NCBI RefSeq assembly: GCF_003990445.1
Contig: NZ_REEZ01000001.1
Location: forward strand, 124,001-188,000
Direction of reading: 5' to 3'
Origin: Pararhodobacter zhoushanensis
GTDB lineage: Bacteria > Pseudomonadota > Alphaproteobacteria > Rhodobacterales > Rhodobacteraceae
Length of the DNA stretch: 64,000 nucleotides
Part shown: positions 1-64,000 of the stretch, piece after piece
How positions within the stretch are numbered: position 1 is the first letter of the stretch
Layout: every line of letters begins with the position of its first letter
Notes under the pieces: model-generated
The model's input: only the letters and a program-made list of their open reading frames with translations
Databases searched by the model: none
Told to the model about the DNA's origin: nothing
Translations under genes and position numbers: made by a program

Positions 1-90
1 CGGGCGCGAATCCGCGCCCTGCAGCACCCCGTCGCGGGCGCGTCCCATCGCCGCCTTGCATGGCGCGGGACGCGATGGCATGAGCGCAGC

Positions 91-807
91 ATGAGCCAGA
101 ACCCTGACACACCCGAATCAACCGCCGCCCCTGAGGCCCCGATTGCGCTGATCACCGGCGCGTCGCGCGGTCTGGGCGCAGCTCTCGCCGAGGCGCTGGG
201 GGCGCGCGGCTGGCATATCGTCGCCCTCGCCCGCACCACCGGCGCGCTCGAAGAGCTGGACGACCGCATCAAGGCCAAGGGCGGCAGTGCCACGCTTGTG
301 CCCGTCGACATCACCAATGACGACGCGATGCGCCAGATCTGCCTGTCGATCTACGAGCGCTGGGGCAAGGTCGATCTGTGGGCGCATTGCGCCGTCCATG
401 TCCCGCCGCTGTCGCCCGCCGGGCATGTCGCGGCAAAGGATTGGGACAAGACGATCAACGTCACCGTCCGGGCCACCGGCGCGCTAATCCCGCTGATCGA
501 GCCGCTTTTGCGTCCCAGCCCACGTGGCACGGCGCTGTTCTTTGACGATCCCAGCTGGCATGACGGCGACGGCGTTACCAAGTTTTTCGCCGCCTATGGC
601 GCCTCAAAGGCCGCGCAGATCGCCTTTGCCCGCGCATGGGCCGCTGAGAACGCCGGTCTGGCCGCCAAAGGTGCGCCGCGCGTGATCATCGACACGCCAG
701 CGCCGATGCCCACCGCCACCCGCGCCCGGTTTTTCCCTGGCGAGGATACCAGCGCGCTGACGCCTTGCGCGGCTGAAGCCGAGCGTATCCTCTCGATATT
801 GGGCTAA
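91..807 (+). CDS. SDR family oxidoreductase
   Basis: Short-chain dehydrogenase/reductase of 238 aa, the usual length for a classical SDR; probably an NAD(P)-dependent cytosolic reductase of unknown substrate. The cofactor loop reads TGASRGLG at residues 22-29 and the catalytic Tyr-Lys pair is in YGASK near residues 169-173. Oddly, the Asn-Asn-Ala-Gly motif after strand 4 is replaced by an AHCA-like stretch near residue 98. The frame stays open to the left edge of the window, so the start is chosen because residues before it do not look like an SDR. A GCATGA overlap with another open frame upstream suggests translational coupling to a gene outside the window. Confidence 0.85.
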   Translation: MSQNPDTPESTAAPEAPIALITGASRGLGAALAEALGARGWHIVALARTTGALEELDDRIKAKGGSATLVPVDITNDDAMRQICLSIYERWGKVDLWAHCAVHVPPLSPAGHVAAKDWDKTINVTVRATGALIPLIEPLLRPSPRGTALFFDDPSWHDGDGVTKFFAAYGASKAAQIAFARAWAAENAGLAAKGAPRVIIDTPAPMPTATRARFFPGEDTSALTPCAAEAERILSILG

Positions 808-826
808 GCCCCTTATCTGCAAGCAA

Positions 827-852
827 AAAGGCCGGGCAATCGCCCGGCCTTT
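827..852. terminator. Bidirectional intrinsic terminator
   Basis: A perfect 11-bp stem (AAAGGCCGGGC with its complement) and a 4-nt loop, flanked by A and T runs. It lies between two convergent genes, so it can serve both. Confidence 0.85.
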
Positions 853-870
853 CGCATTGCTTTCCAGCGA

Positions 871-1344
871 TCAGCGCTCGCTGATATAGATCATCGTGTT
901 GCGCACGCGCGAGCGGTTATAGGTCCCCGCCCAGATGTCATACTGGCCCGAACGCGGGTTCGAAAAGCGGATCAGCGGGTCAAGCCCGTTGTAGTCGTCG
1001 TTGCAGAACCAGGTGGCCGAGGGATCATTGATCAGCAACATCGTGTCGCCCGGCGCGCTGACATAAATGGTCAGCGGATACCCCCCGGCACGGTAGTGCA
1101 GGCGGAAATCGGGCGCATTGGCGAACCAGCCGCCCCCCGGGCAACCGCCGCTGCCGCCGAAATGATAATCCCCCCCGGCGCGCACCCGGACCGAGCGCGG
1201 ATCGGGCAGGAATCCTGCGTTCAGCGTGGCGCTGCCATAGGACGGTGCCAGCGAATAGTTTTGCGCCGTGGCCGTGGTAGCAATACCGCCCAGCGTCGTG
1301 GCGGCGATGGCCGCGGCAATAAACAGTTTGAAACGTTTGATCAT
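871..1344 (-). CDS. Secreted protein with a pre-peptidase C-terminal-like domain
   Basis: A 157-aa exported protein. Residues 1 to about 27 form a signal peptide with likely cleavage after TATA-Q. The mature part has a small beta domain with many Gly, Asp and Tyr and ends in a QYDIW..TY....YISE pattern. I recall this pattern as a stand-alone or protease-appended domain in alphaproteobacteria, so a beta-sandwich of the pre-peptidase C-terminal type is likely. The start at 1344 is preferred over an upstream one because GGAGGATC precedes it and the signal peptide then begins at residue 1. Two Cys in the mature part (about residues 73 and 119) could form a disulfide. Substrate or partner unknown. 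Confidence 0.7.
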   Translation of the reverse strand: MIKRFKLFIAAAIAATTLGGIATTATAQNYSLAPSYGSATLNAGFLPDPRSVRVRAGGDYHFGGSGGCPGGGWFANAPDFRLHYRAGGYPLTIYVSAPGDTMLLINDPSATWFCNDDYNGLDPLIRFSNPRSGQYDIWAGTYNRSRVRNTMIYISER

Positions 1345-1411
1345 TTGATCCTCCAATCGCGTTAATTCTCTCCTGCCATGGTCCGGCGGCCCAATGATCA
1401 CAAAAGATCGC

Positions 1412-1446
1412 CAGCATCGCACAGACCCAGGAATGTCGCGATGCTG
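1412..1446. promoter_or_regulatory. 9-bp inverted repeat in a divergent intergenic region
   Basis: CAGCATCGC and GCGATGCTG are separated by 17 nt in the 293-bp gap between the minus-strand secreted protein and the plus-strand membrane protein. It could be an operator or an mRNA hairpin. Nothing else was recognised in this gap. Confidence 0.3.
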
Positions 1447-1637
1447 CCCGCAATTCCGTCACCTGTCCAGAATGTTTCCTGAACCTCCGGCCTTTGTCAG
1501 ATGTTGAAACAATTGGCGTAACTGCCGCAGCCATACGGGGTTTTCGGCAGGGCCTGCATCTGGTTAATTCAATGCGGCGAGCGTCCGACGGCCGCACCCT
1601 GCCCCATTCCAGCCTGCCAAACTGCAAAGGCCTCGTT

Positions 1638-3272
1638 ATGCGTGCCATCAGCTTTCTTGCCTTTGCGTCGTTTACCACGCTGATGCCCGCGCTGGTTGTT
1701 GCGTGGACCATGGGGGCGATGGCCCCCTTCTGGTTTCTGGCCGGCGACGCGTATCTCTATCTGGGCATCGGCGAGGCCTCGCAGGGACTGGCGATGAGCT
1801 TTGACGGCTTGCGCCCGACCAACGGGTTTCACCCGGCCTGGCAGGTCTGGGTACGCCTCGCCACCGCGTTGACCGGCGACCCACTGGGCGCGATGACCCT
1901 TGTGGCGTGGAGCGCCATTGTCTGCACATTGGGCGGCGTTCTGGCGCTGGGGGCGGCGATCCAGCGCTTCACCGGCTCTTGGCTGCTGGCGCTGCTGACG
2001 GTGCCCGGGGTCTATTACCTGACCATCGGCCAGACCCTGCACAATCTGCCGGTCTGGGGGTTCTTTGACGGGATGGAGGCGGGGCTGGCCTTTCTGATCT
2101 CGGGCATGCTGCTTTGGCTGGTCGCACGTCAGACGACCCACCCGCTGACCCTCGGACTGGTCATCGCCGCGCTGGTCCTGACCCGGCTGGATGAGGTTTT
2201 CGTGCCCGCCGGCGTCGCCCTGTGTGTCACCTTCTGGCCCGGTCGCCCCTTTGCCCGCCGCATCACCGACGCCGCACTCCTTGTCGCGCCCACGGCCATC
2301 GCGGTCGCGCTCTACGTGGGCTGGTCGGTCTGGACCACGGGCATGCTCGCCCCGGTCAGCGGTGCGGCCAAGGGAGAGGGCGCGCTGTTGCAGAATGCAT
2401 GGGTCACGCTGGCGACCTTCTTCACCCCGTTTATCGACCTGCGCGAGGCGCTGACCAGTTACACCGCCGACCGCGCGGGCCTGCTGGGCGGGGCCTTCCG
2501 GGTGGTCGAGCTGGTGATCCCCGCGCTCTTTACCGCCGGGTTTCTATGCGCCGTGCTCAAGCGCTACCACACTCAGCCCTGGGCGCCGGTGATGGCCGGG
2601 ATCTGCATCGGCATCCTTCTGAAAGCGCTCTATAATTTCGTCAACGTCAACTACTGGCATCAGGCGACGTGGTACTACGCCCTGTCGATGGCGGTGATGA
2701 GCGCCGGTGCCGCAATCCTGCTCGCCCCCGCCGCCCGCCGTCTGCGCGGACGCGGCGCGCGCGCTCTGGTTGCCACGGTGCTTGGCGGTCTGACGCTGCT
2801 GCACGCCAGCCTCTGGGCCTCCACGCTCGCCACCGATCCCCTGCGCCCCGCGCAACGCGACTTCTGGCTGGCGCGCGGTCAGATCGAGGCCGCGGTCCGC
2901 GCACAAGAGCCCAACCCGCAGGTGATGGAATTCGGCGACGGGATGATCAACTTCACCTTCGATTTTCCCGTCCGCCACGGCTTTGTCTTTGCCGGCGACG
3001 CCCAAAGTCTGGACGCCCTGCATCACGGTCGGCTTCTACGCGACAGTTATACCGACGGATTCACCCTGTTGTCCTCGTATGAGTATCTGCGCGTCCCCGA
3101 AGGGGCCGAGGACTGGGACAGCGACACCATTCGCCACTATCTTGAGGCCTCGTTTCTGGATGAGCGCGTGAAACCCGAACTCGCCCTGTTCGATTTTGAG
3201 ATGCTCACCGTCGCGCGCCCCTGGGGTGTGCCCTTTATCCGGCTGATCCCCCGGGACACCGCCCAACCTTAA
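1638..3272 (+). CDS. Polytopic membrane protein, GT-C glycosyltransferase-like
   Basis: A 544-aa inner-membrane protein with about ten hydrophobic segments followed by a soluble tail of about 150 residues. The first periplasmic loop holds a GDAYLYL stretch and then TNGFHPAW. This resembles the acidic-motif loop and the 'NGF.P.W' segment of GT-C enzymes that use polyprenyl-phosphate sugars. A role in glycosylating a lipid or surface polymer is inferred. The ATG at 1638 is used because AAAGG lies just upstream and the first TM helix follows at once; an in-frame start at 1494 would add 48 residues unlike any membrane protein. The next gene starts 7 nt after its stop. Confidence 0.65.
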   Translation: MRAISFLAFASFTTLMPALVVAWTMGAMAPFWFLAGDAYLYLGIGEASQGLAMSFDGLRPTNGFHPAWQVWVRLATALTGDPLGAMTLVAWSAIVCTLGGVLALGAAIQRFTGSWLLALLTVPGVYYLTIGQTLHNLPVWGFFDGMEAGLAFLISGMLLWLVARQTTHPLTLGLVIAALVLTRLDEVFVPAGVALCVTFWPGRPFARRITDAALLVAPTAIAVALYVGWSVWTTGMLAPVSGAAKGEGALLQNAWVTLATFFTPFIDLREALTSYTADRAGLLGGAFRVVELVIPALFTAGFLCAVLKRYHTQPWAPVMAGICIGILLKALYNFVNVNYWHQATWYYALSMAVMSAGAAILLAPAARRLRGRGARALVATVLGGLTLLHASLWASTLATDPLRPAQRDFWLARGQIEAAVRAQEPNPQVMEFGDGMINFTFDFPVRHGFVFAGDAQSLDALHHGRLLRDSYTDGFTLLSSYEYLRVPEGAEDWDSDTIRHYLEASFLDERVKPELALFDFEMLTVARPWGVPFIRLIPRDTAQP

Positions 3273-3279
3273 GGCCCCA

Positions 3280-3624
3280 ATGCCCAAGCAACACCCCAAG
3301 ATCCGCTGGCTGCTGCGTGGTGCTTTCGTGCTGGCGCTGGGGTTGACGCTGTTCTTTGGCGCGCGGCTGGCGCTCAACGCCTTCTATTGGACCAACCCCG
3401 CCCACATCGACCAGACGATGGAAGGCTGGATGCCCCTGGGCTATGTCGGCCGCTCGTGGGACGTCCCGCGCGCGGTGATGATGGAGGCTGCCGGGGTGAC
3501 CGCCAACAACCGCCCGCGCCGCAGCCTTGAGATGATCGCGCGGGACGAGGGCATCCCGTTGTCGGTGCTGATCGCGCGGATTCAGGATGGTATCCATGCG
3601 TATCGTGAGCATGGACATGACTGA
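3280..3624 (+). CDS. Small single-pass membrane protein
   Basis: A 114-aa protein not recognised as a named family. Residues 10-32 form one TM helix after a basic N-terminus. The rest is predicted periplasmic with a helical, charged C-terminus. It lies 7 nt after the GT-C-like gene and overlaps the following DedA gene, so the three are probably cotranscribed. Its position suggests an accessory role in the same envelope process. Confidence 0.6.
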   Translation: MPKQHPKIRWLLRGAFVLALGLTLFFGARLALNAFYWTNPAHIDQTMEGWMPLGYVGRSWDVPRAVMMEAAGVTANNRPRRSLEMIARDEGIPLSVLIARIQDGIHAYREHGHD

Positions 3625-4216
3625 GTGGATGCTCGCGCAGGTCGCGGACTGGGGCGCCACGGCGCTGGCCATCGTGACCTTCCTGTCCTGTCTGGCGGTG
3701 CCGGTGCCCTCCTCGATGATGATGCTCGCCGCCGGCGCCTTTGCCGCGTCGGGCGATCTAGACCTGCTCCCCGCCGCCAGCGCCGCACTCATTGGCGCAA
3801 TTCTGGGCGATCAGACCGGCTATCAGTTGGGGCGGGTCGGCTATCAACGCACCGCAGTCTGGCTGAACCAGAATCACACCCGCGCAGCCGTACTCGAACG
3901 CGCCCGGCTTTCGATCAACCGCCGTGGCGCGGTGGCGGTGTTCCTGTCGCGCTGGCTGTTCAGCGTTCTGGGGCCCTATGTCAACCTGTTGGCCGGGGGC
4001 GCAGGGATGACATGGCTCCACTTCACCGCCGCCGGGATCGCAGGAGAATGCGTCTGGGTGCTGGTTTATGTCGGTGTCGGGTATCTGGCCGGTGGTTCGA
4101 TCACCGAAATTGGCGAGGCGTTGACCAACGCCTCGGGCCTGATGGCATCCCTCGCCGTGACGGTGCTGCTGGGTTGGGTGCTGGTGCGCCGAAGATGGCA
4201 CAAACCAGCGCCTTAA
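3596..4216 (+). CDS. DedA family membrane protein (VTT domain)
   Basis: About 206 aa with four to five hydrophobic segments. Hallmarks are P-V-P-S-S followed by G-A near residue 30, the G-D-Q-x-G-Y-x-x-G-R block and a SRW....GPY...LAGG block. These match the DedA/VTT fold, whose members act in lipid flipping and membrane homeostasis. Several starts are possible (3587, 3596, 3611, 3617); 3596 is chosen for AGGA about 9 nt upstream. The reading frame overlaps the end of the small membrane protein. Confidence 0.8.
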   Translation: MRIVSMDMTEWMLAQVADWGATALAIVTFLSCLAVPVPSSMMMLAAGAFAASGDLDLLPAASAALIGAILGDQTGYQLGRVGYQRTAVWLNQNHTRAAVLERARLSINRRGAVAVFLSRWLFSVLGPYVNLLAGGAGMTWLHFTAAGIAGECVWVLVYVGVGYLAGGSITEIGEALTNASGLMASLAVTVLLGWVLVRRRWHKPAP

Positions 4217-6039
4217 CCCTCATCCCGCTCGGCCAGCGCCAGCCATTCCTGCTCGGCCTTGCCCAGAGCTGTCTGACGCTCGGTCAGCATCTGGCTGGCC
4301 TTGGAGGCCTTGACCGGCTCACGCGTGTAGATCGCGGCGTCTGACAACAGCTCGGTCAGCTTGCCGATCTCGGCCTCAAGCCGCGCGATGTCCTTGGGCA
4401 GCGCTTCCAGGCGCTTCTTCTCGGAAAACGTCAGCCCCTTGACCGGTGCCGCCGTGGCCTTGGCCGGTTTCTGACCAGCCTTCCCCGCTTGCTTGGAAGC
4501 GCCTTTGTCTGCCACCGGCTTCGGCTCGGTCAGCGCCTTTTGAGCCCGGTAATCCGACCAGCCCCCGGCATAGGCGACAACCTTGCCCTGCCCCTCAAAG
4601 GCCAGCGTCGTCGTCGCCACCCGGTCGATGAAATCACGGTCGTGACTGACCAGCAGCACGGTGCCCGGATATTCGCCCAGGATATCTTGCAGCAGATCCA
4701 GCGTTTCGACGTCCAGATCGTTGGTCGGCTCGTCGAGCACCAGCAGGTTGCTCTCGCGCGCCATGATCTTGGCCAGCAGCAAACGCGCCCGCTCACCGCC
4801 CGACAGGCTGCGCACCGGGGCACGGGCCTGTGCTTCGTCAAACAGGAATTCCTTGAGATAGCCCACGACATGCTTGGGCACGCCGCGCACCATCACCTGG
4901 TCGGCCTGCCCGCTGACCCGCATCTCAGGATCGCCGGTCAGGTTTTCCCACAGTGTCATCTCGGTATCGACCCGCGCGCGGGTCTGGTCGAACAGCGCCA
5001 TATCCAGATTGGTGCCCAGCCGGATCGTGCCCTCATCAGGCTCCATCTCACCGGTCAGCATCTTGAGCAGCGTCGTTTTGCCCGCGCCATTGGGGCCGAC
5101 AAAGGCCACCCGGTCGCCGCGCAGCACCTTCAGGCTGAAATCCTTGAGGATCGGCACACCGTCGAAGGTCTTCGAGATGCCCACCGCCTCGGCCACCAGT
5201 TTGCCCGACTGCTGCCCGGCATCCAGAGCCATCGCGGCAGTGCCCTGACGGCGGATCTGGCTGGAGCGTTCCGAGCGCAGCTCCTGCAGCGCGCGCACCC
5301 GGCCCTGATTGCGTTTGCGCCGCGCGCTGATGCCCTCGACCGCCCATTTCGCCTCGTGCTTGATCTTGCGATCCAGCTTGTGGCGGGCGTCGTCTTCTTC
5401 CATCCAGGTCTTGTCGCGCCAGTCCTCGAACGCGGCGAACCCCTGCTCCAGCCGGCGCACCTGCCCGCGATCCACCCAGAGCATCGCCCGGCTGAGCGCA
5501 TTCAGGAAGGCGCGGTCGTGGCTGATCATCACAAAGGCCGCGCGGGTTTCGCGCAGGCGTTCTTCCAGCCAGCCGATCGCCTGAATATCGAGGTGGTTGG
5601 TCGGCTCATCCAACAGCATCAGCTCGGGTGCTTCAGCCAGCAGCTTGGCCAGCGCGGCGCGGCGGCGTTCACCGCCCGAGGCGGTCTCGACCGCGACATC
5701 GGGATCAAAGCCCAGCCCCTCGGCGGCGATCTCGATCTTGTAGCTTTCGGACGGGTCCAGCTGCGACAGCGCGTAATCGCCCAGCGTCGCGAAGCCTTTG
5801 AAATCGGGGTCCTGCTCCATATAGCCGACGGTCGTTCCGGGCGTGAGCACGCGGATGCCTTTGTCGGCTTCGGCCAGCCCGGCCATGATCTTCATCAGCG
5901 TCGATTTGCCCGACCCGTTACGGCCGACCAGCGCCAGACGGTCGCCCGGCTGGATCACCAGATCGAGGTTGTCGAACAAGGGATTGCCGCCGAAAGTTAG
6001 CGAGATCCCGGAGAGTTGCAAAAGGGGTGCGGGTGCCAT
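4213..6039 (-). CDS. uup: ABC-F family ATPase Uup
   Basis: A 608-aa soluble protein with two ABC domains and no membrane segments, the ABC-F layout. Walker A motifs are GRNGSGKST at residues 39-47 and GPNGAGKTT near 316. Signature motifs are SGGERRRAA and SGGERARLL, each followed by LLDEPTNHLD or VLDEPTNDLD. A Lys/Ala/Pro-rich linker leads to a C-terminal coiled-coil domain of about 80 residues, which favours Uup over EttA. Uup acts at the ribosome and affects transposon precise excision in E. coli. The stop overlaps the end of the convergent DedA gene by 4 nt. Confidence 0.85.
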   Translation of the reverse strand: MAPAPLLQLSGISLTFGGNPLFDNLDLVIQPGDRLALVGRNGSGKSTLMKIMAGLAEADKGIRVLTPGTTVGYMEQDPDFKGFATLGDYALSQLDPSESYKIEIAAEGLGFDPDVAVETASGGERRRAALAKLLAEAPELMLLDEPTNHLDIQAIGWLEERLRETRAAFVMISHDRAFLNALSRAMLWVDRGQVRRLEQGFAAFEDWRDKTWMEEDDARHKLDRKIKHEAKWAVEGISARRKRNQGRVRALQELRSERSSQIRRQGTAAMALDAGQQSGKLVAEAVGISKTFDGVPILKDFSLKVLRGDRVAFVGPNGAGKTTLLKMLTGEMEPDEGTIRLGTNLDMALFDQTRARVDTEMTLWENLTGDPEMRVSGQADQVMVRGVPKHVVGYLKEFLFDEAQARAPVRSLSGGERARLLLAKIMARESNLLVLDEPTNDLDVETLDLLQDILGEYPGTVLLVSHDRDFIDRVATTTLAFEGQGKVVAYAGGWSDYRAQKALTEPKPVADKGASKQAGKAGQKPAKATAAPVKGLTFSEKKRLEALPKDIARLEAEIGKLTELLSDAAIYTREPVKASKASQMLTERQTALGKAEQEWLALAERDEG

Positions 6040-6127
6040 GCGCGGGGGCTAGCGCGGGGCCGTGTCGGGGTCAAGATGGCTTGAACGGCGCGGCGGCGTC
6101 CCCATGTGATGAGAAAGGAGACCCGGC

Positions 6128-6520
6128 ATGAGTTTGATCCTGAATGTTCTGTGGCTTGTCTTTGGTGGCGTGTGGATGGCCGTTGGCTGGTTGTTCGCAG
6201 CGCTGCTGATGGCGATCAGTATTGTGGGGCTGCCCTGGGCCCGCTCTGCCGTGGTGATGGCCGGGTATTGCCTGCTGCCCTTCGGCATGCAGGCGGTCGA
6301 CCGGACCGAGGTGTCGGGACCGGATATCGGCACGGGCGCCTTCGGGACGCTGGGCAACCTGCTGTGGCTGGTGCTGGCCGGGTGGTGGCTGGCGCTGGGG
6401 CATCTGATCTCGGCGGTGCTGATGGCGGTGACGATCATCGGGCTGCCCTTCGCCTGGGCGCATCTGAAGCTGGCCGGGTTCGCGCTGTGGCCGGTGGGGA
6501 AAACCATCGTGCCACGGTGA
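6128..6520 (+). CDS. yccF: YccF domain-containing inner membrane protein
   Basis: A 130-aa hydrophobic protein built of two similar halves. Each half has N-x-L-W-L-V followed by a W-rich helix, then a helix ending in I-x-G-L-P-W/F-A near residues 37-42 and 104-109. This internal duplication is typical of the YccF (DUF307) family, found as small membrane proteins of unknown function. AAAGGAG lies about 8 nt before the start. It is divergent from uup, with an 88-bp gap. Confidence 0.8.
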   Translation: MSLILNVLWLVFGGVWMAVGWLFAALLMAISIVGLPWARSAVVMAGYCLLPFGMQAVDRTEVSGPDIGTGAFGTLGNLLWLVLAGWWLALGHLISAVLMAVTIIGLPFAWAHLKLAGFALWPVGKTIVPR

Positions 6521-6612
6521 TGTCCCCTGATGGGACAGAGCGGCGGGTTGCGTGTTTTCAACCCGTTAGCACGTCTCGTTAACCTTGTGGTAACGGTTGT
6601 CGCCGGGTTGGA

Positions 6613-7032
6613 TCAGCCGGGACATCGGTCGTCGAGCGATGCGATGTACCCGGCCAGATCCCGCAGGGCGGTGGCGTGGTCATCCAGCGACGCCAGATTG
6701 CCCTGCGCGCGGGCGCGGTTGACGTCCCAACAAAGCGCCGACGCCAGCTGAAAACTGCGCTGCGCGGCGATGAGGCGATCCTGCGCGACGCGCAGATCGC
6801 GGCGCAGGGTGGCAACCTCCTGACAGGCGCTGGTGACGGCCGAGCGGGCTTCCAGCCGCTCCATAACCCGGGCGCGGGTCACCCAGTCGAGACCGGCGTA
6901 AAGCGTCGCTTCGGTTTCGGCCAGCCAGACGTCGAGCGGACGGGCCACCCGCAGCCCGGCGCGGAAATGATCGGCGCAAGGGTCGGCGTAGAGCGGCGTC
7001 GCCAGAAAGATGAACAGCAGGACAAGGCGCAT
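6613..7032 (-). CDS. Secreted protein of unknown function
   Basis: A 139-aa protein with a short signal peptide (residues 1-16, cleavage before DPCADH). The mature part is almost all alpha-helical, with four Cys that could form two disulfides and many Arg, Ala and Leu in a coiled-coil-like spacing. No family recognised. The gap to YccF contains a GTCCC/GGGAC hairpin near 6522-6536 and a GTTAACC/GGTAAC inverted repeat near 6577-6595. Confidence 0.55.
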   Translation of the reverse strand: MRLVLLFIFLATPLYADPCADHFRAGLRVARPLDVWLAETEATLYAGLDWVTRARVMERLEARSAVTSACQEVATLRRDLRVAQDRLIAAQRSFQLASALCWDVNRARAQGNLASLDDHATALRDLAGYIASLDDRCPG

Positions 7033-7099
7033 GGGGCCCTCAAGGGTGGTTAGCCCGAGGGTGGCAGGGAGGAGTTAAGAAAAACCGAATGGGCTGGAT

Positions 7100-7160
7100 G
7101 TAGGGTGGGGTTTCACCCCACCACCCGACGCCGACATGGCGGGGTGAACCCCGCCCTACG
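7100..7160. repeat. Inverted pair of GTAGGGTGGGG palindromic repeats
   Basis: Two copies of a 22-23-nt unit face each other. The left reads GTAGGGTGGGGTTTCACCCC; the right, on the other strand, reads GTAGGGCGGGGTTCACCCC. Each is also a small hairpin by itself. They lie in the 303-bp gap upstream of parE's stop, which holds no recognisable gene. Confidence 0.75.
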
Positions 7161-7303
7161 GGAGACCGGCGCGGGTTGGGGCACATGGGTCGGCAGATCA
7201 AAGCGTGTTACAAGTAGAGCGCGCCTTCATTGCGCACCATGACAGGGCGGGGCTCGGTGCACAATGAATGCGCACCCTATGGGTGGCTTGGCGGTGTGGC
7301 AGG

Positions 7304-7327
7304 GGGTGGGGTTAAACCCCACCCTAC
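7304..7327. repeat. Third GTAGGGTGGGG-type palindrome
   Basis: A near-perfect palindrome, GGTGGGGTTAAACCCCACC, followed by CTAC. On the minus strand it begins GTAGGGTGGGG like the pair at 7100-7160. It ends 9 nt from the parE stop codon and could form a 3' hairpin on the parE transcript, although no T-run follows. Confidence 0.65.
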
Positions 7328-7335
7328 GCACCACG

Positions 7336-9288
<1,953 letters not shown>

Positions 9289-9475
9289 TGCACTGCTCGA
9301 TTCTTGGTCTTGATGAGTTGCCGCCCAATAGACCATTCGCTTGATGGGGGCGCAAGGTATAGGGGGAACGCGGGCGCGTGACCACGGCTGATCGTGGCCC
9401 GCTTGCACGTGTGCGATGGACAGCCGGGGCGGTGATGCGCAAACTGGGGCCGGGGGCCCGGAGCGGAGAGCGGAT

Positions 9476-10027
9476 GTGAGCGAGGCGGTGTTGTTTTACA
9501 GCATGATGGGCGATAGTTTTCCTGCCGACCAGTATATCGAAGACGCCTTTGTCGCGCTGCGCCCCGTCGAGCTTGTGCCATTCGCCGATCTTGTCGCGCG
9601 GCGGGAGGCGCCGGGGCGCTGGTTCACCCTGCCGCAACGCATCGCGGCGCTGAAGGCCGAGATCCTGTCGCATCCGGGACGGCGCGCGGTGGTGGTCGGG
9701 CGTTCCTCGGGCGGGGTGGCGGCGACGCAGCTGGCGGCGGATGTGCCGGGGCTGATCAGCGGCATTATCGTGCTGGGCTATCCGTTCAAGAACCCCAACC
9801 GCCCCGACGAGCCGCATCGCTACCAGCATCTTGCCACGCTGCAAACGCCCACATTGATCGTGCAGGGCCAGCAGGATGTCTATGGCACGCCGACGCGACT
9901 GCCTCAGGTCACGCTGTCGGCAGCGATCCGCTATGAAGAGATCGCCACAAACCACGAATTCACCCGCCCGGCCCCGGACTGGCAGGCCATCGGCAAATTG
10001 ATCGACGGGTTTCAGGCGGGCTTATGA
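9476..10027 (+). CDS. Alpha/beta hydrolase
   Basis: A 183-aa small alpha/beta-hydrolase. The nucleophile elbow is GRSSGG at about residues 80-85, an acid residue follows in GQQDVYG near 143 and a His in NHEF near 166, giving a complete Ser-Asp-His triad. The GTG at 9476 is preferred because GGAG lies about 8 nt upstream and the fold begins right after; an ATG at 9416 would add 20 Gly/Arg-rich residues. It is divergent from parE. Substrate unknown. Confidence 0.7.
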   Translation: MSEAVLFYSMMGDSFPADQYIEDAFVALRPVELVPFADLVARREAPGRWFTLPQRIAALKAEILSHPGRRAVVVGRSSGGVAATQLAADVPGLISGIIVLGYPFKNPNRPDEPHRYQHLATLQTPTLIVQGQQDVYGTPTRLPQVTLSAAIRYEEIATNHEFTRPAPDWQAIGKLIDGFQAGL

Positions 10028-10033
10028 GGAGGG

Positions 10034-10693
10034 CTACATCGGCTCGGCGTTGCGCTCGGCCATCATCTGCGCAAAGGCCGGGCGGGCATGCAGGCGGTCG
10101 ATCCATGTCTGCACCGCTTGATAGGGTGCCATGGCCGGACCGTGCGGCTGCACGTAGCGCACGCATTCGGCCACCATGATATCGGCCACGGTGAAGCGGT
10201 CGCCGATGAGATAGGGATGGGCCGAGAGATGCGTGTTGAGCCGGGCCATCGGTCGCGCCAGTGCTTGACACAGCGCTGCAAGTTTGGCCTGCCCTTCTGC
10301 CGTTTCCTGCTCCTTGGCAGCGTAGGTATAGAGGATGTCGAGCGCGGGGCCTTCGATCGCCGAGATCGCGGCAAAGCCCCATTGCAACGCCTCACCCTCT
10401 TCCGCCAGCGAGGCCGGGGCCAGCGGCCCACCGTATTTGCGCGCCAGATAGAGCGCGATGGCCATGGATTCGGTCAGCACAAGATCGCCATCGGTCATCG
10501 CCGGGATCTGGCTTTGCGGGTTGATCGCCAGAAACGCCGGCGAGGCGGTGTTGAAGGGCGCATCAGCCGCCTGCGGGTCGGACAGGCGGTACGCCTGAAT
10601 GACCGGGACGTGCTCGAAGGCTTCGCCCAGTTCTTTCATCAGCCAGATGGGCCGCGTCGCCCGTGACCGCAGCACCCCGTAAATCGTGACCAT
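10034..10693 (-). CDS. Glutathione S-transferase family protein
   Basis: A 219-aa cytosolic GST. The N-terminal thioredoxin-like domain (residues 1-85) has the cis-Pro in SQIPAM and the glutathione gamma-Glu contact in LTESMAI. The helical C-terminal domain carries the N-capping motif GDRFTVADI near residue 167. A Ser or Arg near residues 10-11 (VLRSRATR) may stabilise the thiolate. It ends 6 nt from the convergent hydrolase. Confidence 0.8.
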   Translation of the reverse strand: MVTIYGVLRSRATRPIWLMKELGEAFEHVPVIQAYRLSDPQAADAPFNTASPAFLAINPQSQIPAMTDGDLVLTESMAIALYLARKYGGPLAPASLAEEGEALQWGFAAISAIEGPALDILYTYAAKEQETAEGQAKLAALCQALARPMARLNTHLSAHPYLIGDRFTVADIMVAECVRYVQPHGPAMAPYQAVQTWIDRLHARPAFAQMMAERNAEPM

Positions 10694-10783
10694 GACCCTG
10701 CCCTTTTGCTGTGTTTGCGCCGAGCGTAGCGCGCATCACGCAGCGTGCAAGAGGTCATCAAAAGGGGCTGCCGGTTTCGCGGC

Positions 10784-10840
10784 GGTAGGGTGCGCTTCAG
10801 CGCACCTTGGCGAGATTGGTGCGCTGAAGCGCACCCTACC
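10784..10840. repeat. Perfect 23-bp inverted repeat of a GTAGGGTGCGC palindrome
   Basis: Arm 10784-10806 and its exact reverse complement at 10818-10840 are separated by 11 nt. Each arm itself contains the 7-bp hairpin GGTGCGC/GCGCACC. The outer end GGTAGGGTGCGC resembles the repeats near 7100 and 7304. It sits between the GST gene and tRNA-Val in a gap of about 200 bp with no other feature. Confidence 0.85.
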
Positions 10841-10889
10841 CCGCGCGGCAAGCGCCCGCAGGCTGAGCAGGTAAAACAAAGAAGGGGAA

Positions 10890-10964
10890 TGGTGGGCGAT
10901 AAGGGATTTGAACCCCTGACATCTTCGATGTGAACGAAGCGCTCTACCGCTGAGCTAATCGCCC
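10890..10964 (-). tRNA. tRNA-Val (anticodon CAC)
   Basis: A complete 75-nt cloverleaf: acceptor GGGCGAT/ATCGCCC, D-arm GCTC/GAGC, anticodon stem CTTCG/CGAAG with loop TTCACAT (anticodon CAC), T-loop TTCAAAT, discriminator A and an encoded CCA. It reads codon GTG. Confidence 0.95.
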
Positions 10965-11099
10965 CCGTGCGCGTCTTTAGCTGCTCACGCGGGCAGGCTC
11001 AAGAGGGTTTTCACGGGTTGGGTCACCAAATTGTCCTGACATCAGAGAGCCTGCTGCAACCAACGCCGCGCGGCCCGGTGGCGGGCAGCGCGGCGCATG

Positions 11100-11132
11100 A
11101 AAAAGCCCGCCCCCGACGTCGCGGAGGCGGGC
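11100..11132 (-). terminator. Intrinsic terminator of lon
   Basis: On the minus strand a GCCCGCC/GGCGGGC stem is followed by five T. It starts about 20 nt past the lon stop. Confidence 0.8.
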
Positions 11133-11153
11133 ATTCCCAGAGTTCTGGTCAGC

Positions 11154-13562
11154 TCAATGCGCGGTAGCACCGCTGCCGTGGGCGCGGGCATGCGCCATGC
11201 GGTCGGCCTGGGCTGCTTCCTCGGCGGCTTCATCCCACTCGATCGGCTCGGGCTGACGCACCAGGGCGTGCTGCAGCACTTCGCTGACGTGGCTGACCGG
11301 CACGATTTCCAGACCCGCTTTCACGTTGTCGGGGATCTCGGGCAGATCTTTCGCGTTCTCGATCGGGATCAGCACCTTGGTGATGCCGCCCCGCAGCGCC
11401 GCCAGCAGCTTTTCCTTCAAGCCGCCGATAGCGCTGGCGTTGCCGCGCAGCGTGACCTCGCCGGTCATGGCGATGTCCTTGCGCACCGGGATGCCGGTCA
11501 GCACCGAGACGATGGCCGTGACCATGGCCAGACCCGCCGAGGGTCCGTCCTTGGGCGTGGCGCCGTCCGGGACGTGGACGTGGATGTCCATCGATTCGAA
11601 CATCGTCGGTTTGACGCCGATCTGCGGGCTGATCGAGCGCACATAGCTGGACGCCGCGTCGATGGATTCCTTCATCACATCGCCCAGTTTCCCGGTCGTT
11701 TTCATCCGGCCCTTGCCCGGCAGCTTGAGCGCTTCGATCTGCAACAGATCGCCGCCCACCTGCGTCCAGGCCAGCCCGGTAACCACGCCGACCTGATCGG
11801 TTTTCTCGGCCAGGCCATAGCGGTGCCGCTCGACGCCCAGATAGTCCGACAGGTTCTCAGCCGTGACTTCGACCGTTTTCTCTTGCTTGCGCACGATCCG
11901 GGTGACGGCCTTGCGCGCGATCTTGCTCAGCTCACGCTCAAAGTTCCGCACCCCGGCCTCGCGGGTATAGTGGCGCAGGATCGCCGTCAGCGCGTCATCG
12001 GACACGCTGAGTTCGGATTTGCGCAGCCCGTGATTCTTGATCGCCTTGGGCATCAGGTGACGGCGGGCGATTTCGGCCTTCTCGTCCTCGGTGTAGCCCG
12101 AGAGCGGGATGATCTCCATCCGATCCAGAAGCGGCCCGGGCATGTTGTAGCTGTTCGCCGTGGTGATGAACATCACGTCGCTCAGGTCATACTCGACCTC
12201 AAGATAGTGGTCGGTGAAGGTCGCGTTCTGTTCGGGGTCGAGCACCTCGAGCATCGCGCTGGCCGGATCGCCGCGGAAATCCTGCCCCATCTTGTCGATT
12301 TCATCGAGCAGGATCAGCGGGTTGGTCGTTTTCGCCTTCTTCAGCGCCTGAATGATCTTGCCGGGCATCGAACCGATATAGGTGCGACGGTGGCCGCGGA
12401 TCTCGGATTCGTCACGCACGCCGCCGAGGCTGATGCGGATGAATTCGCGCCCCGTGGCTTTCGCCACCGACCGACCGAGCGAGGTTTTCCCCACGCCCGG
12501 AGGCCCGACGAGGCACAGGATCGGCCCCTTCAGCTTGGCCGAGCGCGACTGCACGGCGAGATACTCGACGATGCGCTCCTTGACCTTCTCAAGGCTGTAG
12601 TGGTCCTGATCGAGCACCATCTGCGCCCGGTTCAGGTCTTTCTTGACGCGGCTTTTCACACCCCATGGCAGGGCCAGCAGCCAGTCCAGATAGTTGCGCA
12701 CAACCGTGGCTTCCGCCGACATCGGCGACATCGACTTAAGCTTTTTGAGCTCGGCCTCGGCCTTTTCGCGCGCCTCTTTCGAGAACTTGGTGGTCTTGAT
12801 GCGGTCTTCCAGCTCGGTCAGTTCGTTCGCGCCATCCTCGCCCTCGCCCAGCTCCTTCTGAATGGCCTTCATCTGCTCATTCAGATAATATTCGCGCTGG
12901 GTGCGCTCCATCTGCGATTTCACGCGGCTCTTGATCTTGCGCTCGACCTGAAGGACGGAAATCTCGCCCTCCATCAGCCCATAGATCTTTTCCAGCCGCT
13001 CGGCGACGGTGAGCGTTTCCAGCAGTTCCTGCTTGCGCGGAACTTCGACGCCCAGATGACCGGCGGCCAGATCGGCCAGACGGGCAGGCTCGCCGGCATC
13101 CGAGATGGCGGTCAGCGCTTCTTCAGGGATGTTGCGCTTGATCTTGGCGTAACGCTCGAAATCGTCGGACACCGCGCGGGTCAGCGCCTCGACAACATCG
13201 GCGTCGCCCAAAGCGTCCTCAAGCACCTCGGCCTCGGCCTCGAAATGGTTTTCATTCTCGACGAAGCTGCCGATCTTGACGCGGGTTTTCCCCTCGACCA
13301 GCACTTTGACCGTGCCATCGGGCAGCTTGAGCAGTTGCAGGACATTGGCCAGAACGCCAACCTCATACATGCCATCCGCGCCCGGATCTTCAGCGGCGTG
13401 ATCACGCTGGGCCACCAGCAGGATCTGCTGGTCATCGCGCATCACGGTTTCCAGCGCGCGCACCGACTTGTCGCGACCGACAAACAGCGGCACGATCATG
13501 TGCGGAAACACGACCATATCGCGCAGCGGCAGGACTGCGTAGGCTTTGATTGGGTTCGTCAT
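11154..13562 (-). CDS. lon: ATP-dependent Lon protease (LonA type)
   Basis: An 802-aa serine-lysine AAA+ protease for misfolded and regulatory proteins. The N-terminal LON substrate domain (about residues 1-200) begins [10 protein letters not shown]. The AAA+ module has Walker [10 protein letters not shown] near 354 and a LLDEIDKMG Walker B. The protease domain has the catalytic Ser in [10 protein letters not shown] near 674 and the Lys about 43 residues later. The start at 13562 is preferred over 13574 because GAGGTCAGGT precedes it and LonA proteins begin close to the LPLRD motif. The C-terminus is rich in Ala and His. The 219-bp upstream gap has a TTAA-N7-TTAA box but no convincing heat-shock promoter. 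Confidence 0.95.
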
Positions 13563-13746
13563 ACCTGACCTCAACTCGTTTCAGTCGCCCGTGTTGCCCC
13601 TAGGGATGGGTGCGGGCGATCCCGTTCACAAACATATCTGGTACCAACGGATGGAAAATTCAACATCCTGTAACACTCCCATGCCGTATCCTTGACCGGC
13701 CAGTGTGGCACAAGTTTGCGCCGACTTGGGCGCTTTTGGGAATGAG

Positions 13747-13761
13747 TTAACAAAAGGTTAA
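13747..13761. promoter_or_regulatory. CtrA-type box (TTAA-N7-TTAA)
   Basis: TTAACAAAAGGTTAAC matches the TTAA-N7-TTAAC consensus of the alphaproteobacterial cell-cycle regulator CtrA. It lies about 185 bp upstream of the lon start and 21 bp past the ribD stop. Binding is inferred from sequence only. Confidence 0.5.
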
Positions 13762-13781
13762 CGTTTTCAACGGCCGCGCGG

Positions 13782-14888
13782 TCAGACGACGGGCTCAACC
13801 CGGCGCCATTGGTGCAGCAAATCGTCCCCTACGGGCTCGGATTTGAGCAGTTTCCACTCGGCGGCACCGATCTGGGTGACGCCAAGTGAGGCCAGCCCCG
13901 CCGTGCCATCCGCGCCAAACAGCCGGCCCGCGCTGAACACCGCCAGCTCGTCCACAAGCCCTGCGCGCACCAAAGATGCCGCCAGACCGCCCCCGCCTTC
14001 GCACAGCACCCGCGTCAGCCCGCGCGCGCCCAGTTGGGTCAGCGCATCGGTGATGTCGATCCGGCCCATCGCATCGATCTGGCAGACGATCAGGTCGGCC
14101 CCCCGCTCGACCCATGCCGCGCGCGCGCCGATGGGCACTTGCGGGCCATGCAGGATCCAGACCGGGCTGTCGGCGGCGCTGCGCCCCAGACGGCTGTCGG
14201 GCGACAGGCCCAGACGGCTGTCCGCAATCACCCGCACCGGTTGGCGCTCGATGCCCAGATCGCGGATGCGCAAGTCGGGGTCGTCCGCACGCGCCGTCCC
14301 CGCGCCGACCAGCACCGCATCGTGATTGGCGCGCATCAGATGCACTCGCCGACGCGCCTCGGGCCCGGTAATCCAGCGCGAGACGCCGGTCACCGTGGCG
14401 ATCCGCGCATCCAGCGTCAGCGCCAGCTTCAGCGTCACCACCGGGCGGCCCTGCGTCACCCGGCTCAGAAACCCGGCATTCGCCTGCCGTGCTGCCGCCT
14501 CTTCCACACCCTCGGTCACCCCTATCCCGGCTGCACGCAGCATCGCATGGCCGCGCCCCGCCACGCGCGGGTCCGGGTCGGTCAAGGCACTCACCACCCG
14601 CGCCACCCCGGCGGCAATCAGCGCCTCGGCACAGGGCGGAGTCACCCCGTGATGCGCGCAGGGCTCAAGCGTCACATAGACCGTCGCCCCTTGCGCCGCG
14701 CCCCCTGCCTGCATCAGCGCGCGCACTTCGGCATGCGGCCGCCCGCCGGGCTGCGTCCAGCCACGCCCCAAGACGATCCCGTCCTTGACGATCACGCAAC
14801 CCACCGCCGGATTGGGCCAGACAGTGCCCAGCCCGCGCGCCGCCAGCGACAGGGCCATACGCATGAATCTGCGATCGGTCTCGCTCAT
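13782..14888 (-). CDS. ribD: Bifunctional riboflavin deaminase/reductase RibD
   Basis: A 368-aa protein with an N-terminal cytidine deaminase-like domain and a C-terminal RibD reductase domain. It performs the second and third steps from GTP toward riboflavin. Zinc site: HAE at residues 52-54, Cys77 and Cys86 in PCAHHGVTPPC. The reductase part has the substrate segment KLALTLDARIA near 155 and the NADPH region VLCEGGG near 293. It lies 88 nt after nrdR on the same strand, and a dispersed hairpin element fills that gap; the GAAGAGG at the element's end is placed to act as its ribosome binding site. No FMN riboswitch seen. Confidence 0.9.
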   Translation of the reverse strand: MSETDRRFMRMALSLAARGLGTVWPNPAVGCVIVKDGIVLGRGWTQPGGRPHAEVRALMQAGGAAQGATVYVTLEPCAHHGVTPPCAEALIAAGVARVVSALTDPDPRVAGRGHAMLRAAGIGVTEGVEEAAARQANAGFLSRVTQGRPVVTLKLALTLDARIATVTGVSRWITGPEARRRVHLMRANHDAVLVGAGTARADDPDLRIRDLGIERQPVRVIADSRLGLSPDSRLGRSAADSPVWILHGPQVPIGARAAWVERGADLIVCQIDAMGRIDITDALTQLGARGLTRVLCEGGGGLAASLVRAGLVDELAVFSAGRLFGADGTAGLASLGVTQIGAAEWKLLKSEPVGDDLLHQWRRVEPVV

Positions 14889-14903
14889 AACCGCGCCTCT
14901 TCA

Positions 14904-14976
14904 TCTTGCTCAAAATACGCTCGGGGGGTGAATTCGGCGTCAGCCGAAGAGGGGGGCAGAAGGCCCCCCTTGCCCC
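14904..14976 (-). repeat. Dispersed GGATATTT-core hairpin element, copy A
   Basis: It starts at the nrdR stop codon. On the minus strand the order is a GGGGGGC/GCCCCCC hairpin, a TTCGGC/GCCGAA hairpin, TTCACCCCCCGAG, a degenerate core (CGTATTTT) and GAGCAAGATGAAG. It fills the whole nrdR-ribD gap. Confidence 0.7.
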
Positions 14977-15444
14977 TCAATCCTCGTTCAGGATCGGCGG
15001 ACGCAGTTCCGAAACGAACTTGTCAAAATCATCCGCCGCCTGGAAATTCTTGTAGACGCTGGCAAAGCGCACGTAGGACACGGTGTCGATACGCGCCAAC
15101 GTCTCCATGACGATCTCGCCGATCACCCGGCTGGGGATGTCGGTATCGCCCATGCTTTCCAGCCGTCGCACGATGCCGGATATCATCTGCTCGGTGCGTT
15201 CCGGCTCAATCGGCCGCTTCTGCATCGCGATGCGGATCGAGCGTTCCAGCTTGTCACGATCAAACGGTTCGCGCTTGCCCGAGGATTTCACCACCACCAG
15301 ATCGCGCAGTTGCACGCGCTCATACGTGGTGAAGCGTCCGCCACAGGCCGGGCAAAACCGCCGCCTGCGGATTGACACATGGTCCTCGGCGGGACGGGAG
15401 TCTTTGACCTGGGTATCGACGTTTCCGCAGAACGGGCAGCGCAT
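14977..15444 (-). CDS. nrdR: Transcriptional repressor NrdR
   Basis: A 155-aa regulator of ribonucleotide reductase genes. The zinc ribbon has Cys3, Cys6, Cys31 and Cys34 (CPFC and CPAC). The ATP-cone domain starts near residue 49 with [12 protein letters not shown]. The C-terminal segment [13 protein letters not shown] is typical. GAGGGAGAG precedes the ATG. It heads a likely nrdR-ribD transcript. No palindromic NrdR box was found upstream of it here. Confidence 0.95.
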
Positions 15445-15595
15445 GAACTCTCCCTCGGGGTGGGTGTCAGCAAATCCACTTGGACTATAGGGAAACCGCG
15501 AAACCTTGGGTAGAGCAAAAAGGCGAACCCCAGATCGGGCCCCAGATCAGGCCCGAGATCAGGGACGCGGGCCTGTTGCAATCGAGGCTCAAACC

Positions 15596-16021
15596 TCAGT
15601 CCACGACGACCACGCGCATGTTCTCCATCCCCTGCTCCTGCACCATCGCAAACAGCAACGATGCGTTGTCGGGATGCAGGCGCACGCAGCCAGCGCTGGC
15701 CGGGCGGCCCAGACGGCTGACGGCGTCGGTGGCGTGGATGGCATAGTCGCCGCTGTAGAAGATGGCGTAGGGCATCGGCGCGTTGTTGTAGAGCGACGAG
15801 CGGTGCCAGCGCGACAGCCATTGCGGCGTCCATTCGCCACGCGGTGTGTACTTGCCCGACCGCGCCGTGGACACCGGCCATTCATAGCGCAGCATGCCGT
15901 CGATATAGACATGCATCGTTTGCGCCTCGACGCTGACGCGGGCAACGATGGCTTCGGCTTTGGCGGAAATCGGCGCGAAAAAGACACTGGCCGCGAAAAC
16001 GGCCTGCAAAATTAACTTCAT
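15596..16021 (-). CDS. L,D-transpeptidase (YkuD domain), secreted
   Basis: A 141-aa periplasmic enzyme that forms or exchanges peptidoglycan cross-links or anchors proteins to peptidoglycan. A signal peptide covers residues 1-22 (cleavage after AKA). The catalytic motif is complete: His96 in IHATD, then SAGCVRL with nucleophile Cys112. It is a minimal YkuD domain with no LysM or second domain. The gene stands alone on the minus strand between nrdR and lolD. Confidence 0.85.
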   Translation of the reverse strand: MKLILQAVFAASVFFAPISAKAEAIVARVSVEAQTMHVYIDGMLRYEWPVSTARSGKYTPRGEWTPQWLSRWHRSSLYNNAPMPYAIFYSGDYAIHATDAVSRLGRPASAGCVRLHPDNASLLFAMVQEQGMENMRVVVVD

Positions 16022-16129
16022 ATCAACCCCCCGGTTGAAGACTGGAACTCAAGACGGCGTGGCAGCGCCTGGGTCCAGTTCGGTAATCACAGGGGGATGA
16101 GTCAAGATTTCAGGCGGTTTTTCGCTTAA

Positions 16130-16819
16130 CTACGCCTGCGCCGTGACAATTCTGCCTGCATCCAGCCGCAGAACGCGGTCCATTTTGGCAGCCAGTTGCA
16201 GGTTATGCGTGGCGATCAGCGCCGACAGCCCGGTGTCGCGCACAAGCTCCATCAACACGCTGAACACCTGGTCCGAGGTGTCAGGATCCAGATTACCTGT
16301 CGGTTCATCGGCCAGCAGAACGCTGGGCTGGTTGGCCATCGCCCGGCAGAAGGCCACGCGCTGCTGCTCGCCGCCAGACATCTGCGCGGGCCGGTGCCCT
16401 GCGCGCGGTGACAGGCCAACGCGGGCCAGAAGGTCGGCGGCGCGGTCGCGGGCTTGGGCCTTGGGCACACCATTGGCCAGCTGCGGCAGGATGATGTTCT
16501 CGGCGGCGGTGAATTCGGGGAGCAGATGGTGGAACTGATAGATGAACCCGACCTGCTGCCGCCGCGCCGCCGTGCGGGCGTTGTCGCCCAGCTTGGTCAA
16601 ATCGGTGCCATTGATCACCACCCGCCCGGCATCGCAGGTGTCCAGCAGCCCCGCGATATGCAGCAGCGTCGATTTCCCCGCCCCCGAAGGCGCGACCAGC
16701 GCCACCACCTCGCCGCGCTTCAGCGTGATCGAGGCTTCCTTGAGCACCGTCACCGGCCCGCCCACAGTGCCTTTGTAACTTTTCGAGATCCCGTCGAGGA
16801 CCAGCGTTGTCTCACTCAT
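16130..16819 (-). CDS. lolD: Lipoprotein release ABC transporter ATPase LolD
   Basis: A 229-aa ATPase that drives LolCE to release lipoproteins from the inner membrane. Walker A is APSGAGKST at residues 43-51, the signature is [10 protein letters not shown], and Walker B is [11 protein letters not shown]. The [15 protein letters not shown] block is characteristic of LolD/MacB ATPases. It overlaps the end of the permease gene by 8 nt, so the two are translationally coupled. Confidence 0.9.
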
Positions 16820-18098
16820 AGCGCAGCGCCTCGACCGGGTTCATCCGTGCCGCGCGACGGGCCGGGAAGATGGTGACAATAAAGGACAGACCCAGCGACA
16901 GCGACACCGCCTTGAGCACATCGACCAGCCTCAGCTCCGCCGGCAGCGCATAGATCCCCCGGATCGACGCATCCCAGACACCGCCGCCCGAAAGGTAATT
17001 CACGAAACCAAAGATCGGATCAATATAGAGCGCAAACAGACACCCGGCGATCACGCCAATGCCGGTGCCAACCACACCCACCAGCGAGCCGCACAGGAAA
17101 AACACCCGCAGGATCGAGCCTTCGGACAGCCCCATCGTGCGCAGGATGCCGATGTCGCGGCCCTTGTTCTTCACCAGCATGATCAGCCCGGAAATGATGT
17201 TCATTGCAGCGATCAGCACCAGAATGGACAGGATGATGAACATCACATTATCCTCGATATCCAGCGCGCGCAGGAACGACCCGGCGCTGTCGCGCCACGT
17301 CCAGACCATCGCACGCGGGCCTGCGGCCTGCATCAGCGGATAGACCATCTCCTCGACGTTCTCGGGACGCTCCAGCATCACCTCGATCTCATCCGCCACG
17401 CCGTCGCGGTTGAAAAAGCTCTGGGCTTCGGTGAAAGGCAGATAAACCCGTGTGCGATCAATATCATAGCGCCCGGCGCTGAAGATATAGACCACCTCAT
17501 AGGCATTCACCCGCGGCGAGGTGCCAAACGCCGTGCGCGCCCCCTCGGGCGAGATGATGCGGATGCGGTCGCCGACCGACGCCTGCAGCTCGCGCGCGAC
17601 ACCCTCACCAATGGCGATACCCTCGTCAAAGCGGGTGATGTCGCCGCGCGCGCGGTCGGAATGGGCGATCCGGGGGATGGCCAGCAAGTCGTCATAGCGG
17701 ATGCCGAATACCTCGACCCCCGCGTTGCGGCCATCGTTGGTGGCCATGACCTGCCCCTTGACCAGAGGCGCCGTGCCGATGACGCCGGGCACCGCCGCCA
17801 GCCGCTCGGCCAGATCGGCGAAGTCGTCGATGGTGCGGCTGGTCTGGCCGTTCTCGGTCACGCTGGTCGAATAATACACCGTCGCATGGGCGTTCGAGCC
17901 CAGGATCGTGTCGACAAATTCCGACCGGAAGCCCGAGCGCACCGCGAGCGTCGCGATCAGCGCAAACACCGCCAGCGCGACCCCGACCAGCGAGATCACG
18001 GTCATCACACTGACACCGCCCTCGGCCCGGCGGGCGCGCAGATAGCGCCAGGCGATCGTCCATTCGAAGGCGGCGAAGGGCGGGGTCTTGGCACTCAT
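16812..18098 (-). CDS. lolC: Lipoprotein-releasing ABC transporter permease (LolC/E type)
   Basis: A 428-aa inner-membrane protein with the MacB/LolCE topology: one TM helix (about residues 28-50), a periplasmic domain of about 200 residues, then three TM helices. The N-terminal stretch [16 protein letters not shown] and the C-terminal [16 protein letters not shown] are family hallmarks. In alphaproteobacteria a single LolC/E-like permease probably forms a homodimer, so one gene is enough. It precedes lolD in the transcript. Confidence 0.9.
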
Positions 18099-18203
18099 GA
18101 GACGGGATTTCCGGCGAGGGGGCGCAGGGCTCTGCGCAAGGCGTGCGCAAAGTCGGTTGAAAGCCCGGTCTGGTCAAGGGGGGACGGGATCACGGCTGTG
18201 TTG

Positions 18204-18231
18204 TGTACGCTTCACTTTACATTATGTACGC
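18204..18231 (+). promoter_or_regulatory. Direct TGTACGC repeats upstream of the XRE operon
   Basis: Two TGTACGC copies are 21 bp apart, start to start (18204-18210 and 18225-18231), in an AT-richer promoter-like stretch 50-75 bp before the first gene. Two helical turns of spacing suit a dimeric repressor such as the XRE protein encoded downstream. Inference only. Confidence 0.35.
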
Positions 18232-18277
18232 CAGATAGTACTTAAAGTCGCATTGATTCGACACCAAAGGCGCTCCC

Positions 18278-18724
18278 ATGTCCTTCACCCAACGCAGCAT
18301 TATCGCTGAACTCGTCTCGTCCCTGATCGTGGTGGCGCTCTTCGCCTGGCTGATCACCACCCGCCACGCCGCCGGCGCCTTCGACGGCCCCGAGGGGTTA
18401 ACCCAGTGGGCGCGTCAGGTCCTGTGGATGATCCCCGCCTCCATCGCGGTCAGCATCGTGGTTACCGTCCTGCTGGCCGTCGCCTATCACGCCACCACCC
18501 GCGCCAAATTCGACGATCTGGTCGACGAGCGGGACCGCATGATTACCGGCTGGGGCTGGAAGGTGACGGCGATTGTCATCTCGGCCGGTTTCGTCGCGGC
18601 GCTTGCGGCTCTGGCCTGGGGGGCAAGCGCCTTTCTGGCGCTGAACCTGATGCTGGGCGCCTTCGCCCTGGGCGATCTGAGCGGCAATGCCGCCAAACTG
18701 CTTCGCTACGGGCTGGGGGACTGA
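18278..18724 (+). CDS. Membrane protein linked to an XRE regulator (DUF2178-like)
   Basis: A 148-aa protein with four predicted TM helices in two pairs and a cytosolic loop carrying FDDLVDERDRMI near residues 78-89. That acidic D-E-R-D loop resembles DUF2178-type proteins, which are commonly encoded next to a tiny XRE regulator, as here. Function unknown; a stress or signal sensor is a guess. It is followed 3 nt later by the regulator gene. Confidence 0.6.
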   Translation: MSFTQRSIIAELVSSLIVVALFAWLITTRHAAGAFDGPEGLTQWARQVLWMIPASIAVSIVVTVLLAVAYHATTRAKFDDLVDERDRMITGWGWKVTAIVISAGFVAALAALAWGASAFLALNLMLGAFALGDLSGNAAKLLRYGLGD

Positions 18725-18727
18725 AGC

Positions 18728-18934
18728 GTGGCGCAAATCACCAATACCATTCGCCGCCTGCGCTTCGACGCGGGCGAGATGACGCAAAAGGCACTGGCCG
18801 AGCGCGTCGGCGTCACCCGCCAGACGATCCACGCGCTTGAGGCGGGCAAATACGCGCCCACGCTGGATCTGGCGTTTCGCATCGCGCGCGCCTTTGAGCG
18901 CCCACTGGAGGAGGTGTTTACCTATGTCGACTGA
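18728..18934 (+). CDS. Small XRE-family transcriptional regulator
   Basis: A 68-aa protein that is essentially one helix-turn-helix domain ([20 protein letters not shown], residues 18-37) ending in EEVFTYVD. It starts with GTG 3 nt after the membrane protein gene, and its last 11 nt overlap the oxidoreductase gene. It probably represses its own operon. Confidence 0.85.
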
Positions 18935-19898
18935 AACCATGCGCGCCGCCACCGCCCGCCGCTATGGCGGGCCCGAGGTCATGGCGATCGAAACCCTGCC
19001 GCGCCCGGTGGCCGGACCGGGGCAGCTGCTGATCGAGACCGCCGCCTTTGGCGTCACCCGCGGTGATGCCCGCATCCGCGGTCTTGACGTACCCCGCGGC
19101 ATGGGCCTGTTGATGCGGCTGATCTTCGGCCTGACCCGCCCGCGCCGACCCATCCAGGGGCGTGAGTTTGCCGGTGTCGTGGCGGCTGTGGGCGACGGTG
19201 TCACCGGCTGGTCAATAGGCGATGCGGTGATGGGCATCACGCCGGGCATGCGCCTGAGCGCGGGGGCCGAGTATTGCGCCGTGCCCGCAGACGGCCGGCT
19301 GACCAGCCGCCCCGAAACGCTGACGCCCGAAGAGGCCGCCGGGTATTTCTTCGGCCTGCTCACCGCCGCCGATTTCCTCCTCGATCAGGCAAAGCTGCAA
19401 CCCGGGGACCGCGTGCTGATCAACGGTGCCAGCGGTGCTGTCGGCATCGCCGCCGTCTGGTTGGCCAAGCACGAGGGCGCGCAGGTTACCGCCGTCTGCT
19501 CCCCCGCCAACCACGATTTCGTGCGTAGCTACGGCGCCGACCTCACCGCCGATTATGCCCGCCCGCTGCCCGATGGCCCCTATGACGTGATACTCGATGT
19601 GGCAGGCACCCTGCCCTATTCCCGCGCCAAACCGCTGCTGGCCGATGGTGGCCGCTTTGCCCTGATCACCGCAGACCTGAAGGGCCAGCTCGGCGCGAAC
19701 CTGCGTCCACGGCGCGGAACGCACCAGCTTCTCGCAGGCGTCACAAAGGAATCCCCCGCCGCCCTCACGCGCGCGCTGGCCTACCACGCCCAAGGCTACC
19801 GGCCACCGATCACAACCCTACCGCTGACCGACATCCAACAGGCGCACCAGCTCGCCTCAACCGGCCACAAACGCGGCAATGTCGTCGTCACGCTTTAG
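18924..19898 (+). CDS. NAD(P)-dependent alcohol dehydrogenase / quinone oxidoreductase (MDR family)
   Basis: A 324-aa medium-chain dehydrogenase/reductase without the structural-zinc Cys cluster. The N-terminal catalytic domain has GREFAGVV near residue 73. The Rossmann domain has the cofactor loop [17 protein letters not shown] near 169. It most resembles NADPH:quinone reductase-like enzymes. The ATG at 18924 overlaps the regulator gene and has GGAGGAG about 12 nt upstream; a second ATG at 18939 is possible. Third gene of the XRE operon. Confidence 0.75.
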
Positions 19899-20002
19899 CG
19901 CATTTTCTGTCCGAAAATATCCACGGGAGGATTTTCAAGGAGGGTACGTGTACCCTCCTTGAAGCAGGGGGCCCGGGGGGCGGCAGCCCCCCGCACCTGC
20001 CC
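19899..20002 (-). repeat. Dispersed GGATATTT-core hairpin element, copy B
   Basis: It occupies the gap between the convergent oxidoreductase and hutU. On the minus strand, after the hutU stop, come a GGGGGGC/GCCCCCC hairpin, a 14-bp stem (19934-19963, TTCAAGGAGGGTAC and its complement), then CCTCCCGTGGATATTTTCGG and ACAGAAAATG. Likely acts as the hutU 3' end. Confidence 0.7.
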
Positions 20003-21682
20003 TCACAAGATCCCCGGCAACTCCAACTGATGCTCCCGCGCGCAATCCAGCGCGATCTCATACCCCGCATCCGCGTGCCGCATCACCCCGGTCGCCGGAT
20101 CGTTCCACAACACCCGCGCCAGCCGCCGGTCGGCATCCGCCGTCCCGTCGCACACGATCACCATGCCCGAGTGCTGCGAGAACCCCATGCCGACCCCGCC
20201 GCCATGATGCAGCGACACCCAGGTCGCACCCGAGGCGGTGTTGAGCAGCGCGTTCAGCAGCGGCCAGTCCGACACCGCGTCCGAGCCGTCCTGCATCGCC
20301 TCGGTCTCGCGGTTGGGCGACGCGACCGAGCCACTGTCCAGATGGTCCCGCCCGATCACCACCGGCGCTTTCAGCTCGCCCTTGCGCACCATCTCGTTGA
20401 ACGCGAGGCCCGCCCGGTGCCGGTCCCCCAGCCCGATCCAGCAGATCCGTGCGGGCAGGCCCTGAAACGCGATCCGGTCGGCGGCCATGTCCAGCCAGCG
20501 GTGCAGATGGGTGTTGTCGGGAAAGAGTTCCTTCATCTTGGCATCGGTCTTGGCGATATCCTCGGGGTCGCCCGACAGCGCCACCCAGCGGAACGGCCCG
20601 ATGCCCTTGCAGAACAACGGGCGGATATAGGCGGGGACGAAACCCGGGAAAGCAAAGGCGTCCTCAAGCCCCTCATCCAATGCTACCTGACGGATATTGT
20701 TGCCATAATCCAGCGTCGGAACGCCGGCATTCCAGAAATCCACCATCGCCGCGACCTGCAGTTTCATGCTCGCCCGTGCCGCGCGTTCCACTGCCTTGGG
20801 GTCGCTTTCCTGCTTTGCGCGCCACTCGGCCACGCTCCAGCCCTGCGGAAGGTATCCATGGACAGGATCGTGGGCCGAGGTCTGATCGGTAACGATATCC
20901 GGCCGCACCTCGCCCGCTTTCATCCGCCGCACCAGCTCGGGGAAGACATCGGCGGCATTGCCGATCAGGGCGACCGATTTTGCCTCACCCTTGGCGGTCC
21001 AGCCGGCAATCAGCGCCAGCGCTTCGTCCAGCGTATGCGCCTTGGCGTCGCAATAGCGCGTGCGGATGCGGAAATCGGCGCGGGTCTCGTCGCATTCCAC
21101 CGCCAGACAGCAGGCCCCGGCCATCACTGCCGCCAGTGGTTGCGCGCCGCCCATGCCGCCCAGCCCGGCGGTCAGGATCCATTTGCCGGTCAGATCGCCG
21201 CCGAAATGCTGGCGTCCGGCCTCGGCAAAGGTCTCGTAAGTTCCCTGCACAATGCCTTGGGTTCCAATGTAAATCCACGATCCGGCGGTCATCTGGCCAT
21301 ACATCATCAACCCCTTCTTATCGAGGGCATTGAAATGGTCCCAGGTCGCCCAATGCGGCACGAGGTTCGAGTTGGCGATCAGCACGCGCGGCGCGTCCGC
21401 ATGGGTCTGGAACACGCCGACCGGCTTGCCGGACTGCACCAGCAGGGTCTGGTCATTCTCGAGCGTTTTCAGGCTGCTGACGATCTGATCGAAATCCTTC
21501 CACGTCCGTGCCGCCCGCCCGATCCCGCCATAAACCACCAGCTCATGCGGGTTCTCGGCCACGTCCGGGTGCAGGTTGTTCATCAACATCCGCATCGCGG
21601 CCTCGGTCTGCCATGATTTGGCGGTGATCTCGGGGCCGGTCGGGGCAAAGATGTCGCGGGTGTTGTGGCGGGGGTTGGTCAT
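20003..21682 (-). CDS. hutU: Urocanate hydratase
   Basis: A 559-aa NAD+-dependent enzyme converting urocanate to imidazolonepropionate, the second step of histidine breakdown. Family blocks include [14 protein letters not shown] near residue 47, [14 protein letters not shown] near 170 and the C-terminal [16 protein letters not shown]. Length matches the usual 550-560 aa. It is the last gene of the minus-strand hutI-hutH-hutG-hutU operon, 17 nt after hutG. Confidence 0.95.
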
Positions 21683-21699
21683 AGGGAAACCTCGTAAGT

Positions 21700-22503
21700 T
21701 CAGCGCGTTGCGGCGCGAAGTTTGGGAGCGAGAGCGACAAGATCGCCAAGGATCGCGCGCAGGTGGCGGCGCAGGGCCTCGGCCTTGGCGGGGTCATAGG
21801 CAAAGGGCGGCGTTTCGGTCGTAAGATGGGTGGACTGGGCCAGTTCCATCTGGATCGCATGAACGCCCTGCGCAGGCTGGCCGTAGTGGCGCGTGGTCCA
21901 GCCACCCTTGAAGCGGCCATTGAGGATTGAGGTGTAACCCATTGCTTCAATGCAATGATCCGCAACCAGAGACTCGATCATCGGATCGCAGGAGGTGCCA
22001 CCCACGGTGCCGATGTTGAAGTCTGGCAGCACGCCGTCAAACAGGAATGGGATGCGCGAGCGGATCGAGTGGCAGTCATACAAGATCGCCATCCCATGCA
22101 GCGCCTTGACCCGTTCCACCTGCGCTGCCAGCGCCGCGTGATACGGGCCATGATACGCCCGTCGGCGCGCATCGATTTCGGCGGAATCCGGCGCTGAAAT
22201 CCACAGTGGCTCGCCGTCGAAATCGGTCAGCGGCACCAGCCCGGTGGTGTTCTGGCCGGGGTACAGGCTTTCGCCGTCGGGTGGGCGGTTGGCGTCGATG
22301 ACATAGCGGTGGAAGGTGGCGCGCACGGTGGTGGCGCCGGGTATAAGCCCTTCATAGAGCGTATGAATATGCCAATCCGTGTCGGCCAGCAGCTGACCGC
22401 GCGGTGTCAGCTTTGCGAAGATCTCAGGCGGCAGATCGGTGCCGGTGTGCGGCAGGCCAAGGATCAGCGGGCTGTCGCCTTCAAAAACCTCGACCGGGCT
22501 CAC
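21700..22503 (-). CDS. hutG: N-formylglutamate deformylase
   Basis: A 267-aa metal-dependent amidohydrolase of the N-formylglutamate amidohydrolase family. It removes formate from N-formyl-L-glutamate, the last step of the five-step pathway. Seen: [12 protein letters not shown] near residue 14, [10 protein letters not shown] near 42, [12 protein letters not shown] near 142 and [12 protein letters not shown] near 212. Presence of hutF in the same regulon agrees with this route rather than direct formiminoglutamase. Overlaps hutH by 4 nt. Confidence 0.9.
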
Positions 22504-24017
22504 AGTTCAAACTCCAGCCCGGCGGCCTGCGCCAATGCGTCGGTGCGGATCAGGGACGCGGCGGTCTCGATCTCTGGCGCGAGGTAGCGGTCGGCGGCCA
22601 GTGGCGGGACATGGGTGCGCAGGGCGTCGATTGCTTGAGCGAGGCGCGGCGCGGTGGTCAGGGGGGCGCGGTAGTGGATGCCTTGCGCGGCACACAGCGC
22701 CTCGACCCCCAGAATAACTGACAGGTTCGCGGTCATCCGGCCCAGCCGCCGTGCACCATGGGCGGCCATGCTGACGTGGTCCTCCTGATTGGCCGAAGTA
22801 GGGGTGGAATCGGTTGAACAAGGGTTCGCAAGGTGCTTGTTTTCACTCATCAAAGCGGCGGTGGTCACTTCGGCGATCATGTAGCCCGAGTTCAGGCCCG
22901 GTTCGGGCGTCAGGAAGGGCGGCAGGTCGTGGCTGAGCGTCGGGTCCACCATCAGCGCGACGCGGCGCTGAGCAATCGCGCCAATCTCGGCCAGAGCCAG
23001 AGCGATGATATCGGCAGCGAAAGCAACGGGTTCGGCGTGGAAGTTACCACCGGACAGAATGCCCTCTGGTGTGACGATGGGGTTGTCGGTGACGGCGTTG
23101 GCTTCGGTCTCAAGCGTGGTCGCGGCGAAGCGCAGCAGATCGATGGACGCACCCAGAACCTGCGGCTGGCAGCGGATGCAGTACGGGTCCTGCACGCGGG
23201 TGTCGCCGTCGCGGTGGCTTTCGCGGATCACCGAGCCGGCCATCAGAGCGCGCATCGTGGCGGCAACCTCGATCTGGCCGCGGTGGCCGCGCAGAGCGTG
23301 GATCGCCTCTTGCAGCGGCGCGGTCGAGCCCATGATCGCGTCGGTCGACAAACAGCCGGTGAGCAGCGCGCCGCGCGCGAGACGCCAGGCGTCAAAGAGG
23401 CCGGTCAGCGCCAACGCGGTGGAGAATTGCGTGCCGTTGATCAGGGCGAGTCCCTCTTTCGGGCCAAGGGTCAGTGGCGCGATCCCTGCCCTTTCAAGGG
23501 CTTGCGCGGCGTTCATGCGCTGGCCACCCACCAGCGCCTCGCCCGCGCCGATCATCACGGCGGTCATATGCGCGAGCGGCGCGAGGTCGCCCGACGCGCC
23601 GACCGAGCCTTGCGACGGGACGACGGGCGTGATGCCGTGGGCCAGCAGCGCTTCGATTTGCGCGATGACCTCCCAGCGGACACCCGAGGCGCCACGGCCA
23701 AGGCTGAGCAGCTTGAGCGCCATCATCAGGCGGGTTGTGGCGGGATCAAGCGGCTCGCCCACGCCGCAGCAATGGCTGAGGATCAGGTTGCGCTGCAAGG
23801 TGGCGGTGTCGCGCGCGGCGATCTTGACCGAGGCGAGTTTGCCAAAGCCGGTGTTGACGCCGTAAACCGCAGCCTCACCTTGCGCGGCGGCTTGAATCTG
23901 CGCGTGGGCGGCGGCAACGGGCGCGCGGCAGTCGTCGGACAGGCGGGCGGGAAGGCCTTGGCGGAACAGGGTTTCGAGCTGGGCGAGCGTGGTGGCGCCG
24001 GGGGTCAGGGTCAGCAT
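22500..24017 (-). CDS. hutH: Histidine ammonia-lyase
   Basis: A 505-aa enzyme deaminating histidine to urocanate. The Ala141-Ser142-Gly143 triad that cyclises into the MIO cofactor is in [14 protein letters not shown]. Other conserved blocks are [12 protein letters not shown] at 51 and [20 protein letters not shown] near 397. Overlaps hutG (4 nt) and hutI (7 nt), showing tight coupling. Confidence 0.95.
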
Positions 24018-25195
24018 TCGCGGCCTTCCAGAAAACGGGTGTGAAGCGGGTTGAAGCCGATGCGGTAGGCCAGTTCAGCCGGATCGCGGACGTCCCAGAC
24101 GGCCAGATCGGCGCGCAGGCCTGGTTTGAGGCGGCCGGTATCGGCAAGCCCCAGCGCGCGGGCGGCGTGTTCGGTGGTCCCGCGCAGGGCCTCGTCGGTG
24201 GTCAGGCGGAACAGCGTACAGGCCATGTTCATCGCCATCAGCAGCGAGGTCAGCGGCGAGGTGCCGGGGTTGGCGTCGGTGGCGACGGCCATCGGGACGC
24301 CGTGGGCGCGGAAGGCGGCGACGGGCGGCACTTGGGTTTCACGCAGGGTGTAAAAGGCACCGGGGAGCAGGACGGCGACGGTGCCCGAGGCCGCCATCAG
24401 GCGGGCGTCGGCATCGGTGGCGTATTCGACATGATCGGCGCTGAGCGCCTTGTAACGCGCGGCGAGCGCGGTGCCGCCGAGGTGGGATAGCTGCTCGGCG
24501 TGGAGTTTGACGGGCAGGCCGAGTTCAAGCGCGACATCAAATACGCGGGCGATTTGTTCCGGGGTGAAGGCGATACCCTCGCAAAAGCCGTCGACGGCAT
24601 CGACGAGGCCCTGGGCATGAGCGGCGCGCAAAGCGGGGATACATATGTCAGACAAATAAACGTCTGGCTTTTCCTTATGGCTTTCCGGCAAAGCATGAGC
24701 GCCGAGGAACGTAGTGAGCACGCGGACCGGCAGGCGGTCACCCAACGCTCTGGCAACGCGCAACATTTTCAGTTCTGTATCAGTATCAAGCCCGTAACCG
24801 GACTTGATTTCCACAGTTGTCACCCCTTCAGCCAGCAGCGCCTTCAGGCGCGGTTCGGCCTGTGCATAAAGCGCATCCTCGCTGGCCGTGCGGGTCGCGG
24901 AAACGGTGGAGACGATGCCGCCCCCTGCCCGCGCAATCGCCTCATAGCTGGCCCCCTCAAGCCGCAGAGCGAATTCGCGCGCGCGGTCGCCGCCATGGAC
25001 CAGATGGGTGTGGCAGTCGATCAGGCCGGGCGTCACCAGCCGCCCGCCAAGGTCACGGCGCGGGCCGTCCAGCGTCAGTCCGGCCTCGGGCCCCGCATAC
25101 AGAATGCGCCCGCCACCGATCGCCACAGCACCGCGCGGGTCATCAAAGCCGGGGGCGAGGCGGGCGTTGGTGAGGATCAGGTCTGGCGATTCCAT
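24011..25195 (-). CDS. hutI: Imidazolonepropionase
   Basis: A 394-aa metal-dependent amidohydrolase giving N-formimino-L-glutamate. The metal-binding HxH is His62-His64 in [10 protein letters not shown], with [23 protein letters not shown] and [10 protein letters not shown] further on. GGAG precedes the ATG. It is the first gene of the minus-strand hut operon, reading from the shared divergent region. Confidence 0.93.
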
Positions 25196-25220
25196 CTTGC
25201 GACTCCGTCAGGGATGCGGA

Positions 25221-25240
25221 TAATATGTATATACTTAATA
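25221..25240. promoter_or_regulatory. Putative HutC operator in the divergent hutI-hutF promoter
   Basis: TATGTATATACTTA is a near-palindrome centred in the 67-bp gap between hutI and hutF. It resembles GTATATAC-type operators of GntR/HutC repressors. One site could control both hut operons, released by urocanate as in other HutC systems. The assignment rests on position and symmetry. Confidence 0.6.
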
Positions 25241-25262
25241 ACGCCGTCAACGGAGAATCCGC

Positions 25263-26627
25263 ATGAGCCGACTTTGGGCCGAACAGGCGCTTCTGAGCAC
25301 AGGCTGGGCGCGCGACGTCGCCGTCACGCTGGACGGCCCCCGCATCGCGCGGATCGAGACCGGCGTGGCCCCGGCGCCCGGCCACCAACGGCTGGGCGCG
25401 CTGCTGCCAGCGCCAGCCAACCTGCACTCGCACGCCTTTCAGCGCGCCATGGCGGGGATGACCGAGCGGCGCGGGCCTTCGGCGCACGACAGTTTCTGGA
25501 CATGGCGACAGTTGATGTTCCGGTTTCTGGACCAGCTGACACCGGACGACGTGCAGGCGATCACCGCCCTTGTGCAGATGGAGATGCTGGAGGCGGGCTA
25601 TGGCGCCTCGGTTGAATTCCACTATCTGCACCATGCCCCCGGTGGCGTGGCCTATGCCGAGCGGGCCGAGATGGCGGCGCGCATCGTGGCCGCCGCGCAG
25701 CAGACCGGGATCGGGCTGACGCTGCTGCCCGTGCTCTACAGTCAGGGCGGCTGCGACGGGCGCGCGCTGGGGCCGGGTCAGGTGCGGTTTGGCAATGATC
25801 TGGACGGGTTCGCGCGGCTGATCGAGGGGGCCGAGGCGGCGCTGCGCGCCCTGCCCGGCGACGCGGTTCTGGGCATCGCGCCGCATTCGTTGCGCGCGGT
25901 GACGCCCGAGCAACTGGCGGGCTGCGTACAGCTGCGCCCCGGCGCGCCGCTGCACATGCATCTGGCCGAGCAGATCGCCGAAGTCGAGGAAGTTCAAGCG
26001 TTTCATGGCGCGCGGCCAGTGGAATGGTTACTGGGCAATGCGCAGGTCGATGCGCGCTGGTGCCTGATCCATTGTACGCAGATGCAGCGGGCCGAGACTG
26101 TGGCGCTGGCGGCGACCGGCGCTGTGGCGGGGCTGTGCCCGATCACCGAAAGTTCGCTGGGCGACGGGATCTTTGACGGCGTGGCCTGGGGTCAGGCGGG
26201 CGGGCGCTTCGGCATCGGCTCGGACAGCAACATCCGCATCACGCTGAATGAGGAGCTGCGCGTTCTGGACCATTCGCAACGCCTGCGCGACCATACACGG
26301 GCGGCGCTGGCGACGGCGGAACACTCGACCGGGCGGGTGTTGCTGGAGGGCGCGGCGCAAGGGGGAGCGCAGGCGGCAGGGCGCGATGCGGGGGCGCTGC
26401 GCGAGGGCGCGCTGGCGGATCTGCTGGCGCTGGACACGGGCGGGGTTGACCTTGAGGGACGCGCGGGCGATGCGCTGCTCGATGCGTGGATCTTTGCGGG
26501 CGACGACCGGGCAGTGCGGGACGTGTGGTCTGGCGGGCGGCATGTGGTTCAAGCCGGGCGGCATGTGGCGCGGGCAGAGATCGAGACGGGCTACCGGGCG
26601 GTGTTGCGGCGGTTGAAGGCGGTGTGA
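25263..26627 (+). CDS. hutF: Formimidoylglutamate deiminase
   Basis: A 454-aa amidohydrolase converting N-formimino-L-glutamate to N-formyl-L-glutamate and ammonia. Metal ligands HxH are His55-His57 in NLHSHAFQRAMAG; HMHLAEQ near 237 and GIGSDSNIRI near 317 complete the site. It supplies the substrate of HutG. GGAG lies 7 nt before the ATG. Its stop overlaps the hutC start (TGATG). Confidence 0.92.
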   Translation: MSRLWAEQALLSTGWARDVAVTLDGPRIARIETGVAPAPGHQRLGALLPAPANLHSHAFQRAMAGMTERRGPSAHDSFWTWRQLMFRFLDQLTPDDVQAITALVQMEMLEAGYGASVEFHYLHHAPGGVAYAERAEMAARIVAAAQQTGIGLTLLPVLYSQGGCDGRALGPGQVRFGNDLDGFARLIEGAEAALRALPGDAVLGIAPHSLRAVTPEQLAGCVQLRPGAPLHMHLAEQIAEVEEVQAFHGARPVEWLLGNAQVDARWCLIHCTQMQRAETVALAATGAVAGLCPITESSLGDGIFDGVAWGQAGGRFGIGSDSNIRITLNEELRVLDHSQRLRDHTRAALATAEHSTGRVLLEGAAQGGAQAAGRDAGALREGALADLLALDTGGVDLEGRAGDALLDAWIFAGDDRAVRDVWSGGRHVVQAGRHVARAEIETGYRAVLRRLKAV

Positions 26628-27301
26628 TGAGCGGTGGAACCGGCTGGCAAGAGGTGCGCGACGAGGCGCTGCGGCGCATCCGCGCGCGCCTCTGGGCCCC
26701 GGGCGACCGCATCCCCGACGAGGCGGCGCTGGCCGAGGAACTGGGCTGCGCGCGCGCCACGGTAAACCGCGCGCTGCGCGATCTGGCGGAGGCCGGGCTG
26801 CTCGAACGCCGCCGCAAGGGGGGCACACGCGTGCCGCTGACGCCGGTGCGCAAGGCGACCTTCAGCATCGCGATCATCCGTCAGGATATCGAGGCACGCG
26901 GTCAGGTGCCCGGCTACCGGTTGCTGGGGGACATCGTGGAGGACGCTCCGGCCGAGGTCCGCGCCGCAATGGGCGACGGCCCGCTGCGCCATGTCACAGC
27001 GCTGCACACGGCGGATGGCGCGGGCTTTTGCCTCGAAGACCGCTGGCTGAACCCGGCGGTGGTCGGGGATGTGAGCTTCGAGACACTCAGCGCCAATGAA
27101 TGGCTGGTCGGCAACGTCAGCTTTGCCGAAGGGACACTGGCGTTCCACGCGGTGCCAGCGACAGCGGAACTGGCCCGCGCACTGGGCTGCAAAGAAGGCG
27201 ACGCGCTGCTGGCGCTCGACCGCGAAACCCGCGGTGAGGTGCCGATCACCTGGGTGCGGTTGGTCTATGCCCCCGGACACCGGGTCCAGGCGGCACTCTA
27301 G
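26627..27301 (+). CDS. hutC: Histidine utilization repressor HutC (GntR family)
   Basis: A 224-aa GntR regulator. The N-terminal winged helix (residues 1-75) has PDEAALAEELGCARATVNRA near residue 29. The C-terminal UTRA effector domain has LLALDRETRGEVPITWVRLVY. It is coupled to hutF by a 1-nt overlap and probably represses both hut operons with urocanate as inducer. Confidence 0.92.
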   Translation: MSGGTGWQEVRDEALRRIRARLWAPGDRIPDEAALAEELGCARATVNRALRDLAEAGLLERRRKGGTRVPLTPVRKATFSIAIIRQDIEARGQVPGYRLLGDIVEDAPAEVRAAMGDGPLRHVTALHTADGAGFCLEDRWLNPAVVGDVSFETLSANEWLVGNVSFAEGTLAFHAVPATAELARALGCKEGDALLALDRETRGEVPITWVRLVYAPGHRVQAAL

Positions 27302-27363
27302 GCCAAGGGGGTTTTCCACCCCCTTGGATCCCCCGGAGGATATTTGGCGCATAAAGTTGGCGG
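27302..27363 (+). repeat. Dispersed GGATATTT-core hairpin element, copy C1
   Basis: It follows the hutC stop directly. A 9-bp hairpin (CCAAGGGGG/CCCCCTTGG, 27303-27327) is followed by ATCCCCCGGAGGATATTTGG and GCATAAAGTTGG. The last 11 bases are mirrored in copy C2. Confidence 0.7.
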
Positions 27364-27378
27364 TTAACGAAAGCTTAA
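27364..27378. promoter_or_regulatory. CtrA-type box (TTAA-N7-TTAA) between repeat copies C1 and C2
   Basis: GTTAACGAAAGCTTAAC fits TTAA-N7-TTAAC. It is the centre of a larger palindrome, with CATAAAGTTGG at 27350-27360 mirrored at 27382-27392. It lies 170 bp before the aminotransferase gene. Confidence 0.45.
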
Positions 27379-27459
27379 CTCCCAACTTTATGCTGGAAAT
27401 ATCCTGGGGGGGTGAATGCGCGCTTGCGCGCAGAGGGGGGCTAGCCCCCCTGACCCGGT
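27379..27459 (-). repeat. Dispersed GGATATTT-core hairpin element, copy C2
   Basis: Minus-strand copy facing C1. It has GGGGGGC/GCCCCCC-like and TGCGCGC/GCGCGCA hairpins, then CACCCCCCCAGGATATTTCC and AGCATAAAGTTGG. It is the only copy not preceded by a stop codon on its own strand. Confidence 0.65.
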
Positions 27460-27547
27460 CTCAACCGCGCCGCACATCTGGAGCAAGGAGACCATTGCAA
27501 GTTTCGCGCGCCGTAATATGATCAAATTTTCCGAGCCGGAGTGCATT

Positions 27548-28924
27548 ATGTTCCCAGATCCCCAGATGCCAGTCCATGGCGTATGCCCGGAGCGTCTCGA
27601 TGCGTTCAGGGACCGCGAGAGCGCGCGATTTGCGCGTGTGCGGCCAAAGACCCGGCGCTTGCTGGATCAGGGGGCGCAGGCATGGCTTGGGGGCGTGCCG
27701 ATGCACTGGATGCGGGACTGGCCCTCGCCTTTTCCGTTGGTCGTCAAGCGGGCCGAAAAGGCGCGGCTCACCGATGCGGACGGGTTCGAGATCGACGATT
27801 TCTGTCTGGGCGATACCGGATCGATGTTCGGGCACGCGCCTGCCCCGGTCGCGCGGGCTATCCGGCGGCAGGCGCGCCGGGGCTTGACGTATATGCTTCC
27901 CTCCAAGGCCGCCTTGCGCGCCGGGCGGTTGTTGTGCGAGCGTTTTGGCCCATTGGTCTGGCAGATCGCCACCACGGCGACGGATGCCAACCGCAACGCC
28001 TTGCGCGTGGCGCGGGCGGTGACCGGGCGGCGCAAGGTGTTGGTTTTCAACGGCTGCTATCACGGCACGTTGCAGGACACGATGGTGGCGCTTGAGGGTG
28101 GCCGAACGGTGGCGCGGCCCGGTCTGGTCGGTCAGGTGTTCGACATCTCGGCCGAGGCGGTGTGCGTCGAGTTCAACGATCTTGACGCCGTTGAGGCGGC
28201 CCTTGCCAGTGGCGAGGTGGCGGCGGTTCTGACAGAGCCCGTGATGACCAACTCCTGCATGGTGTTGCCCGCGCCCGGATTTCACCGCGGGCTCAGGTCG
28301 CTCACCCAGCGTTACGGCACGCTGCTGATCATCGACGAAACACACACGCAATCCTCGGGCCTTGGCGGCTATAGTCGCGTACACGGGCTGGTGCCTGACC
28401 TGTTCGTCGTCGGCAAATGCGTGGCGGGCGGTGTGGCGACGGCGGTCTGGGGCATGACCGAGGCCGTGGCCGAGGCCTTCACCGCCTATGATGCCGCGCG
28501 CCCGTCGGGCCATTCGGGCATGGGCACGACCCTGTCGGGCAACCCGCTGCAATTCGCCGCGCTGGAGGCGACCCTGGCCGAGGTGATGACGCCCGAGGCC
28601 TATGCGGCGATGGAGGCCGGTGCAGGGCGTCTGGCGCGCGGGCTGAGTGGTGTCATCGCGCACCACGCCCTGCCCTGGCATGTGGCGCGGGTCGGCGCGC
28701 GGGTTGAGTTCATCTGTGCGCCGGGCCCGCTGCGCAATGGCTCGGACGCCGCTGCCGCCCATGCGCCGCAGCTGGAGGCGGCGCTGCATCTGGGTCTGCT
28801 TAACCGCGGCTGCCTGATCGCGCCGTTTCACAATATGATGCTGGTCTCGCCGGTCACCAAACAGCGGCAGATCGACCGGCTGATTGCCGGTTTTGACGAA
28901 ATCCTCAGCGAGTTGACCACATGA
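27548..28924 (+). CDS. Class-III PLP aminotransferase
   Basis: A 458-aa fold-type I PLP enzyme, close in layout to glutamate-1-semialdehyde aminomutase and aspartate-aminotransferase-family class-III proteins. Seen: GDTGSMFGHAPAPV near residue 81, NGCYHG near 169, the PLP-ring Asp in IIDETHTQ near 260, and the Schiff-base Lys in VVGKCVAGG near 288. The start at 27548 has GGAG about 8 nt upstream; Met at 27518 is an alternative. It ends in an ATGA overlap with the glutamine synthetase-like gene. Together they suggest an amine or amino-acid pathway using gamma-glutamylation. Substrate unknown. Confidence 0.8.
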   Translation: MFPDPQMPVHGVCPERLDAFRDRESARFARVRPKTRRLLDQGAQAWLGGVPMHWMRDWPSPFPLVVKRAEKARLTDADGFEIDDFCLGDTGSMFGHAPAPVARAIRRQARRGLTYMLPSKAALRAGRLLCERFGPLVWQIATTATDANRNALRVARAVTGRRKVLVFNGCYHGTLQDTMVALEGGRTVARPGLVGQVFDISAEAVCVEFNDLDAVEAALASGEVAAVLTEPVMTNSCMVLPAPGFHRGLRSLTQRYGTLLIIDETHTQSSGLGGYSRVHGLVPDLFVVGKCVAGGVATAVWGMTEAVAEAFTAYDAARPSGHSGMGTTLSGNPLQFAALEATLAEVMTPEAYAAMEAGAGRLARGLSGVIAHHALPWHVARVGARVEFICAPGPLRNGSDAAAAHAPQLEAALHLGLLNRGCLIAPFHNMMLVSPVTKQRQIDRLIAGFDEILSELTT

Positions 28925-30306
28925 CCCAGACCTGCCCCTCGGGCGCCACCCCTGCCGAGGCGCAAGCCTTTCTCGATGCTCACCCCGAAGTGCAGGCCTT
29001 CGATATCCTGCTCCACGATTCCAATGGCATTGCACGCGGCAAGATCATTCGTCGGCATGAGTTGATGGCGATCTATGAGGGCGGACGGCATTTGCCGATT
29101 TCGATTCTGGGGCTGGATATTGTCGGCGAGGACGTCGAGGAAACCGGCCTGATCTGGGAAGCTGGCGACGGCGATCTGCGCGCCTGGCCGGTGCCCGGGA
29201 CGCTGAAAGCGCAGCACGGCACAGACCCGGCGCGGGGAGAGCTGTTTCTGGGCCAGTATCATCTGGACGGCACGCCGATGCTGTCGGACCCCCGCCATGC
29301 GCTCAAGCGGCAGGTCGAGGCTCTGGCGGCGATGGGCTTGCAGGCGTCGGCGGCGTTCGAGCTGGAGTTCTTCCTGCTTGCGCCCGAGCGCGACGGTCAG
29401 GGCCGCGTGCAGCCTGCGCGTGATGTGGTGGACGGGCGGCGCTCGACGCGGACCGAAGTGTATTCGGTCGATCAGTTGATCGGCATGCAGCCCTTGTTTG
29501 ATGACATCTATGCCGGGGCGGCGCTGGCCGGGATCGTGGCCGAGACGCTGATCTCGGAATACGCGCCGGGGCAATACGAGCTGACCCTGCACTACCGCGA
29601 CGATCCGCTGAGTGCTGCGGATGATCTGGTGCGCCTGAAACGCATCGTGCGTGCGCAGGCGCGCAGCCATGGGGTGGTGGCCTGTTTCATGGCCAAGCCG
29701 ATGGAGGATTATGCGGGATCGGGCATGCATCTGCATGTGTCGCTGCGCGACGAAACCGGGCGCAACGTGTTCACCGAGGCCCCCGGCGCGGGCTGGACGG
29801 ACACGATCCGCCACGCGATCGGCGGGCTGTTGCAAACCATGGGCGAGTCGATGCTGATCTTTGCCCCGCATGCCAACTCGTGGCGTCGGTTCGCCAACCA
29901 GTCCTATGCGCCCGTCGCGCCGACCTGGGGGGTCAACAACCGATCCGTCGCGCTGCGCATTCCGGCAGGCGATGGCAAGGCAAGGCGTATCGAGCATCGG
30001 CCTGCCGGGGTGGACGCGAACCCCTATCTGGTTGCGGCGACGGTGCTGGCGGGGATCCGGCGGGGGATCGAGCAGCGGATTGAGCCGGGGGCCGAGACGA
30101 CCGGCAACGGCTATGACCACCACGCGGGCGGCATCCCGCGCGACTGGCGCAGCGCCATCGAGGCGGCGAAGGGATCGGCGTTCCTGAAGGACGCGCTGGG
30201 GGACGAGATGCACCGGACCTTCACCGCCGTGAAGGCGGCGGAATATACGCGGGTTGCGCGGGCAATCCCCGAGCTGGAGTACGAGCTTTATCTGCACCGG
30301 GTTTAG
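28921..30306 (+). CDS. Glutamine synthetase family protein (gamma-glutamyl-amine ligase type)
   Basis: A 461-aa ATP-dependent ligase of the GS catalytic fold. Seen: AFELEFFLL near residue 145, QYELTLHYRDDPL near 219, the ATP/NH3-site block GSGMHLHVSL near 266, and NRSVALRIP near 340. It lacks the Tyr-adenylylation region of GlnA-I and is nearer PuuA-like gamma-glutamylpolyamine synthetases, so a ligase joining glutamate to an amine is more likely than housekeeping GlnA. It is coupled to the aminotransferase by ATGA. Confidence 0.8.
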   Translation: MTQTCPSGATPAEAQAFLDAHPEVQAFDILLHDSNGIARGKIIRRHELMAIYEGGRHLPISILGLDIVGEDVEETGLIWEAGDGDLRAWPVPGTLKAQHGTDPARGELFLGQYHLDGTPMLSDPRHALKRQVEALAAMGLQASAAFELEFFLLAPERDGQGRVQPARDVVDGRRSTRTEVYSVDQLIGMQPLFDDIYAGAALAGIVAETLISEYAPGQYELTLHYRDDPLSAADDLVRLKRIVRAQARSHGVVACFMAKPMEDYAGSGMHLHVSLRDETGRNVFTEAPGAGWTDTIRHAIGGLLQTMGESMLIFAPHANSWRRFANQSYAPVAPTWGVNNRSVALRIPAGDGKARRIEHRPAGVDANPYLVAATVLAGIRRGIEQRIEPGAETTGNGYDHHAGGIPRDWRSAIEAAKGSAFLKDALGDEMHRTFTAVKAAEYTRVARAIPELEYELYLHRV

Positions 30307-30340
30307 CGCGGGGCTGCTCGTCCCACTGTTTGCGGAGAAA

Positions 30341-30430
30341 CGGGGGGCTTCTCGCCCCCCGGGCCCCCTCGCCAAAGGGGGAGCACGCTCCCCCTTTGGA
30401 AACCCCCGTGGATATTTAGGGACAGATGAT
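30341..30430 (+). repeat. Dispersed GGATATTT-core hairpin element, copy D
   Basis: It follows the glutamine synthetase-like gene by 35 nt. A GGGGGGC..GCCCCCC hairpin (30342-30360) and a 12-13-bp stem (30372-30399, CCAAAGGGGGAGC arms) precede AACCCCCGTGGATATTTAGG and GACAGATGATG. The end runs into the start region of the CapA-like gene. Confidence 0.7.
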
Positions 30431-30473
30431 GGACGCGGTTGACGGATTTGGGGCGAGATGGTCCAGTTCGGGG

Positions 30474-31616
30474 ATGCGTGTTCTCGCCCTCTTTTTGTGC
30501 CTTGCCTCGCCCGTTGGCGCGCAGGTCTGTGCGCCGCGCACGCTGCCTGCGGTGAATACCTGTTCGGGCCGTGCGCATGTCAGTCTGGCGATTATCGGCG
30601 ATGTGTTGGTGCATCAGGCTTTGGCCTGGCGCGGGTATGCGCGCGGATTCGATACGCTTTGGACCGCGGCGGTGCCACTGTTGCAGGGAGCCGATCTGGC
30701 GATCGCCAATCTGGAGGGGCCGGTCGCCGCTGGTTTCGCGCGCGGCGGACGGCGCGTGGCTGATCCGGGGCCGGTGTTTGATGACGAGGTTTATACCGAG
30801 TATCCGGTGTTCAACTATCACCCCATCCTGATTACGGCGTTGCGTGAGGCCGGGATCGACATCGTGACGACGGCGAACAACCACGCGCTGGACCGGGGTC
30901 CGGCGGGACTGGAGGCGACGCTGGATGCACTGGATGCGGGTGGCATGGCGCATGTCGGGTCGGTTCGCGGCGGCGAGGCGCGCTGGCAACCGCTGCGGTT
31001 GCGCACGCCGGTGGGCGTGGTCGCACTGATCGGGTGCAGCTTTTCCACCAACGGCCTTCCCGATCCGCGCGGTCAGGTGCCGCGCTGTTACGACGACCGG
31101 GCCGGGTTGCTGGCCACGGTGCGGGCAGAGGTCGCGCGCGGTGCCGGGGTGATGGTGTTCCCGCATTGGGGGCAAGAGTACACATTGCAGCCGGACGCTC
31201 AGCAGCGCAGTCTTGCCCGCGCGCTGGTACAGGCCGGGGCGATGGCGGTGATCGGCACGCATCCGCATGTGCCGCAGCCGTGGGAAATGCTCGACGGGCC
31301 GGTGGGCGTCGTTCCGGTGGTCTATTCGACCGGCAATTTCATCTCGGCCCAGACGGCGCTGGAGCAGGCAACCGCGCCACTGGTCTGGCTGGATCTCTGC
31401 GCCGGGGTCCAGGGCCCGCAGGTTGGCGGTGCTGGCTATCTGCCGCTGCAGATGGCGTTTGACGGCACAGATCCGCTGCTGGTCCGTCCGGGCACTGATC
31501 CGCGCGGGGCCGCGGGGCGCGCGCTGCTGACCCGCCTGATCCCGGGGCGCGATCTGAGTGCCGTGACCGACTGCACCAACCACCGCGCCGCGCCCGCGCT
31601 GCGCCAGGACCGATGA
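30474..31616 (+). CDS. CapA family protein, secreted metallophosphatase-like
   Basis: A 380-aa protein of the CapA/PgsA (poly-gamma-glutamate capsule) family, a calcineurin-like fold. Metal-site motifs are IIGDVLVHQ near residue 39, ANLEGPV near 77, NNHALDRGP near 135, HWGQEY near 230 and GTHPHVPQPWE near 260. The start at 30474 gives an immediate signal peptide (MRVLALFLCLASPVGAQ); a start at 30426 with AGGGAC upstream would add 16 residues and is possible. It could act on a surface polymer; the glutamate link to the preceding ligase gene is only suggestive. Confidence 0.75.
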   Translation: MRVLALFLCLASPVGAQVCAPRTLPAVNTCSGRAHVSLAIIGDVLVHQALAWRGYARGFDTLWTAAVPLLQGADLAIANLEGPVAAGFARGGRRVADPGPVFDDEVYTEYPVFNYHPILITALREAGIDIVTTANNHALDRGPAGLEATLDALDAGGMAHVGSVRGGEARWQPLRLRTPVGVVALIGCSFSTNGLPDPRGQVPRCYDDRAGLLATVRAEVARGAGVMVFPHWGQEYTLQPDAQQRSLARALVQAGAMAVIGTHPHVPQPWEMLDGPVGVVPVVYSTGNFISAQTALEQATAPLVWLDLCAGVQGPQVGGAGYLPLQMAFDGTDPLLVRPGTDPRGAAGRALLTRLIPGRDLSAVTDCTNHRAAPALRQDR

Positions 31617-31627
31617 AAGGCCCCCCG

Positions 31628-32617
31628 ATGACCGAAATGACCGCGCTTGCCTATGACCGAACCGGCCCCGCGCAGGAGGTGTTGACCCTGCGCACCCTGC
31701 CCCGGCCCGCGCCGGGCCCCGGTGAGGTGCTGGTGCGGGTCCGCGTGTCCTCGGCCAACCCGTCGGACGCCAAGACCCGCGCGGGTACGCGCGGACCGGC
31801 GCCTTTTGCGCTGATCATCCCGCATTCGGATGGCGCCGGCGTTGTCGAGGCTGTGGGCGACGGGGTCGATGCTGCGCGGATCGGCCAGCGCGTCTGGCTG
31901 TGGAACGCCGCCTTTCGCCGCCCTTTCGGCACCGCTGCCCAGTATGTCGCCCTGCCCGCCGCGCAGGCCGTCCCCTTGCCCGACACCGCGGCAGACGCCG
32001 CCGGGGCAATGATGGGCATCCCCGGCATGACAGCGCACCGCGCGCTGTTTGCCGATGGACCGATCACCGGGCAGGACGTGCTGGTGACCGGCGGTGCGGG
32101 CGCGGTTGGAGCCTATGCCGTACAGATGGCGCGGCTCGGTGGAGCCGGGCGGGTCATCGCGACCTGCTCGGCGGCAAAGGCCGGGCACGCGCGGGCGATG
32201 GGGGCGGATGCGGTGATCAACTACCGCGACCCGGACGCCGCCGCGCAGATCCTTGCGGCCAGTGGCGGTGGCGTGGACCGGATCGTCGAGGTCGAGTTTG
32301 GCGGCAACCTGCCCATTACCCGACAGGTTCTGCGCGAGAATGGCACGGTTGCCACCTATGGCTCGATGGCGGTGCCGGAACCCGCCTTGCCGTTTTATCC
32401 GATGATGTTCGCAAGCCAGACACTGCGGATGATCCTGGTCTATGTGCTGCCGCCAGTCGCGCGGTCCGCCGCGCTCGCCGACATCACCCGCTGGTTGGCC
32501 GCGGGAGCGCTGCAGCACCCGGTCGCAATGCACGTGCCGATGGCCGAGGGTTGGAAGGCGCATGAAGCCTGCGAGAACACCGCGCGTGTAGGTGGCGCGC
32601 TGATCGACATCGACTGA
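31628..32617 (+). CDS. NADPH:quinone reductase-like MDR protein
   Basis: A 329-aa zinc-independent medium-chain reductase, similar to quinone oxidoreductase. Seen: PHSDGAGVVEAVG near residue 60, GIPGMTAHRAL near 130 and VTGGAGAVGAYAVQMA near 154 (NADPH loop). The ATG at 31628 has GAAAGG upstream; an ATG at 31613 overlaps the CapA-like stop (ATGA). Not close in sequence to the reductase at 18924. Confidence 0.8.
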   Translation: MTEMTALAYDRTGPAQEVLTLRTLPRPAPGPGEVLVRVRVSSANPSDAKTRAGTRGPAPFALIIPHSDGAGVVEAVGDGVDAARIGQRVWLWNAAFRRPFGTAAQYVALPAAQAVPLPDTAADAAGAMMGIPGMTAHRALFADGPITGQDVLVTGGAGAVGAYAVQMARLGGAGRVIATCSAAKAGHARAMGADAVINYRDPDAAAQILAASGGGVDRIVEVEFGGNLPITRQVLRENGTVATYGSMAVPEPALPFYPMMFASQTLRMILVYVLPPVARSAALADITRWLAAGALQHPVAMHVPMAEGWKAHEACENTARVGGALIDID

Positions 32618-32634
32618 CCCCAAGGACGGCGTGG

Positions 32635-32649
32635 TTAACAAACCCTTAA
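32635..32649. promoter_or_regulatory. CtrA-type box (TTAA-N7-TTAA) attached to repeat copy E
   Basis: GGTTAACAAACCCTTAAC fits the CtrA consensus. It lies 17 bp past the stop of the reductase gene and abuts repeat copy E in the same arrangement as the box at 27364. Between two convergent genes a promoter role is unlikely. Confidence 0.4.
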
Positions 32650-32728
32650 CGCCCCTCTTTGCTCTGAAAATATCCTCGGGGGTGAATTCGGCGTTAGCCG
32701 AAGAGGGGGCTGAAGGCCCCCTTGCCCG
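32650..32728 (-). repeat. Dispersed GGATATTT-core hairpin element, copy E
   Basis: After the stop of the DUF4169 gene, the minus strand has a GGGGGC-type hairpin, a TTCGGC/GCCGAA hairpin, then TTCACCCCCGAGGATATTTT and CAGAGCAAAGAGGGG. The second hairpin is identical to that of copy A. Confidence 0.7.
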
Positions 32729-32746
32729 TCCACCACCGGAACGCCG

Positions 32747-32926
32747 CTACTCCTGCTCGCGCTGATGCCCGTCCAGTTCGCGCCGCGCCTTCTCAGTCCG
32801 CGCCGCCTCAAGTGAGGCCTGCGCCTTGCTCACCCCGTGCTTGGCCGCCGAGACCGCACCCTGCGCCCTGCCCTCGTCGCGCGCGGCCTGTTTGCGGCGG
32901 GTGCGCAGGTTGATCACCTTGGCCAT
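32747..32926 (-). CDS. DUF4169 family small protein
   Basis: A 59-aa very basic and helical protein beginning MAKVINLRTRRKQAARDE and ending EKARRELDGHQREQE. This matches the DUF4169 family, which I recall as common and short in Rhodobacterales; function unknown. Its ATG overlaps the stop of the metalloprotease gene (TAATG), so it is translated as the second gene of that operon. Confidence 0.8.
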   Translation of the reverse strand: MAKVINLRTRRKQAARDEGRAQGAVSAAKHGVSKAQASLEAARTEKARRELDGHQREQE

Positions 32927-33825
32927 TAAAGGCTCGCCGCGCGGAAGGTGTCACATTGCGCCGGGTCGCCCGCGCGGTAGCCGGCAAAGAACCAGTTCTG
33001 GCGCTGCTCGGAGGTGCCATGCGTGAAGCTGTCAGGCACCACGCGCCCGCCCGCTGCCCGTTGCAGCGCGTCGTCGCCGATGCGCGCGGCTGTGGCCAGC
33101 GCCTGCCGTATGTCAGCCTCGGTCACCGCCAGTCGGTCGGCGGCGTTATGCGCCCAGACCCCAGCGTAGCAGTCGGCCTGCAATTCGATGCGCACCGACA
33201 GCGCGTTCGACTCGCGCTCGCTGGCGCGTTCGCGCTGGGCGTTGACCTGACCCAGTATGCCGGTCAGGTTTTGGACGTGATGCGCGACCTCATGGGCGAT
33301 GACATAGGCATTGGCGAATTCGCCGCCCGCGTTCAGCTGCTGCTCCATGACGCGGAAGAAATCGGTGTCCAGATACACCTTGCGGTCACCGGGGCAATAG
33401 AATGGCCCCATCGCCGATTGCGCCATGCCGCAGGCCGAGGTCGTGCCGCCTTGATACAGCACCAGCGTCGTCGGCGTATAGCGCTGGCCCGAGCTCTGGA
33501 AGATCCCGGTCCATACCTGTTCGGTCTCGGCCAGAATGGTGGCGACAAAGGCCTCCTGATCGTCGTCAATGGTGTTGGGGCCGCTTTGTTGCGGCGCGCT
33601 GGCGACCGGACCGCTTCCCGAACCACCGACCAGGCCCGACACGTCCACACCGAAATAAGCGCCGATCAGCAGGACGATGATCGTGGCACCAATGCCCAGC
33701 CCACCGCCGCGTCGACCACCGCCGCCGCCGATACGGATGCCCGGCAACCCGCCCGAACGGCGTCCACCGCCTGAGCGGCGACGGTCTTCGATGTTGCTGC
33801 TGGTTCTCTTGCCGCGCCACTGCAT
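32926..33825 (-). CDS. Neutral zinc metallopeptidase (YpfJ family)
   Basis: A 299-aa membrane-anchored protease-like protein. The cytosolic N-terminus (about 45 residues) is extremely Gly/Arg-rich; one TM helix follows near residues 45-62; then comes the large domain with the zinc motif HEVAHH near 178 and the CYAGVWAH block near 222. YpfJ-type proteins have unknown substrates. Start 33825 is chosen for GGAGAG upstream and the conserved MQWRGKR beginning. Confidence 0.88.
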   Translation of the reverse strand: MQWRGKRTSSNIEDRRRSGGGRRSGGLPGIRIGGGGGRRGGGLGIGATIIVLLIGAYFGVDVSGLVGGSGSGPVASAPQQSGPNTIDDDQEAFVATILAETEQVWTGIFQSSGQRYTPTTLVLYQGGTTSACGMAQSAMGPFYCPGDRKVYLDTDFFRVMEQQLNAGGEFANAYVIAHEVAHHVQNLTGILGQVNAQRERASERESNALSVRIELQADCYAGVWAHNAADRLAVTEADIRQALATAARIGDDALQRAAGGRVVPDSFTHGTSEQRQNWFFAGYRAGDPAQCDTFRAASL

Positions 33826-33914
33826 GATCGGTCTCTCCACACTGCGGGGGTCATGTTGCCGCAGCCCCGGTGAATGTCAAACGCCGGGACAGGCCCCCGG
33901 GTTCCCGGCGACGC

Positions 33915-33942
33915 AAAAAGGGCGGCCCCATGGACCGCCCTT
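33915..33942 (-). terminator. Intrinsic terminator of fumC
   Basis: On the minus strand AAGGGCGG and CCGCCCTT enclose a 9-nt loop and are followed by more T. It begins 20 nt after the fumC stop. Confidence 0.8.
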
Positions 33943-33961
33943 CGCTGTCATTCGCGTCAGA

Positions 33962-35356
33962 TCAGCCCTTGGGGCCGATCATATCCTCGGGCCGGACGAT
34001 CCGGTCGAAGGTTTCGGCATCGACGAAGCCCAGAGCGATGGCTTCCTCTTTCAGCGTGGTGCCGTTCTTGTGCGCGGTCTTGGCGACTTTGGTGGCGTTG
34101 TCATAGCCGATGGTCGGCGCCAGTGCCGTCACCAGCATCAGCGATTCCTTCATCAGCTTGTCGATGCGCGCGATATTGGCCTGCGTGCCCACCACCATAT
34201 TGTCGGTGAAGGCCGACGCCGAGTCGCCCAGCAACTGCATGGATTGCAGCACGTTGTAGCTCATCATCGGGTTATAGACGTTCAGCTCGAAATGGCCTTG
34301 GCTGCCGGCAAAACCGACCGCCGCGTCATTGCCCATCACATGCGCGCAGACCATGGTCAGCGCCTCGGCCTGCGTCGGGTTCACCTTGCCCGGCATGATC
34401 GATGAGCCGGGCTCGTTCTCCGGCAGGATCAATTCGCCCAGACCCGAGCGCGGGCCCGAGCCCAGAAGGCGCATGTCGTTGGCGATCTTGAACAGCGAGG
34501 CGGCAACGGTTTTCAGCGCGCCCGAGAACATGACCATCGCGTCATGGGCGGCCAGCGCCTCGAACTTGTTGGGGGCGGTGACGAAGGGCAGATCCGTGAT
34601 CTGCGCCATATTCCGGGCGACCATCTCGGCCCAGCCCTTTTGCGTGTTCAGCCCGGTGCCGACCGCCGTGCCGCCCTGCGCCAGCTCATAGATGTCACCA
34701 AGGCAGGCTTCGACCCGCTCGATGCCCTTCTTGACCTGATGGGTATAGCCACCGAATTCCTGACCCAGCGTCAGAGGGGTCGCATCCTGCGTGTGGGTGC
34801 GGCCGATCTTGATGATATCCTTGAACTCTTCGGACTTGGCAGCCAGCGCGTCGTGCAGTTTGTGCAGCCCCGGCAGCAGCACATCGCGCGCCTGCATGGC
34901 GATGGCGACATGCATCGCGGTCGGGAAGGTGTCGTTCGAGGACTGCCCCATGTTGCAATGGTCATTCGGGTGGACGGGCTTTTTCGAGCCCATCTCGCCG
35001 CCCAGCATCTCGATCGCGCGGTTCGAGATGACCTCGTTGGCGTTCATGTTCGACTGGGTGCCCGAGCCGGTCTGCCAGACGACCAACGGGAAGTTGTCGT
35101 CGAACTTGCCGTCGATCACTTCGCCAGCGGCCTCGATGATCGTGTCGGCGATGCGGGCGTCCATCGTGCCCAGTTCCTTGTTGGCCATCGCGCAGGCCTT
35201 TTTCACCACGCCCAAAGCGCGGATGATCGGAACCGGCTGACGCTCCCAGCCGATCGGAAAGTTCAGGATCGAGCGCTGGGTCTGCGCGCCCCAGTATTTG
35301 TCGGCGGGAACTTCCAGCGGACCGAAGCTGTCGGTCTCGGTGCGGGTGGCGGTCAT
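33962..35356 (-). CDS. fumC: Fumarate hydratase class II
   Basis: A 464-aa iron-independent fumarase of the TCA cycle interconverting fumarate and malate. Seen: [12 protein letters not shown] near residue 133, [11 protein letters not shown] near 231 and the superfamily signature [13 protein letters not shown] near 319. The start at 35356 has AGGAG about 10 nt upstream and places SFGPLEVP at the usual distance. Single gene with its own terminator. Confidence 0.95.
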
Positions 35357-35605
35357 GGCGGCACTCTCCTGCATGGGTTTGCGCCCTCTTAGCCAGAGCG
35401 CGCGGGAAAATCAATCGGCATACCTTTGTATGCAAACCCTTGAAACGCCTCGGCTGCTTCTTGCCGTCAAGTCCCCTGCGATCACCATGTGTTGAGACTG
35501 CATCACAGTTGGGGCGGCCCTGTTGCCTGAATCGGCGGATTGTTGCAACGTGGCAAAAATATGCCCTGCCCTGTGCGGGGAAACCCGATTTTCAGGAGCA
35601 ATACA

Positions 35606-37351
35606 TTGATCACGACAGACTTCCTGGCCCGCCTGGGCGCTGCTGCAACCGTTGCGGCGCTGGGCTTGGGGGCCACGATTCTGCCTGCTGCGGCCGACAC
35701 GATGGCCCCCTGGTATGCACCCGCCGCAACCCGCGCCGCGCAATTTGCCGATTTCCGCGAAGATTACCGTCGCACCGTTGTCGAATTTCAACCCTTCCGC
35801 GCCGAACTGACCGGCATTGCCGCCGATGGCACGCCGCTACGCCTGACCTCGCTGAACCCCTATGTGAACGCGTGGTTCGTGCTGGAAACCGGCGAGGGCC
35901 GCAATGCGCGCTCGTGGCATCTGGAGAACGCCGCGCCCGAGCTGTTCACGGTCTCGCTGGCCACGGACGGGCGCGCGCTGGTGATCGAAAGCGAAGCGGG
36001 CACTGTGACCTGCGCTCCCTGGGAGGGGGATCTGCAAACCGCACGCGACAGCGGTCTTCCCTATTCGCCGATCTGCGAACAGCGGATGTTCTTGCGCAAC
36101 CGCGGCTCGGGCAGCCGCACGACGCGTGAGGCTGTGACCGAATTCCTGCGCGATTACGTACCTTTTGGCGAGAGCCTGATCAACGTGATCAAGGACACGC
36201 TGTATGAGGACGCCTATCTCACCACCGCGCAGACCATGGATGCGGCCGAAGCCGGCTCGGTGGTCAACGCGCTGGGTCAGGCCGACTTGCGCTCGCATCC
36301 GGTGATGCGCTCGAACCTGCGGGTCGATCTGGTCGGTGCCGAAAGCACGCAGATGGAGGCGGGGGCCTGGTACGCCGTGCAGAACGCGCCGGGCATCTAC
36401 GCCAGCGTCGTGCAGCCCGGCATGGTCAGCCAGGACGTGCTGGCGGTACCGGGGGCGAACGGGATGGACGGGGTCGAGAACCGCTCGGACGTGCATATGT
36501 GGGCCTTCGACATGTCGCGCTTCGATCTGCGCTACGAGATCGGCACCTCGCACCCCGAGGTCGACTGGTCGCCCCGCCCTTCCGGCGCAGGCCGCGACTA
36601 TAACCTGCCCGGGCCGGATGGCTTTGGCACGGTCGAGCCGCTGCAGATGACCGGCATGATGAACCCGGTGTTCATGGACCGACTGGCCGGGATCTTCGCC
36701 GGGGGCTTCAAACGCGACCACGGCGCGTGGCGGCTGACGGATTACGCCTATACCAACCACGGCCACCATTATGGTTTCGTGGTGAATGGCGTGGTGCTGT
36801 CGCGCCTTCAGCCGGGTCTGGCGACGCTCTATGTGCTGCAGGACGGCACGGTGCATATGGACATCTGGTCCGAGCAGCTGGATTTCATGCTGCCCCATAT
36901 CCGCTTTGCCCGCCAGAACGGCACGCCGCTGGTCGAGCGCAACGCTGACGGCGTGGGCGTTCCGGGCAGTCAGGTCCGTAGCTGGATGGGCGGCAACTGG
37001 TCGGGCAGCGCCGAGGCGCAACTGCGCACCCTGCGCTCGGGCGTGTGCATGCGCACGGTCGATGACCGGCAGTTCCTGATCTATGCGGTGTTCATGTCGG
37101 CGACCCCCTCGGCCATGACCCGGGTGTTTCAGGCCTATCACTGCGACATGGCGATGCTGCTCGACATGAACTCGCTCGACCTGACCTATTCGGCGATCTA
37201 CCCGCGCGAACCGGGGTCCGAGGACTTCTCGATCGTGCATCTGGACCGCCGCATGGCCGAAAGCGACTCGCGCCACCGCGATGGCACGCCGATGGGCCGC
37301 TTCATCGAGTTTTCAGACAACCGCGACTTCTTCTACCTGCTCCGCCGCTGA
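35606..37351 (+). CDS. Secreted protein with possible phosphodiester glycosidase-like fold
   Basis: A 581-aa exported protein not firmly recognised. A TTG start at 35606 is supported by AGGAG 7 nt upstream and by a signal peptide that then starts at residue 1 and ends near ILPAAA-DT. The middle region (about 320-480) has a GGFKRDHGAWRL, HHYGFVVNGVVLSRL and VLQDGTVHMDIW succession that recalls NAGPA/DUF2233 phosphodiester glycosidases (a Gly-Gly-Phe, a reading 'vvnG' strand and a 'dG.v.....W' strand). It has few Cys. The next gene begins 13 nt after the stop, so the pair is an operon. Confidence 0.5.
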   Translation: MITTDFLARLGAAATVAALGLGATILPAAADTMAPWYAPAATRAAQFADFREDYRRTVVEFQPFRAELTGIAADGTPLRLTSLNPYVNAWFVLETGEGRNARSWHLENAAPELFTVSLATDGRALVIESEAGTVTCAPWEGDLQTARDSGLPYSPICEQRMFLRNRGSGSRTTREAVTEFLRDYVPFGESLINVIKDTLYEDAYLTTAQTMDAAEAGSVVNALGQADLRSHPVMRSNLRVDLVGAESTQMEAGAWYAVQNAPGIYASVVQPGMVSQDVLAVPGANGMDGVENRSDVHMWAFDMSRFDLRYEIGTSHPEVDWSPRPSGAGRDYNLPGPDGFGTVEPLQMTGMMNPVFMDRLAGIFAGGFKRDHGAWRLTDYAYTNHGHHYGFVVNGVVLSRLQPGLATLYVLQDGTVHMDIWSEQLDFMLPHIRFARQNGTPLVERNADGVGVPGSQVRSWMGGNWSGSAEAQLRTLRSGVCMRTVDDRQFLIYAVFMSATPSAMTRVFQAYHCDMAMLLDMNSLDLTYSAIYPREPGSEDFSIVHLDRRMAESDSRHRDGTPMGRFIEFSDNRDFFYLLRR

Positions 37352-37364
37352 GAGGGACAACGCT

Positions 37365-38357
37365 ATGAAACCGCTGGTCAAACTGGCACTGGCTCTGGGT
37401 CTTGCCCTGACGCCCGTGATGGCCTCTGCGCAAAGTCTGGCGCAGAATAACGAAACGATGTTCGCCGAGATGCAGCAGTGGCGCGGGCTGTCCGGCGCGA
37501 CGTTGGACCGCATCCGCGCGATCTTCGCGCAGTCCAACATCATGGGTCAGGGCAACCCGGCCGTGACCCGCCACCCGATGACGCCCGAGCAGGCCGCGCA
37601 GCGGCAGGGTGGCACCGTGGACTCGGTGCGCCGCGCGTATCGCAACGCCCGGTTTGAGCGGATCTGCGGCCACCCCTATGAGGTGCCGCTCTACAACCCC
37701 GAGACAGAGACGCCCGAAGACGCCCGCGTCTGCGCCTTCATGTTTGAATATCCCAACGTGCCGCTGGCCTATCCCGTGACATGGGTGCGCGCCGATCAGG
37801 TGGTTGCCTTGTGCGCCGCCGAAGGCGCGCGCATTGGCGATGCGCATGAATGGGAAGGCGCTGCCGCCGGCCAGCTTCTGCCGCCGGACTACCAGTTCCA
37901 GCTGGGCAGCCAGCAGGCGATGCGCGCCTGGCACAACCGGCATTACGCCAACCAGTCGAACGTCTTCTCGATCGGCCAATGGCGCTCGGGCGTCTGCGCG
38001 ACGGGAAGCTCCAAGACGCCGGGCTGCAATGGGGGCTCGTTCTCGGGCTGCGGGTCGAACACCTATCCGGCGGGCAGCTTTCCACAATGCCACTCGCCGC
38101 TGGGGGTCTATGACATCGATGGCAACGCCGCCGAACACATGAACCTGCCGCTGGCCGAGGATCAGATGGCCTCGCGCGGGTCGACCACGCTGGGCGTGAC
38201 CGAGATGAAGGGGTCGTGGTTCATCTGGGATCAGGTTCGCGCGCATGAGCACTGGGCCCGCTGGCGCGCCCCGTTCTGGCATGGCACGCGGGTGCTGTCG
38301 CGCTCGAGCCATGCGAATTATCACCTCGGCTTCCGCTGCTTTCGCGACATTCGGTGA
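37365..38357 (+). CDS. Secreted SUMF1/FGE-like domain protein
   Basis: A 330-aa protein with a signal peptide (residues 1-22, PVMASA-Q). The rest has the formylglycine-generating-enzyme fold markers: YPVTWVRADQVVALCAAEGARI..AHEWEGAA, the GVYDIDGNAAEHMNL block near 246, and NYHLGFRCFRDIR at the end. The catalytic Cys pair of true FGE, normally a CxxxxC shortly before LGFR, is absent, so sulfatase activation is unlikely. A Cys-rich insert of four Cys at about 207-230 suggests disulfides. GAGAGGGA precedes the ATG. Coupled to the preceding secreted protein. Confidence 0.7.
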   Translation: MKPLVKLALALGLALTPVMASAQSLAQNNETMFAEMQQWRGLSGATLDRIRAIFAQSNIMGQGNPAVTRHPMTPEQAAQRQGGTVDSVRRAYRNARFERICGHPYEVPLYNPETETPEDARVCAFMFEYPNVPLAYPVTWVRADQVVALCAAEGARIGDAHEWEGAAAGQLLPPDYQFQLGSQQAMRAWHNRHYANQSNVFSIGQWRSGVCATGSSKTPGCNGGSFSGCGSNTYPAGSFPQCHSPLGVYDIDGNAAEHMNLPLAEDQMASRGSTTLGVTEMKGSWFIWDQVRAHEHWARWRAPFWHGTRVLSRSSHANYHLGFRCFRDIR

Positions 38358-38423
38358 GCCTGCAACTGCGGCGCTCGGGGGCATCGAGCCCCTTCGCGCC
38401 GCATGGGCTGCCGCCCAAACCCG

Positions 38424-38490
38424 CTTGAAGGGGGGCGCACGCGCCCCCCTTCAAAATCCCCCCGTGGATATTTTCAGACAGAAAATGAAG
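38424..38490 (+). repeat. Dispersed GGATATTT-core hairpin element, copy F1
   Basis: A 14-bp stem (38425-38454, TTGAAGGGGGGCGC arms) is followed by AATCCCCCCGTGGATATTTT and CAGACAGAAAATGAAG. It lies 67 nt past the SUMF-like gene and faces copy F2. Confidence 0.72.
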
Positions 38491-38508
38491 CAGGGTTACC
38501 GAAGTCTT

Positions 38509-38582
38509 ATCATCTGTCTTTAAATATCCTGGGGGGTGAATTGGCCGTCAGGCCAAGAGGGGGGCAAGGCCCCCCTGCCCGG
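38509..38582 (-). repeat. Dispersed GGATATTT-core hairpin element, copy F2
   Basis: On the minus strand, past the DUF1989 gene, come a GGGGGGC/GCCCCCC-type hairpin, a TTGGCC/GGCCAA hairpin, CACCCCCCAGGATATTTAAA and GACAGATGATAAG. With F1 it fills most of the 278-bp convergent gap, which holds no gene. Confidence 0.72.
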
Positions 38583-38635
38583 TCGCGTGAGGGCGCGGCG
38601 GCGACAGCCGACAGGGGCCGAGGGCGAAACCCCGC

Positions 38636-39502
38636 CTATGTTCCGTGGCTGCGGTCGTAGCCATTTGGCTCCGGCGGCGTCCAGTCGGCCAGCGCCTGCG
38701 GCGGCGTCGCGAAGACGTCGACCAACAGCGGATGGCACGCGGCGGTGTCCGAGGAATGCTCGGCCCCGCAATCACCGCCCGGACAGGCCGAAAGCACCCC
38801 CAGCAGATCGATCTCGGCGAAGAACTCCAGATAATCGCCGGGGCGCACCGGGCTGGCTTTCATGAAATACTGTCCCGTATCGGGCGTAAACCCCGTGCAC
38901 ATGAAGACGTTAAGCACATCATGCACCAGCGCTTCGGCGTCCTGGAGTCCCTCGGCGGCCAGTGCCCGGGTCAGGTTTGAATGGCAGCAATGGTGATACT
39001 GATCACCCCCCGACAGCTGCCAATGGGTATAGGGATCGCAGCGGGTGCCGATCACGTCATGCACCCTGCCACCGAACGCATCGACGCCGTACCAGCCCAG
39101 CGTATCCTCGACGAGTGTTGCCATCGGGCGCAGGAAGGGAAAGCCGGACCACATCCTGTCGCCGACCTTCAGGTGGGTACCCTGCAGAGCGCGGGTTTTG
39201 CCTGAGTAGAAACGCTCAAGCGGGTTGGTGGCGTTGAACAGGTTCAGATCGCCCACCTGGGGCTCGCCGGTGCAGGTGATGCGAAAGAACCCGCCGGCTG
39301 GAACCCGGAACGCCGCCGCGTCGCGGGCGGGTACAAGGCACTGCGAAACCGGGCGGGCCTGCGCGCGCGCCTGCGCGTACAGCGCCAGCGGCGGTTGCGA
39401 TAAAGCCTGCGTCGGATAGCAGATCACCGGCGCAATGGCGCGGCGGGCCTCGGCGTCGGCCGGTGCCGGCGGTGCTGCGTGGAGCGGCGGGATGGCTGTC
39501 AT
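38636..39502 (-). CDS. DUF1989 domain protein (urea carboxylase-associated type)
   Basis: A 288-aa protein of the DUF1989 family, often found beside urea carboxylase and amidolyase genes. Seen: VPAGGFFRITCTGEPQVGDL near residue 66, GYDRSHG-like C-terminus, and possible metal ligands in HHCCHSNLTRAL near 166 and FMCTGF near 199. No urea carboxylase gene lies in the window. It is divergent from the PAS kinase with a 140-bp gap. Function unproven. Confidence 0.75.
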   Translation of the reverse strand: MTAIPPLHAAPPAPADAEARRAIAPVICYPTQALSQPPLALYAQARAQARPVSQCLVPARDAAAFRVPAGGFFRITCTGEPQVGDLNLFNATNPLERFYSGKTRALQGTHLKVGDRMWSGFPFLRPMATLVEDTLGWYGVDAFGGRVHDVIGTRCDPYTHWQLSGGDQYHHCCHSNLTRALAAEGLQDAEALVHDVLNVFMCTGFTPDTGQYFMKASPVRPGDYLEFFAEIDLLGVLSACPGGDCGAEHSSDTAACHPLLVDVFATPPQALADWTPPEPNGYDRSHGT

Positions 39503-39642
39503 GCGGACCTCAAACTTGCCGCCCCAGCGTGGCCGTTGTGACGCCTTTACGCAAGAGTCACAGAAACAGGCAAATTCAAGATGTAAGCTGCCTGAGACCC
39601 TGCTATGCTCGTTTAACGTGTTCGCCTTTGGAAAAGTACCCG

Positions 39643-42600
39643 ATGGACGATGGCTCTCGGCAATCGAGCCCTTCTCACCGCTCCGCTGACACTGCCCAAG
39701 AGCTGGTCATTGACGCTCTGGGGCAGCTTTTGCGTAGCAGTCCGGGCGACCTTGATGCAACAATCACCCAGATCTTGCAGCGCCTTTGCGTGATGGCGCG
39801 TGCCGATTGCGGCGTGTTGTACCAGCCCCAAGGCACCGGCTGGTGCGCCAGTCACGGCCCGCTGCAGGACGGCGCTGTCGTGCCGCTGGAATGCCTGGTG
39901 CGTGACCCTGACGCCTTTGCGGCGGGCGAAGCCATGGCCTTGCAGGACGTTGGCTCTCTGCCGACAGGGCCGTTGCGCACGGCGCTTGAGGCGCGTGGCA
40001 TTCGCTCGTCGGTGGTCATTCCGATGCTGCAAGACGCTACGTTGAGCGGGCTGATTGCGCTCGACTATATCCACCAGCCCAGCTGTGGCTCGACGCGCGA
40101 CTTGTGGCTGATCCAGTCGCTGGCCGATGGCATCCTGGCCGCTTTGGGTCGGCGGCGGACGGAGTGCGAGCTTCAGGCCTCGCGCAGCGAGCAGGCCTCG
40201 ACGCTGGAGCGGCTGCGCGCGACCCTCGCGGCGACGCCGGAACTGGTGCTCGAGATGGATGCCGACGGCACCTGCATCGATTTTCACTGCGGCTCTCCCG
40301 AGCTTCTGGAGATTTCGCCCTCATCGACACTGGGGCAGGCACTGGAGGACAGTGTTCCTGCCGCCGTCGCCAAATTGCAGCGCGATGGGATGGCGCGGGC
40401 GCGGGTCGAGGGGACCGCAGCGGTGCCCCGCTATTCGATCGACCATGCCGACAAGACGCGCTGGTATGACACGATTATTTCGCACCGGACCAAGGGCAGC
40501 GGCCAGTACGGTTACGTCTTCCGCATCCGCGACGTCACCGAAGATCATCAGCGTGAAGCCGAGAACGCGATGCTGATCGAAATCTCGCGCAGCATGACCA
40601 ATCTTGTCATGGTGCTGGACGAGGATCTCAACGTCATCTGGGCCAATCCGGCGATGGAGAAGCGTTCGGGGTGGGCACTGGAGGAGTTGCGCGGCGGTTC
40701 GGTGTCGACCTTCCTTGATCCTCTGGCGGACGAGGCGACCATGGACCGCATCCGCGATGCGATGCGGGCGCGTGTCACCTACACCACCGATTTGCTGCGC
40801 CACGACCGCAAGGGCGCACCCTATTGGGTGGATGTCACCGTCCAGCCGATGCAGGATCGCGCGGGGATGCCACAGGGCTTTCTGATCATCGAGAACGACA
40901 TCACCGCGCTCAAGCGCCATGAGGCCGATCTCGAACGCACCATCGCGCAGGGGCGGCAATCTCATGACCGGCTGCACGCTGCGATTGAATCGCTGCAGGA
41001 CGGATTCTCCTATTACGATGCTGACGACCGGCTGGTGCTGTGCAACGAGCGGTATCGCCAATCGACGCCGCGCACCGCCGCCATGCTCAAACCCGGTGTG
41101 CGTTTTGAAGACGTGATCCGGGCCGGCCTGTATCATGGCGAGTTCCCCGATGCGGTCGGGAACGAAGACGCGTGGCTGGCCGAGCGGATGGAAAAGCACC
41201 GCTTGCCCTATAACCGCATGGAGTTGCTGCTCAAAGACGGACGCTATGTCCGTGTGTTCGAACGCCAGACGCCCGAAGGCGGGCGCGTCAGTCTGCGGGT
41301 CGATGTCACGGCGATGAAGGAAGCCGAGCAGCGGATGAACGACATCATTGTCGGCGCCGGTGTCGGCACCTGGGATCTGGATCTGCTGCGGAGCGAGACC
41401 ACCATCAACGAGCACTGGCGCTCGATGCTGGGATGGAGCGGCCCGTTCGACCATGTGCTGACCCGTGAGAACTGGGTTGCCCCATTCCACCCCGACGACA
41501 ACGACATGATGCGCGAACACCTGCGCGCGGTGATCAACGGGACCCGCGACGCGGTCGAGCTGGAGGTTCGCCTGCGCCACGCCAACGGCCATTGGGTGCA
41601 TGTGCTGGTCCGTGGACGGATCAGCGCGCGCGACCACGAAGGTAATCCGTTGCGCATCAGCGGTTTGGGCTTCGACATGACCGGCCGCCGCCACGCCGAA
41701 GAGCGGCTGCGGGCAATTCTGGAATCGTCCTCGGTTGCGACATGGCAGCTTGATTGCGAAACCGGTCGCGTCGTCATCGACGAGCAATACGCCGCGATGA
41801 TCGGCTATCATCTGGACGAATTGGTGCCCTGGACGCGCGACAAGTTCGATGCACTGGTCCATCCCGACGACCTGCCGCAGTTGCGCAGTGGCGTCTCCAG
41901 CATCTACGGGGCGGACACCGCCAATGTCGGCCACGAATTCCGCATTCGTCACCGCGACGGGCGCTGGGTCTGGGTAATGTCGCACATACGGGTGCAACGC
42001 TGGACATCGCCGGGTGTGCCCGCCGAAGAAACCGGCATCCATATCGACATCACCGAGCGCAAGATGCGCGAGGCTGCGCTGGCCGATGCCAAACTGCGGC
42101 TGGAAGAGGCGCTCGAAGCGCGGCGCGAATCCGAGCAGCGCTATTCCGATATTGCCGAGGCCAGCGATGAATGGTTCTGGGAGGTCGCGCCGGGTCGCAA
42201 GATCACCCACCTGACCGCCGGGTTCGAGCGCACGACGGGCATTCCCGTCGACCGCATTCTCAATCGCGGGCTGGAAGAGCTGGGGGTCACGCCCGATTCC
42301 GACAGTGCCTTGGGCGATTGGGAGCGGCTGGCGCGCAACGTCATGGCCCGCGAGAAGCTGACCGATTTCCTGTTTCGCCTGCGCCCCGGCCGCAACGCCG
42401 ATCCGATCTGGCTGCGCATCAGCGGCGCGCCCTTCTTCAACGCTGCGGGCCAGTATGCGGGCTATCGCGGTGTCGGCACCAATGTCAGCGCGCTGATCGC
42501 CGCCACCGAAAAGGCCGAGGCTGCGAGCCACGCCAAATCACGCTTCCTGGCCAACATGAGCCACGAGTTGCGCACCCCGCTGACCGGCGTGCTGGGCATG

Positions 42601-43680
42601 GCCGAGCTTCTGGGCGAAACCGAGGTCGCGCCCTATCAGCGTGACATGATCAACACCATTCGCGATTCCGGCGAGGGGCTGCTGGCGATCCTCAACGACA
42701 TCCTCGATCTGGCGAAGATCGAAGCGGGCAAGATGATGATCGAGCATCAACCCTTCAGCCCAACCGAGCTGCTGGGCCGGGTCCGCGCGCTGTTCCTGCC
42801 CCGGGCCGAAGCCGGGGGGCTGGCGCTGCGCATCCATGTCGACCCCGACTGCCAGGCACCGCGCATGGGCGATGCCAATCGACTGTTGCAAGTGCTCAAC
42901 AATCTGGTCGGCAACGCGCTGAAATTCACCGAATCCGGCAGCATTGACGTCAGTGTCCGGCCTGATCCGGTCGCGAAGGACTCGCTGCGCTTCGAAGTGC
43001 GCGACACCGGCATCGGCATGTCGCCCGAGCAGACGGCCAAAGTGTTCGAGGAATTCGAGCAGGCCGAAACTTCGACCGCGCGGCGCTATGGCGGCACCGG
43101 GCTGGGCCTGTCGATCACGCGCAAGCTGGCGGTGCTGATGGGCGGCTCGATCACGCTGGACAGTGTGGCGGGACAAGGCACGCATCTGGTGATGACGGTC
43201 CCTGCCCCGCGGCTGTCCGACGATGACAAGGCGGGCGCCGTTCTGCATGTCGGCGGTGTCGCCATGGGGGGTGGTGCCAGTCAGCAACCCGGCATCGACT
43301 TTACCGGGATGCGCATGCTTGTCGCCGATGACAACCACACCAACCGCCGCATTCTGGAATCCATGCTGGGGGCTATGGGCATCAGCGTCACGCTGGCCGA
43401 AGACGGTCAGGATGCCTGCGACAAGTTCCTGCCGGGCGCCTTTGATGTGATCCTGCTCGACATCTCGATGCCCGGTCTGGACGGCACCGGTGCGCTGGCG
43501 GCGATCCGCATGCGCGAGGCCGAGGCCGGGATCGTGCCGGTTCCGGCGCTGGCCGTGACCGCCAATGCGATGCAGCACCAGATCGACGAATATCTGGCTG
43601 CGGGCTTTACCGGGCACGTCGCCAAGCCCTTCCGCCGCGAAACCCTGACGCGGGCACTGACACTGGCGGTCGCGGGCTGA
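39643..43680 (+). CDS. Multi-PAS hybrid sensor histidine kinase
   Basis: A 1345-aa soluble sensor kinase without TM helices. An N-terminal GAF domain (about 20-165) is followed by roughly six PAS/PAC repeats (190-930), HisKA with the phospho-acceptor in [12 protein letters not shown] near residue 973, an HATPase_c domain with [15 protein letters not shown] and GGTGLGLSI, and a C-terminal receiver with phospho-acceptor Asp in ILLDISMPG near 1273 and Lys in VAKPF. It probably integrates several cytosolic signals and passes phosphate to an HPt or response regulator encoded elsewhere; none is adjacent. The ATG at 39643 has GGAAAAG upstream. Codon use matches its neighbours. Confidence 0.9.
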
Positions 43681-43744
43681 TACGCGCCCCCTTTTCTTTG
43701 TCTGCGTCCGGCCCTAAGCGGGTTTCAGGGCAGCGGAGGCACGC

Positions 43745-45754
43745 ATGGCAATCTTGCTTGGGGTCGATACGGGCGGAACCTATACCGATGCCGTCCTTCT
43801 GGACGACACGGCGCAGGCGATCCGCGCGCATGCCAAGGCGCTGACCTCGCGCCCGGATCTGGCGCAGGGCATCGGCGGCGCGATTGACGCGGTGCTGGCG
43901 CAGGCGACGGATCTTACCCCCGCCGATGTGGCGATGGTGGCGCTGTCCACCACGCTGGCCACCAATGCGCTGGTCGAGGGGCAAGGCGCAAGGGCCGCGC
44001 TGGTGCTGATCGGTTTCGATGGCGGCGACCGTGCCCGCGCCGGGCTGACCGAGGCTTTGGGCGAAGATCCCCTCATTGCGCTGGCCGGTGGCCATTCCCA
44101 TGCCGGCGGCGAAGCCGCGCCGCTGGATCTGGCCGCGCTGGAACAGGCACTCTCCGCGCTGCCCAAAGGCATCAGCGCCATCGCCGTCGCCGCCCAGTTC
44201 GCCACCCGCAACCCCGCGCATGAGATCGCCGCCCGCACCTTGATCCGCGCCCTGACCGGCCTGCCGGTGACCTGCTCGCACGAGCTCAGTGCCGGGTTGA
44301 ACGGCCCCAAACGCGCGCTGACCGCGCTGTTGAACGCGCGGCTGGTAGCGATGATCGACCGGCTGATTGCCAGTTGCGAGGGGCATCTGGCTCGGCTGGG
44401 CATCACCGCGCCGCTGATGGTGGTGCGCGGTGACGGCGCGCTGGTCTCAGCCGCGCTGGTGCGCGAGCGGCCCATCGAGACGATTCTCAGCGGCCCGGCC
44501 GCGTCGATTGCCGGGGCGGCCTGGCTGACCGGGCTGAAGGATGCGCTGGTGTCGGACATCGGCGGCACCACCACCGATGTGTGCCTGCTGCGCGACGGCA
44601 AGCCGTCCATTGACCCGCAGGGCGCGCGTGTCGGCGGCTGGCGCACGATGGTCGAAGCCGTGGCGATGCGCACCACCGGGCTGGGCGGCGACAGCGCCGT
44701 GCAGATCCGCGAGGGGTTGGAGGGCGGTCTGACCCTCGGCCCCCGCCGCGTGATGCCCATGTCGCTGGCCGCCGCGCAACACCCGGATCTGGTGCACCGG
44801 ATGCTGGATGAAGCGTTGGGCCGCGATCCGTCGCCCGAGGAAACATGGCGGCTGGCGCTCCCCCTGTTCACCACCCTGCCCGCCGGCCTGTCTGTCCGCG
44901 ATGCCGCGGTGGCCGAACGGCTGCTTGACGGTCCGCAGCGGGTGTCTGCGCTGATCCGCACCCGCCTTGAGGGCCCGGCGCTGATGCGGCTGGTACAGGC
45001 CGGGCATGTGATGCTGGCCGGGCCAACCCCGTCAGACGCCGCGCATGTGCTGGGACGACAAAGCGGCTGGGACGGTGCTGCGGCGCATAAGGCGCTGACC
45101 CTGCTGGCCCGGCGACGCACCGGCAACGGCGAACGGCTGGCGGCGGATGCGGCGGCGATGGCACAACAGATCGTCGATCAGCTGACCCGGCAGACGGTCG
45201 AGTGCCTGCTGGAAGCCGCTTTCGCCGAAGATCCCCGCGACTGGCCCCTGCCGCCAGAAACCCTCGCCCGCCACCCGCTGACTGAGGCCGCGCTGAGCCG
45301 CGCACCCAGCCTTGTCCGGCTCGAGGCGCGGCTGGGTGTCCCGGTGATTGGCTTGGGCGCTTCGGCCGGATGCTATTACGGCGCAGTCGGTGAGCGACTG
45401 GGCTGCGACATGGTCGTGCCGGAATTCGCCGGTGTCGCCAATGCGTTGGGCGCTGTGGTCGGTCAGGTCTCGATGCACGCCGAGGGTCAGGTGACCGTGC
45501 CCGGACCCGGCGCGTTCCTTGCCCATCTGTCGGACGGCCCTGCCCGCTACACCACCGTCGAGGCCGCCGTCGAGGCACTGACAGGGGATCTGACCGCCCA
45601 ATCGCGCGCCCGCGCCCAAGCCGCCGGCGTCCCCGATCCCCGCGTGCAAACCACCCGCGAAGACATCGGGGCCGAGATCGAAGGCCAGCCCCTGCTTGTC
45701 GAAATCCGCCTGCGCGTCACCGCTTCGGGCCGCCCGCGCATTGCGACAGGGTGA
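43745..45754 (+). CDS. Hydantoinase/oxoprolinase family protein (HyuA type)
   Basis: A 669-aa ATP-dependent hydrolase subunit homologous to N-methylhydantoinase A and 5-oxoprolinase. Seen: GVDTGGTYTDAVLLD at residues 6-20, STTLATNALVEG near 68, the central GGTTTDVCL near 274 and RTTGLGGDSAVQI near 309. No HyuB partner follows within the window, although many such enzymes need one. It starts 64 nt after the kinase gene. Substrate unknown. Confidence 0.85.
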   Translation: MAILLGVDTGGTYTDAVLLDDTAQAIRAHAKALTSRPDLAQGIGGAIDAVLAQATDLTPADVAMVALSTTLATNALVEGQGARAALVLIGFDGGDRARAGLTEALGEDPLIALAGGHSHAGGEAAPLDLAALEQALSALPKGISAIAVAAQFATRNPAHEIAARTLIRALTGLPVTCSHELSAGLNGPKRALTALLNARLVAMIDRLIASCEGHLARLGITAPLMVVRGDGALVSAALVRERPIETILSGPAASIAGAAWLTGLKDALVSDIGGTTTDVCLLRDGKPSIDPQGARVGGWRTMVEAVAMRTTGLGGDSAVQIREGLEGGLTLGPRRVMPMSLAAAQHPDLVHRMLDEALGRDPSPEETWRLALPLFTTLPAGLSVRDAAVAERLLDGPQRVSALIRTRLEGPALMRLVQAGHVMLAGPTPSDAAHVLGRQSGWDGAAAHKALTLLARRRTGNGERLAADAAAMAQQIVDQLTRQTVECLLEAAFAEDPRDWPLPPETLARHPLTEAALSRAPSLVRLEARLGVPVIGLGASAGCYYGAVGERLGCDMVVPEFAGVANALGAVVGQVSMHAEGQVTVPGPGAFLAHLSDGPARYTTVEAAVEALTGDLTAQSRARAQAAGVPDPRVQTTREDIGAEIEGQPLLVEIRLRVTASGRPRIATG

Positions 45755-45794
45755 TCTTGCAGACCGCGCGCTGCCCGGCTAAGAGGCGTAGAAC

Positions 45795-45884
45795 GGAAGT
45801 GTGGCCGAGTGGTTTAAGGCTCTAGTCTTGAAAACTAGCGTACGGGGAACCGTACCGTGGGTTCGAATCCCACCGCTTCCGCCA
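45795..45884 (+). tRNA. tRNA-Ser (anticodon TGA)
   Basis: A 90-nt class II tRNA: acceptor GGAAGTG with matching 3' CGCTTCC, anticodon stem CTAGT/ACTAG with loop CTTGAAA (anticodon TGA), long variable arm TACGGGG/CCGTA, T-loop TTCGAAT and encoded CCA. Downstream DNA is a region of broken accessory genes. Confidence 0.95.
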
Positions 45885-45949
45885 CTTGCACATTGCAAAG
45901 CCGAAAGCAGGTCCCTCGCGGGGCCTTTTTCATTATGTGCCAAAGTGGC

Positions 45950-46128
45950 TTGAAGAACTTGGACCGTGACCTGCGGTTCTCAAGTGTGTCGGCGCTGTTT
46001 CGTTCCGAAGGCCTCGTCATCATGATGACGAAGCGCTCTTCACGATCGAGAAGACGTTCGATCTGACGCGTGGTCGTGTTGCGTTCCAGGACCCTCACCA
46101 ATGGATATTCGCTAAGATCGAGCATCAT
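45950..46128 (-). pseudogene. 5' fragment of a small STAS-like protein gene
   Basis: An intact start (MLDLSEYPLVRVLERN) leads through REERFVIMMT, a pattern I associate with short alphaproteobacterial proteins of the 'PLV...L..E..ALL.R.ERFVL' type. It then loses any resemblance after about 40 residues. The open frame continues into the antisense of tRNA-Ser, which is not coding. Read as a truncated gene; the family call is tentative. Confidence 0.35.
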
Positions 46129-46515
46129 GGCTGCGCCCTCCGACCCACCGAGGCAATATAGCCAACGGGCCTGATGAGTGCAGCATCCATACCGGCACAG
46201 CAGGAGTATTCGCGCGTGTCCAGCCGCGATACCAGAGCGACCTGGGCGAGCGTGTTGACGAACAGACGTTCGCCAATCGGGCGGCGCTCGTTTTCATAGG
46301 TGTCCAGCAGGCTTGCGGGTGCTTTCTCTCGGATCACGGCCGCCAGCTTCCAGCCCAGATTCATTGCATCCTGCAGGCCGACATTCAGTCCCTGCCCCCC
46401 ATGGGTGCACGGATATGGGCCGCGTCGCCAACGAGAAACAGCCGACCCTTGCCATAATGCGTCGCGAGCCGCGTTTCATCGCTGACCGATACGCCACGAC
46501 ACAAGATCTACCGGA
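46126..46515 (-). pseudogene. FAD-dependent monooxygenase, frameshifted and truncated
   Basis: Two adjacent frames together encode the conserved centre of a PheA/PgaE/Rox-type aromatic or antibiotic hydroxylase. The first has [20 protein letters not shown] then APMGG; the second continues [20 protein letters not shown] then [18 protein letters not shown] single missing base near 46400 breaks the frame. The N-terminal FAD-binding half is absent beyond about 46515, and the C-terminus diverges after about 46205. Clearly a dead gene. Confidence 0.8.
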
Positions 46516-46684
46516 GGCGATGGCGCGAAGCCTGCGCGACGCCTTGCTCAAGGTCCGCGACGGTGCGCGGGTCTTTTCAGGATCCTATGCCCCGACGCCG
46601 AGCGTGCCAGGCTTCTCAGACCGGCTGATTACCGCGGCATTGGCGCAGGGCCTCCATGGGCTGCTGAGCATGAAGTCCCCTTAG
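46505..46684 (+). pseudogene. Possible TetR-type regulator C-terminal fragment
   Basis: A plus-strand stretch encodes SLRDALLKVRDGARVFSG followed by a hydrophobic helix and stops at 46684. The 'LR..LL..RDGAR...G' pattern resembles the C-terminal domain of tetracycline-repressor-like TetR proteins. No start, HTH or complete domain remains, and the resemblance is limited. Confidence 0.3.
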
Positions 46685-46703
46685 CCGCCAAACTCGTTAA
46701 CTT

Positions 46704-47045
46704 TCAAAGCCAGAACATGACAGCTGCCGCGAGGGCGACGGCGGACAGAAAGACCTCGGGCACCTGTAGCAACGGGGTGCCAGTCCTTGAGCTTGCCGAC
46801 CATGATCGGGCGGCCGTTCGCGTCGGTAACGGCCGCCCGATCAGGCTGCCACGCCTCGCTTTTTCAACCGCGGGCTCAAAGCCGTGCGGTGAACCTTGAA
46901 ATACTTGCGCAGGCTTAATCGAACGCATGACCTTCGCCTGCTCACATCGATCATCCACCCACGGCTTACTGTGGCTCTTTTGAAAGAGCGGCCGCAGCCG
47001 GCCCTCTGCTCGTCGCTCAGCCGGAAAGAGATAGCTCATCATGCC
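46704..47045 (-). mobile_element. IS5-family (IS427-like) transposase remnant
   Basis: The minus strand encodes pieces of one transposase in order. An N-terminal piece (about 47042-46945) reads RLRPLFQKSHSKPWVDDR, close to the 'ARLRPFFPKSHGKPRVDDR' start of IS5-family transposases. Near 46800-46765 is MVGKLKDWHPVAT, compare 'MFGRLKDWRRVAT'. The end is EVFLSAVALAAAVMFWL followed by a stop. The catalytic middle is deleted and the pieces are in different frames. No terminal inverted repeats were identified. Confidence 0.75.
46803..46843. repeat. Perfect 16-bp inverted repeat with 9-nt loop
   Basis: TGATCGGGCGGCCGTT and AACGGCCGCCCGATCA enclose CGCGTCGGT. The structure lies inside the transposase remnant and is not part of a normal IS5 gene, so it probably arose by a local rearrangement or an inserted palindrome. 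Confidence 0.8.
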
Positions 47046-47340
47046 CCCATCAGTTCGGGAGCGTGAATAACGCCGGCATGGAGGTCGCAAGCCGAATAAT
47101 GGGTTCAGCGCCAAGGGATCGAAGGGATCTCCCCCCCATCCATCCAGCAGCACAGGTGCAGTGCCAAACTGCCGACAGGTCAGCAGTCGTGACGTGACAG
47201 CCGCAAGGACGGGCCTTGTCATCGCCAACGCCGCGCCGTCCGTTTTCCGACGTCGGCGCAACAGCATGTTGCGTTCAGCCATCTTTCCTTTCCGGTCAGA
47301 ACCTGCAGATTAACGACGGATCGCATGAAGGTCTGAATTG
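47046..47340. other. Non-coding remnant region
   Basis: About 300 bp between the transposase remnant and the FAH gene. An open frame on the minus strand exists, but its product has no recognisable domain and its codon use is unlike the neighbouring genes. Nothing functional seen. Confidence 0.4.
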
Positions 47341-47363
47341 ACCGCTGACGAAAGGAACACAGT

Positions 47364-48161
47364 ATGAAGATCACCGGATTCAAGACAGACACAGGCGTCC
47401 AGATCGGCCGTATCGAGGGTGACATGATCGTGCCACTGGGACCGATCGCAGACTTTTGGGACGACCCTGCCAAGGCCACCGAAAGCGCAGCGCCTGTCCC
47501 ACTGTCCGCCGCCACCCTCTGCCCGGCAATCCCGCGCACCGGCAAGGTGATCTGCATCGGTCTGAACTACCGCGCGCATGCCGAGGAAGCGGGCATGGCG
47601 ATCCCGACCACACCCGTCGTCTTCAGCCGCTGGACCGAGACCCTGATCGCGGATGGCGAGCCGTCGCCGGTGTCCGGCCAAGCCTATGACTGGGAGGCGG
47701 AGATGGGCGTGGTGATCGGGCAAAAGACGAGGGCCGCCGATGCCGCCTCGGCGCTGGAGTCCGTGTTTGGCTATTGCACGTTCAACGATCTGAGCAACCG
47801 CGCCTTGCAGCTGGAAACCGCGCAATGGACGCTGGGCAAGAATATCGACCGCTCAGGCCCGGTGGGTGCTATCGTCAGCGCGGACGAGGCAGGCAACCCT
47901 GCCGAGGGCTGGCAGGTGACCTGCGACGTGAACGGGGAACGGGTGCAAGACGGAAACACCGCCGATTTCATCTTTACCGTGCCCGAGATCATCGCCTGTG
48001 TCTCGCGCCAGATGACGCTGAACCCGGGCGATCTGATCATCACCGGCACGCCTGCCGGGGTCGGCATGGGGATGAAACCGCAACGCTACCTCAAACCCGG
48101 CGACGTGGTGCGGGTCGAGGTTCAAGGGCTGGGAGCCGTCACCACGCCGATTACCGCCTGA
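47364..48161 (+). CDS. Fumarylacetoacetate hydrolase family protein
   Basis: A 265-aa enzyme of the FAH superfamily (hydrolase, isomerase or decarboxylase of acyl-pyruvates and related 2-oxo acids). Seen: GKVICIGLNYRAHAEEAG near residue 65, PVVFSRW, the metal-binding WEAEMGVVIG near 111, FNDLSNR near 140 and LIITGTPAGVGMG near 224. GAAAGGA precedes the ATG. It starts an operon with the SDR gene 69 nt downstream. Substrate unknown. Confidence 0.88.
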   Translation: MKITGFKTDTGVQIGRIEGDMIVPLGPIADFWDDPAKATESAAPVPLSAATLCPAIPRTGKVICIGLNYRAHAEEAGMAIPTTPVVFSRWTETLIADGEPSPVSGQAYDWEAEMGVVIGQKTRAADAASALESVFGYCTFNDLSNRALQLETAQWTLGKNIDRSGPVGAIVSADEAGNPAEGWQVTCDVNGERVQDGNTADFIFTVPEIIACVSRQMTLNPGDLIITGTPAGVGMGMKPQRYLKPGDVVRVEVQGLGAVTTPITA

Positions 48162-48230
48162 TCCACGGGCGCGGGCCAACCCCGACCGGCCTGTGCCCGA
48201 CGCCCCACGAAAAGAAAACTGGAGACCGCT

Positions 48231-49118
48231 ATGACGCAGGACCGATCACTGGCTGACAAGACGCTCTTCATCACCGGCGGGTCGCGCGGGATCGGGCTTG
48301 CGATTGCGCTGGCTGCCGCGCGCGATGGGGCCAATGTTGCCATCGCCGCCAAGACGGTGACAGCGCAGCCCACCCTGCCCGGCACGATCTATGACGCGGC
48401 CGAGGCTATCGAGGAAGCGGGCGGCAAGGCGCTGCCGCTTGTGTGCGATGTCCGCGACGAGGCGATGGTCGCGCAGGCGGTGCAGCAAACGGTCGAGCGG
48501 TTCGGTGGCATCGACATTTGCGTCAACAACGCCAGCGCGATCAACCTGTCGGGCACGCAGGATATCAGCATGAAGCGGTTCGACCTGATGCAGCAGGTCA
48601 ACACGCGGGCGACGTTCATGGTGTCCAAGCTGTGTCTGCCGCATCTGAGGAAATCGGCCAACCCGCATATTCTGGTGCTCTCGCCGCCGCTGGACCTGCA
48701 GGGCAAGTGGTTCAAGGATCACCCGGCCTATACGCTGTCGAAATTCGGCATGTCGCTATGCGTGCTGGGGCTGAGCGCGGAACTCGCACCCGCAGGGATC
48801 GCGGTCAACGCGCTCTGGCCGATGACAGCCATCGACACCGCCGCCGTGCGCAACCTGCTGGGCGGTGCGGCGCTGGCCTCGGTCAGCCGGACGCCGCAAA
48901 TCATGGCGGACGCGGCGCATGCGATCCTGACGCGGGACGCGCGCGCATCGACGGGGATGTTCTTTATCGATGAAGAGGTTCTGCGCGCCGAGGGTGTCAC
49001 CGACTTCGATCGCTACACTGTCTCGCCCGGCTCGGCACTGGCGCGCGATCTGTTCGTGCCGGATGCCTCGGCGGACCGGTCGGTGGCCACGCTGATCAAT
49101 TCGCTGTCGGGGATGTAG
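48231..49118 (+). CDS. SDR family oxidoreductase (HSDL2-like)
   Basis: A 295-aa SDR. The cofactor motif is TGGSRGIGLAIA near residue 15, then CVNNASAINLSGT near 100 and the active-site YTLSKFGMS near 169. The extended C-terminus and the 'SPPLDLQGKWFKDH' region resemble HSDL2/citronellol-dehydrogenase-like SDRs. It follows the FAH-family gene and is convergent with MocR, with 25 nt between stops. Confidence 0.85.
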   Translation: MTQDRSLADKTLFITGGSRGIGLAIALAAARDGANVAIAAKTVTAQPTLPGTIYDAAEAIEEAGGKALPLVCDVRDEAMVAQAVQQTVERFGGIDICVNNASAINLSGTQDISMKRFDLMQQVNTRATFMVSKLCLPHLRKSANPHILVLSPPLDLQGKWFKDHPAYTLSKFGMSLCVLGLSAELAPAGIAVNALWPMTAIDTAAVRNLLGGAALASVSRTPQIMADAAHAILTRDARASTGMFFIDEEVLRAEGVTDFDRYTVSPGSALARDLFVPDASADRSVATLINSLSGM

Positions 49119-49143
49119 TCCAGAGCCGGGTCAGGCGCGCCCC

Positions 49144-50544
49144 TCACCCATCGACCGGCGAACTGGGATTGGCCAGCAACGCGTTCATGTCATCCAGCGC
49201 CTTGAGAAAGAGCTCGTCAGAGGCGCAGGTATTGACCGACAGACGCACGGCATTCGGCGCGCTGCAATTGGGCAGGGCGAATTCATCGGCGGGCTTGATC
49301 AGGATGTCGCGCTTCTCGCAGGCCATGGCGAACCGCGAGGCGCGCCATCCCTGCGGCATATTGAGATAGACAAAGGGCGCATCCTCGCGCCACCGCAGAT
49401 CCCAGGCCCCCAGCGCATTGACCGCCAAACGGGTGCGCTTTGCCGTCGCCTCGATCACCCGGTCCCGGATGCCCTGCGCCGCGCCGCTGGTAATCAGCGC
49501 GTGGCACAGATCCAGTATGGGCTGCGCCACCCCGTAGAACGAGCTTTGCGCGACTTGCCGCAAGTCCTTTTCCCGTCCGACCGGGGCGATGGCATAGCCA
49601 AACCGCAAGGCTCCGCTGACAGATTTGGTCAGCGACGACACGAAATAGCTTTGTTCCGGCAACATCGACCGATAGCTGGGAATGTCACTGGGGGCGGTGG
49701 TGTGGCAATCATCCTCGATGATGGTGACATCCAGTTGCCGGGCAATCTCGGCGATCTCCTGTTTGCGCCGCAGGCTGGTGCGGATGGTGGTGGGGCTGTG
49801 CACTTCAGCCGCCGTCAGCAGGATACGGCCGCCATGCGTGCGGCAGGCCTGCTTGAAGGCTTCGGGCAGAATACCCTCGTCATCCATCGGCAGCCCGACA
49901 GTCTGCGCGCGGAGCAGGCGCGCGGCGTGGCGGGTGCCGGGATAGCCCAGCTCCTCGGTCATGATGATCGGGTTGTGACCGCTGAGTTCCGCCTGAAGCG
50001 TCAGCAGGCAACAATTCTGCGCGCCGTTGCCCAGGACGATATCCTCTGGCCCGGCACCTCCCAGGCGTTGCTGATCGACCCACGCGGTCACGGCGGTGCG
50101 GGCCTCAAGATCGGTTTCGGCGGTCGGGTAGTTGATGTGGCGCCGCCGATGGCTTTCCGCGAGCTTGATCAGCGCCGCGTCGATGATCCGCCCCTGCCCT
50201 ACATCCGGCACCCGGCTGCTGCGGAAATCCACCACCGTATCGACGGGCAGATTGACCAAAGCGGTGACGCCCTCGCTTTTAACCGCGCGTCCCGCCGCAA
50301 CAAAGGTGCCGCGCCCGACCTCCGCCTGAAGCCGCCCCTCTTCGGTGAGCAGCGTATACGCCCGCGCGACGGTGCCCGGCGTGACCTGCACCCGGTAGGC
50401 AAGGTCACGCACCGGCGGCAGCTTCATCCCCGGTGTCAGCTGCCCCGATGCGATGCCTTCACGCAGCGCCTGCGCCAGCGCTTTGTACTTGGCTTTTCCG
50501 GTGATCGGCCCCTCGGGCTGCCAAATTGTGTCAGGTACAATCAT
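49144..50544 (-). CDS. MocR-type GntR/aminotransferase regulator
   Basis: A 466-aa regulator with an N-terminal winged-helix GntR domain (about 15-80, MKLPPVRDLAYRVQVTPGTV) and a class-I aminotransferase-like domain. The PLP Lys is in SSLTKSVSGALRFGYA near residue 305 and the ring Asp in IIEDDCH near 272. MocR proteins sense PLP or amino-acid adducts. The ATG at 50544 is preferred over an upstream TTG at 50577. An ATTGTGTCA-type site lies just inside and another 54 bp upstream, so autoregulation is likely. Divergent from the DUF1127 gene. Confidence 0.85.
   Translation of the reverse strand: MIVPDTIWQPEGPITGKAKYKALAQALREGIASGQLTPGMKLPPVRDLAYRVQVTPGTVARAYTLLTEEGRLQAEVGRGTFVAAGRAVKSEGVTALVNLPVDTVVDFRSSRVPDVGQGRIIDAALIKLAESHRRRHINYPTAETDLEARTAVTAWVDQQRLGGAGPEDIVLGNGAQNCCLLTLQAELSGHNPIIMTEELGYPGTRHAARLLRAQTVGLPMDDEGILPEAFKQACRTHGGRILLTAAEVHSPTTIRTSLRRKQEIAEIARQLDVTIIEDDCHTTAPSDIPSYRSMLPEQSYFVSSLTKSVSGALRFGYAIAPVGREKDLRQVAQSSFYGVAQPILDLCHALITSGAAQGIRDRVIEATAKRTRLAVNALGAWDLRWREDAPFVYLNMPQGWRASRFAMACEKRDILIKPADEFALPNCSAPNAVRLSVNTCASDELFLKALDDMNALLANPSSPVDG
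50525..50541. promoter_or_regulatory. Putative MocR site 1 (ATTGTGTCA)
   Basis: ATTGTGTCAGGTACAAT lies within the first codons of the MocR gene. It shares ATTGTGTCA and the outer ATTGT/ACAAT symmetry with a second site at 50599. Confidence 0.45.
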
Positions 50545-50598
50545 TTTGTAGCGCCCGCCCCGCTTCTTTTGTATCAAATGATCGTACTGATTTCGAAG

Positions 50599-50614
50599 AT
50601 TGTGTCAACACAAT
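50599..50614. promoter_or_regulatory. Putative MocR site 2 (ATTGTGTCA)
   Basis: ATTGTGTCAACACAAT is an almost perfect palindrome in the divergent gap between MocR and the DUF1127 gene, 18 bp before the DUF1127 start. Distance to site 1 is 74 bp, start to start, about seven helical turns. Confidence 0.5.
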
Positions 50615-50631
50615 ACGCAAGGGATGACCCC

Positions 50632-50859
50632 ATGTCACGTTCACTTCACGCCGCTCAACTTGCGCTCCTGAACAATCAGGCCGGCCTGCCCTCGGCAGCA
50701 CGCGCGCTGATCGTCCTGGCTGTTGTGATGACCAAATGGGACCGCCACCGGCGCACGCGCAAAGCGCTTCATCGCCTTGAGCCGCATCTGTTGAAGGATA
50801 TCGGGCTTTCCCGCGACGACGCCTATATCGAGGCCACCAAGCCGTTCTGGCGCGACTGA
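50632..50859 (+). CDS. DUF1127 domain protein
   Basis: A 75-aa basic protein with the Arg/Leu-rich DUF1127 segment near its end (RTRKALHRLEPHLLKDIGLS). Small DUF1127 proteins in alphaproteobacteria affect RNA turnover and phosphate or stress responses. The start at 50632 has AAGGGATGA upstream. Divergent from and probably controlled by the MocR regulator. Confidence 0.8.
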   Translation: MSRSLHAAQLALLNNQAGLPSAARALIVLAVVMTKWDRHRRTRKALHRLEPHLLKDIGLSRDDAYIEATKPFWRD

Positions 50860-50864
50860 ACCGG

Positions 50865-50893
50865 CGATGCGCAGGATTTGCGTCGGCGCATCG
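50865..50893 (+). terminator. Hairpin between DUF1127 and ArsC/Spx-like genes
   Basis: CGATGCGC and GCGCATCG enclose 13 nt just past the DUF1127 stop. There is no T-run, so it may be an attenuator or mRNA stabiliser rather than a full terminator. Confidence 0.35.
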
Positions 50894-50940
50894 GGTCCGG
50901 TACACCCGTGATGCCAGAGAGCACCACGGGAGAGCACGGC

Positions 50941-51270
50941 ATGATGATCTATGGACTGAACACCTGCGCCACATGCCAAAATGCCCGCAAAGCGCTGGAG
51001 TCGACGGGTAAAACGGTCGATTTCCGCGATATCCGGGCAGAGCCTTTGACCGAAACGGAACTGGCCGCCTTGATTGCCGAGTTTGGCGACCGGCTGGTTG
51101 ATCGCAAATCCAGCGACTACCGCGGGCTCAGCGCATGGCTGAAGAACTCCGAGGCCGAGGCCCAGATTGCCGCCCAGCCCAAGCTGATGACGCGTCCGGT
51201 CATCGAGGCGGATGGCGTGTGGTATCTGGGATGGGATGACGCGGTGCAACAAGCGCTGCTGACGGATTGA
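50941..51270 (+). CDS. ArsC/Spx/YffB family protein
   Basis: A 109-aa thioredoxin-fold protein with CATC near residues 10-13 (a CxxC redox pair), DYRGLS near 60 and the cis-Pro in MTRPVIE near 83. It resembles YffB/arsenate-reductase-like proteins. No arsenic genes are nearby, so a role in arsenate reduction is not supported. GGGAGAG lies upstream of the ATG. Confidence 0.82.
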   Translation: MMIYGLNTCATCQNARKALESTGKTVDFRDIRAEPLTETELAALIAEFGDRLVDRKSSDYRGLSAWLKNSEAEAQIAAQPKLMTRPVIEADGVWYLGWDDAVQQALLTD

Positions 51271-51491
51271 TCACCCAGGACACGGGCTGCGCACGACCGG
51301 GATCACCGCAACTATGGTGGCTGCGGACGCGATCGGGACCATATGGTGTGCAAGTTTGCCGCAGTGCAGGACTTCTCTCGTCCCAAGCCAAAAAAGCCCA
51401 AGGAATCACGTTCCCGTCATAGTAGCGTTTGCCCCAACAGGTTTGGGCTGAACCTGTCTTGGACTGCAACGGAACTCCGGGAACGTTTTCA

Positions 51492-53141
51492 ATGAGTGCT
51501 TTATCTCGACTCGTGGGCAGTTTTGCCGCACGCAGCAGAAAAGAAACCACAACGCCCCTGCGTCCCGTGACAGCTCGAGCAGCGGTTCTGGGCGCGGCGA
51601 TGGCCGGGATGGCTGCCACAGCCCTGCCCGCCTTGGCGCAGACGGGTTATACAGACACCTCTGCCGGACGCCCGGCGATGCGGGACGTTTCGGGGATGAT
51701 CATGCTGGATTACAGCACGATCACACTGTCGAACGGCGGCGCGTTCGATCTGTTTGGCGTGCACTACATGCAGCGCGCGAATGACTGGCTGTATTACGGC
51801 GTCGGGGCTTTTGCGCCCCTCGCGCGCGGCGATTACGGCGGCTTCTTCGGGGCGGATGCGACCCTTCACATCCAGCGCCAGATTGCCGGAAACTGGTTCG
51901 CCAACGCCGGTATTTCGGTTGGCGCGGCGGCGGGCGGCGCCAGCGTGGCCGGGATCCAGAGCCTGTCGGGCGACGGGCTTTACAGCCGGGCCTATGTTGG
52001 CCTGGGCTACACCTATCGCAACCTCAGCTTCGGCGTGAACTATGCGCGGGTCGCCATCGCCGGCTCGCCGATCAACGACTCGACGATCAATTTCTTCGTG
52101 CAACGCCCGTTCTCGTTCTCGGTCGGCTCTTACGGGGACGCGGGATCGGTGGTCAGCTCGGCGGATTTCGACGCACCCGCGCATGAGAACATCCTCTCGC
52201 TTCAGTTCAACAACTTCGCGCAGATCAACCCGACGGGCAGCTATACCGGGGATATCGGCGTTGCCTCGACCCAGTTCACCCACTTCCACAGCCCGAACCT
52301 TTATTCGTTCTTTGCCGTCGATATCGGCGTCACCGGCCTGCATTGGTACAATCAGGCCCATGGCGGCATCGGCACGCGGGTGGCGCTGTCGCCGAACGTC
52401 AATCTCTATGGCCAGATCGGTCTGGGCAGCAGCGGCTGGGTGACCGATACCGTCGATACCGGCCCCGGCTTCATCATCTACCCCAAGGCCATGCTCGAAT
52501 ACCTGTGGGGCAACGGCGTCGGTGCGACGGTCTCTGCCGGGTACCTCTATGCACCGATGGGAACCTCGCGCAACTGGACGCTGGGTCTGGGCCTGAACTA
52601 TCACCTGTCGCATTCGGAGAGCCAAGCGCGCAGCGCGCCCAACGGGCTGGACTACAGCCTGCGCGGCATTCGCCTGAACGTCTTTGGTCGCACGACGTCG
52701 AGCATCACCTACAATGGCCGCGAGAGCGATGGCATCAGCATGATCGCCGTGCAGGCTGACTATGCGCTCAACGATCACTGGTACATCGCCGGACAGATTG
52801 CGGCCGCGACGACGGCATTCCGGGGCTATGCCGGTTACGCCGAGGGCTTTGTGGGCGTCGGCTGGCAGAGCAACGCCTATGCGAATGGTCGGCTTCAGGC
52901 CTACGCGCAGCTGATGTATGGGTTGAATGATGTTGGCGTCGATGCCGCGCACGAGGTCGGCGCGTTGCTCTATCCCGCCGTTGGCGTGAGCTACCATCTC
53001 AACGAGCGCCTGTCGCTGTACAGCCAGTTGGGCGCGGCGGTGTCGCTGGGTCAGTATGTCGGATCGCATACCAACACGTTTGAGAATTACTCGATCGGCC
53101 TTGGGGTCACGTACCGCTTCTCGCTGCCGACACGCTCGTAG
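51492..53141 (+). CDS. Outer-membrane beta-barrel protein
   Basis: A 549-aa protein with a long signal peptide (residues 1 to about 50, hydrophobic run ending ALPALAQ). The mature part is made of alternating amphipathic strands with frequent Tyr, Gly and Asn (GLGYTYRNLSFGVNY, VGVSYHLNERLSLYS). The C-terminus ends LGVTYRFSLPTRS rather than in a terminal aromatic. A large beta-barrel or autotransporter-like barrel is inferred; ligand unknown. The 221-bp upstream gap holds its presumed promoter and nothing else recognised. Confidence 0.65.
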   Translation: MSALSRLVGSFAARSRKETTTPLRPVTARAAVLGAAMAGMAATALPALAQTGYTDTSAGRPAMRDVSGMIMLDYSTITLSNGGAFDLFGVHYMQRANDWLYYGVGAFAPLARGDYGGFFGADATLHIQRQIAGNWFANAGISVGAAAGGASVAGIQSLSGDGLYSRAYVGLGYTYRNLSFGVNYARVAIAGSPINDSTINFFVQRPFSFSVGSYGDAGSVVSSADFDAPAHENILSLQFNNFAQINPTGSYTGDIGVASTQFTHFHSPNLYSFFAVDIGVTGLHWYNQAHGGIGTRVALSPNVNLYGQIGLGSSGWVTDTVDTGPGFIIYPKAMLEYLWGNGVGATVSAGYLYAPMGTSRNWTLGLGLNYHLSHSESQARSAPNGLDYSLRGIRLNVFGRTTSSITYNGRESDGISMIAVQADYALNDHWYIAGQIAAATTAFRGYAGYAEGFVGVGWQSNAYANGRLQAYAQLMYGLNDVGVDAAHEVGALLYPAVGVSYHLNERLSLYSQLGAAVSLGQYVGSHTNTFENYSIGLGVTYRFSLPTRS

Positions 53142-53188
53142 GGGCGGCGCACGTCCCGCTCTGCTGCGGTGGCGCGACGAACGGATTG

Positions 53189-53221
53189 AACAGCCACCGC
53201 TTACCCGAGCGGTGGCTGTTT
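53189..53221. terminator. Bidirectional terminator overlapping the LysR stop codon
   Basis: A 13-bp perfect stem (AACAGCCACCGCT and complement) with a 6-nt loop between convergent genes. The last codons and stop of the minus-strand LysR gene lie within the hairpin. Confidence 0.8.
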
Positions 53222-54109
53222 GCTGCCAAGCCCCCGCACCATCGCAAGGAACGCCGCAAAGCCTGCCGACGGGTGGCGACGACCGGGGTAATACAGGCTG
53301 AAAGCCGGGCGCGGTGGCGTCCAGTCTTCGAGCAGACGGATCAGCCGACCAGAGGCGATATCCGCAGCGACATCCTGCTCGATGAAAAAGCCGATGCCCG
53401 ACCCGTCAAGAACGGCTGCACGGGCGATGGCGGCCTCGTCCACGGTCAGCCGGCCCTTGGCGTCGATCTGCGCGTGCTCGCCGTCTTTCTCAAATGGCCA
53501 GCGCAAGACTGCGCCGTTCGGCAACCGCACGCGCAGGCATTCGCCAAGCGGCAGCTCGGCCGGATTGGTCGGCGTGGGGTGGGTCAACAGCCAGTGCGGC
53601 GACACCACCACCGCAAACCGCTGCGGGGTTGGCAACGGCAGCGCGATCATGTCGCGCGGCACCAGATCGGCGGGGCGGATGCCCAGATCGAACCCCTCGG
53701 CCACGATGTCGACCAGCCGCCCTTCGGTCACCAGATCGACCTGCATCCGCGGATACTGCCGCAAGAAGGCCAGGACCGTTGGTGCGATCTCGCGACCCGC
53801 CTGAACCGACGCATTGATGCGCAACATCCCCGCTGGGATGTCGCGCTGTGAACGGGCGGTGTCCATGGCCGCGTGGATCTCGGCCAGCGCCGGGGTGATC
53901 CGTTCGACAAACGCCCGACCGGCCCCGCTGAGCGACACGCTGCGGGTGGTCCGGTTGAACAAACGCACGCCCAGACTGGCCTCCAGCCGCCCGATCGTGT
54001 GCGACAGGGCCGTGGTCGACAAGCCCAGCTCCAGCGCCGCCGCGCGAAAAGATCCGTGCCGCGCGATGCTCAGCACCGCCTCAAACCCTTTCAGCCCCGT
54101 CTCGGCCAT
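53201..54109 (-). CDS. LysR family transcriptional regulator
   Basis: A 302-aa LTTR. The N-terminal HTH is in residues 1-60 ([20 protein letters not shown], then [18 protein letters not shown]), followed by a periplasmic-binding-like effector domain. Subgroup resembles CrgA/DmlR-type regulators. It is divergent from the NTF2-like/aldo-keto reductase pair and likely controls it. The start at 54109 places the HTH at the usual distance. Confidence 0.88.
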
Positions 54110-54204
54110 TATCCCGATCCCGTCACCACCTGATGCCGATTTATCCCGATTATCGGGCCGACCGTCGAGCCCTATCTTTCCCACAGCACAGAAAGGACAG
54201 ACCC

Positions 54205-54525
54205 ATGCAGCTTCCCGCTTCGATCCAGACCTATTTCACCGCCCAACCGCCGCAGGATGGCGTTGCCTTTGCCGCAGCTTTTACCGACGGAGCTGTCGTC
54301 CATGACGAGGGCAACCAACACCGCGGGCCTGAGGAAATCCGCCGCTGGTGGCTGGCGTCAAAGGCCAAGTACCGCCACCATGCCGAGCCCCTCTCGCTGC
54401 GCGAGGCTGACGGCGAAGCGGTGGTGCAGGCGCGGGTCACCGGTGATTTTCCCGGCAGCCCGGCGGTCCTGACCTTTACCTTCGCATTGGAAGGCGGGCG
54501 CATCGCCGCGCTGAAGATCGGCTGA
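54205..54525 (+). CDS. NTF2-like (SnoaL) domain protein
   Basis: A 106-aa cone-shaped alpha+beta barrel protein. The pattern [20 protein letters not shown] then IRRWW is typical of SnoaL-like polyketide-cyclase/steroid-isomerase-fold proteins. AAAGGA precedes the ATG. First gene of the pair divergent from LysR. Confidence 0.75.
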
Positions 54526-54603
54526 TCCCGCCCTGCCATGCGTGCGATTATCAAAGGCATAACTTCGGCGTATAGAGGGGGGACCACCATACCGGAGAAC
54601 ACG

Positions 54604-55428
54604 ATGCAGTCTGTCACCGCCCATGGCGCAAAGATCCCCGCACTGGGGTTTGGCGTGTTTCGCATGTCCGAAGCCGAGGTCGAAGCCGTCATCCCTGCCG
54701 CATTGGAGGCCGGTTTCCGGCATTTCGACACCGCGCAGATCTATGAAAACGAGGCTGGCCTTGGCCGGGCGCTTGCCGCCGCCGGGGCGCAGCGCGACAC
54801 GCTGTTTCTGACCACCAAGGTCTGGGTCTCGAACTATAGCGACGACAGGTTTCTGGCCTCGGTTGATGAAAGTCTGGAGAAGCTGGGCGTCGCGCAGGTG
54901 GATCTGCTGCTTGCCCATTGGCCCGGCGACGCGGTGCCGGTGGCGCAACAGATCGACTGGCTGAACGCGGCGCAGGCCGCGGGCAAGACGCGCTTTATCG
55001 GCGTGAGCAACTACAACCGTGCGCAACTGCGCGACGCGGTTGCGTTGAGCGCGGCACCGATCATCACCAACCAGATCGAGATGCATCCCTACCTCGATCA
55101 ATCCGCCATGGTGACACTGGCGCAACAAACCGGCACCAGCCTGACCGGCTATTACGCCATGGCCAATGGCGCGGTGCCGCACGAGTCTGTGCTGGGCGAG
55201 ATCGGGGCGCGCTTTGGCAAGACGGCGGCGCAGGTCGGTTTGCGCTGGATGGTGCAACAAGGGTTCATTGTGCTGTCGAAGACCGCGACGCCCGCGCGGG
55301 TGCCCGAGAATATCGACATCTTCGATTTCGCCCTCAGCGACGCTGACATGGCGACGATTGCCAGCCTCTCGCGTCGCGATGGCCGGATCGTCAGTCCGCC
55401 GGGCCTGTCGCCGGACTGGAACGCATAA
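54604..55428 (+). CDS. Aldo/keto reductase
   Basis: A 274-aa NADPH-dependent AKR similar to 2,5-diketo-D-gluconate reductases. The catalytic tetrad is visible: Asp in FDTAQIY, the Tyr of the same motif, Lys in TTKVW near 72 and His in LAHWPG near 103. The phosphate-binding KTATPARVPENI is near 231. GGAG precedes the ATG. Second gene of the LysR-controlled pair. Confidence 0.88.
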   Translation: MQSVTAHGAKIPALGFGVFRMSEAEVEAVIPAALEAGFRHFDTAQIYENEAGLGRALAAAGAQRDTLFLTTKVWVSNYSDDRFLASVDESLEKLGVAQVDLLLAHWPGDAVPVAQQIDWLNAAQAAGKTRFIGVSNYNRAQLRDAVALSAAPIITNQIEMHPYLDQSAMVTLAQQTGTSLTGYYAMANGAVPHESVLGEIGARFGKTAAQVGLRWMVQQGFIVLSKTATPARVPENIDIFDFALSDADMATIASLSRRDGRIVSPPGLSPDWNA

Positions 55429-55439
55429 GCACCACGTCA

Positions 55440-55477
55440 GCCCCCGGCACGCCGCGTTCGCGGGTGCTGCCGGGGGC
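55440..55477. terminator. GC-rich hairpin between convergent genes
   Basis: GCCCCCGGCA and TGCCGGGGGC form a 10-bp stem with an 18-nt loop between the aldo/keto reductase and the ABC permease. No T-run is adjacent, so strength is uncertain. Confidence 0.5.
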
Positions 55478-55495
55478 CGGTGCCGGGGCGCGTGA

Positions 55496-56374
55496 TCAGA
55501 TCTTCTTGACCGTCGGGTCCAGCAAGACGCGGATCGACTCGCCCAATGCGTTGAAGGCCAGCGCGGTGAAGAGGATGGCAAAGCCCGGCGCGTACATCTG
55601 GGTCGGGGCGATTTCGATATAAGAATAGGCCCGCGCCAGCATGCCGCCCCAGCTGGCCTCGGGTGCCTGAACGCCCAATGACAGGAAGCTCAGCCCCGCC
55701 TCGGCCAGCAGTGCCACGGCCAGTAGCAGCGTCACCTCGACGATAACCGGCTGGATCGCGTTGGGCAGGATGTGCTTGCGGATCAGGTGGAACCGCGAGG
55801 CCCCGAAACCCACCGCCGCATCGACATAGAGCGCGCTTTTCACCACCAGCGTCTGTGCCCGCATCGTGCGCGCCAGATACGGAGCAAAGGCGAAGCCGAC
55901 GGCGAGCATGGCGTTGGTCAGCCCGATCCCCAGCGCGCCGGTGATCGCAACGGCCAGCACGATCGGCGGAAAGGCCAGAATGGCGTCGATCACACGGCTG
56001 ACCGCCTCATCGATCCAGCCGCCGACAAAGCCGATGAACACACCGACCGGCACGCCGATCAACACGGCGATGCCCACCGCCAGCCCGCTGGCATAGAGCG
56101 CATTGCCCGCGCCATACATCAGCCGCGACAGCGTATCGCGACCCAGATCGTCGGTGCCCAGCCAATGCTCACCCGACGGATCGGCGAGCATGTTCATGAT
56201 GTTCTGGTCGGTCGGCGAATACGGCGCCAGAAACGGCGCCAGCACAGCCCCCAACACCAGAATGATGAGATAGGTCAATGCAAGCGCCGCGCGCATATCG
56301 CTGCGCATCCAGCGCCAGACCGAGAACCGCGCCGGGCCTGCCGGTACGGGGGTCGTTACCGTTGCATCTGTCAT
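55496..56374 (-). CDS. Peptide-type ABC transporter permease (DppC-like)
   Basis: A 292-aa inner-membrane permease of the OppC/DppC type. The conserved HWLGTDDLGRDTLSRLMYG is near residue 70 and the EAA loop (GASRFHLIRKHILPN) near 194. It is the last gene of the five-gene transporter operon and overlaps the DppB-like gene by 4 nt. Confidence 0.9.
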   Translation of the reverse strand: MTDATVTTPVPAGPARFSVWRWMRSDMRAALALTYLIILVLGAVLAPFLAPYSPTDQNIMNMLADPSGEHWLGTDDLGRDTLSRLMYGAGNALYASGLAVGIAVLIGVPVGVFIGFVGGWIDEAVSRVIDAILAFPPIVLAVAITGALGIGLTNAMLAVGFAFAPYLARTMRAQTLVVKSALYVDAAVGFGASRFHLIRKHILPNAIQPVIVEVTLLLAVALLAEAGLSFLSLGVQAPEASWGGMLARAYSYIEIAPTQMYAPGFAILFTALAFNALGESIRVLLDPTVKKI

Positions 56375-57327
56375 GTCGAAGCCGCCACTCTGGGATCGAG
56401 GATCGAATTGAGAACATCCACCAGCAGGTTGACGAAGATCACCAGCACCACCAACACCAGCGCCACGCCCTGCACGACGGGGAAGTCCTTGTTCAGGGCG
56501 GAATAGCTGATCAGCGAGCCGACACCGGGCACGGCAAACACCGACTCGACGATCACCGCCGACGAGAACAGCAGGTTGAACTGCAAGCCCGCGATGGTCA
56601 GCATCGTCGCTGCCACGTTGCGCAAACCATGCCGCCAGAGCACCGCCGCCGGTCTGAGCCCCTTGGCACGCAGCGTGCGGATGAACTGCGAGCTGAGCAC
56701 CTCGAGCAGGGCCGAGCGCACTTGCCGCGTCAGCACCGCCGTGACGTTGGTCGACAACGCCAGTGCCGGAAGCGTGGCGTAATAGATCGCGCCCAGCGGG
56801 TCTTCAAAGATCGAAACCGCCCCGGTTGCCGGGAACAGTCTCCAGTCAAGGGCCAGAGCGGAAACAAGGATGATACCGAGCCAGAAGTTCGGCACCGCGA
56901 CGCCCAGCGACGCGAGGCTGGTAATCGCCTTGTCCAGCCGCGTGCCCTGCCGGGTCGCGGCCAGAATCCCCAAGGGGATCCCGGTAATCGCACCCAGAAA
57001 CAGCGCGTAGAAAACCAAGAGCAGCGTATGGGGAAGGCGCATGCTGATCAGGCGGCTGACCTCTTCATTCGAGAACAGCGAACGGCCTAAATCGAAGTGC
57101 AGCGCGTTCCACAACCAGTGCCCGTATTGCACCCAGAACGGCTGATCGAAGCCGTAGAGCGCGCGGATCTCGTTGATCCGCGCCTCGGTTGCGAACTCGC
57201 CAGCCAGCGTGACTGCGGGATCGCCCGGCATCAGAAACACCAGCGCGAACACCACGAAGGTCGCGATGATCATCACCGGGATCAGCTGAGCCAGCCGCCG
57301 CAGTACCATTTTGCCTACGCCGTGCAT
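56371..57327 (-). CDS. Peptide-type ABC transporter permease (DppB-like)
   Basis: A 318-aa OppB/DppB-type permease with six TM helices. Seen: FLMPGDPA near residue 31, LYGFDQPFWVQYGHWL near 58, and the EAA-loop region FIRTLRAKGLRPAAVLWRHG near 203. GGGGAGGGA precedes the ATG. Follows the binding protein by 24 nt. Confidence 0.9.
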   Translation of the reverse strand: MHGVGKMVLRRLAQLIPVMIIATFVVFALVFLMPGDPAVTLAGEFATEARINEIRALYGFDQPFWVQYGHWLWNALHFDLGRSLFSNEEVSRLISMRLPHTLLLVFYALFLGAITGIPLGILAATRQGTRLDKAITSLASLGVAVPNFWLGIILVSALALDWRLFPATGAVSIFEDPLGAIYYATLPALALSTNVTAVLTRQVRSALLEVLSSQFIRTLRAKGLRPAAVLWRHGLRNVAATMLTIAGLQFNLLFSSAVIVESVFAVPGVGSLISYSALNKDFPVVQGVALVLVVLVIFVNLLVDVLNSILDPRVAAST

Positions 57328-57351
57328 GGCGTCCCTCCCCTACTGCCGTGC

Positions 57352-58929
57352 TCAGGCCTGATCGAGCCAGACAGTGTGGAAGCGCGGTGCCGCCAGAATG
57401 CCGAAGGTGAAGTCCTTCACCTGCGGAGTCTGGATCGACATCCCCGCCGACATGTACTGCGGCAGATGCAGGGCATTTTCGACGACGAACATTTCGAGTT
57501 CGAACAGCTTCTGCTGGCGCTCGTCGAAGTCATAGGTCGACATCGTCGCTTCAAGCAGCTCGCGGTAACCGTCAAGCTCGATCTTGCCCGCGTTGCGCAA
57601 CGCGGTGGCCGAGAATTGCCGGTCGAAGGCAAGGGACGGATCCGGGTTGCCGCCGGTCGGCGAGAGCAGCATGTCGCCCTGCTGGTCGATCATGAAGACC
57701 TGAATCGCCTGTGCGGGCTGCACCGGCGTGACGTTCAGCCGGATTCCGACCTGAGCGAGCTGGTTGCCGATGATCTCGGTGCGTTGCATCGCCGCCTGGT
57801 CGGGCCAGGACAGCGTGGCGATTTCGACGCCGTCGGGATACCCCGCTTCGGCCAACAAGGCGCGCGCGCGTTCGGGGTCGTAGGGGTAGTAATCGGCGGC
57901 GTCGGGGCCCGATGCCCAGAACTCGCGCGGGAAGACCGAGCAGGTCGCCTCACCCAGACCCATCAGCAGCACCTGCTGCAGATCAGCACGGTTCAGCGCG
58001 TAGTTCATCGCCTGACGGACTTTCAGATCCGCCAGAGGGCCCCGGGCATAGTTGAAGAAGGCGGTGTAATAGGTCATCGACGTCGTCGCCGTGGCGATGA
58101 TGTTGTCGCTGCGGCGCGCGACCATGATCTGCTGGGCTGCCAGTTGCAGCGCCACATCGGCCTGACCCGAGGTGACGGTACGCGCCGCCGTGTTCAGCTC
58201 GTTGATGATGCGCAGCTCAAGCCCGTCGAGATACGGCAGTTCCGGTCCCTGCCAATAGCTCTCGTTGCGCTCAAGACGGATCAGGTCATTGTCGCGCCAT
58301 TCGATGAAGCGGAACGGTCCGGCACCGACCGGCGCCCGGTCGATATTGCCGTCCTCGGCTGCCTGCACGGATGCAGGCGACACCATGCAGCCCGCGCGGT
58401 TCGACAGGATGGCGGGCAGCGCGGCGTTGGGGGCTTCAAGACGGATCGTGACCTGAAGCGGGCCGGTTGCCTCGATCTCCTGAACGCCGGCGAGGTCGGA
58501 TTTCACGTTCGAGCGTGCATAGTCCAGCCCGCGACGCAGGTTGAACACGACCGCCTCGGCGTTGAAGGGCGTATCGTCATGGAACATCACACCGTCCTGC
58601 AGGTCCAGAACCAGCGTGCTCGGATCCGCCCAATCCCAGCTTTTCGCCAGCATCGGCTGCAATTCGAGCGTCTCGTCGTCAAAGCCGATCAGCGCGTCAT
58701 AGAGCGCGTAGAGCGTGTTGAAATCCGGCAGATTGCGGCCGGTGATCGGGTCCAGCGAGGCCGGGTTATACGGCATCGAAACCCGCAGCGTACCACCGCG
58801 TTGCGGCGTCGCCTCTTGCGCGAAGGCACCGCCCGGCAGCATCATTCCTGCCCCGGCAGCGGCAGCGGCCCCCATCAGGATGGACCGGCGGGTCGGGCGA
58901 AGGCTGGTATCGAAGATCACTTTATGCAT
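57352..58929 (-). CDS. Peptide-type ABC transporter substrate-binding protein
   Basis: A 525-aa periplasmic binding protein of the SBP_bac_5 family. The N-terminus LRPTRRSILMGAA and AFA cleavage site look like a Tat signal peptide. Family blocks: RGGTLRVSMPYNPASLDP near residue 44, LLYD-type ALYDALIGF near 73, VGAGPFRF near 200 and VRQAMNYALNRADL near 300. Sits between the ATPase and permease genes in one operon. The ligand may be a peptide-like or amidated catabolic substrate. Confidence 0.9.
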   Translation of the reverse strand: MHKVIFDTSLRPTRRSILMGAAAAAGAGMMLPGGAFAQEATPQRGGTLRVSMPYNPASLDPITGRNLPDFNTLYALYDALIGFDDETLELQPMLAKSWDWADPSTLVLDLQDGVMFHDDTPFNAEAVVFNLRRGLDYARSNVKSDLAGVQEIEATGPLQVTIRLEAPNAALPAILSNRAGCMVSPASVQAAEDGNIDRAPVGAGPFRFIEWRDNDLIRLERNESYWQGPELPYLDGLELRIINELNTAARTVTSGQADVALQLAAQQIMVARRSDNIIATATTSMTYYTAFFNYARGPLADLKVRQAMNYALNRADLQQVLLMGLGEATCSVFPREFWASGPDAADYYPYDPERARALLAEAGYPDGVEIATLSWPDQAAMQRTEIIGNQLAQVGIRLNVTPVQPAQAIQVFMIDQQGDMLLSPTGGNPDPSLAFDRQFSATALRNAGKIELDGYRELLEATMSTYDFDERQQKLFELEMFVVENALHLPQYMSAGMSIQTPQVKDFTFGILAAPRFHTVWLDQA

Positions 58930-58977
58930 GGTTCTCTCTCCCTGTTTGCGGCCATGACGCGCCGCGACGTGTTGACT

Positions 58978-59997
58978 TCAGCTGACGGTCTCGCGGCGCA
59001 TTGCTGCACCTCCCTCCGCGAAACGTGCCAGCATCTCTTCGGCAAAATGGCAGGCGACGAACCGGCCCGGCACCAGTTCGCGCTGGACGGGTTCATCGGT
59101 CGAACACCGGTCCGCCGCGCGCGGGCAGCGGGTATGGAACCGGCACCCCGAGGGCGGGTTGAGCGCGCTGGGGATCTCGCCTTGCAGGATGATCCGCTCG
59201 CGGGCTTTGGCCTGATCGGCGATGATCTCAGGCTCGGCCGAGCGCAGCGCCTCGGAATATGGATGCAGCGGGCGGTTCATCACCGCCTCGGCCGGGCCGA
59301 TTTCCATGATCTTGCCGAAATACATCACCGCAACGCGGTCGCTGATGTGACTGACGACATTCAGATCGTGGCTGATGAACAGATAGGTCAGGTTGAAGTC
59401 CTGCTGGAGTTTCCAAAACAGGTTCAGCATGTCCGCCTGAATCGACACATCCAGCGCCGCGACCACCTCGTCGCAGACTAGCACTTCAGGGTCCAGCACC
59501 AGCGCCCGCGCGATATTGGCGCGCTGCTTCTGGCCGCCGGACAGCTCATGCGGGTAACGGTTGCTCAGTTCGGGCGACAGCGCGACGGTGTCGAGCATCT
59601 CCAGCGCCCGCGCACGCCGCTCAGCCCGGTTGCCGATGCCCGCGATGTACATCGGCTCCATGACGCTTTCGAGGATCGTCATACGCGGGTTGAAGGCCGC
59701 GTTGGGATCCTGCGCGATGATCTGATACTTGCGCCGGTGGACGTTCAGCGCTTTGCGGTTCAGCGCAAAGGGATCAACGTCACCGTGGCGCACCTCACCG
59801 CCCGAAGGCGTGATCATGCCGACAGCAGCCCGGCCCAAGGTCGACTTGCCCGAACCGGATTCGCCAATGATGCCAAAGATCTCACCGGGCGCGACGGTGA
59901 ACGACACCCCGTCCACGGCCCGCACCAACGTGCGGCTGCGGCCAAAGGTGACGGTCATGTTCTGAACGTCGACGGCGTTGGAGGCTTGCGTGGTCAT
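58978..59997 (-). CDS. ABC transporter ATPase (DppF-like)
   Basis: A 339-aa oligopeptide/dipeptide-type ATPase. Walker A is GESGSGKST near residue 43, signature [15 protein letters not shown], then [12 protein letters not shown]. The C-terminal Cys-rich block ([14 protein letters not shown]) is typical of Opp/Dpp ATPases, some of which bind a 4Fe-4S cluster there. Overlaps the DppD-like gene by 4 nt. Confidence 0.9.
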
Positions 59998-61034
59998 TGC
60001 GAGACAGCCTGCTGCTGGGTCAGCTCTTGCCAGCGATGGCAGCGGATCTGGCGGTCGCCGGTTTGCTCGATACCGACCGGCTGGCGGCAGACAGGCGCTG
60101 CATGCGGGCAGCGCGGCTCGAACCGGCAGCCCGGCGGCATGGCGCGCAGCGAGGGCACGCGGCCCGGAATAGCGTTCAGCGTGCCGCGCGCGCGGCCGGC
60201 TTCGGGCACCGAATGCAGCAGGCCGGTGGTATAGGGATGGCGCGGCGTGGCGAGGACATCGGCAACAGGCCCGCCCTCGATCACCTGACCGCCGTACATG
60301 GTGATCATCCGGTCGCAGTTTTGCGACACCAGCGCCAGATTATGCGTGATGAACATGATCGCCGTGCCCTTTTGCTGGGACAGCTTGAGCAGCAGATCCA
60401 TGATCTGCGCCTGAATGGTCACATCCAGCGCGGTGGTCGGCTCATCGGCGATCAGCAGTTCAGGCTCGCACACCAGCGCCATGGCGATCATCACCCGCTG
60501 GCGCATGCCGCCCGACAGGCTCATCGGGTAAAGCTGCGCGATTTCGCGCGGGGCGGCGATGCCGACACTGTCGAGCGCATCGATTGCACGCTCTTCAGCC
60601 TCGCGGCGCGAGACCTTGAAATGGCAGAGCACGGTTTCGACGATCTGCGCGCCGACGGTGAACACCGGGTCCAGCGCGCTCATCGGTTCCTGAAAGATCA
60701 TCGAGATGTTGCGACCCCGGATGCGGCTCATCTGGCGGCGCGACAGGGTCAGCAGGTCGCGGTCGCCGAACTGGATGCGCCCTTCGGTGCGCGCATAGCG
60801 CGGCGGCAAAAGCTGCATGATCGACAGCGCGGTCATCGACTTGCCGCAGCCACTTTCACCGACGACACCCAGCGTTTCGCGCGGGCGTATCTGAAAGGAC
60901 ACGTCGTCAAGCACGCGGACCCAGCCGCTTTCATCGCGCAAATCCAGCTTCAGGCCGTCGACGCTCAACAGCGCACCAGCGCCGGCTGACATGCCGGTTG
61001 CGACCTCAGGCCGCTGCGCCTCAGTTACGGACAT
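59994..61034 (-). CDS. ABC transporter ATPase (DppD-like)
   Basis: A 346-aa partner ATPase. Walker A is GESGCGKSM near residue 58, signature [15 protein letters not shown], then [20 protein letters not shown]. The C-terminal Cys-rich block [14 protein letters not shown] is near 310. The start at 61034 follows the 397-bp intergenic region that probably holds the operon promoter. Confidence 0.9.
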
Positions 61035-61431
61035 CCGTTACCTCCCGTGCGGGCTCTCGCCCACGCTTCCGGCGCAAAGTTGTCCAGGCTATGGGCCAAA
61101 GTATCCGCCCTGTCGCCCCCTCTGCGCCGTCTCTCCACGTGTATGCAAACACAGCCAACACCCCTAAGCAATATCTTTATTGCACCTTTGGCGTTGATAA
61201 TTAAACGAAGCAGGGAAGCGACTGTGCTGACAGTGAAAATAGCCGTTGTCGCTACTAGAACGCCGCGTAAATGCTTATATTTATTAATAAATCGGCAGAT
61301 CCGCGCCAACCGAAGCCTACGCAGGCTCAAACACCCACAGGCCGCTCCCCATCCCGGCGAGCGGCTGTGGCGTGCCCGTTTCCACGGCACCTGTATACAT
61401 TTTGATCACGCCGGGCCCTGCCCGGCGCTGA
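61035..61431. other. AT-rich intergenic region upstream of the transporter operon
   Basis: 397 bp without a gene. It holds a GCAATA/TATTGC hairpin (61168-61183) and a perfect 14-bp palindrome ATTTATTAATAAAT (61279-61292) in the most AT-rich patch of the window. A GCCGGG/CCCGGC hairpin near 61408-61425 follows the end of the amidohydrolase gene. Likely promoter or operator DNA for the ABC operon. Confidence 0.5.
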
Positions 61432-62538
61432 TTACTGGTCCAATCGGAACAGCTGCATTGCGTTATCGCGAAAGATCTTTGCCCGGTCCGCCGGGTCCAG
61501 CGGCGTGCGGAAAGCAAAGCGTGGATCGTCGAAATCCCAATGCGGATAATCGGTCGAGAACATCAACCGGTCCGCCCCGATCCACCGCACGATATCGTCG
61601 AGATGGCGATTCTCTTCGGGCTCTTCGATCGGCTGCGTGGTGAACCAGAAGTGATCGCGCAGATACTCGCTGGGTTTGCGTTTGACTTGCGGCACCTCGG
61701 CACCCATCCGCTTCCACTCGCGGTCCATCCGCCAGGCCAGCGAGGGCACCCACGAAAAGCCTCCCTCGACGACGACGATCTTCAGCTTGGGAAAGCGCTC
61801 GAATACGCCCTCCATGATCATCGACACGATGACCGTTTGCAGGCTGTTCGAGGCGGCGTAATGCTCTTCCAGATAGAACGACGACCAGCCCGACGGCGTG
61901 TTCGGTCGCTGTCCGAAAGCTCCGGTGTGCAGGCCGATGGGCAGGCCGTAATGCTCGGCAGCCTCGAAGATCGGCCAATAGCGGCGACGACCAATCGGCT
62001 CGATGGTGCGCGGCGGGATCGAGATCTGCACAAAGCGCCGGTCATGCGCGCGGCGGTCAATCTCGGCCACCGATTCCGCCGCATCCTCTTGCGCCACACA
62101 GATCGAGGCGCGCAGGCGCGGCTCGGGTCCGGCGAATTTGTCGATCTGCCAGTCGTTGATGCCGATGCACAGCGCCGCACCCAGATCCTGATTGTTGGTA
62201 ACAGCGCCAGCGGCCAGCGGCTGCAAAACGCCGTGGTCGATGTTGCACTGATCCAGCAACTGCTCACGCAGGAACGCCAGATCCGAGGCGGGCGGCCCTC
62301 CGTTGGGCGGCCAGCTGTCGCGGCGCATGCCGTTGCCGGGGGTCATCCGCGGATAGATCATCGCGCCCAGAAACGGGTTCGGCGTGCGCAGCGCATAGTC
62401 GCGGATGTGATCACGCCAGCGCTGCGGCAGGTAGCTGCCCAGTTCCTGCGGGTTGGAAAAGGCCGGGTGGATGTCACAATCCACGACGCCCAGACGCTTG
62501 GGGGCCGTGGTTTCGCGGTCGAGTTCAGTTGCTTCCAT
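61432..62538 (-). CDS. Amidohydrolase 2 family TIM-barrel metal-dependent hydrolase, paralogue 2
   Basis: A 368-aa enzyme of the ACMSD/amidohydrolase_2 superfamily, whose members decarboxylate or hydrolyse aromatic and ring-cleavage acids. The metal motif DCDIHPAF is at residues 20-27; GLPIGLHTGAFG near 190, VVEGGFSWVP near 262 and FSTDYPHWDFDDP near 337 follow. The ATG at 62538 lies 1 nt past the stop of its paralogue, so they are cotranscribed. Not the cytosine- or urease-type amidohydrolases. Confidence 0.85.
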   Translation of the reverse strand: MEATELDRETTAPKRLGVVDCDIHPAFSNPQELGSYLPQRWRDHIRDYALRTPNPFLGAMIYPRMTPGNGMRRDSWPPNGGPPASDLAFLREQLLDQCNIDHGVLQPLAAGAVTNNQDLGAALCIGINDWQIDKFAGPEPRLRASICVAQEDAAESVAEIDRRAHDRRFVQISIPPRTIEPIGRRRYWPIFEAAEHYGLPIGLHTGAFGQRPNTPSGWSSFYLEEHYAASNSLQTVIVSMIMEGVFERFPKLKIVVVEGGFSWVPSLAWRMDREWKRMGAEVPQVKRKPSEYLRDHFWFTTQPIEEPEENRHLDDIVRWIGADRLMFSTDYPHWDFDDPRFAFRTPLDPADRAKIFRDNAMQLFRLDQ

Positions 62539-62539
62539 G

Positions 62540-63613
62540 TCAGCCTCCAAGACGGGGGTACGTGGCCAGCGCATTGCTGCGCATGGCCTTTTGCAGGAGC
62601 GCGTCCGGCACGCCGTGGGGCAACACGTCGAGCCCCTCATAGTGCCAGTGGGGGTAATCGCTGGAGAACAGCAGCATATCATCCGAGAGCAGATGCGAGA
62701 GCATCTTTTCTACCTCGGCGGGATCTTCGGGGCCGTCAAAAGGTTGCGAGGTTACGCGCACATGACGGCGGATCAGCGCGGCGGGGCTGTCCTTGACCCA
62801 TGGCACCTCGATCCGCGTACCGCGCCAGTCTTTTGACATGCGCCACATCAAAGGCGGGATCCACGACACACCGGATTCGATGGCGACGACTTTGAGGTCG
62901 GGATATTTCGCAAACACCCCTTCGGCGATCATGCTGGCGATCTGCGTGGCAAAGCCCTGCGTCATCGCAATGTGATCTTCGATCAGAAAGGAATGATAGC
63001 CCGAGTGGCTGGGCGCATGGCGCAGCATGCTGCCGGCGTGGATGCCGATGGGCAGGCCGTGCTTCTCGGCCGCTTCGAAAATCGGCCAGTAGGTTTGGCG
63101 GCCCAAGGGCAGCTCGCCCGCCGCCAGCGTCAGGATCTGGACGAAGCGCTTGTCGGATGCCAGCCGCTCGATCTCGGCCACGGCGGCGGGGACGTTCTGG
63201 AACGGCACCAGCATCGAGCCGCGCAAACGGCTGTCGCGATCAAGCCAGGTATCGGCCAGCCAGTCATTCGTCGCCCGGCACACGGCCTGCGCCAGATACG
63301 GGTCAAAGAGCGCATGCGCCCCTGAGACCACGTTCAGGATCGCATGGCCCAGTTCCAGCGGGTCGAGCAGGTTCTTCTGCATCGCCACCAGCGCGTCCCC
63401 CTCGCCCACCCAATCGGGGCGGCGGTAGGGCTTGGTGCGTTCGGGCGCGCTCATCAGTTCGAGCACGTCGATGTCGCGCGACTGAAAGGTCTCTTTCCAG
63501 TAGTCGTCGACATAGGGCAGCAGATCGGCCTGACGCGGCAGCGGCGGATGCACATCAGTGTCGATGGCGCCTGCCGTGGTGATCGCGCGGGGCTTGGTCA
63601 GGGTGTCGCTCAT
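62540..63613 (-). CDS. Amidohydrolase 2 family TIM-barrel metal-dependent hydrolase, paralogue 1
   Basis: A 357-aa paralogue of the next gene. The metal motif IDTDVHPPL begins at residue 17; GLPIGIHAGSMLR near 187, VVAIESGVSWIPPL near 245 and FSSDYPHWHYEG near 316 are in the same order as in paralogue 2. Both are full length with intact metal-site residues. Its start is 26 nt after the stop of the Rieske gene. Confidence 0.85.
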   Translation of the reverse strand: MSDTLTKPRAITTAGAIDTDVHPPLPRQADLLPYVDDYWKETFQSRDIDVLELMSAPERTKPYRRPDWVGEGDALVAMQKNLLDPLELGHAILNVVSGAHALFDPYLAQAVCRATNDWLADTWLDRDSRLRGSMLVPFQNVPAAVAEIERLASDKRFVQILTLAAGELPLGRQTYWPIFEAAEKHGLPIGIHAGSMLRHAPSHSGYHSFLIEDHIAMTQGFATQIASMIAEGVFAKYPDLKVVAIESGVSWIPPLMWRMSKDWRGTRIEVPWVKDSPAALIRRHVRVTSQPFDGPEDPAEVEKMLSHLLSDDMLLFSSDYPHWHYEGLDVLPHGVPDALLQKAMRSNALATYPRLGG

Positions 63614-63639
63614 TCAAACATCTCCTTTCGCGTGGCCGC

Positions 63640-64000
63640 TCACAGCGTCACGATCACGTATTCGTCCTGCACGGACACATCGTAGACTTCGATCTGGTAA
63701 GGCCCCTCGGCCAGATCCGAACCGGGGCTGACCTTGACGTCATAGCTGCGCACCTTGAGACGGTTGGGGTCGCAATAGGACTTTCCGGTCAGGATATCGA
63801 ACTCCCAGCCATGCCAAGGGCAACGCACCAGCTCACCGCGCCGTTCCATGCGGTAGTCGCCGGGACCATCCGAATCGACCAGCCCGGTGATCTTGCCCTT
63901 GCACAGGCTCGCCCCCTCATGCGGACAGCGGTCGGCGATGGCGTGCAGGGTGCCCTGCACGTTGAAAATCGCCACATCGCGTTTACCTGCCGAGAACCTG
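63640..64000 (-). CDS. Rieske [2Fe-2S] ferredoxin, partial
   Basis: At least 120 residues of a Rieske-type ferredoxin. Cluster ligands are C-P-H in DRCPHEGASLC and C-x-x-H in RCPWHGWEF. It ends about 58 residues after the second ligand pair. The coding frame remains open through the window edge (VAIFNVQG preceded by in-frame residues), so the 5' end is missing and a GTG at 63975 is unlikely to be the true start. A stand-alone Rieske protein could feed electrons to an oxygenase encoded upstream. Confidence 0.8.
   Translation of the reverse strand, partial: RFSAGKRDVAIFNVQGTLHAIADRCPHEGASLCKGKITGLVDSDGPGDYRMERRGELVRCPWHGWEFDILTGKSYCDPNRLKVRSYDVKVSPGSDLAEGPYQIEVYDVSVQDEYVIVTL

Follow-up and report, generated by a model that had tools for sequence, protein, structure and literature searches.

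What is the hairpin element that recurs in gene spacers of Pararhodobacter zhoushanensis, and what reads it? The window, that is, the whole 64,000-nt stretch analyzed, comprises positions 124,001 to 188,000 of NZ_REEZ01000001.1 (assembly GCF_003990445.1, forward strand). A sequence-only reading had described eight copies in it and proposed a conserved structured element at gene 3' ends. We find that a third run of the unit varies together with the hairpin arms, and we ask which explanation best accommodates this.

Copies in the window and in the genome

From 5' to 3' the unit begins with a purine arm R, a loop and the partner Y. A short linker, or hairpin b in its place, then leads to a later pyrimidine run Y', which is followed after 1-4 nt by the core and, 3 nt further on, by the tail. 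The core is GGATAYTT; in many other genera it is GGAGTATTT. By sequence inspection all eight copies are present in the window, but they are not all independent: those at 27302 and 27379, and those at 38424 and 38509, make up two inverted pairs with one centre each. The features are:

14899..14972, minus strand: diverged copy; hairpins a and b, C6 run 14923-14928, core GAGCGTATTT, tail GCAAGATGAAG 14899-14909
19901..19993, minus strand: class II copy; Y' 19925-19931, core 19915-19922, tail GACAGAAAATG 19901-19911
27303..27359, plus strand: left half of an inverted pair; hairpin 27303-27327, Y' 27329-27334, core 27338-27345, tail GCATAAAGTTG 27349-27359
27360..27382, no strand: centre of the inverted pair; TTAA-N7-TTAA inside, starting at 27364
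27383..27451, minus strand: right half of the inverted pair; tail 27383-27393, core 27397-27404, Y' 27406-27412, hairpin b 27417-27432, hairpin a 27434-27451
30341..30431, plus strand: class II copy; upstream hairpin 30341-30361, R arm 30372-30383, Y arm 30388-30399, Y' 30403-30407, core 30410-30417, tail GACAGATGATG 30421-30431
32654..32722, minus strand: class I copy; tail GAGCAAAGAGG 32654-32664, core 32668-32675, Y' 32678-32682, hairpin b 32687-32702, hairpin a 32704-32722
38425..38487, plus strand: left half of an inverted pair (class II); R arm 38425-38437, Y arm 38442-38454, Y' 38457-38463, core 38466-38473, tail GACAGAAAATG 38477-38487
38508..38576, minus strand: right half of the inverted pair (class I); tail GACAGATGATA 38508-38518, core 38522-38529, Y' 38531-38536, hairpin b 38541-38556, hairpin a 38558-38576

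The diverged copy, which does have the degenerate core ascribed to it, has nrdR (14977-15444) on one side and the next gene (13782-14888) on the other, with everything on the minus strand. The 19901..19993 copy (R AGGAGGG, Y CCCTCCT, Y' TCCTCCC) has an ADH-like gene and urocanase as neighbors. A same-strand stop codon stands directly upstream of seven of the eight copies, as had been reported; the exception is 27379-27459. The string GGATATTT occurs eight times in the window (0.52 expected), seven times in copies and once, at 62901, inside a called gene. In a search of the window with Rfam covariance models, the only matches above the gathering score were two tRNAs, and none fell to the repeat.

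Further copies, which a dispersed family should have, are found throughout the genome: CCCCNNNNGGATATTT occurs 118 times and its reversed-pattern control 0 times. Placement was scored on the 86 GGATATTT cores with CCCC in the preceding 12 bases only; a same-strand stop stands upstream of 69, none of the 86 is inside a called gene, and 41 lie in convergent spacers. One locus survey took in 77 of 80 loci (L110, L111 and L175 were left out).

The shared A/G-rich tail of the sequence-only reading is present, but this genome has four discrete 10-mers in that position; 83 of the 86 copies match one of them at all 10 positions, despite a variable 3-nt spacer. In 209,228 bases there are 92 tail matches: in 86 the tail keeps its regular distance from GGATATTT, five adjoin a variant core or spacing, and one is truly alone; with the tail so rarely found without a core, we discarded a DNA uptake sequence. 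We also rejected a Shine-Dalgarno reading of the tail (wrong spacing, by inspection) and a pause-consensus reading of GGATATTTNNNG (A or G precedes the G in 79/86 copies). One class II block, present in seven copies (two with an extra C), carries three different tails. The 75 nt that follow the core contain the motif TTAA-N7-TTAA in 35 of the 86 elements and in 28 of the 51 that have a partner; the whole window contains three, two of them adjoining elements.

Covariation among the three runs

The compensatory change claimed for the hairpins holds for hairpin b, and hairpin a hardly varies. Across 35 class I copies all six pairs of hairpin b are changed on both sides; the covariation score is 0.289, compared with 0.083 for shuffled alignments (reached by 0/500) and at most 0.111 for slid ones, although two of five measures stay within the range of the shuffles (69/500 for the number of pairs changed on both sides and 442/500 for further pair types). 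In 230 R:Y stems, A.C mismatches outnumber G.T mismatches (56 versus 15, raw counts inflated by stem-end alignment and repeated copies).

Because the family contains many arm sequences, a three-strand rule can be tested by comparison. R, Y and Y' vary in concert, with Y' complementary to R in the parallel (mirror) sense, as in the Hoogsteen-triplex rule. The comparison covers only copies in which a G-rich hairpin was found. For 34 informative types, the parallel match between R and Y' is longer in 20, the antiparallel match in one, and 13 are equal. The parallel score is 216, versus 179.5 (sd 5.3) when Y' is permuted, and is reached in 0/2000 permutations (relatedness between types is ignored); the antiparallel score is 184 versus 179.0 and is reached in 371/2000, the chance level, which gives no support to our first idea, a Watson-Crick hairpin of the G-run with the later C-run. 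All 79 asymmetric types divide into 24 parallel, nine antiparallel and 46 ties, and eight of the nine antiparallel cases have their sole A at the start of R. A T in Y' without any A in R is seen in 8 of 224 copies. Most copies consist of uniform G/C runs, which are uninformative.

The same rule is visible between genomes. At an orthologous site in a relative at 94% identity, the change of R from GAAGGGGG to GAGGAGGG is paired with a change of Y' from CTTCCCCC to CTCCTCCC, and other genera have the parallel R/Y' combinations GGGGGAGG/CCCCCTCC, GGGGGGAGG/CCCCCCTCC and GGAGGGG/CCTCCCC. The exceptions in relative G018 are each one base off a match (a kept copy with Y' changed from CCCTCCC to CCCACCC and a replaced copy with Y' CTCCACCC). 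Y and Y' together form a pyrimidine mirror repeat, and the arrangement, in which R, Y and Y' succeed one another on a single strand and Y' matches R in parallel, is that of a class III intrastrand triplex motif. Many class II copies also fit the 1-6 nt loops of that class (loop 4-5 nt, linker a few nt); the linker of class I copies contains hairpin b.

Relatives and known repeat families

Within the genus the raw matches number from 0 (G015) to 419 (G010), and between relatives conserved sites acquire copies, lose them or have them overwritten. The spacer of the 19901..19993 site is empty in G010 and G017; in G018 all three runs differ together. The 27303/27383 pair in G018 has two tails of the GAGCAAAG type with both hairpin sets nearly unchanged; tails are lineage-specific and exchangeable in place at orthologous sites, and the same four types occur among the T-containing copies of G018. 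The core CCCCNGGAGTATTT was found in 83 of 198 genera sampled inside Rhodobacteraceae and in 6 of 285 genomes outside, with one match each. Single copies in tandem spacers are mostly sense within the genus (32 versus 7 antisense, p = 7e-5), compared with 12 sense and 14 antisense outside it, where several copies fill tight spacers between co-directional genes. Of 188 copies surveyed, three are in divergent spacers and one is inside a called gene (loci L190 and L202 of the organism's own genome are left out; the tandem single counts are the same either way). Among the literature matches listed, no paper concerns this element in Rhodobacteraceae, and the listed matches to the motif letters are on unrelated topics.

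The closest likeness is to the BoxC/PIT/TM_ECO intrastrand-triplex elements of E. coli, which, in the portions of PMC4666352 drawn on here, are also dispersed, intergenic and G/C-rich, have three homopurine/homopyrimidine runs under a triplex rule, vary strongly in copy number between relatives and form inverted pairs that join two different types. In those portions, however, their strand order is Y-R-R' rather than R-Y-Y', and TM_ECO has no strand bias, in contrast with the post-stop sense bias in this genus. Unlike BoxC/PIT/TM_ECO, the Rhodobacteraceae repeat has a conserved core with a lineage-specific tail and displays the third-strand rule as covariation across many arm sequences. The TM_ECO consensus (CCCTCNCCC N3-6 GGGNGAGGG N3 GGGNGAGGG) has 0 matches in 1,088,248 bases, overlaps included.

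REP/BIME elements with their RAYTs are likewise high-copy, lineage-specific extragenic palindromes found singly and as inverted pairs (as described in the parts of PMC2817692 and PMC3733652 used here). The Rhodobacteraceae repeat differs in combining free hairpin arm sequence with a fixed core and tail in a genome where no Y1 transposase was found: the IS200-like Y1 family PF01797 has no match in the P. zhoushanensis genome, and across the genus 2 of 19 genomes have matches. For want of this enzyme we rejected a REP/RAYT system.

What could read the element

We favor, at roughly even confidence, a dispersed intergenic repeat that is restricted to Rhodobacteraceae as sampled, resembles in kind the BoxC/PIT intrastrand-triplex elements and would be recognized by a putative recombination or mobilization activity. 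The single-stranded unit would fold as a triple-helical hairpin, of class III (pyrimidine motif) on the element strand and of class I (purine motif) on the opposite strand; the fold, core and tail together would be the target of the putative activity, so active copies would retain the three-strand match and tails would track its specificity. Insertions would persist chiefly right behind stop codons, since they are tolerated in neither genes nor promoters. Consecutive C+.G-C triples are unfavorable near neutral pH, which counts against the fold; the 32:7 sense bias is unexpected of neutral insertion, and gene conversion, with no mobilization involved, could account for replacement in place. A search for the mobilizing enzyme found no Y1/RAYT-type transposase in P. 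zhoushanensis, G010 or G017.

Resemblance to intrinsic terminators lies in G/C hairpins shortly after stop codons; as the sequence-only reading had noted, none of the copies has a T-run directly after a hairpin, and the repeat also differs in its tight co-directional spacers and its two orientations outside the genus. Since copies are gained, lost and overwritten, sit in such spacers and lack sense bias outside the genus, a general terminator role is unlikely, and we set it aside on orientation and placement there. For the same reasons a general 3' element is not supported, whereas the dispersed family, compensatory hairpins, post-stop placement and missing T-run of that reading stand. A narrower RNA element is possible, on the unlikely side: a class III RNA triple helix in the sense transcript, just upstream of AUAUUU, would pause RNA polymerase or shield an mRNA 3' end or intercistronic cleavage end from exonucleases, with the tail just downstream of the transcript end. 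The sense bias within the genus, the convergent spacers and the hairpin covariation agree with it, as would the terminator-like spacing of Y', whose end precedes that of the U-rich core by ~10 nt; PMC4666352, in the parts used, reports in its favor that RNA can form pyrimidine-type but not purine-type triplexes. The balanced orientation outside the genus argues against it, as do the absence of terminator activity reported there for the related PIT elements, the loci where the next gene starts within 30 nt of the core (L007, L028, L034, L328, L331, L335, L339 and L345), the hairpin-plus-T-run sites seen by eye in the window (scans show no excess over shuffles) and the preponderance of A.C over G.T, which gives no sign of tolerated G.U wobble in the sense strand. 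It is unlikely that the repeat is the first widespread RNA triple-helix family to be placed at the 3' ends of bacterial mRNAs, in which a C/U-rich third strand folds onto a hairpin by a short AU core and ends or protects transcripts, with lineage-specific tail codes read in trans.

The exactness of the tails beside a variable spacer and the TTAA-N7-TTAA boxes would suit a site, made of core and tail, for a chromosome-organizing or regulatory DNA-binding protein, with tails tracking its specificity and a CtrA-type box at the pair centre; such a protein would need neither hairpins nor the three-strand match, and four tails in one genome, swapped at orthologous sites with G018, make this improbable. 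Very improbable is a duplex mirror and inverted repeat kept as H-DNA or cruciform by supercoiling or replication, with no trans-acting factor and concerted change by gene conversion alone. The mirror repeat of Y and Y' fits it, as does the link of E. coli intrastrand triplex motifs to rearrangement in the cited parts of PMC4666352; collinearity with G018 stops at an element (L366:19131) in one case, where the sequence beyond has two places in G018. The conserved core and discrete tails would be left unexplained.

Bacterial intrastrand triplex repeats have been known for years, to our knowledge with no function settled. What is new beyond the sequence-only reading is the apparent third pairing, of Y' with R, and the lineage-specific tails. 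Comparison across arm sequences bears out the three-strand rule, which also holds in a near relative at an orthologous site. The tails could help to track down the factor that recognizes the element, the tail swaps in place are a natural assay of how such repeats are copied, and those who annotate Rhodobacteraceae genomes could then call a common feature of the spacers by name.

Layout of the element and its third run

The eight copies that the sequence-only reading had placed in the window (named by first coordinate: 14904, 19899, 27302, 27379, 30341, 32650, 38424 and 38509) are each present as described; the core, GGATATTT, has eight matches in the window versus 0.52 expected, seven of them elements and the eighth within a called gene. 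The 86 copies that we extracted from the window and 60 genome stretches share one layout: hairpin a (a G-run, R, and a C-run, Y), often hairpin b, an extra C-run (Y'), a few bases, the core GGATATTT, three unconstrained bases and, last, a tail. Four tail types occur (GACAGAAAAT, 28 copies; GACAGATGAT, 21; GCATAAAGTT, 19; GAGCAAAGAR, 18), and in 83/86 copies all 10 tail positions agree with their own type; one class II block (many class II copies have a short linker in place of hairpin b), found in seven copies, two with an extra C, occurs with three tail types. An inverted partner (AAATATCC plus a G-run, or a close variant) lies ≤180 bases away in 43/86 copies. TTAA-N7-TTAA, present in 35/86 copies and, with a looser definition of partner, in 28/51 of those partnered, lies at the centre of many pairs (e.g., window 27364-27378), where we take it to be similar to a CtrA box; it also adjoins the 32650 copy (at 32635) and occurs in one element-free spacer in the window (13747). 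Additional repeated hairpins (GGCGCG...ATCGAG...CGCGCC types) are located upstream of several copies (in the window, upstream of 38425; also loci L010, L029, L040, L063 and others), giving a mosaic of modules.

The differing but always pairing hairpin arms had been read as compensatory change; among 35 class I copies (those with hairpin b between Y and Y'), this hairpin is indeed altered on both sides at 6/6 pairs. A few rows in the MAFFT alignment of the copies are off by one column; the covariation score of hairpin b in these 35 copies is 0.289, versus 0.083 shuffled (0/500) and ≤0.111 slid, and its paired cells amount to 93.4% versus 80.6% (0/500). No excess over shuffling was found in hairpin b for pairs changed on both sides (7 vs 5.7; 69/500) or further pair types (11 vs 11.7; 442/500). 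Hairpin a is nearly invariant.

Where the runs include bases other than G and C, Y' is the parallel (mirror) complement of R, not the antiparallel one (e.g., AGGAGGG/TCCTCCC, GGGAGGA/CCCTCCT, GAGGAGGG/CTCCTCCC, GAAGGGGG/CTTCCCCC and GGGGGAG/CCCCCTC). Other genera, in which the core is often GGAGTATTT, also have parallel R/Y' runs: GGGGGAGG/CCCCCTCC in six copies (genomes G176, G107 and G196 among them), GGGGGGAGG/CCCCCCTCC in G196, GGAGGGG/CCTCCCC in nine copies (G196 and G226 among them) and GGAGGG/CCTCCC in G234 and G195. Extra copies were gathered from 19 genomes via CCTC before the core, a choice neutral between parallel and antiparallel, and fetched as 60 stretches, a few of which overlap. 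In a first strict test, 128 copies with an asymmetric, A-containing R gave 37 parallel, 7 antiparallel and 84 ties. The final test used 224 copies, which gave 95 distinct (R, Y') types, and the 79 types with such an R gave 24 parallel, 9 antiparallel and 46 ties (64, 11 and 109 copies). For the 34 informative types (those with T in Y' and with an A somewhere beyond the first G of R), the parallel match is longer in 20, the antiparallel in 1, and 13 are equal (59, 2 and 22 copies); when Y' was permuted, ignoring kinship of the types, the parallel sum was 216 versus 179.5 (sd 5.3; 0/2000) and the antiparallel sum 184 versus 179.0 (371/2000). As counter-evidence, eight types (nine copies; most of them class I carrying CCCCCCT or CCCCCT) with their only A at the R start fit antiparallel better by one base, and eight copies have T in Y' but no A in the detected R, although for some of these the T is a hairpin b base or the hairpin is misassigned.

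Spread and placement

The further copies on which the sequence-only reading was to stand or fall are abundant: CCCCNNNNGGATATTT occurs 118 times in the whole genome and its reversed control 0 times. The looser pattern CCCC, 4-7 bases, TATTT gives 133 matches versus 5 in the control on the reverse strand and 393 versus 11 on the forward strand, the latter count being inflated because several matches are possible from a single C-run. At one orthologous locus, the named genomes that come nearest are Pararhodobacter (Rhodobacteraceae). CCCCNGGAGTATTT is present in 83/198 sampled genera within this family and, as a single match in each, in 6/285 genomes outside it. Rfam contains no family matching the elements.

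Genes called with a simple codon-usage script, partly checked with Pfam, contain 0/86 copies; 69/86 copies have a same-strand stop upstream (41 convergent, 28 tandem), as the sequence-only reading had stated for seven of the eight window copies, 16 have both neighbours on the opposite strand, and one is divergent. Of 188 copies, divergent spacers contain three and a called gene contains one. In tandem spacers, the sense/antisense counts for single copies are 16/4 in the own genome, 16/3 in genus mates and 12/14 in other genera (own genome and genus mates together, 32:7, p = 7e-5). At reversed-copy loci, 9/10 proteins tested (from 9 of 13 loci) match Pfam in the called frame. In some spacers the element occupies almost the whole length, the next gene starting ≤30 bases from the core.

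Change in place between relatives

Eleven spacers were compared with those of G018, a close relative (90-94% identity across long matches). At L366:13123 (position in fetched locus L366), R and Y' differ together, each at positions 3 and 5, and the loop, flanking sequence and tail are unchanged; at window 19899, all three runs differ and the tail is unchanged. The copy at L366:12600 is replaced entirely, including its tail, the new Y' (CTCCACCC) being one base off its R, and the pair L366:19075/19124 is replaced, with collinearity stopping within the pair. At window 27302 and at L366:8134/8183, the two tails of the pair change type together; in the second pair, hairpin b goes from TGCGGC/GCCGCA to TTGGCC/GGCCAA, with damage to one core, and the left-half core of the 38424 pair is also damaged. 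Window 30341, L366:279 and L366:1523 (Y' CCCTCCC to CCCACCC) are little changed, and the stretch surrounding 32650 is absent from G018. The upstream G-rich hairpin, single at window 30341, is in tandem in its G018 counterpart (L349). The 19899 spacer lacks the element in genomes G010 and G017, where CTATAG is common to both stop codons.

In the FGE/DUF1989 spacer (77/80 loci examined), the element occurs with other tails in three named Pararhodobacter genomes and Rhodobacter sp. NTK016B (L098, L099, L100, L136); the Pararhodobacter-labelled loci L102, L103, L126 and L127 have no element within 300 bases. In the same spacer of Mameliella (L152, L154), a hairpin and T-run follow the FGE-like gene and the repeat element follows the opposite gene; the T-run is interrupted (TTTCTT) in the L155 counterpart.

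Candidate mechanisms and known systems

Because of this gain, loss, swapping and orientation, we place first, at about even chances, the reading that the element may be a mobilised or converted triplex repeat. An RNA role at 3' ends, which we consider rather unlikely, is placed second, given the sense bias seen in the genus. In a wobble test of 230 R:Y stems, A.C mismatches outnumber G.T (56 vs 15), a result that does not speak for the sense RNA; these figures are raw and contain repeated copies and artefacts from stem ends. Ordinary hairpins with T-runs coexist with the element in the window (808-870, 33826-33961, 45909-45926), although scanning 10000-49999 for terminators yielded 12 and 15 sites versus 11.8 and 11.5 expected.

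Classes of intrastrand triplex have been described, together with the E. coli BoxC/PIT/TM motif; this motif is intergenic, strain-variable, without strand bias and found in inverted pairs of two types (PMC4666352). Its order (Y-R-R') and consensus are unlike those of the present element. The TM_ECO consensus has no match in any sequence examined here. A word search of the main text of PMC4666352 finds neither Rhodobacter nor Roseobacter, and the available text of PMC3733652, on REP families, has no match for Rhodobacter, Roseobacter, Paracoccus or Ruegeria. We did not find the element described among the matches listed from a literature collection that covers a minority of subscription papers.

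Raw matches to the element vary across one genus from 0 (G015) to 419 (G010), a range that would permit gene-content comparison.
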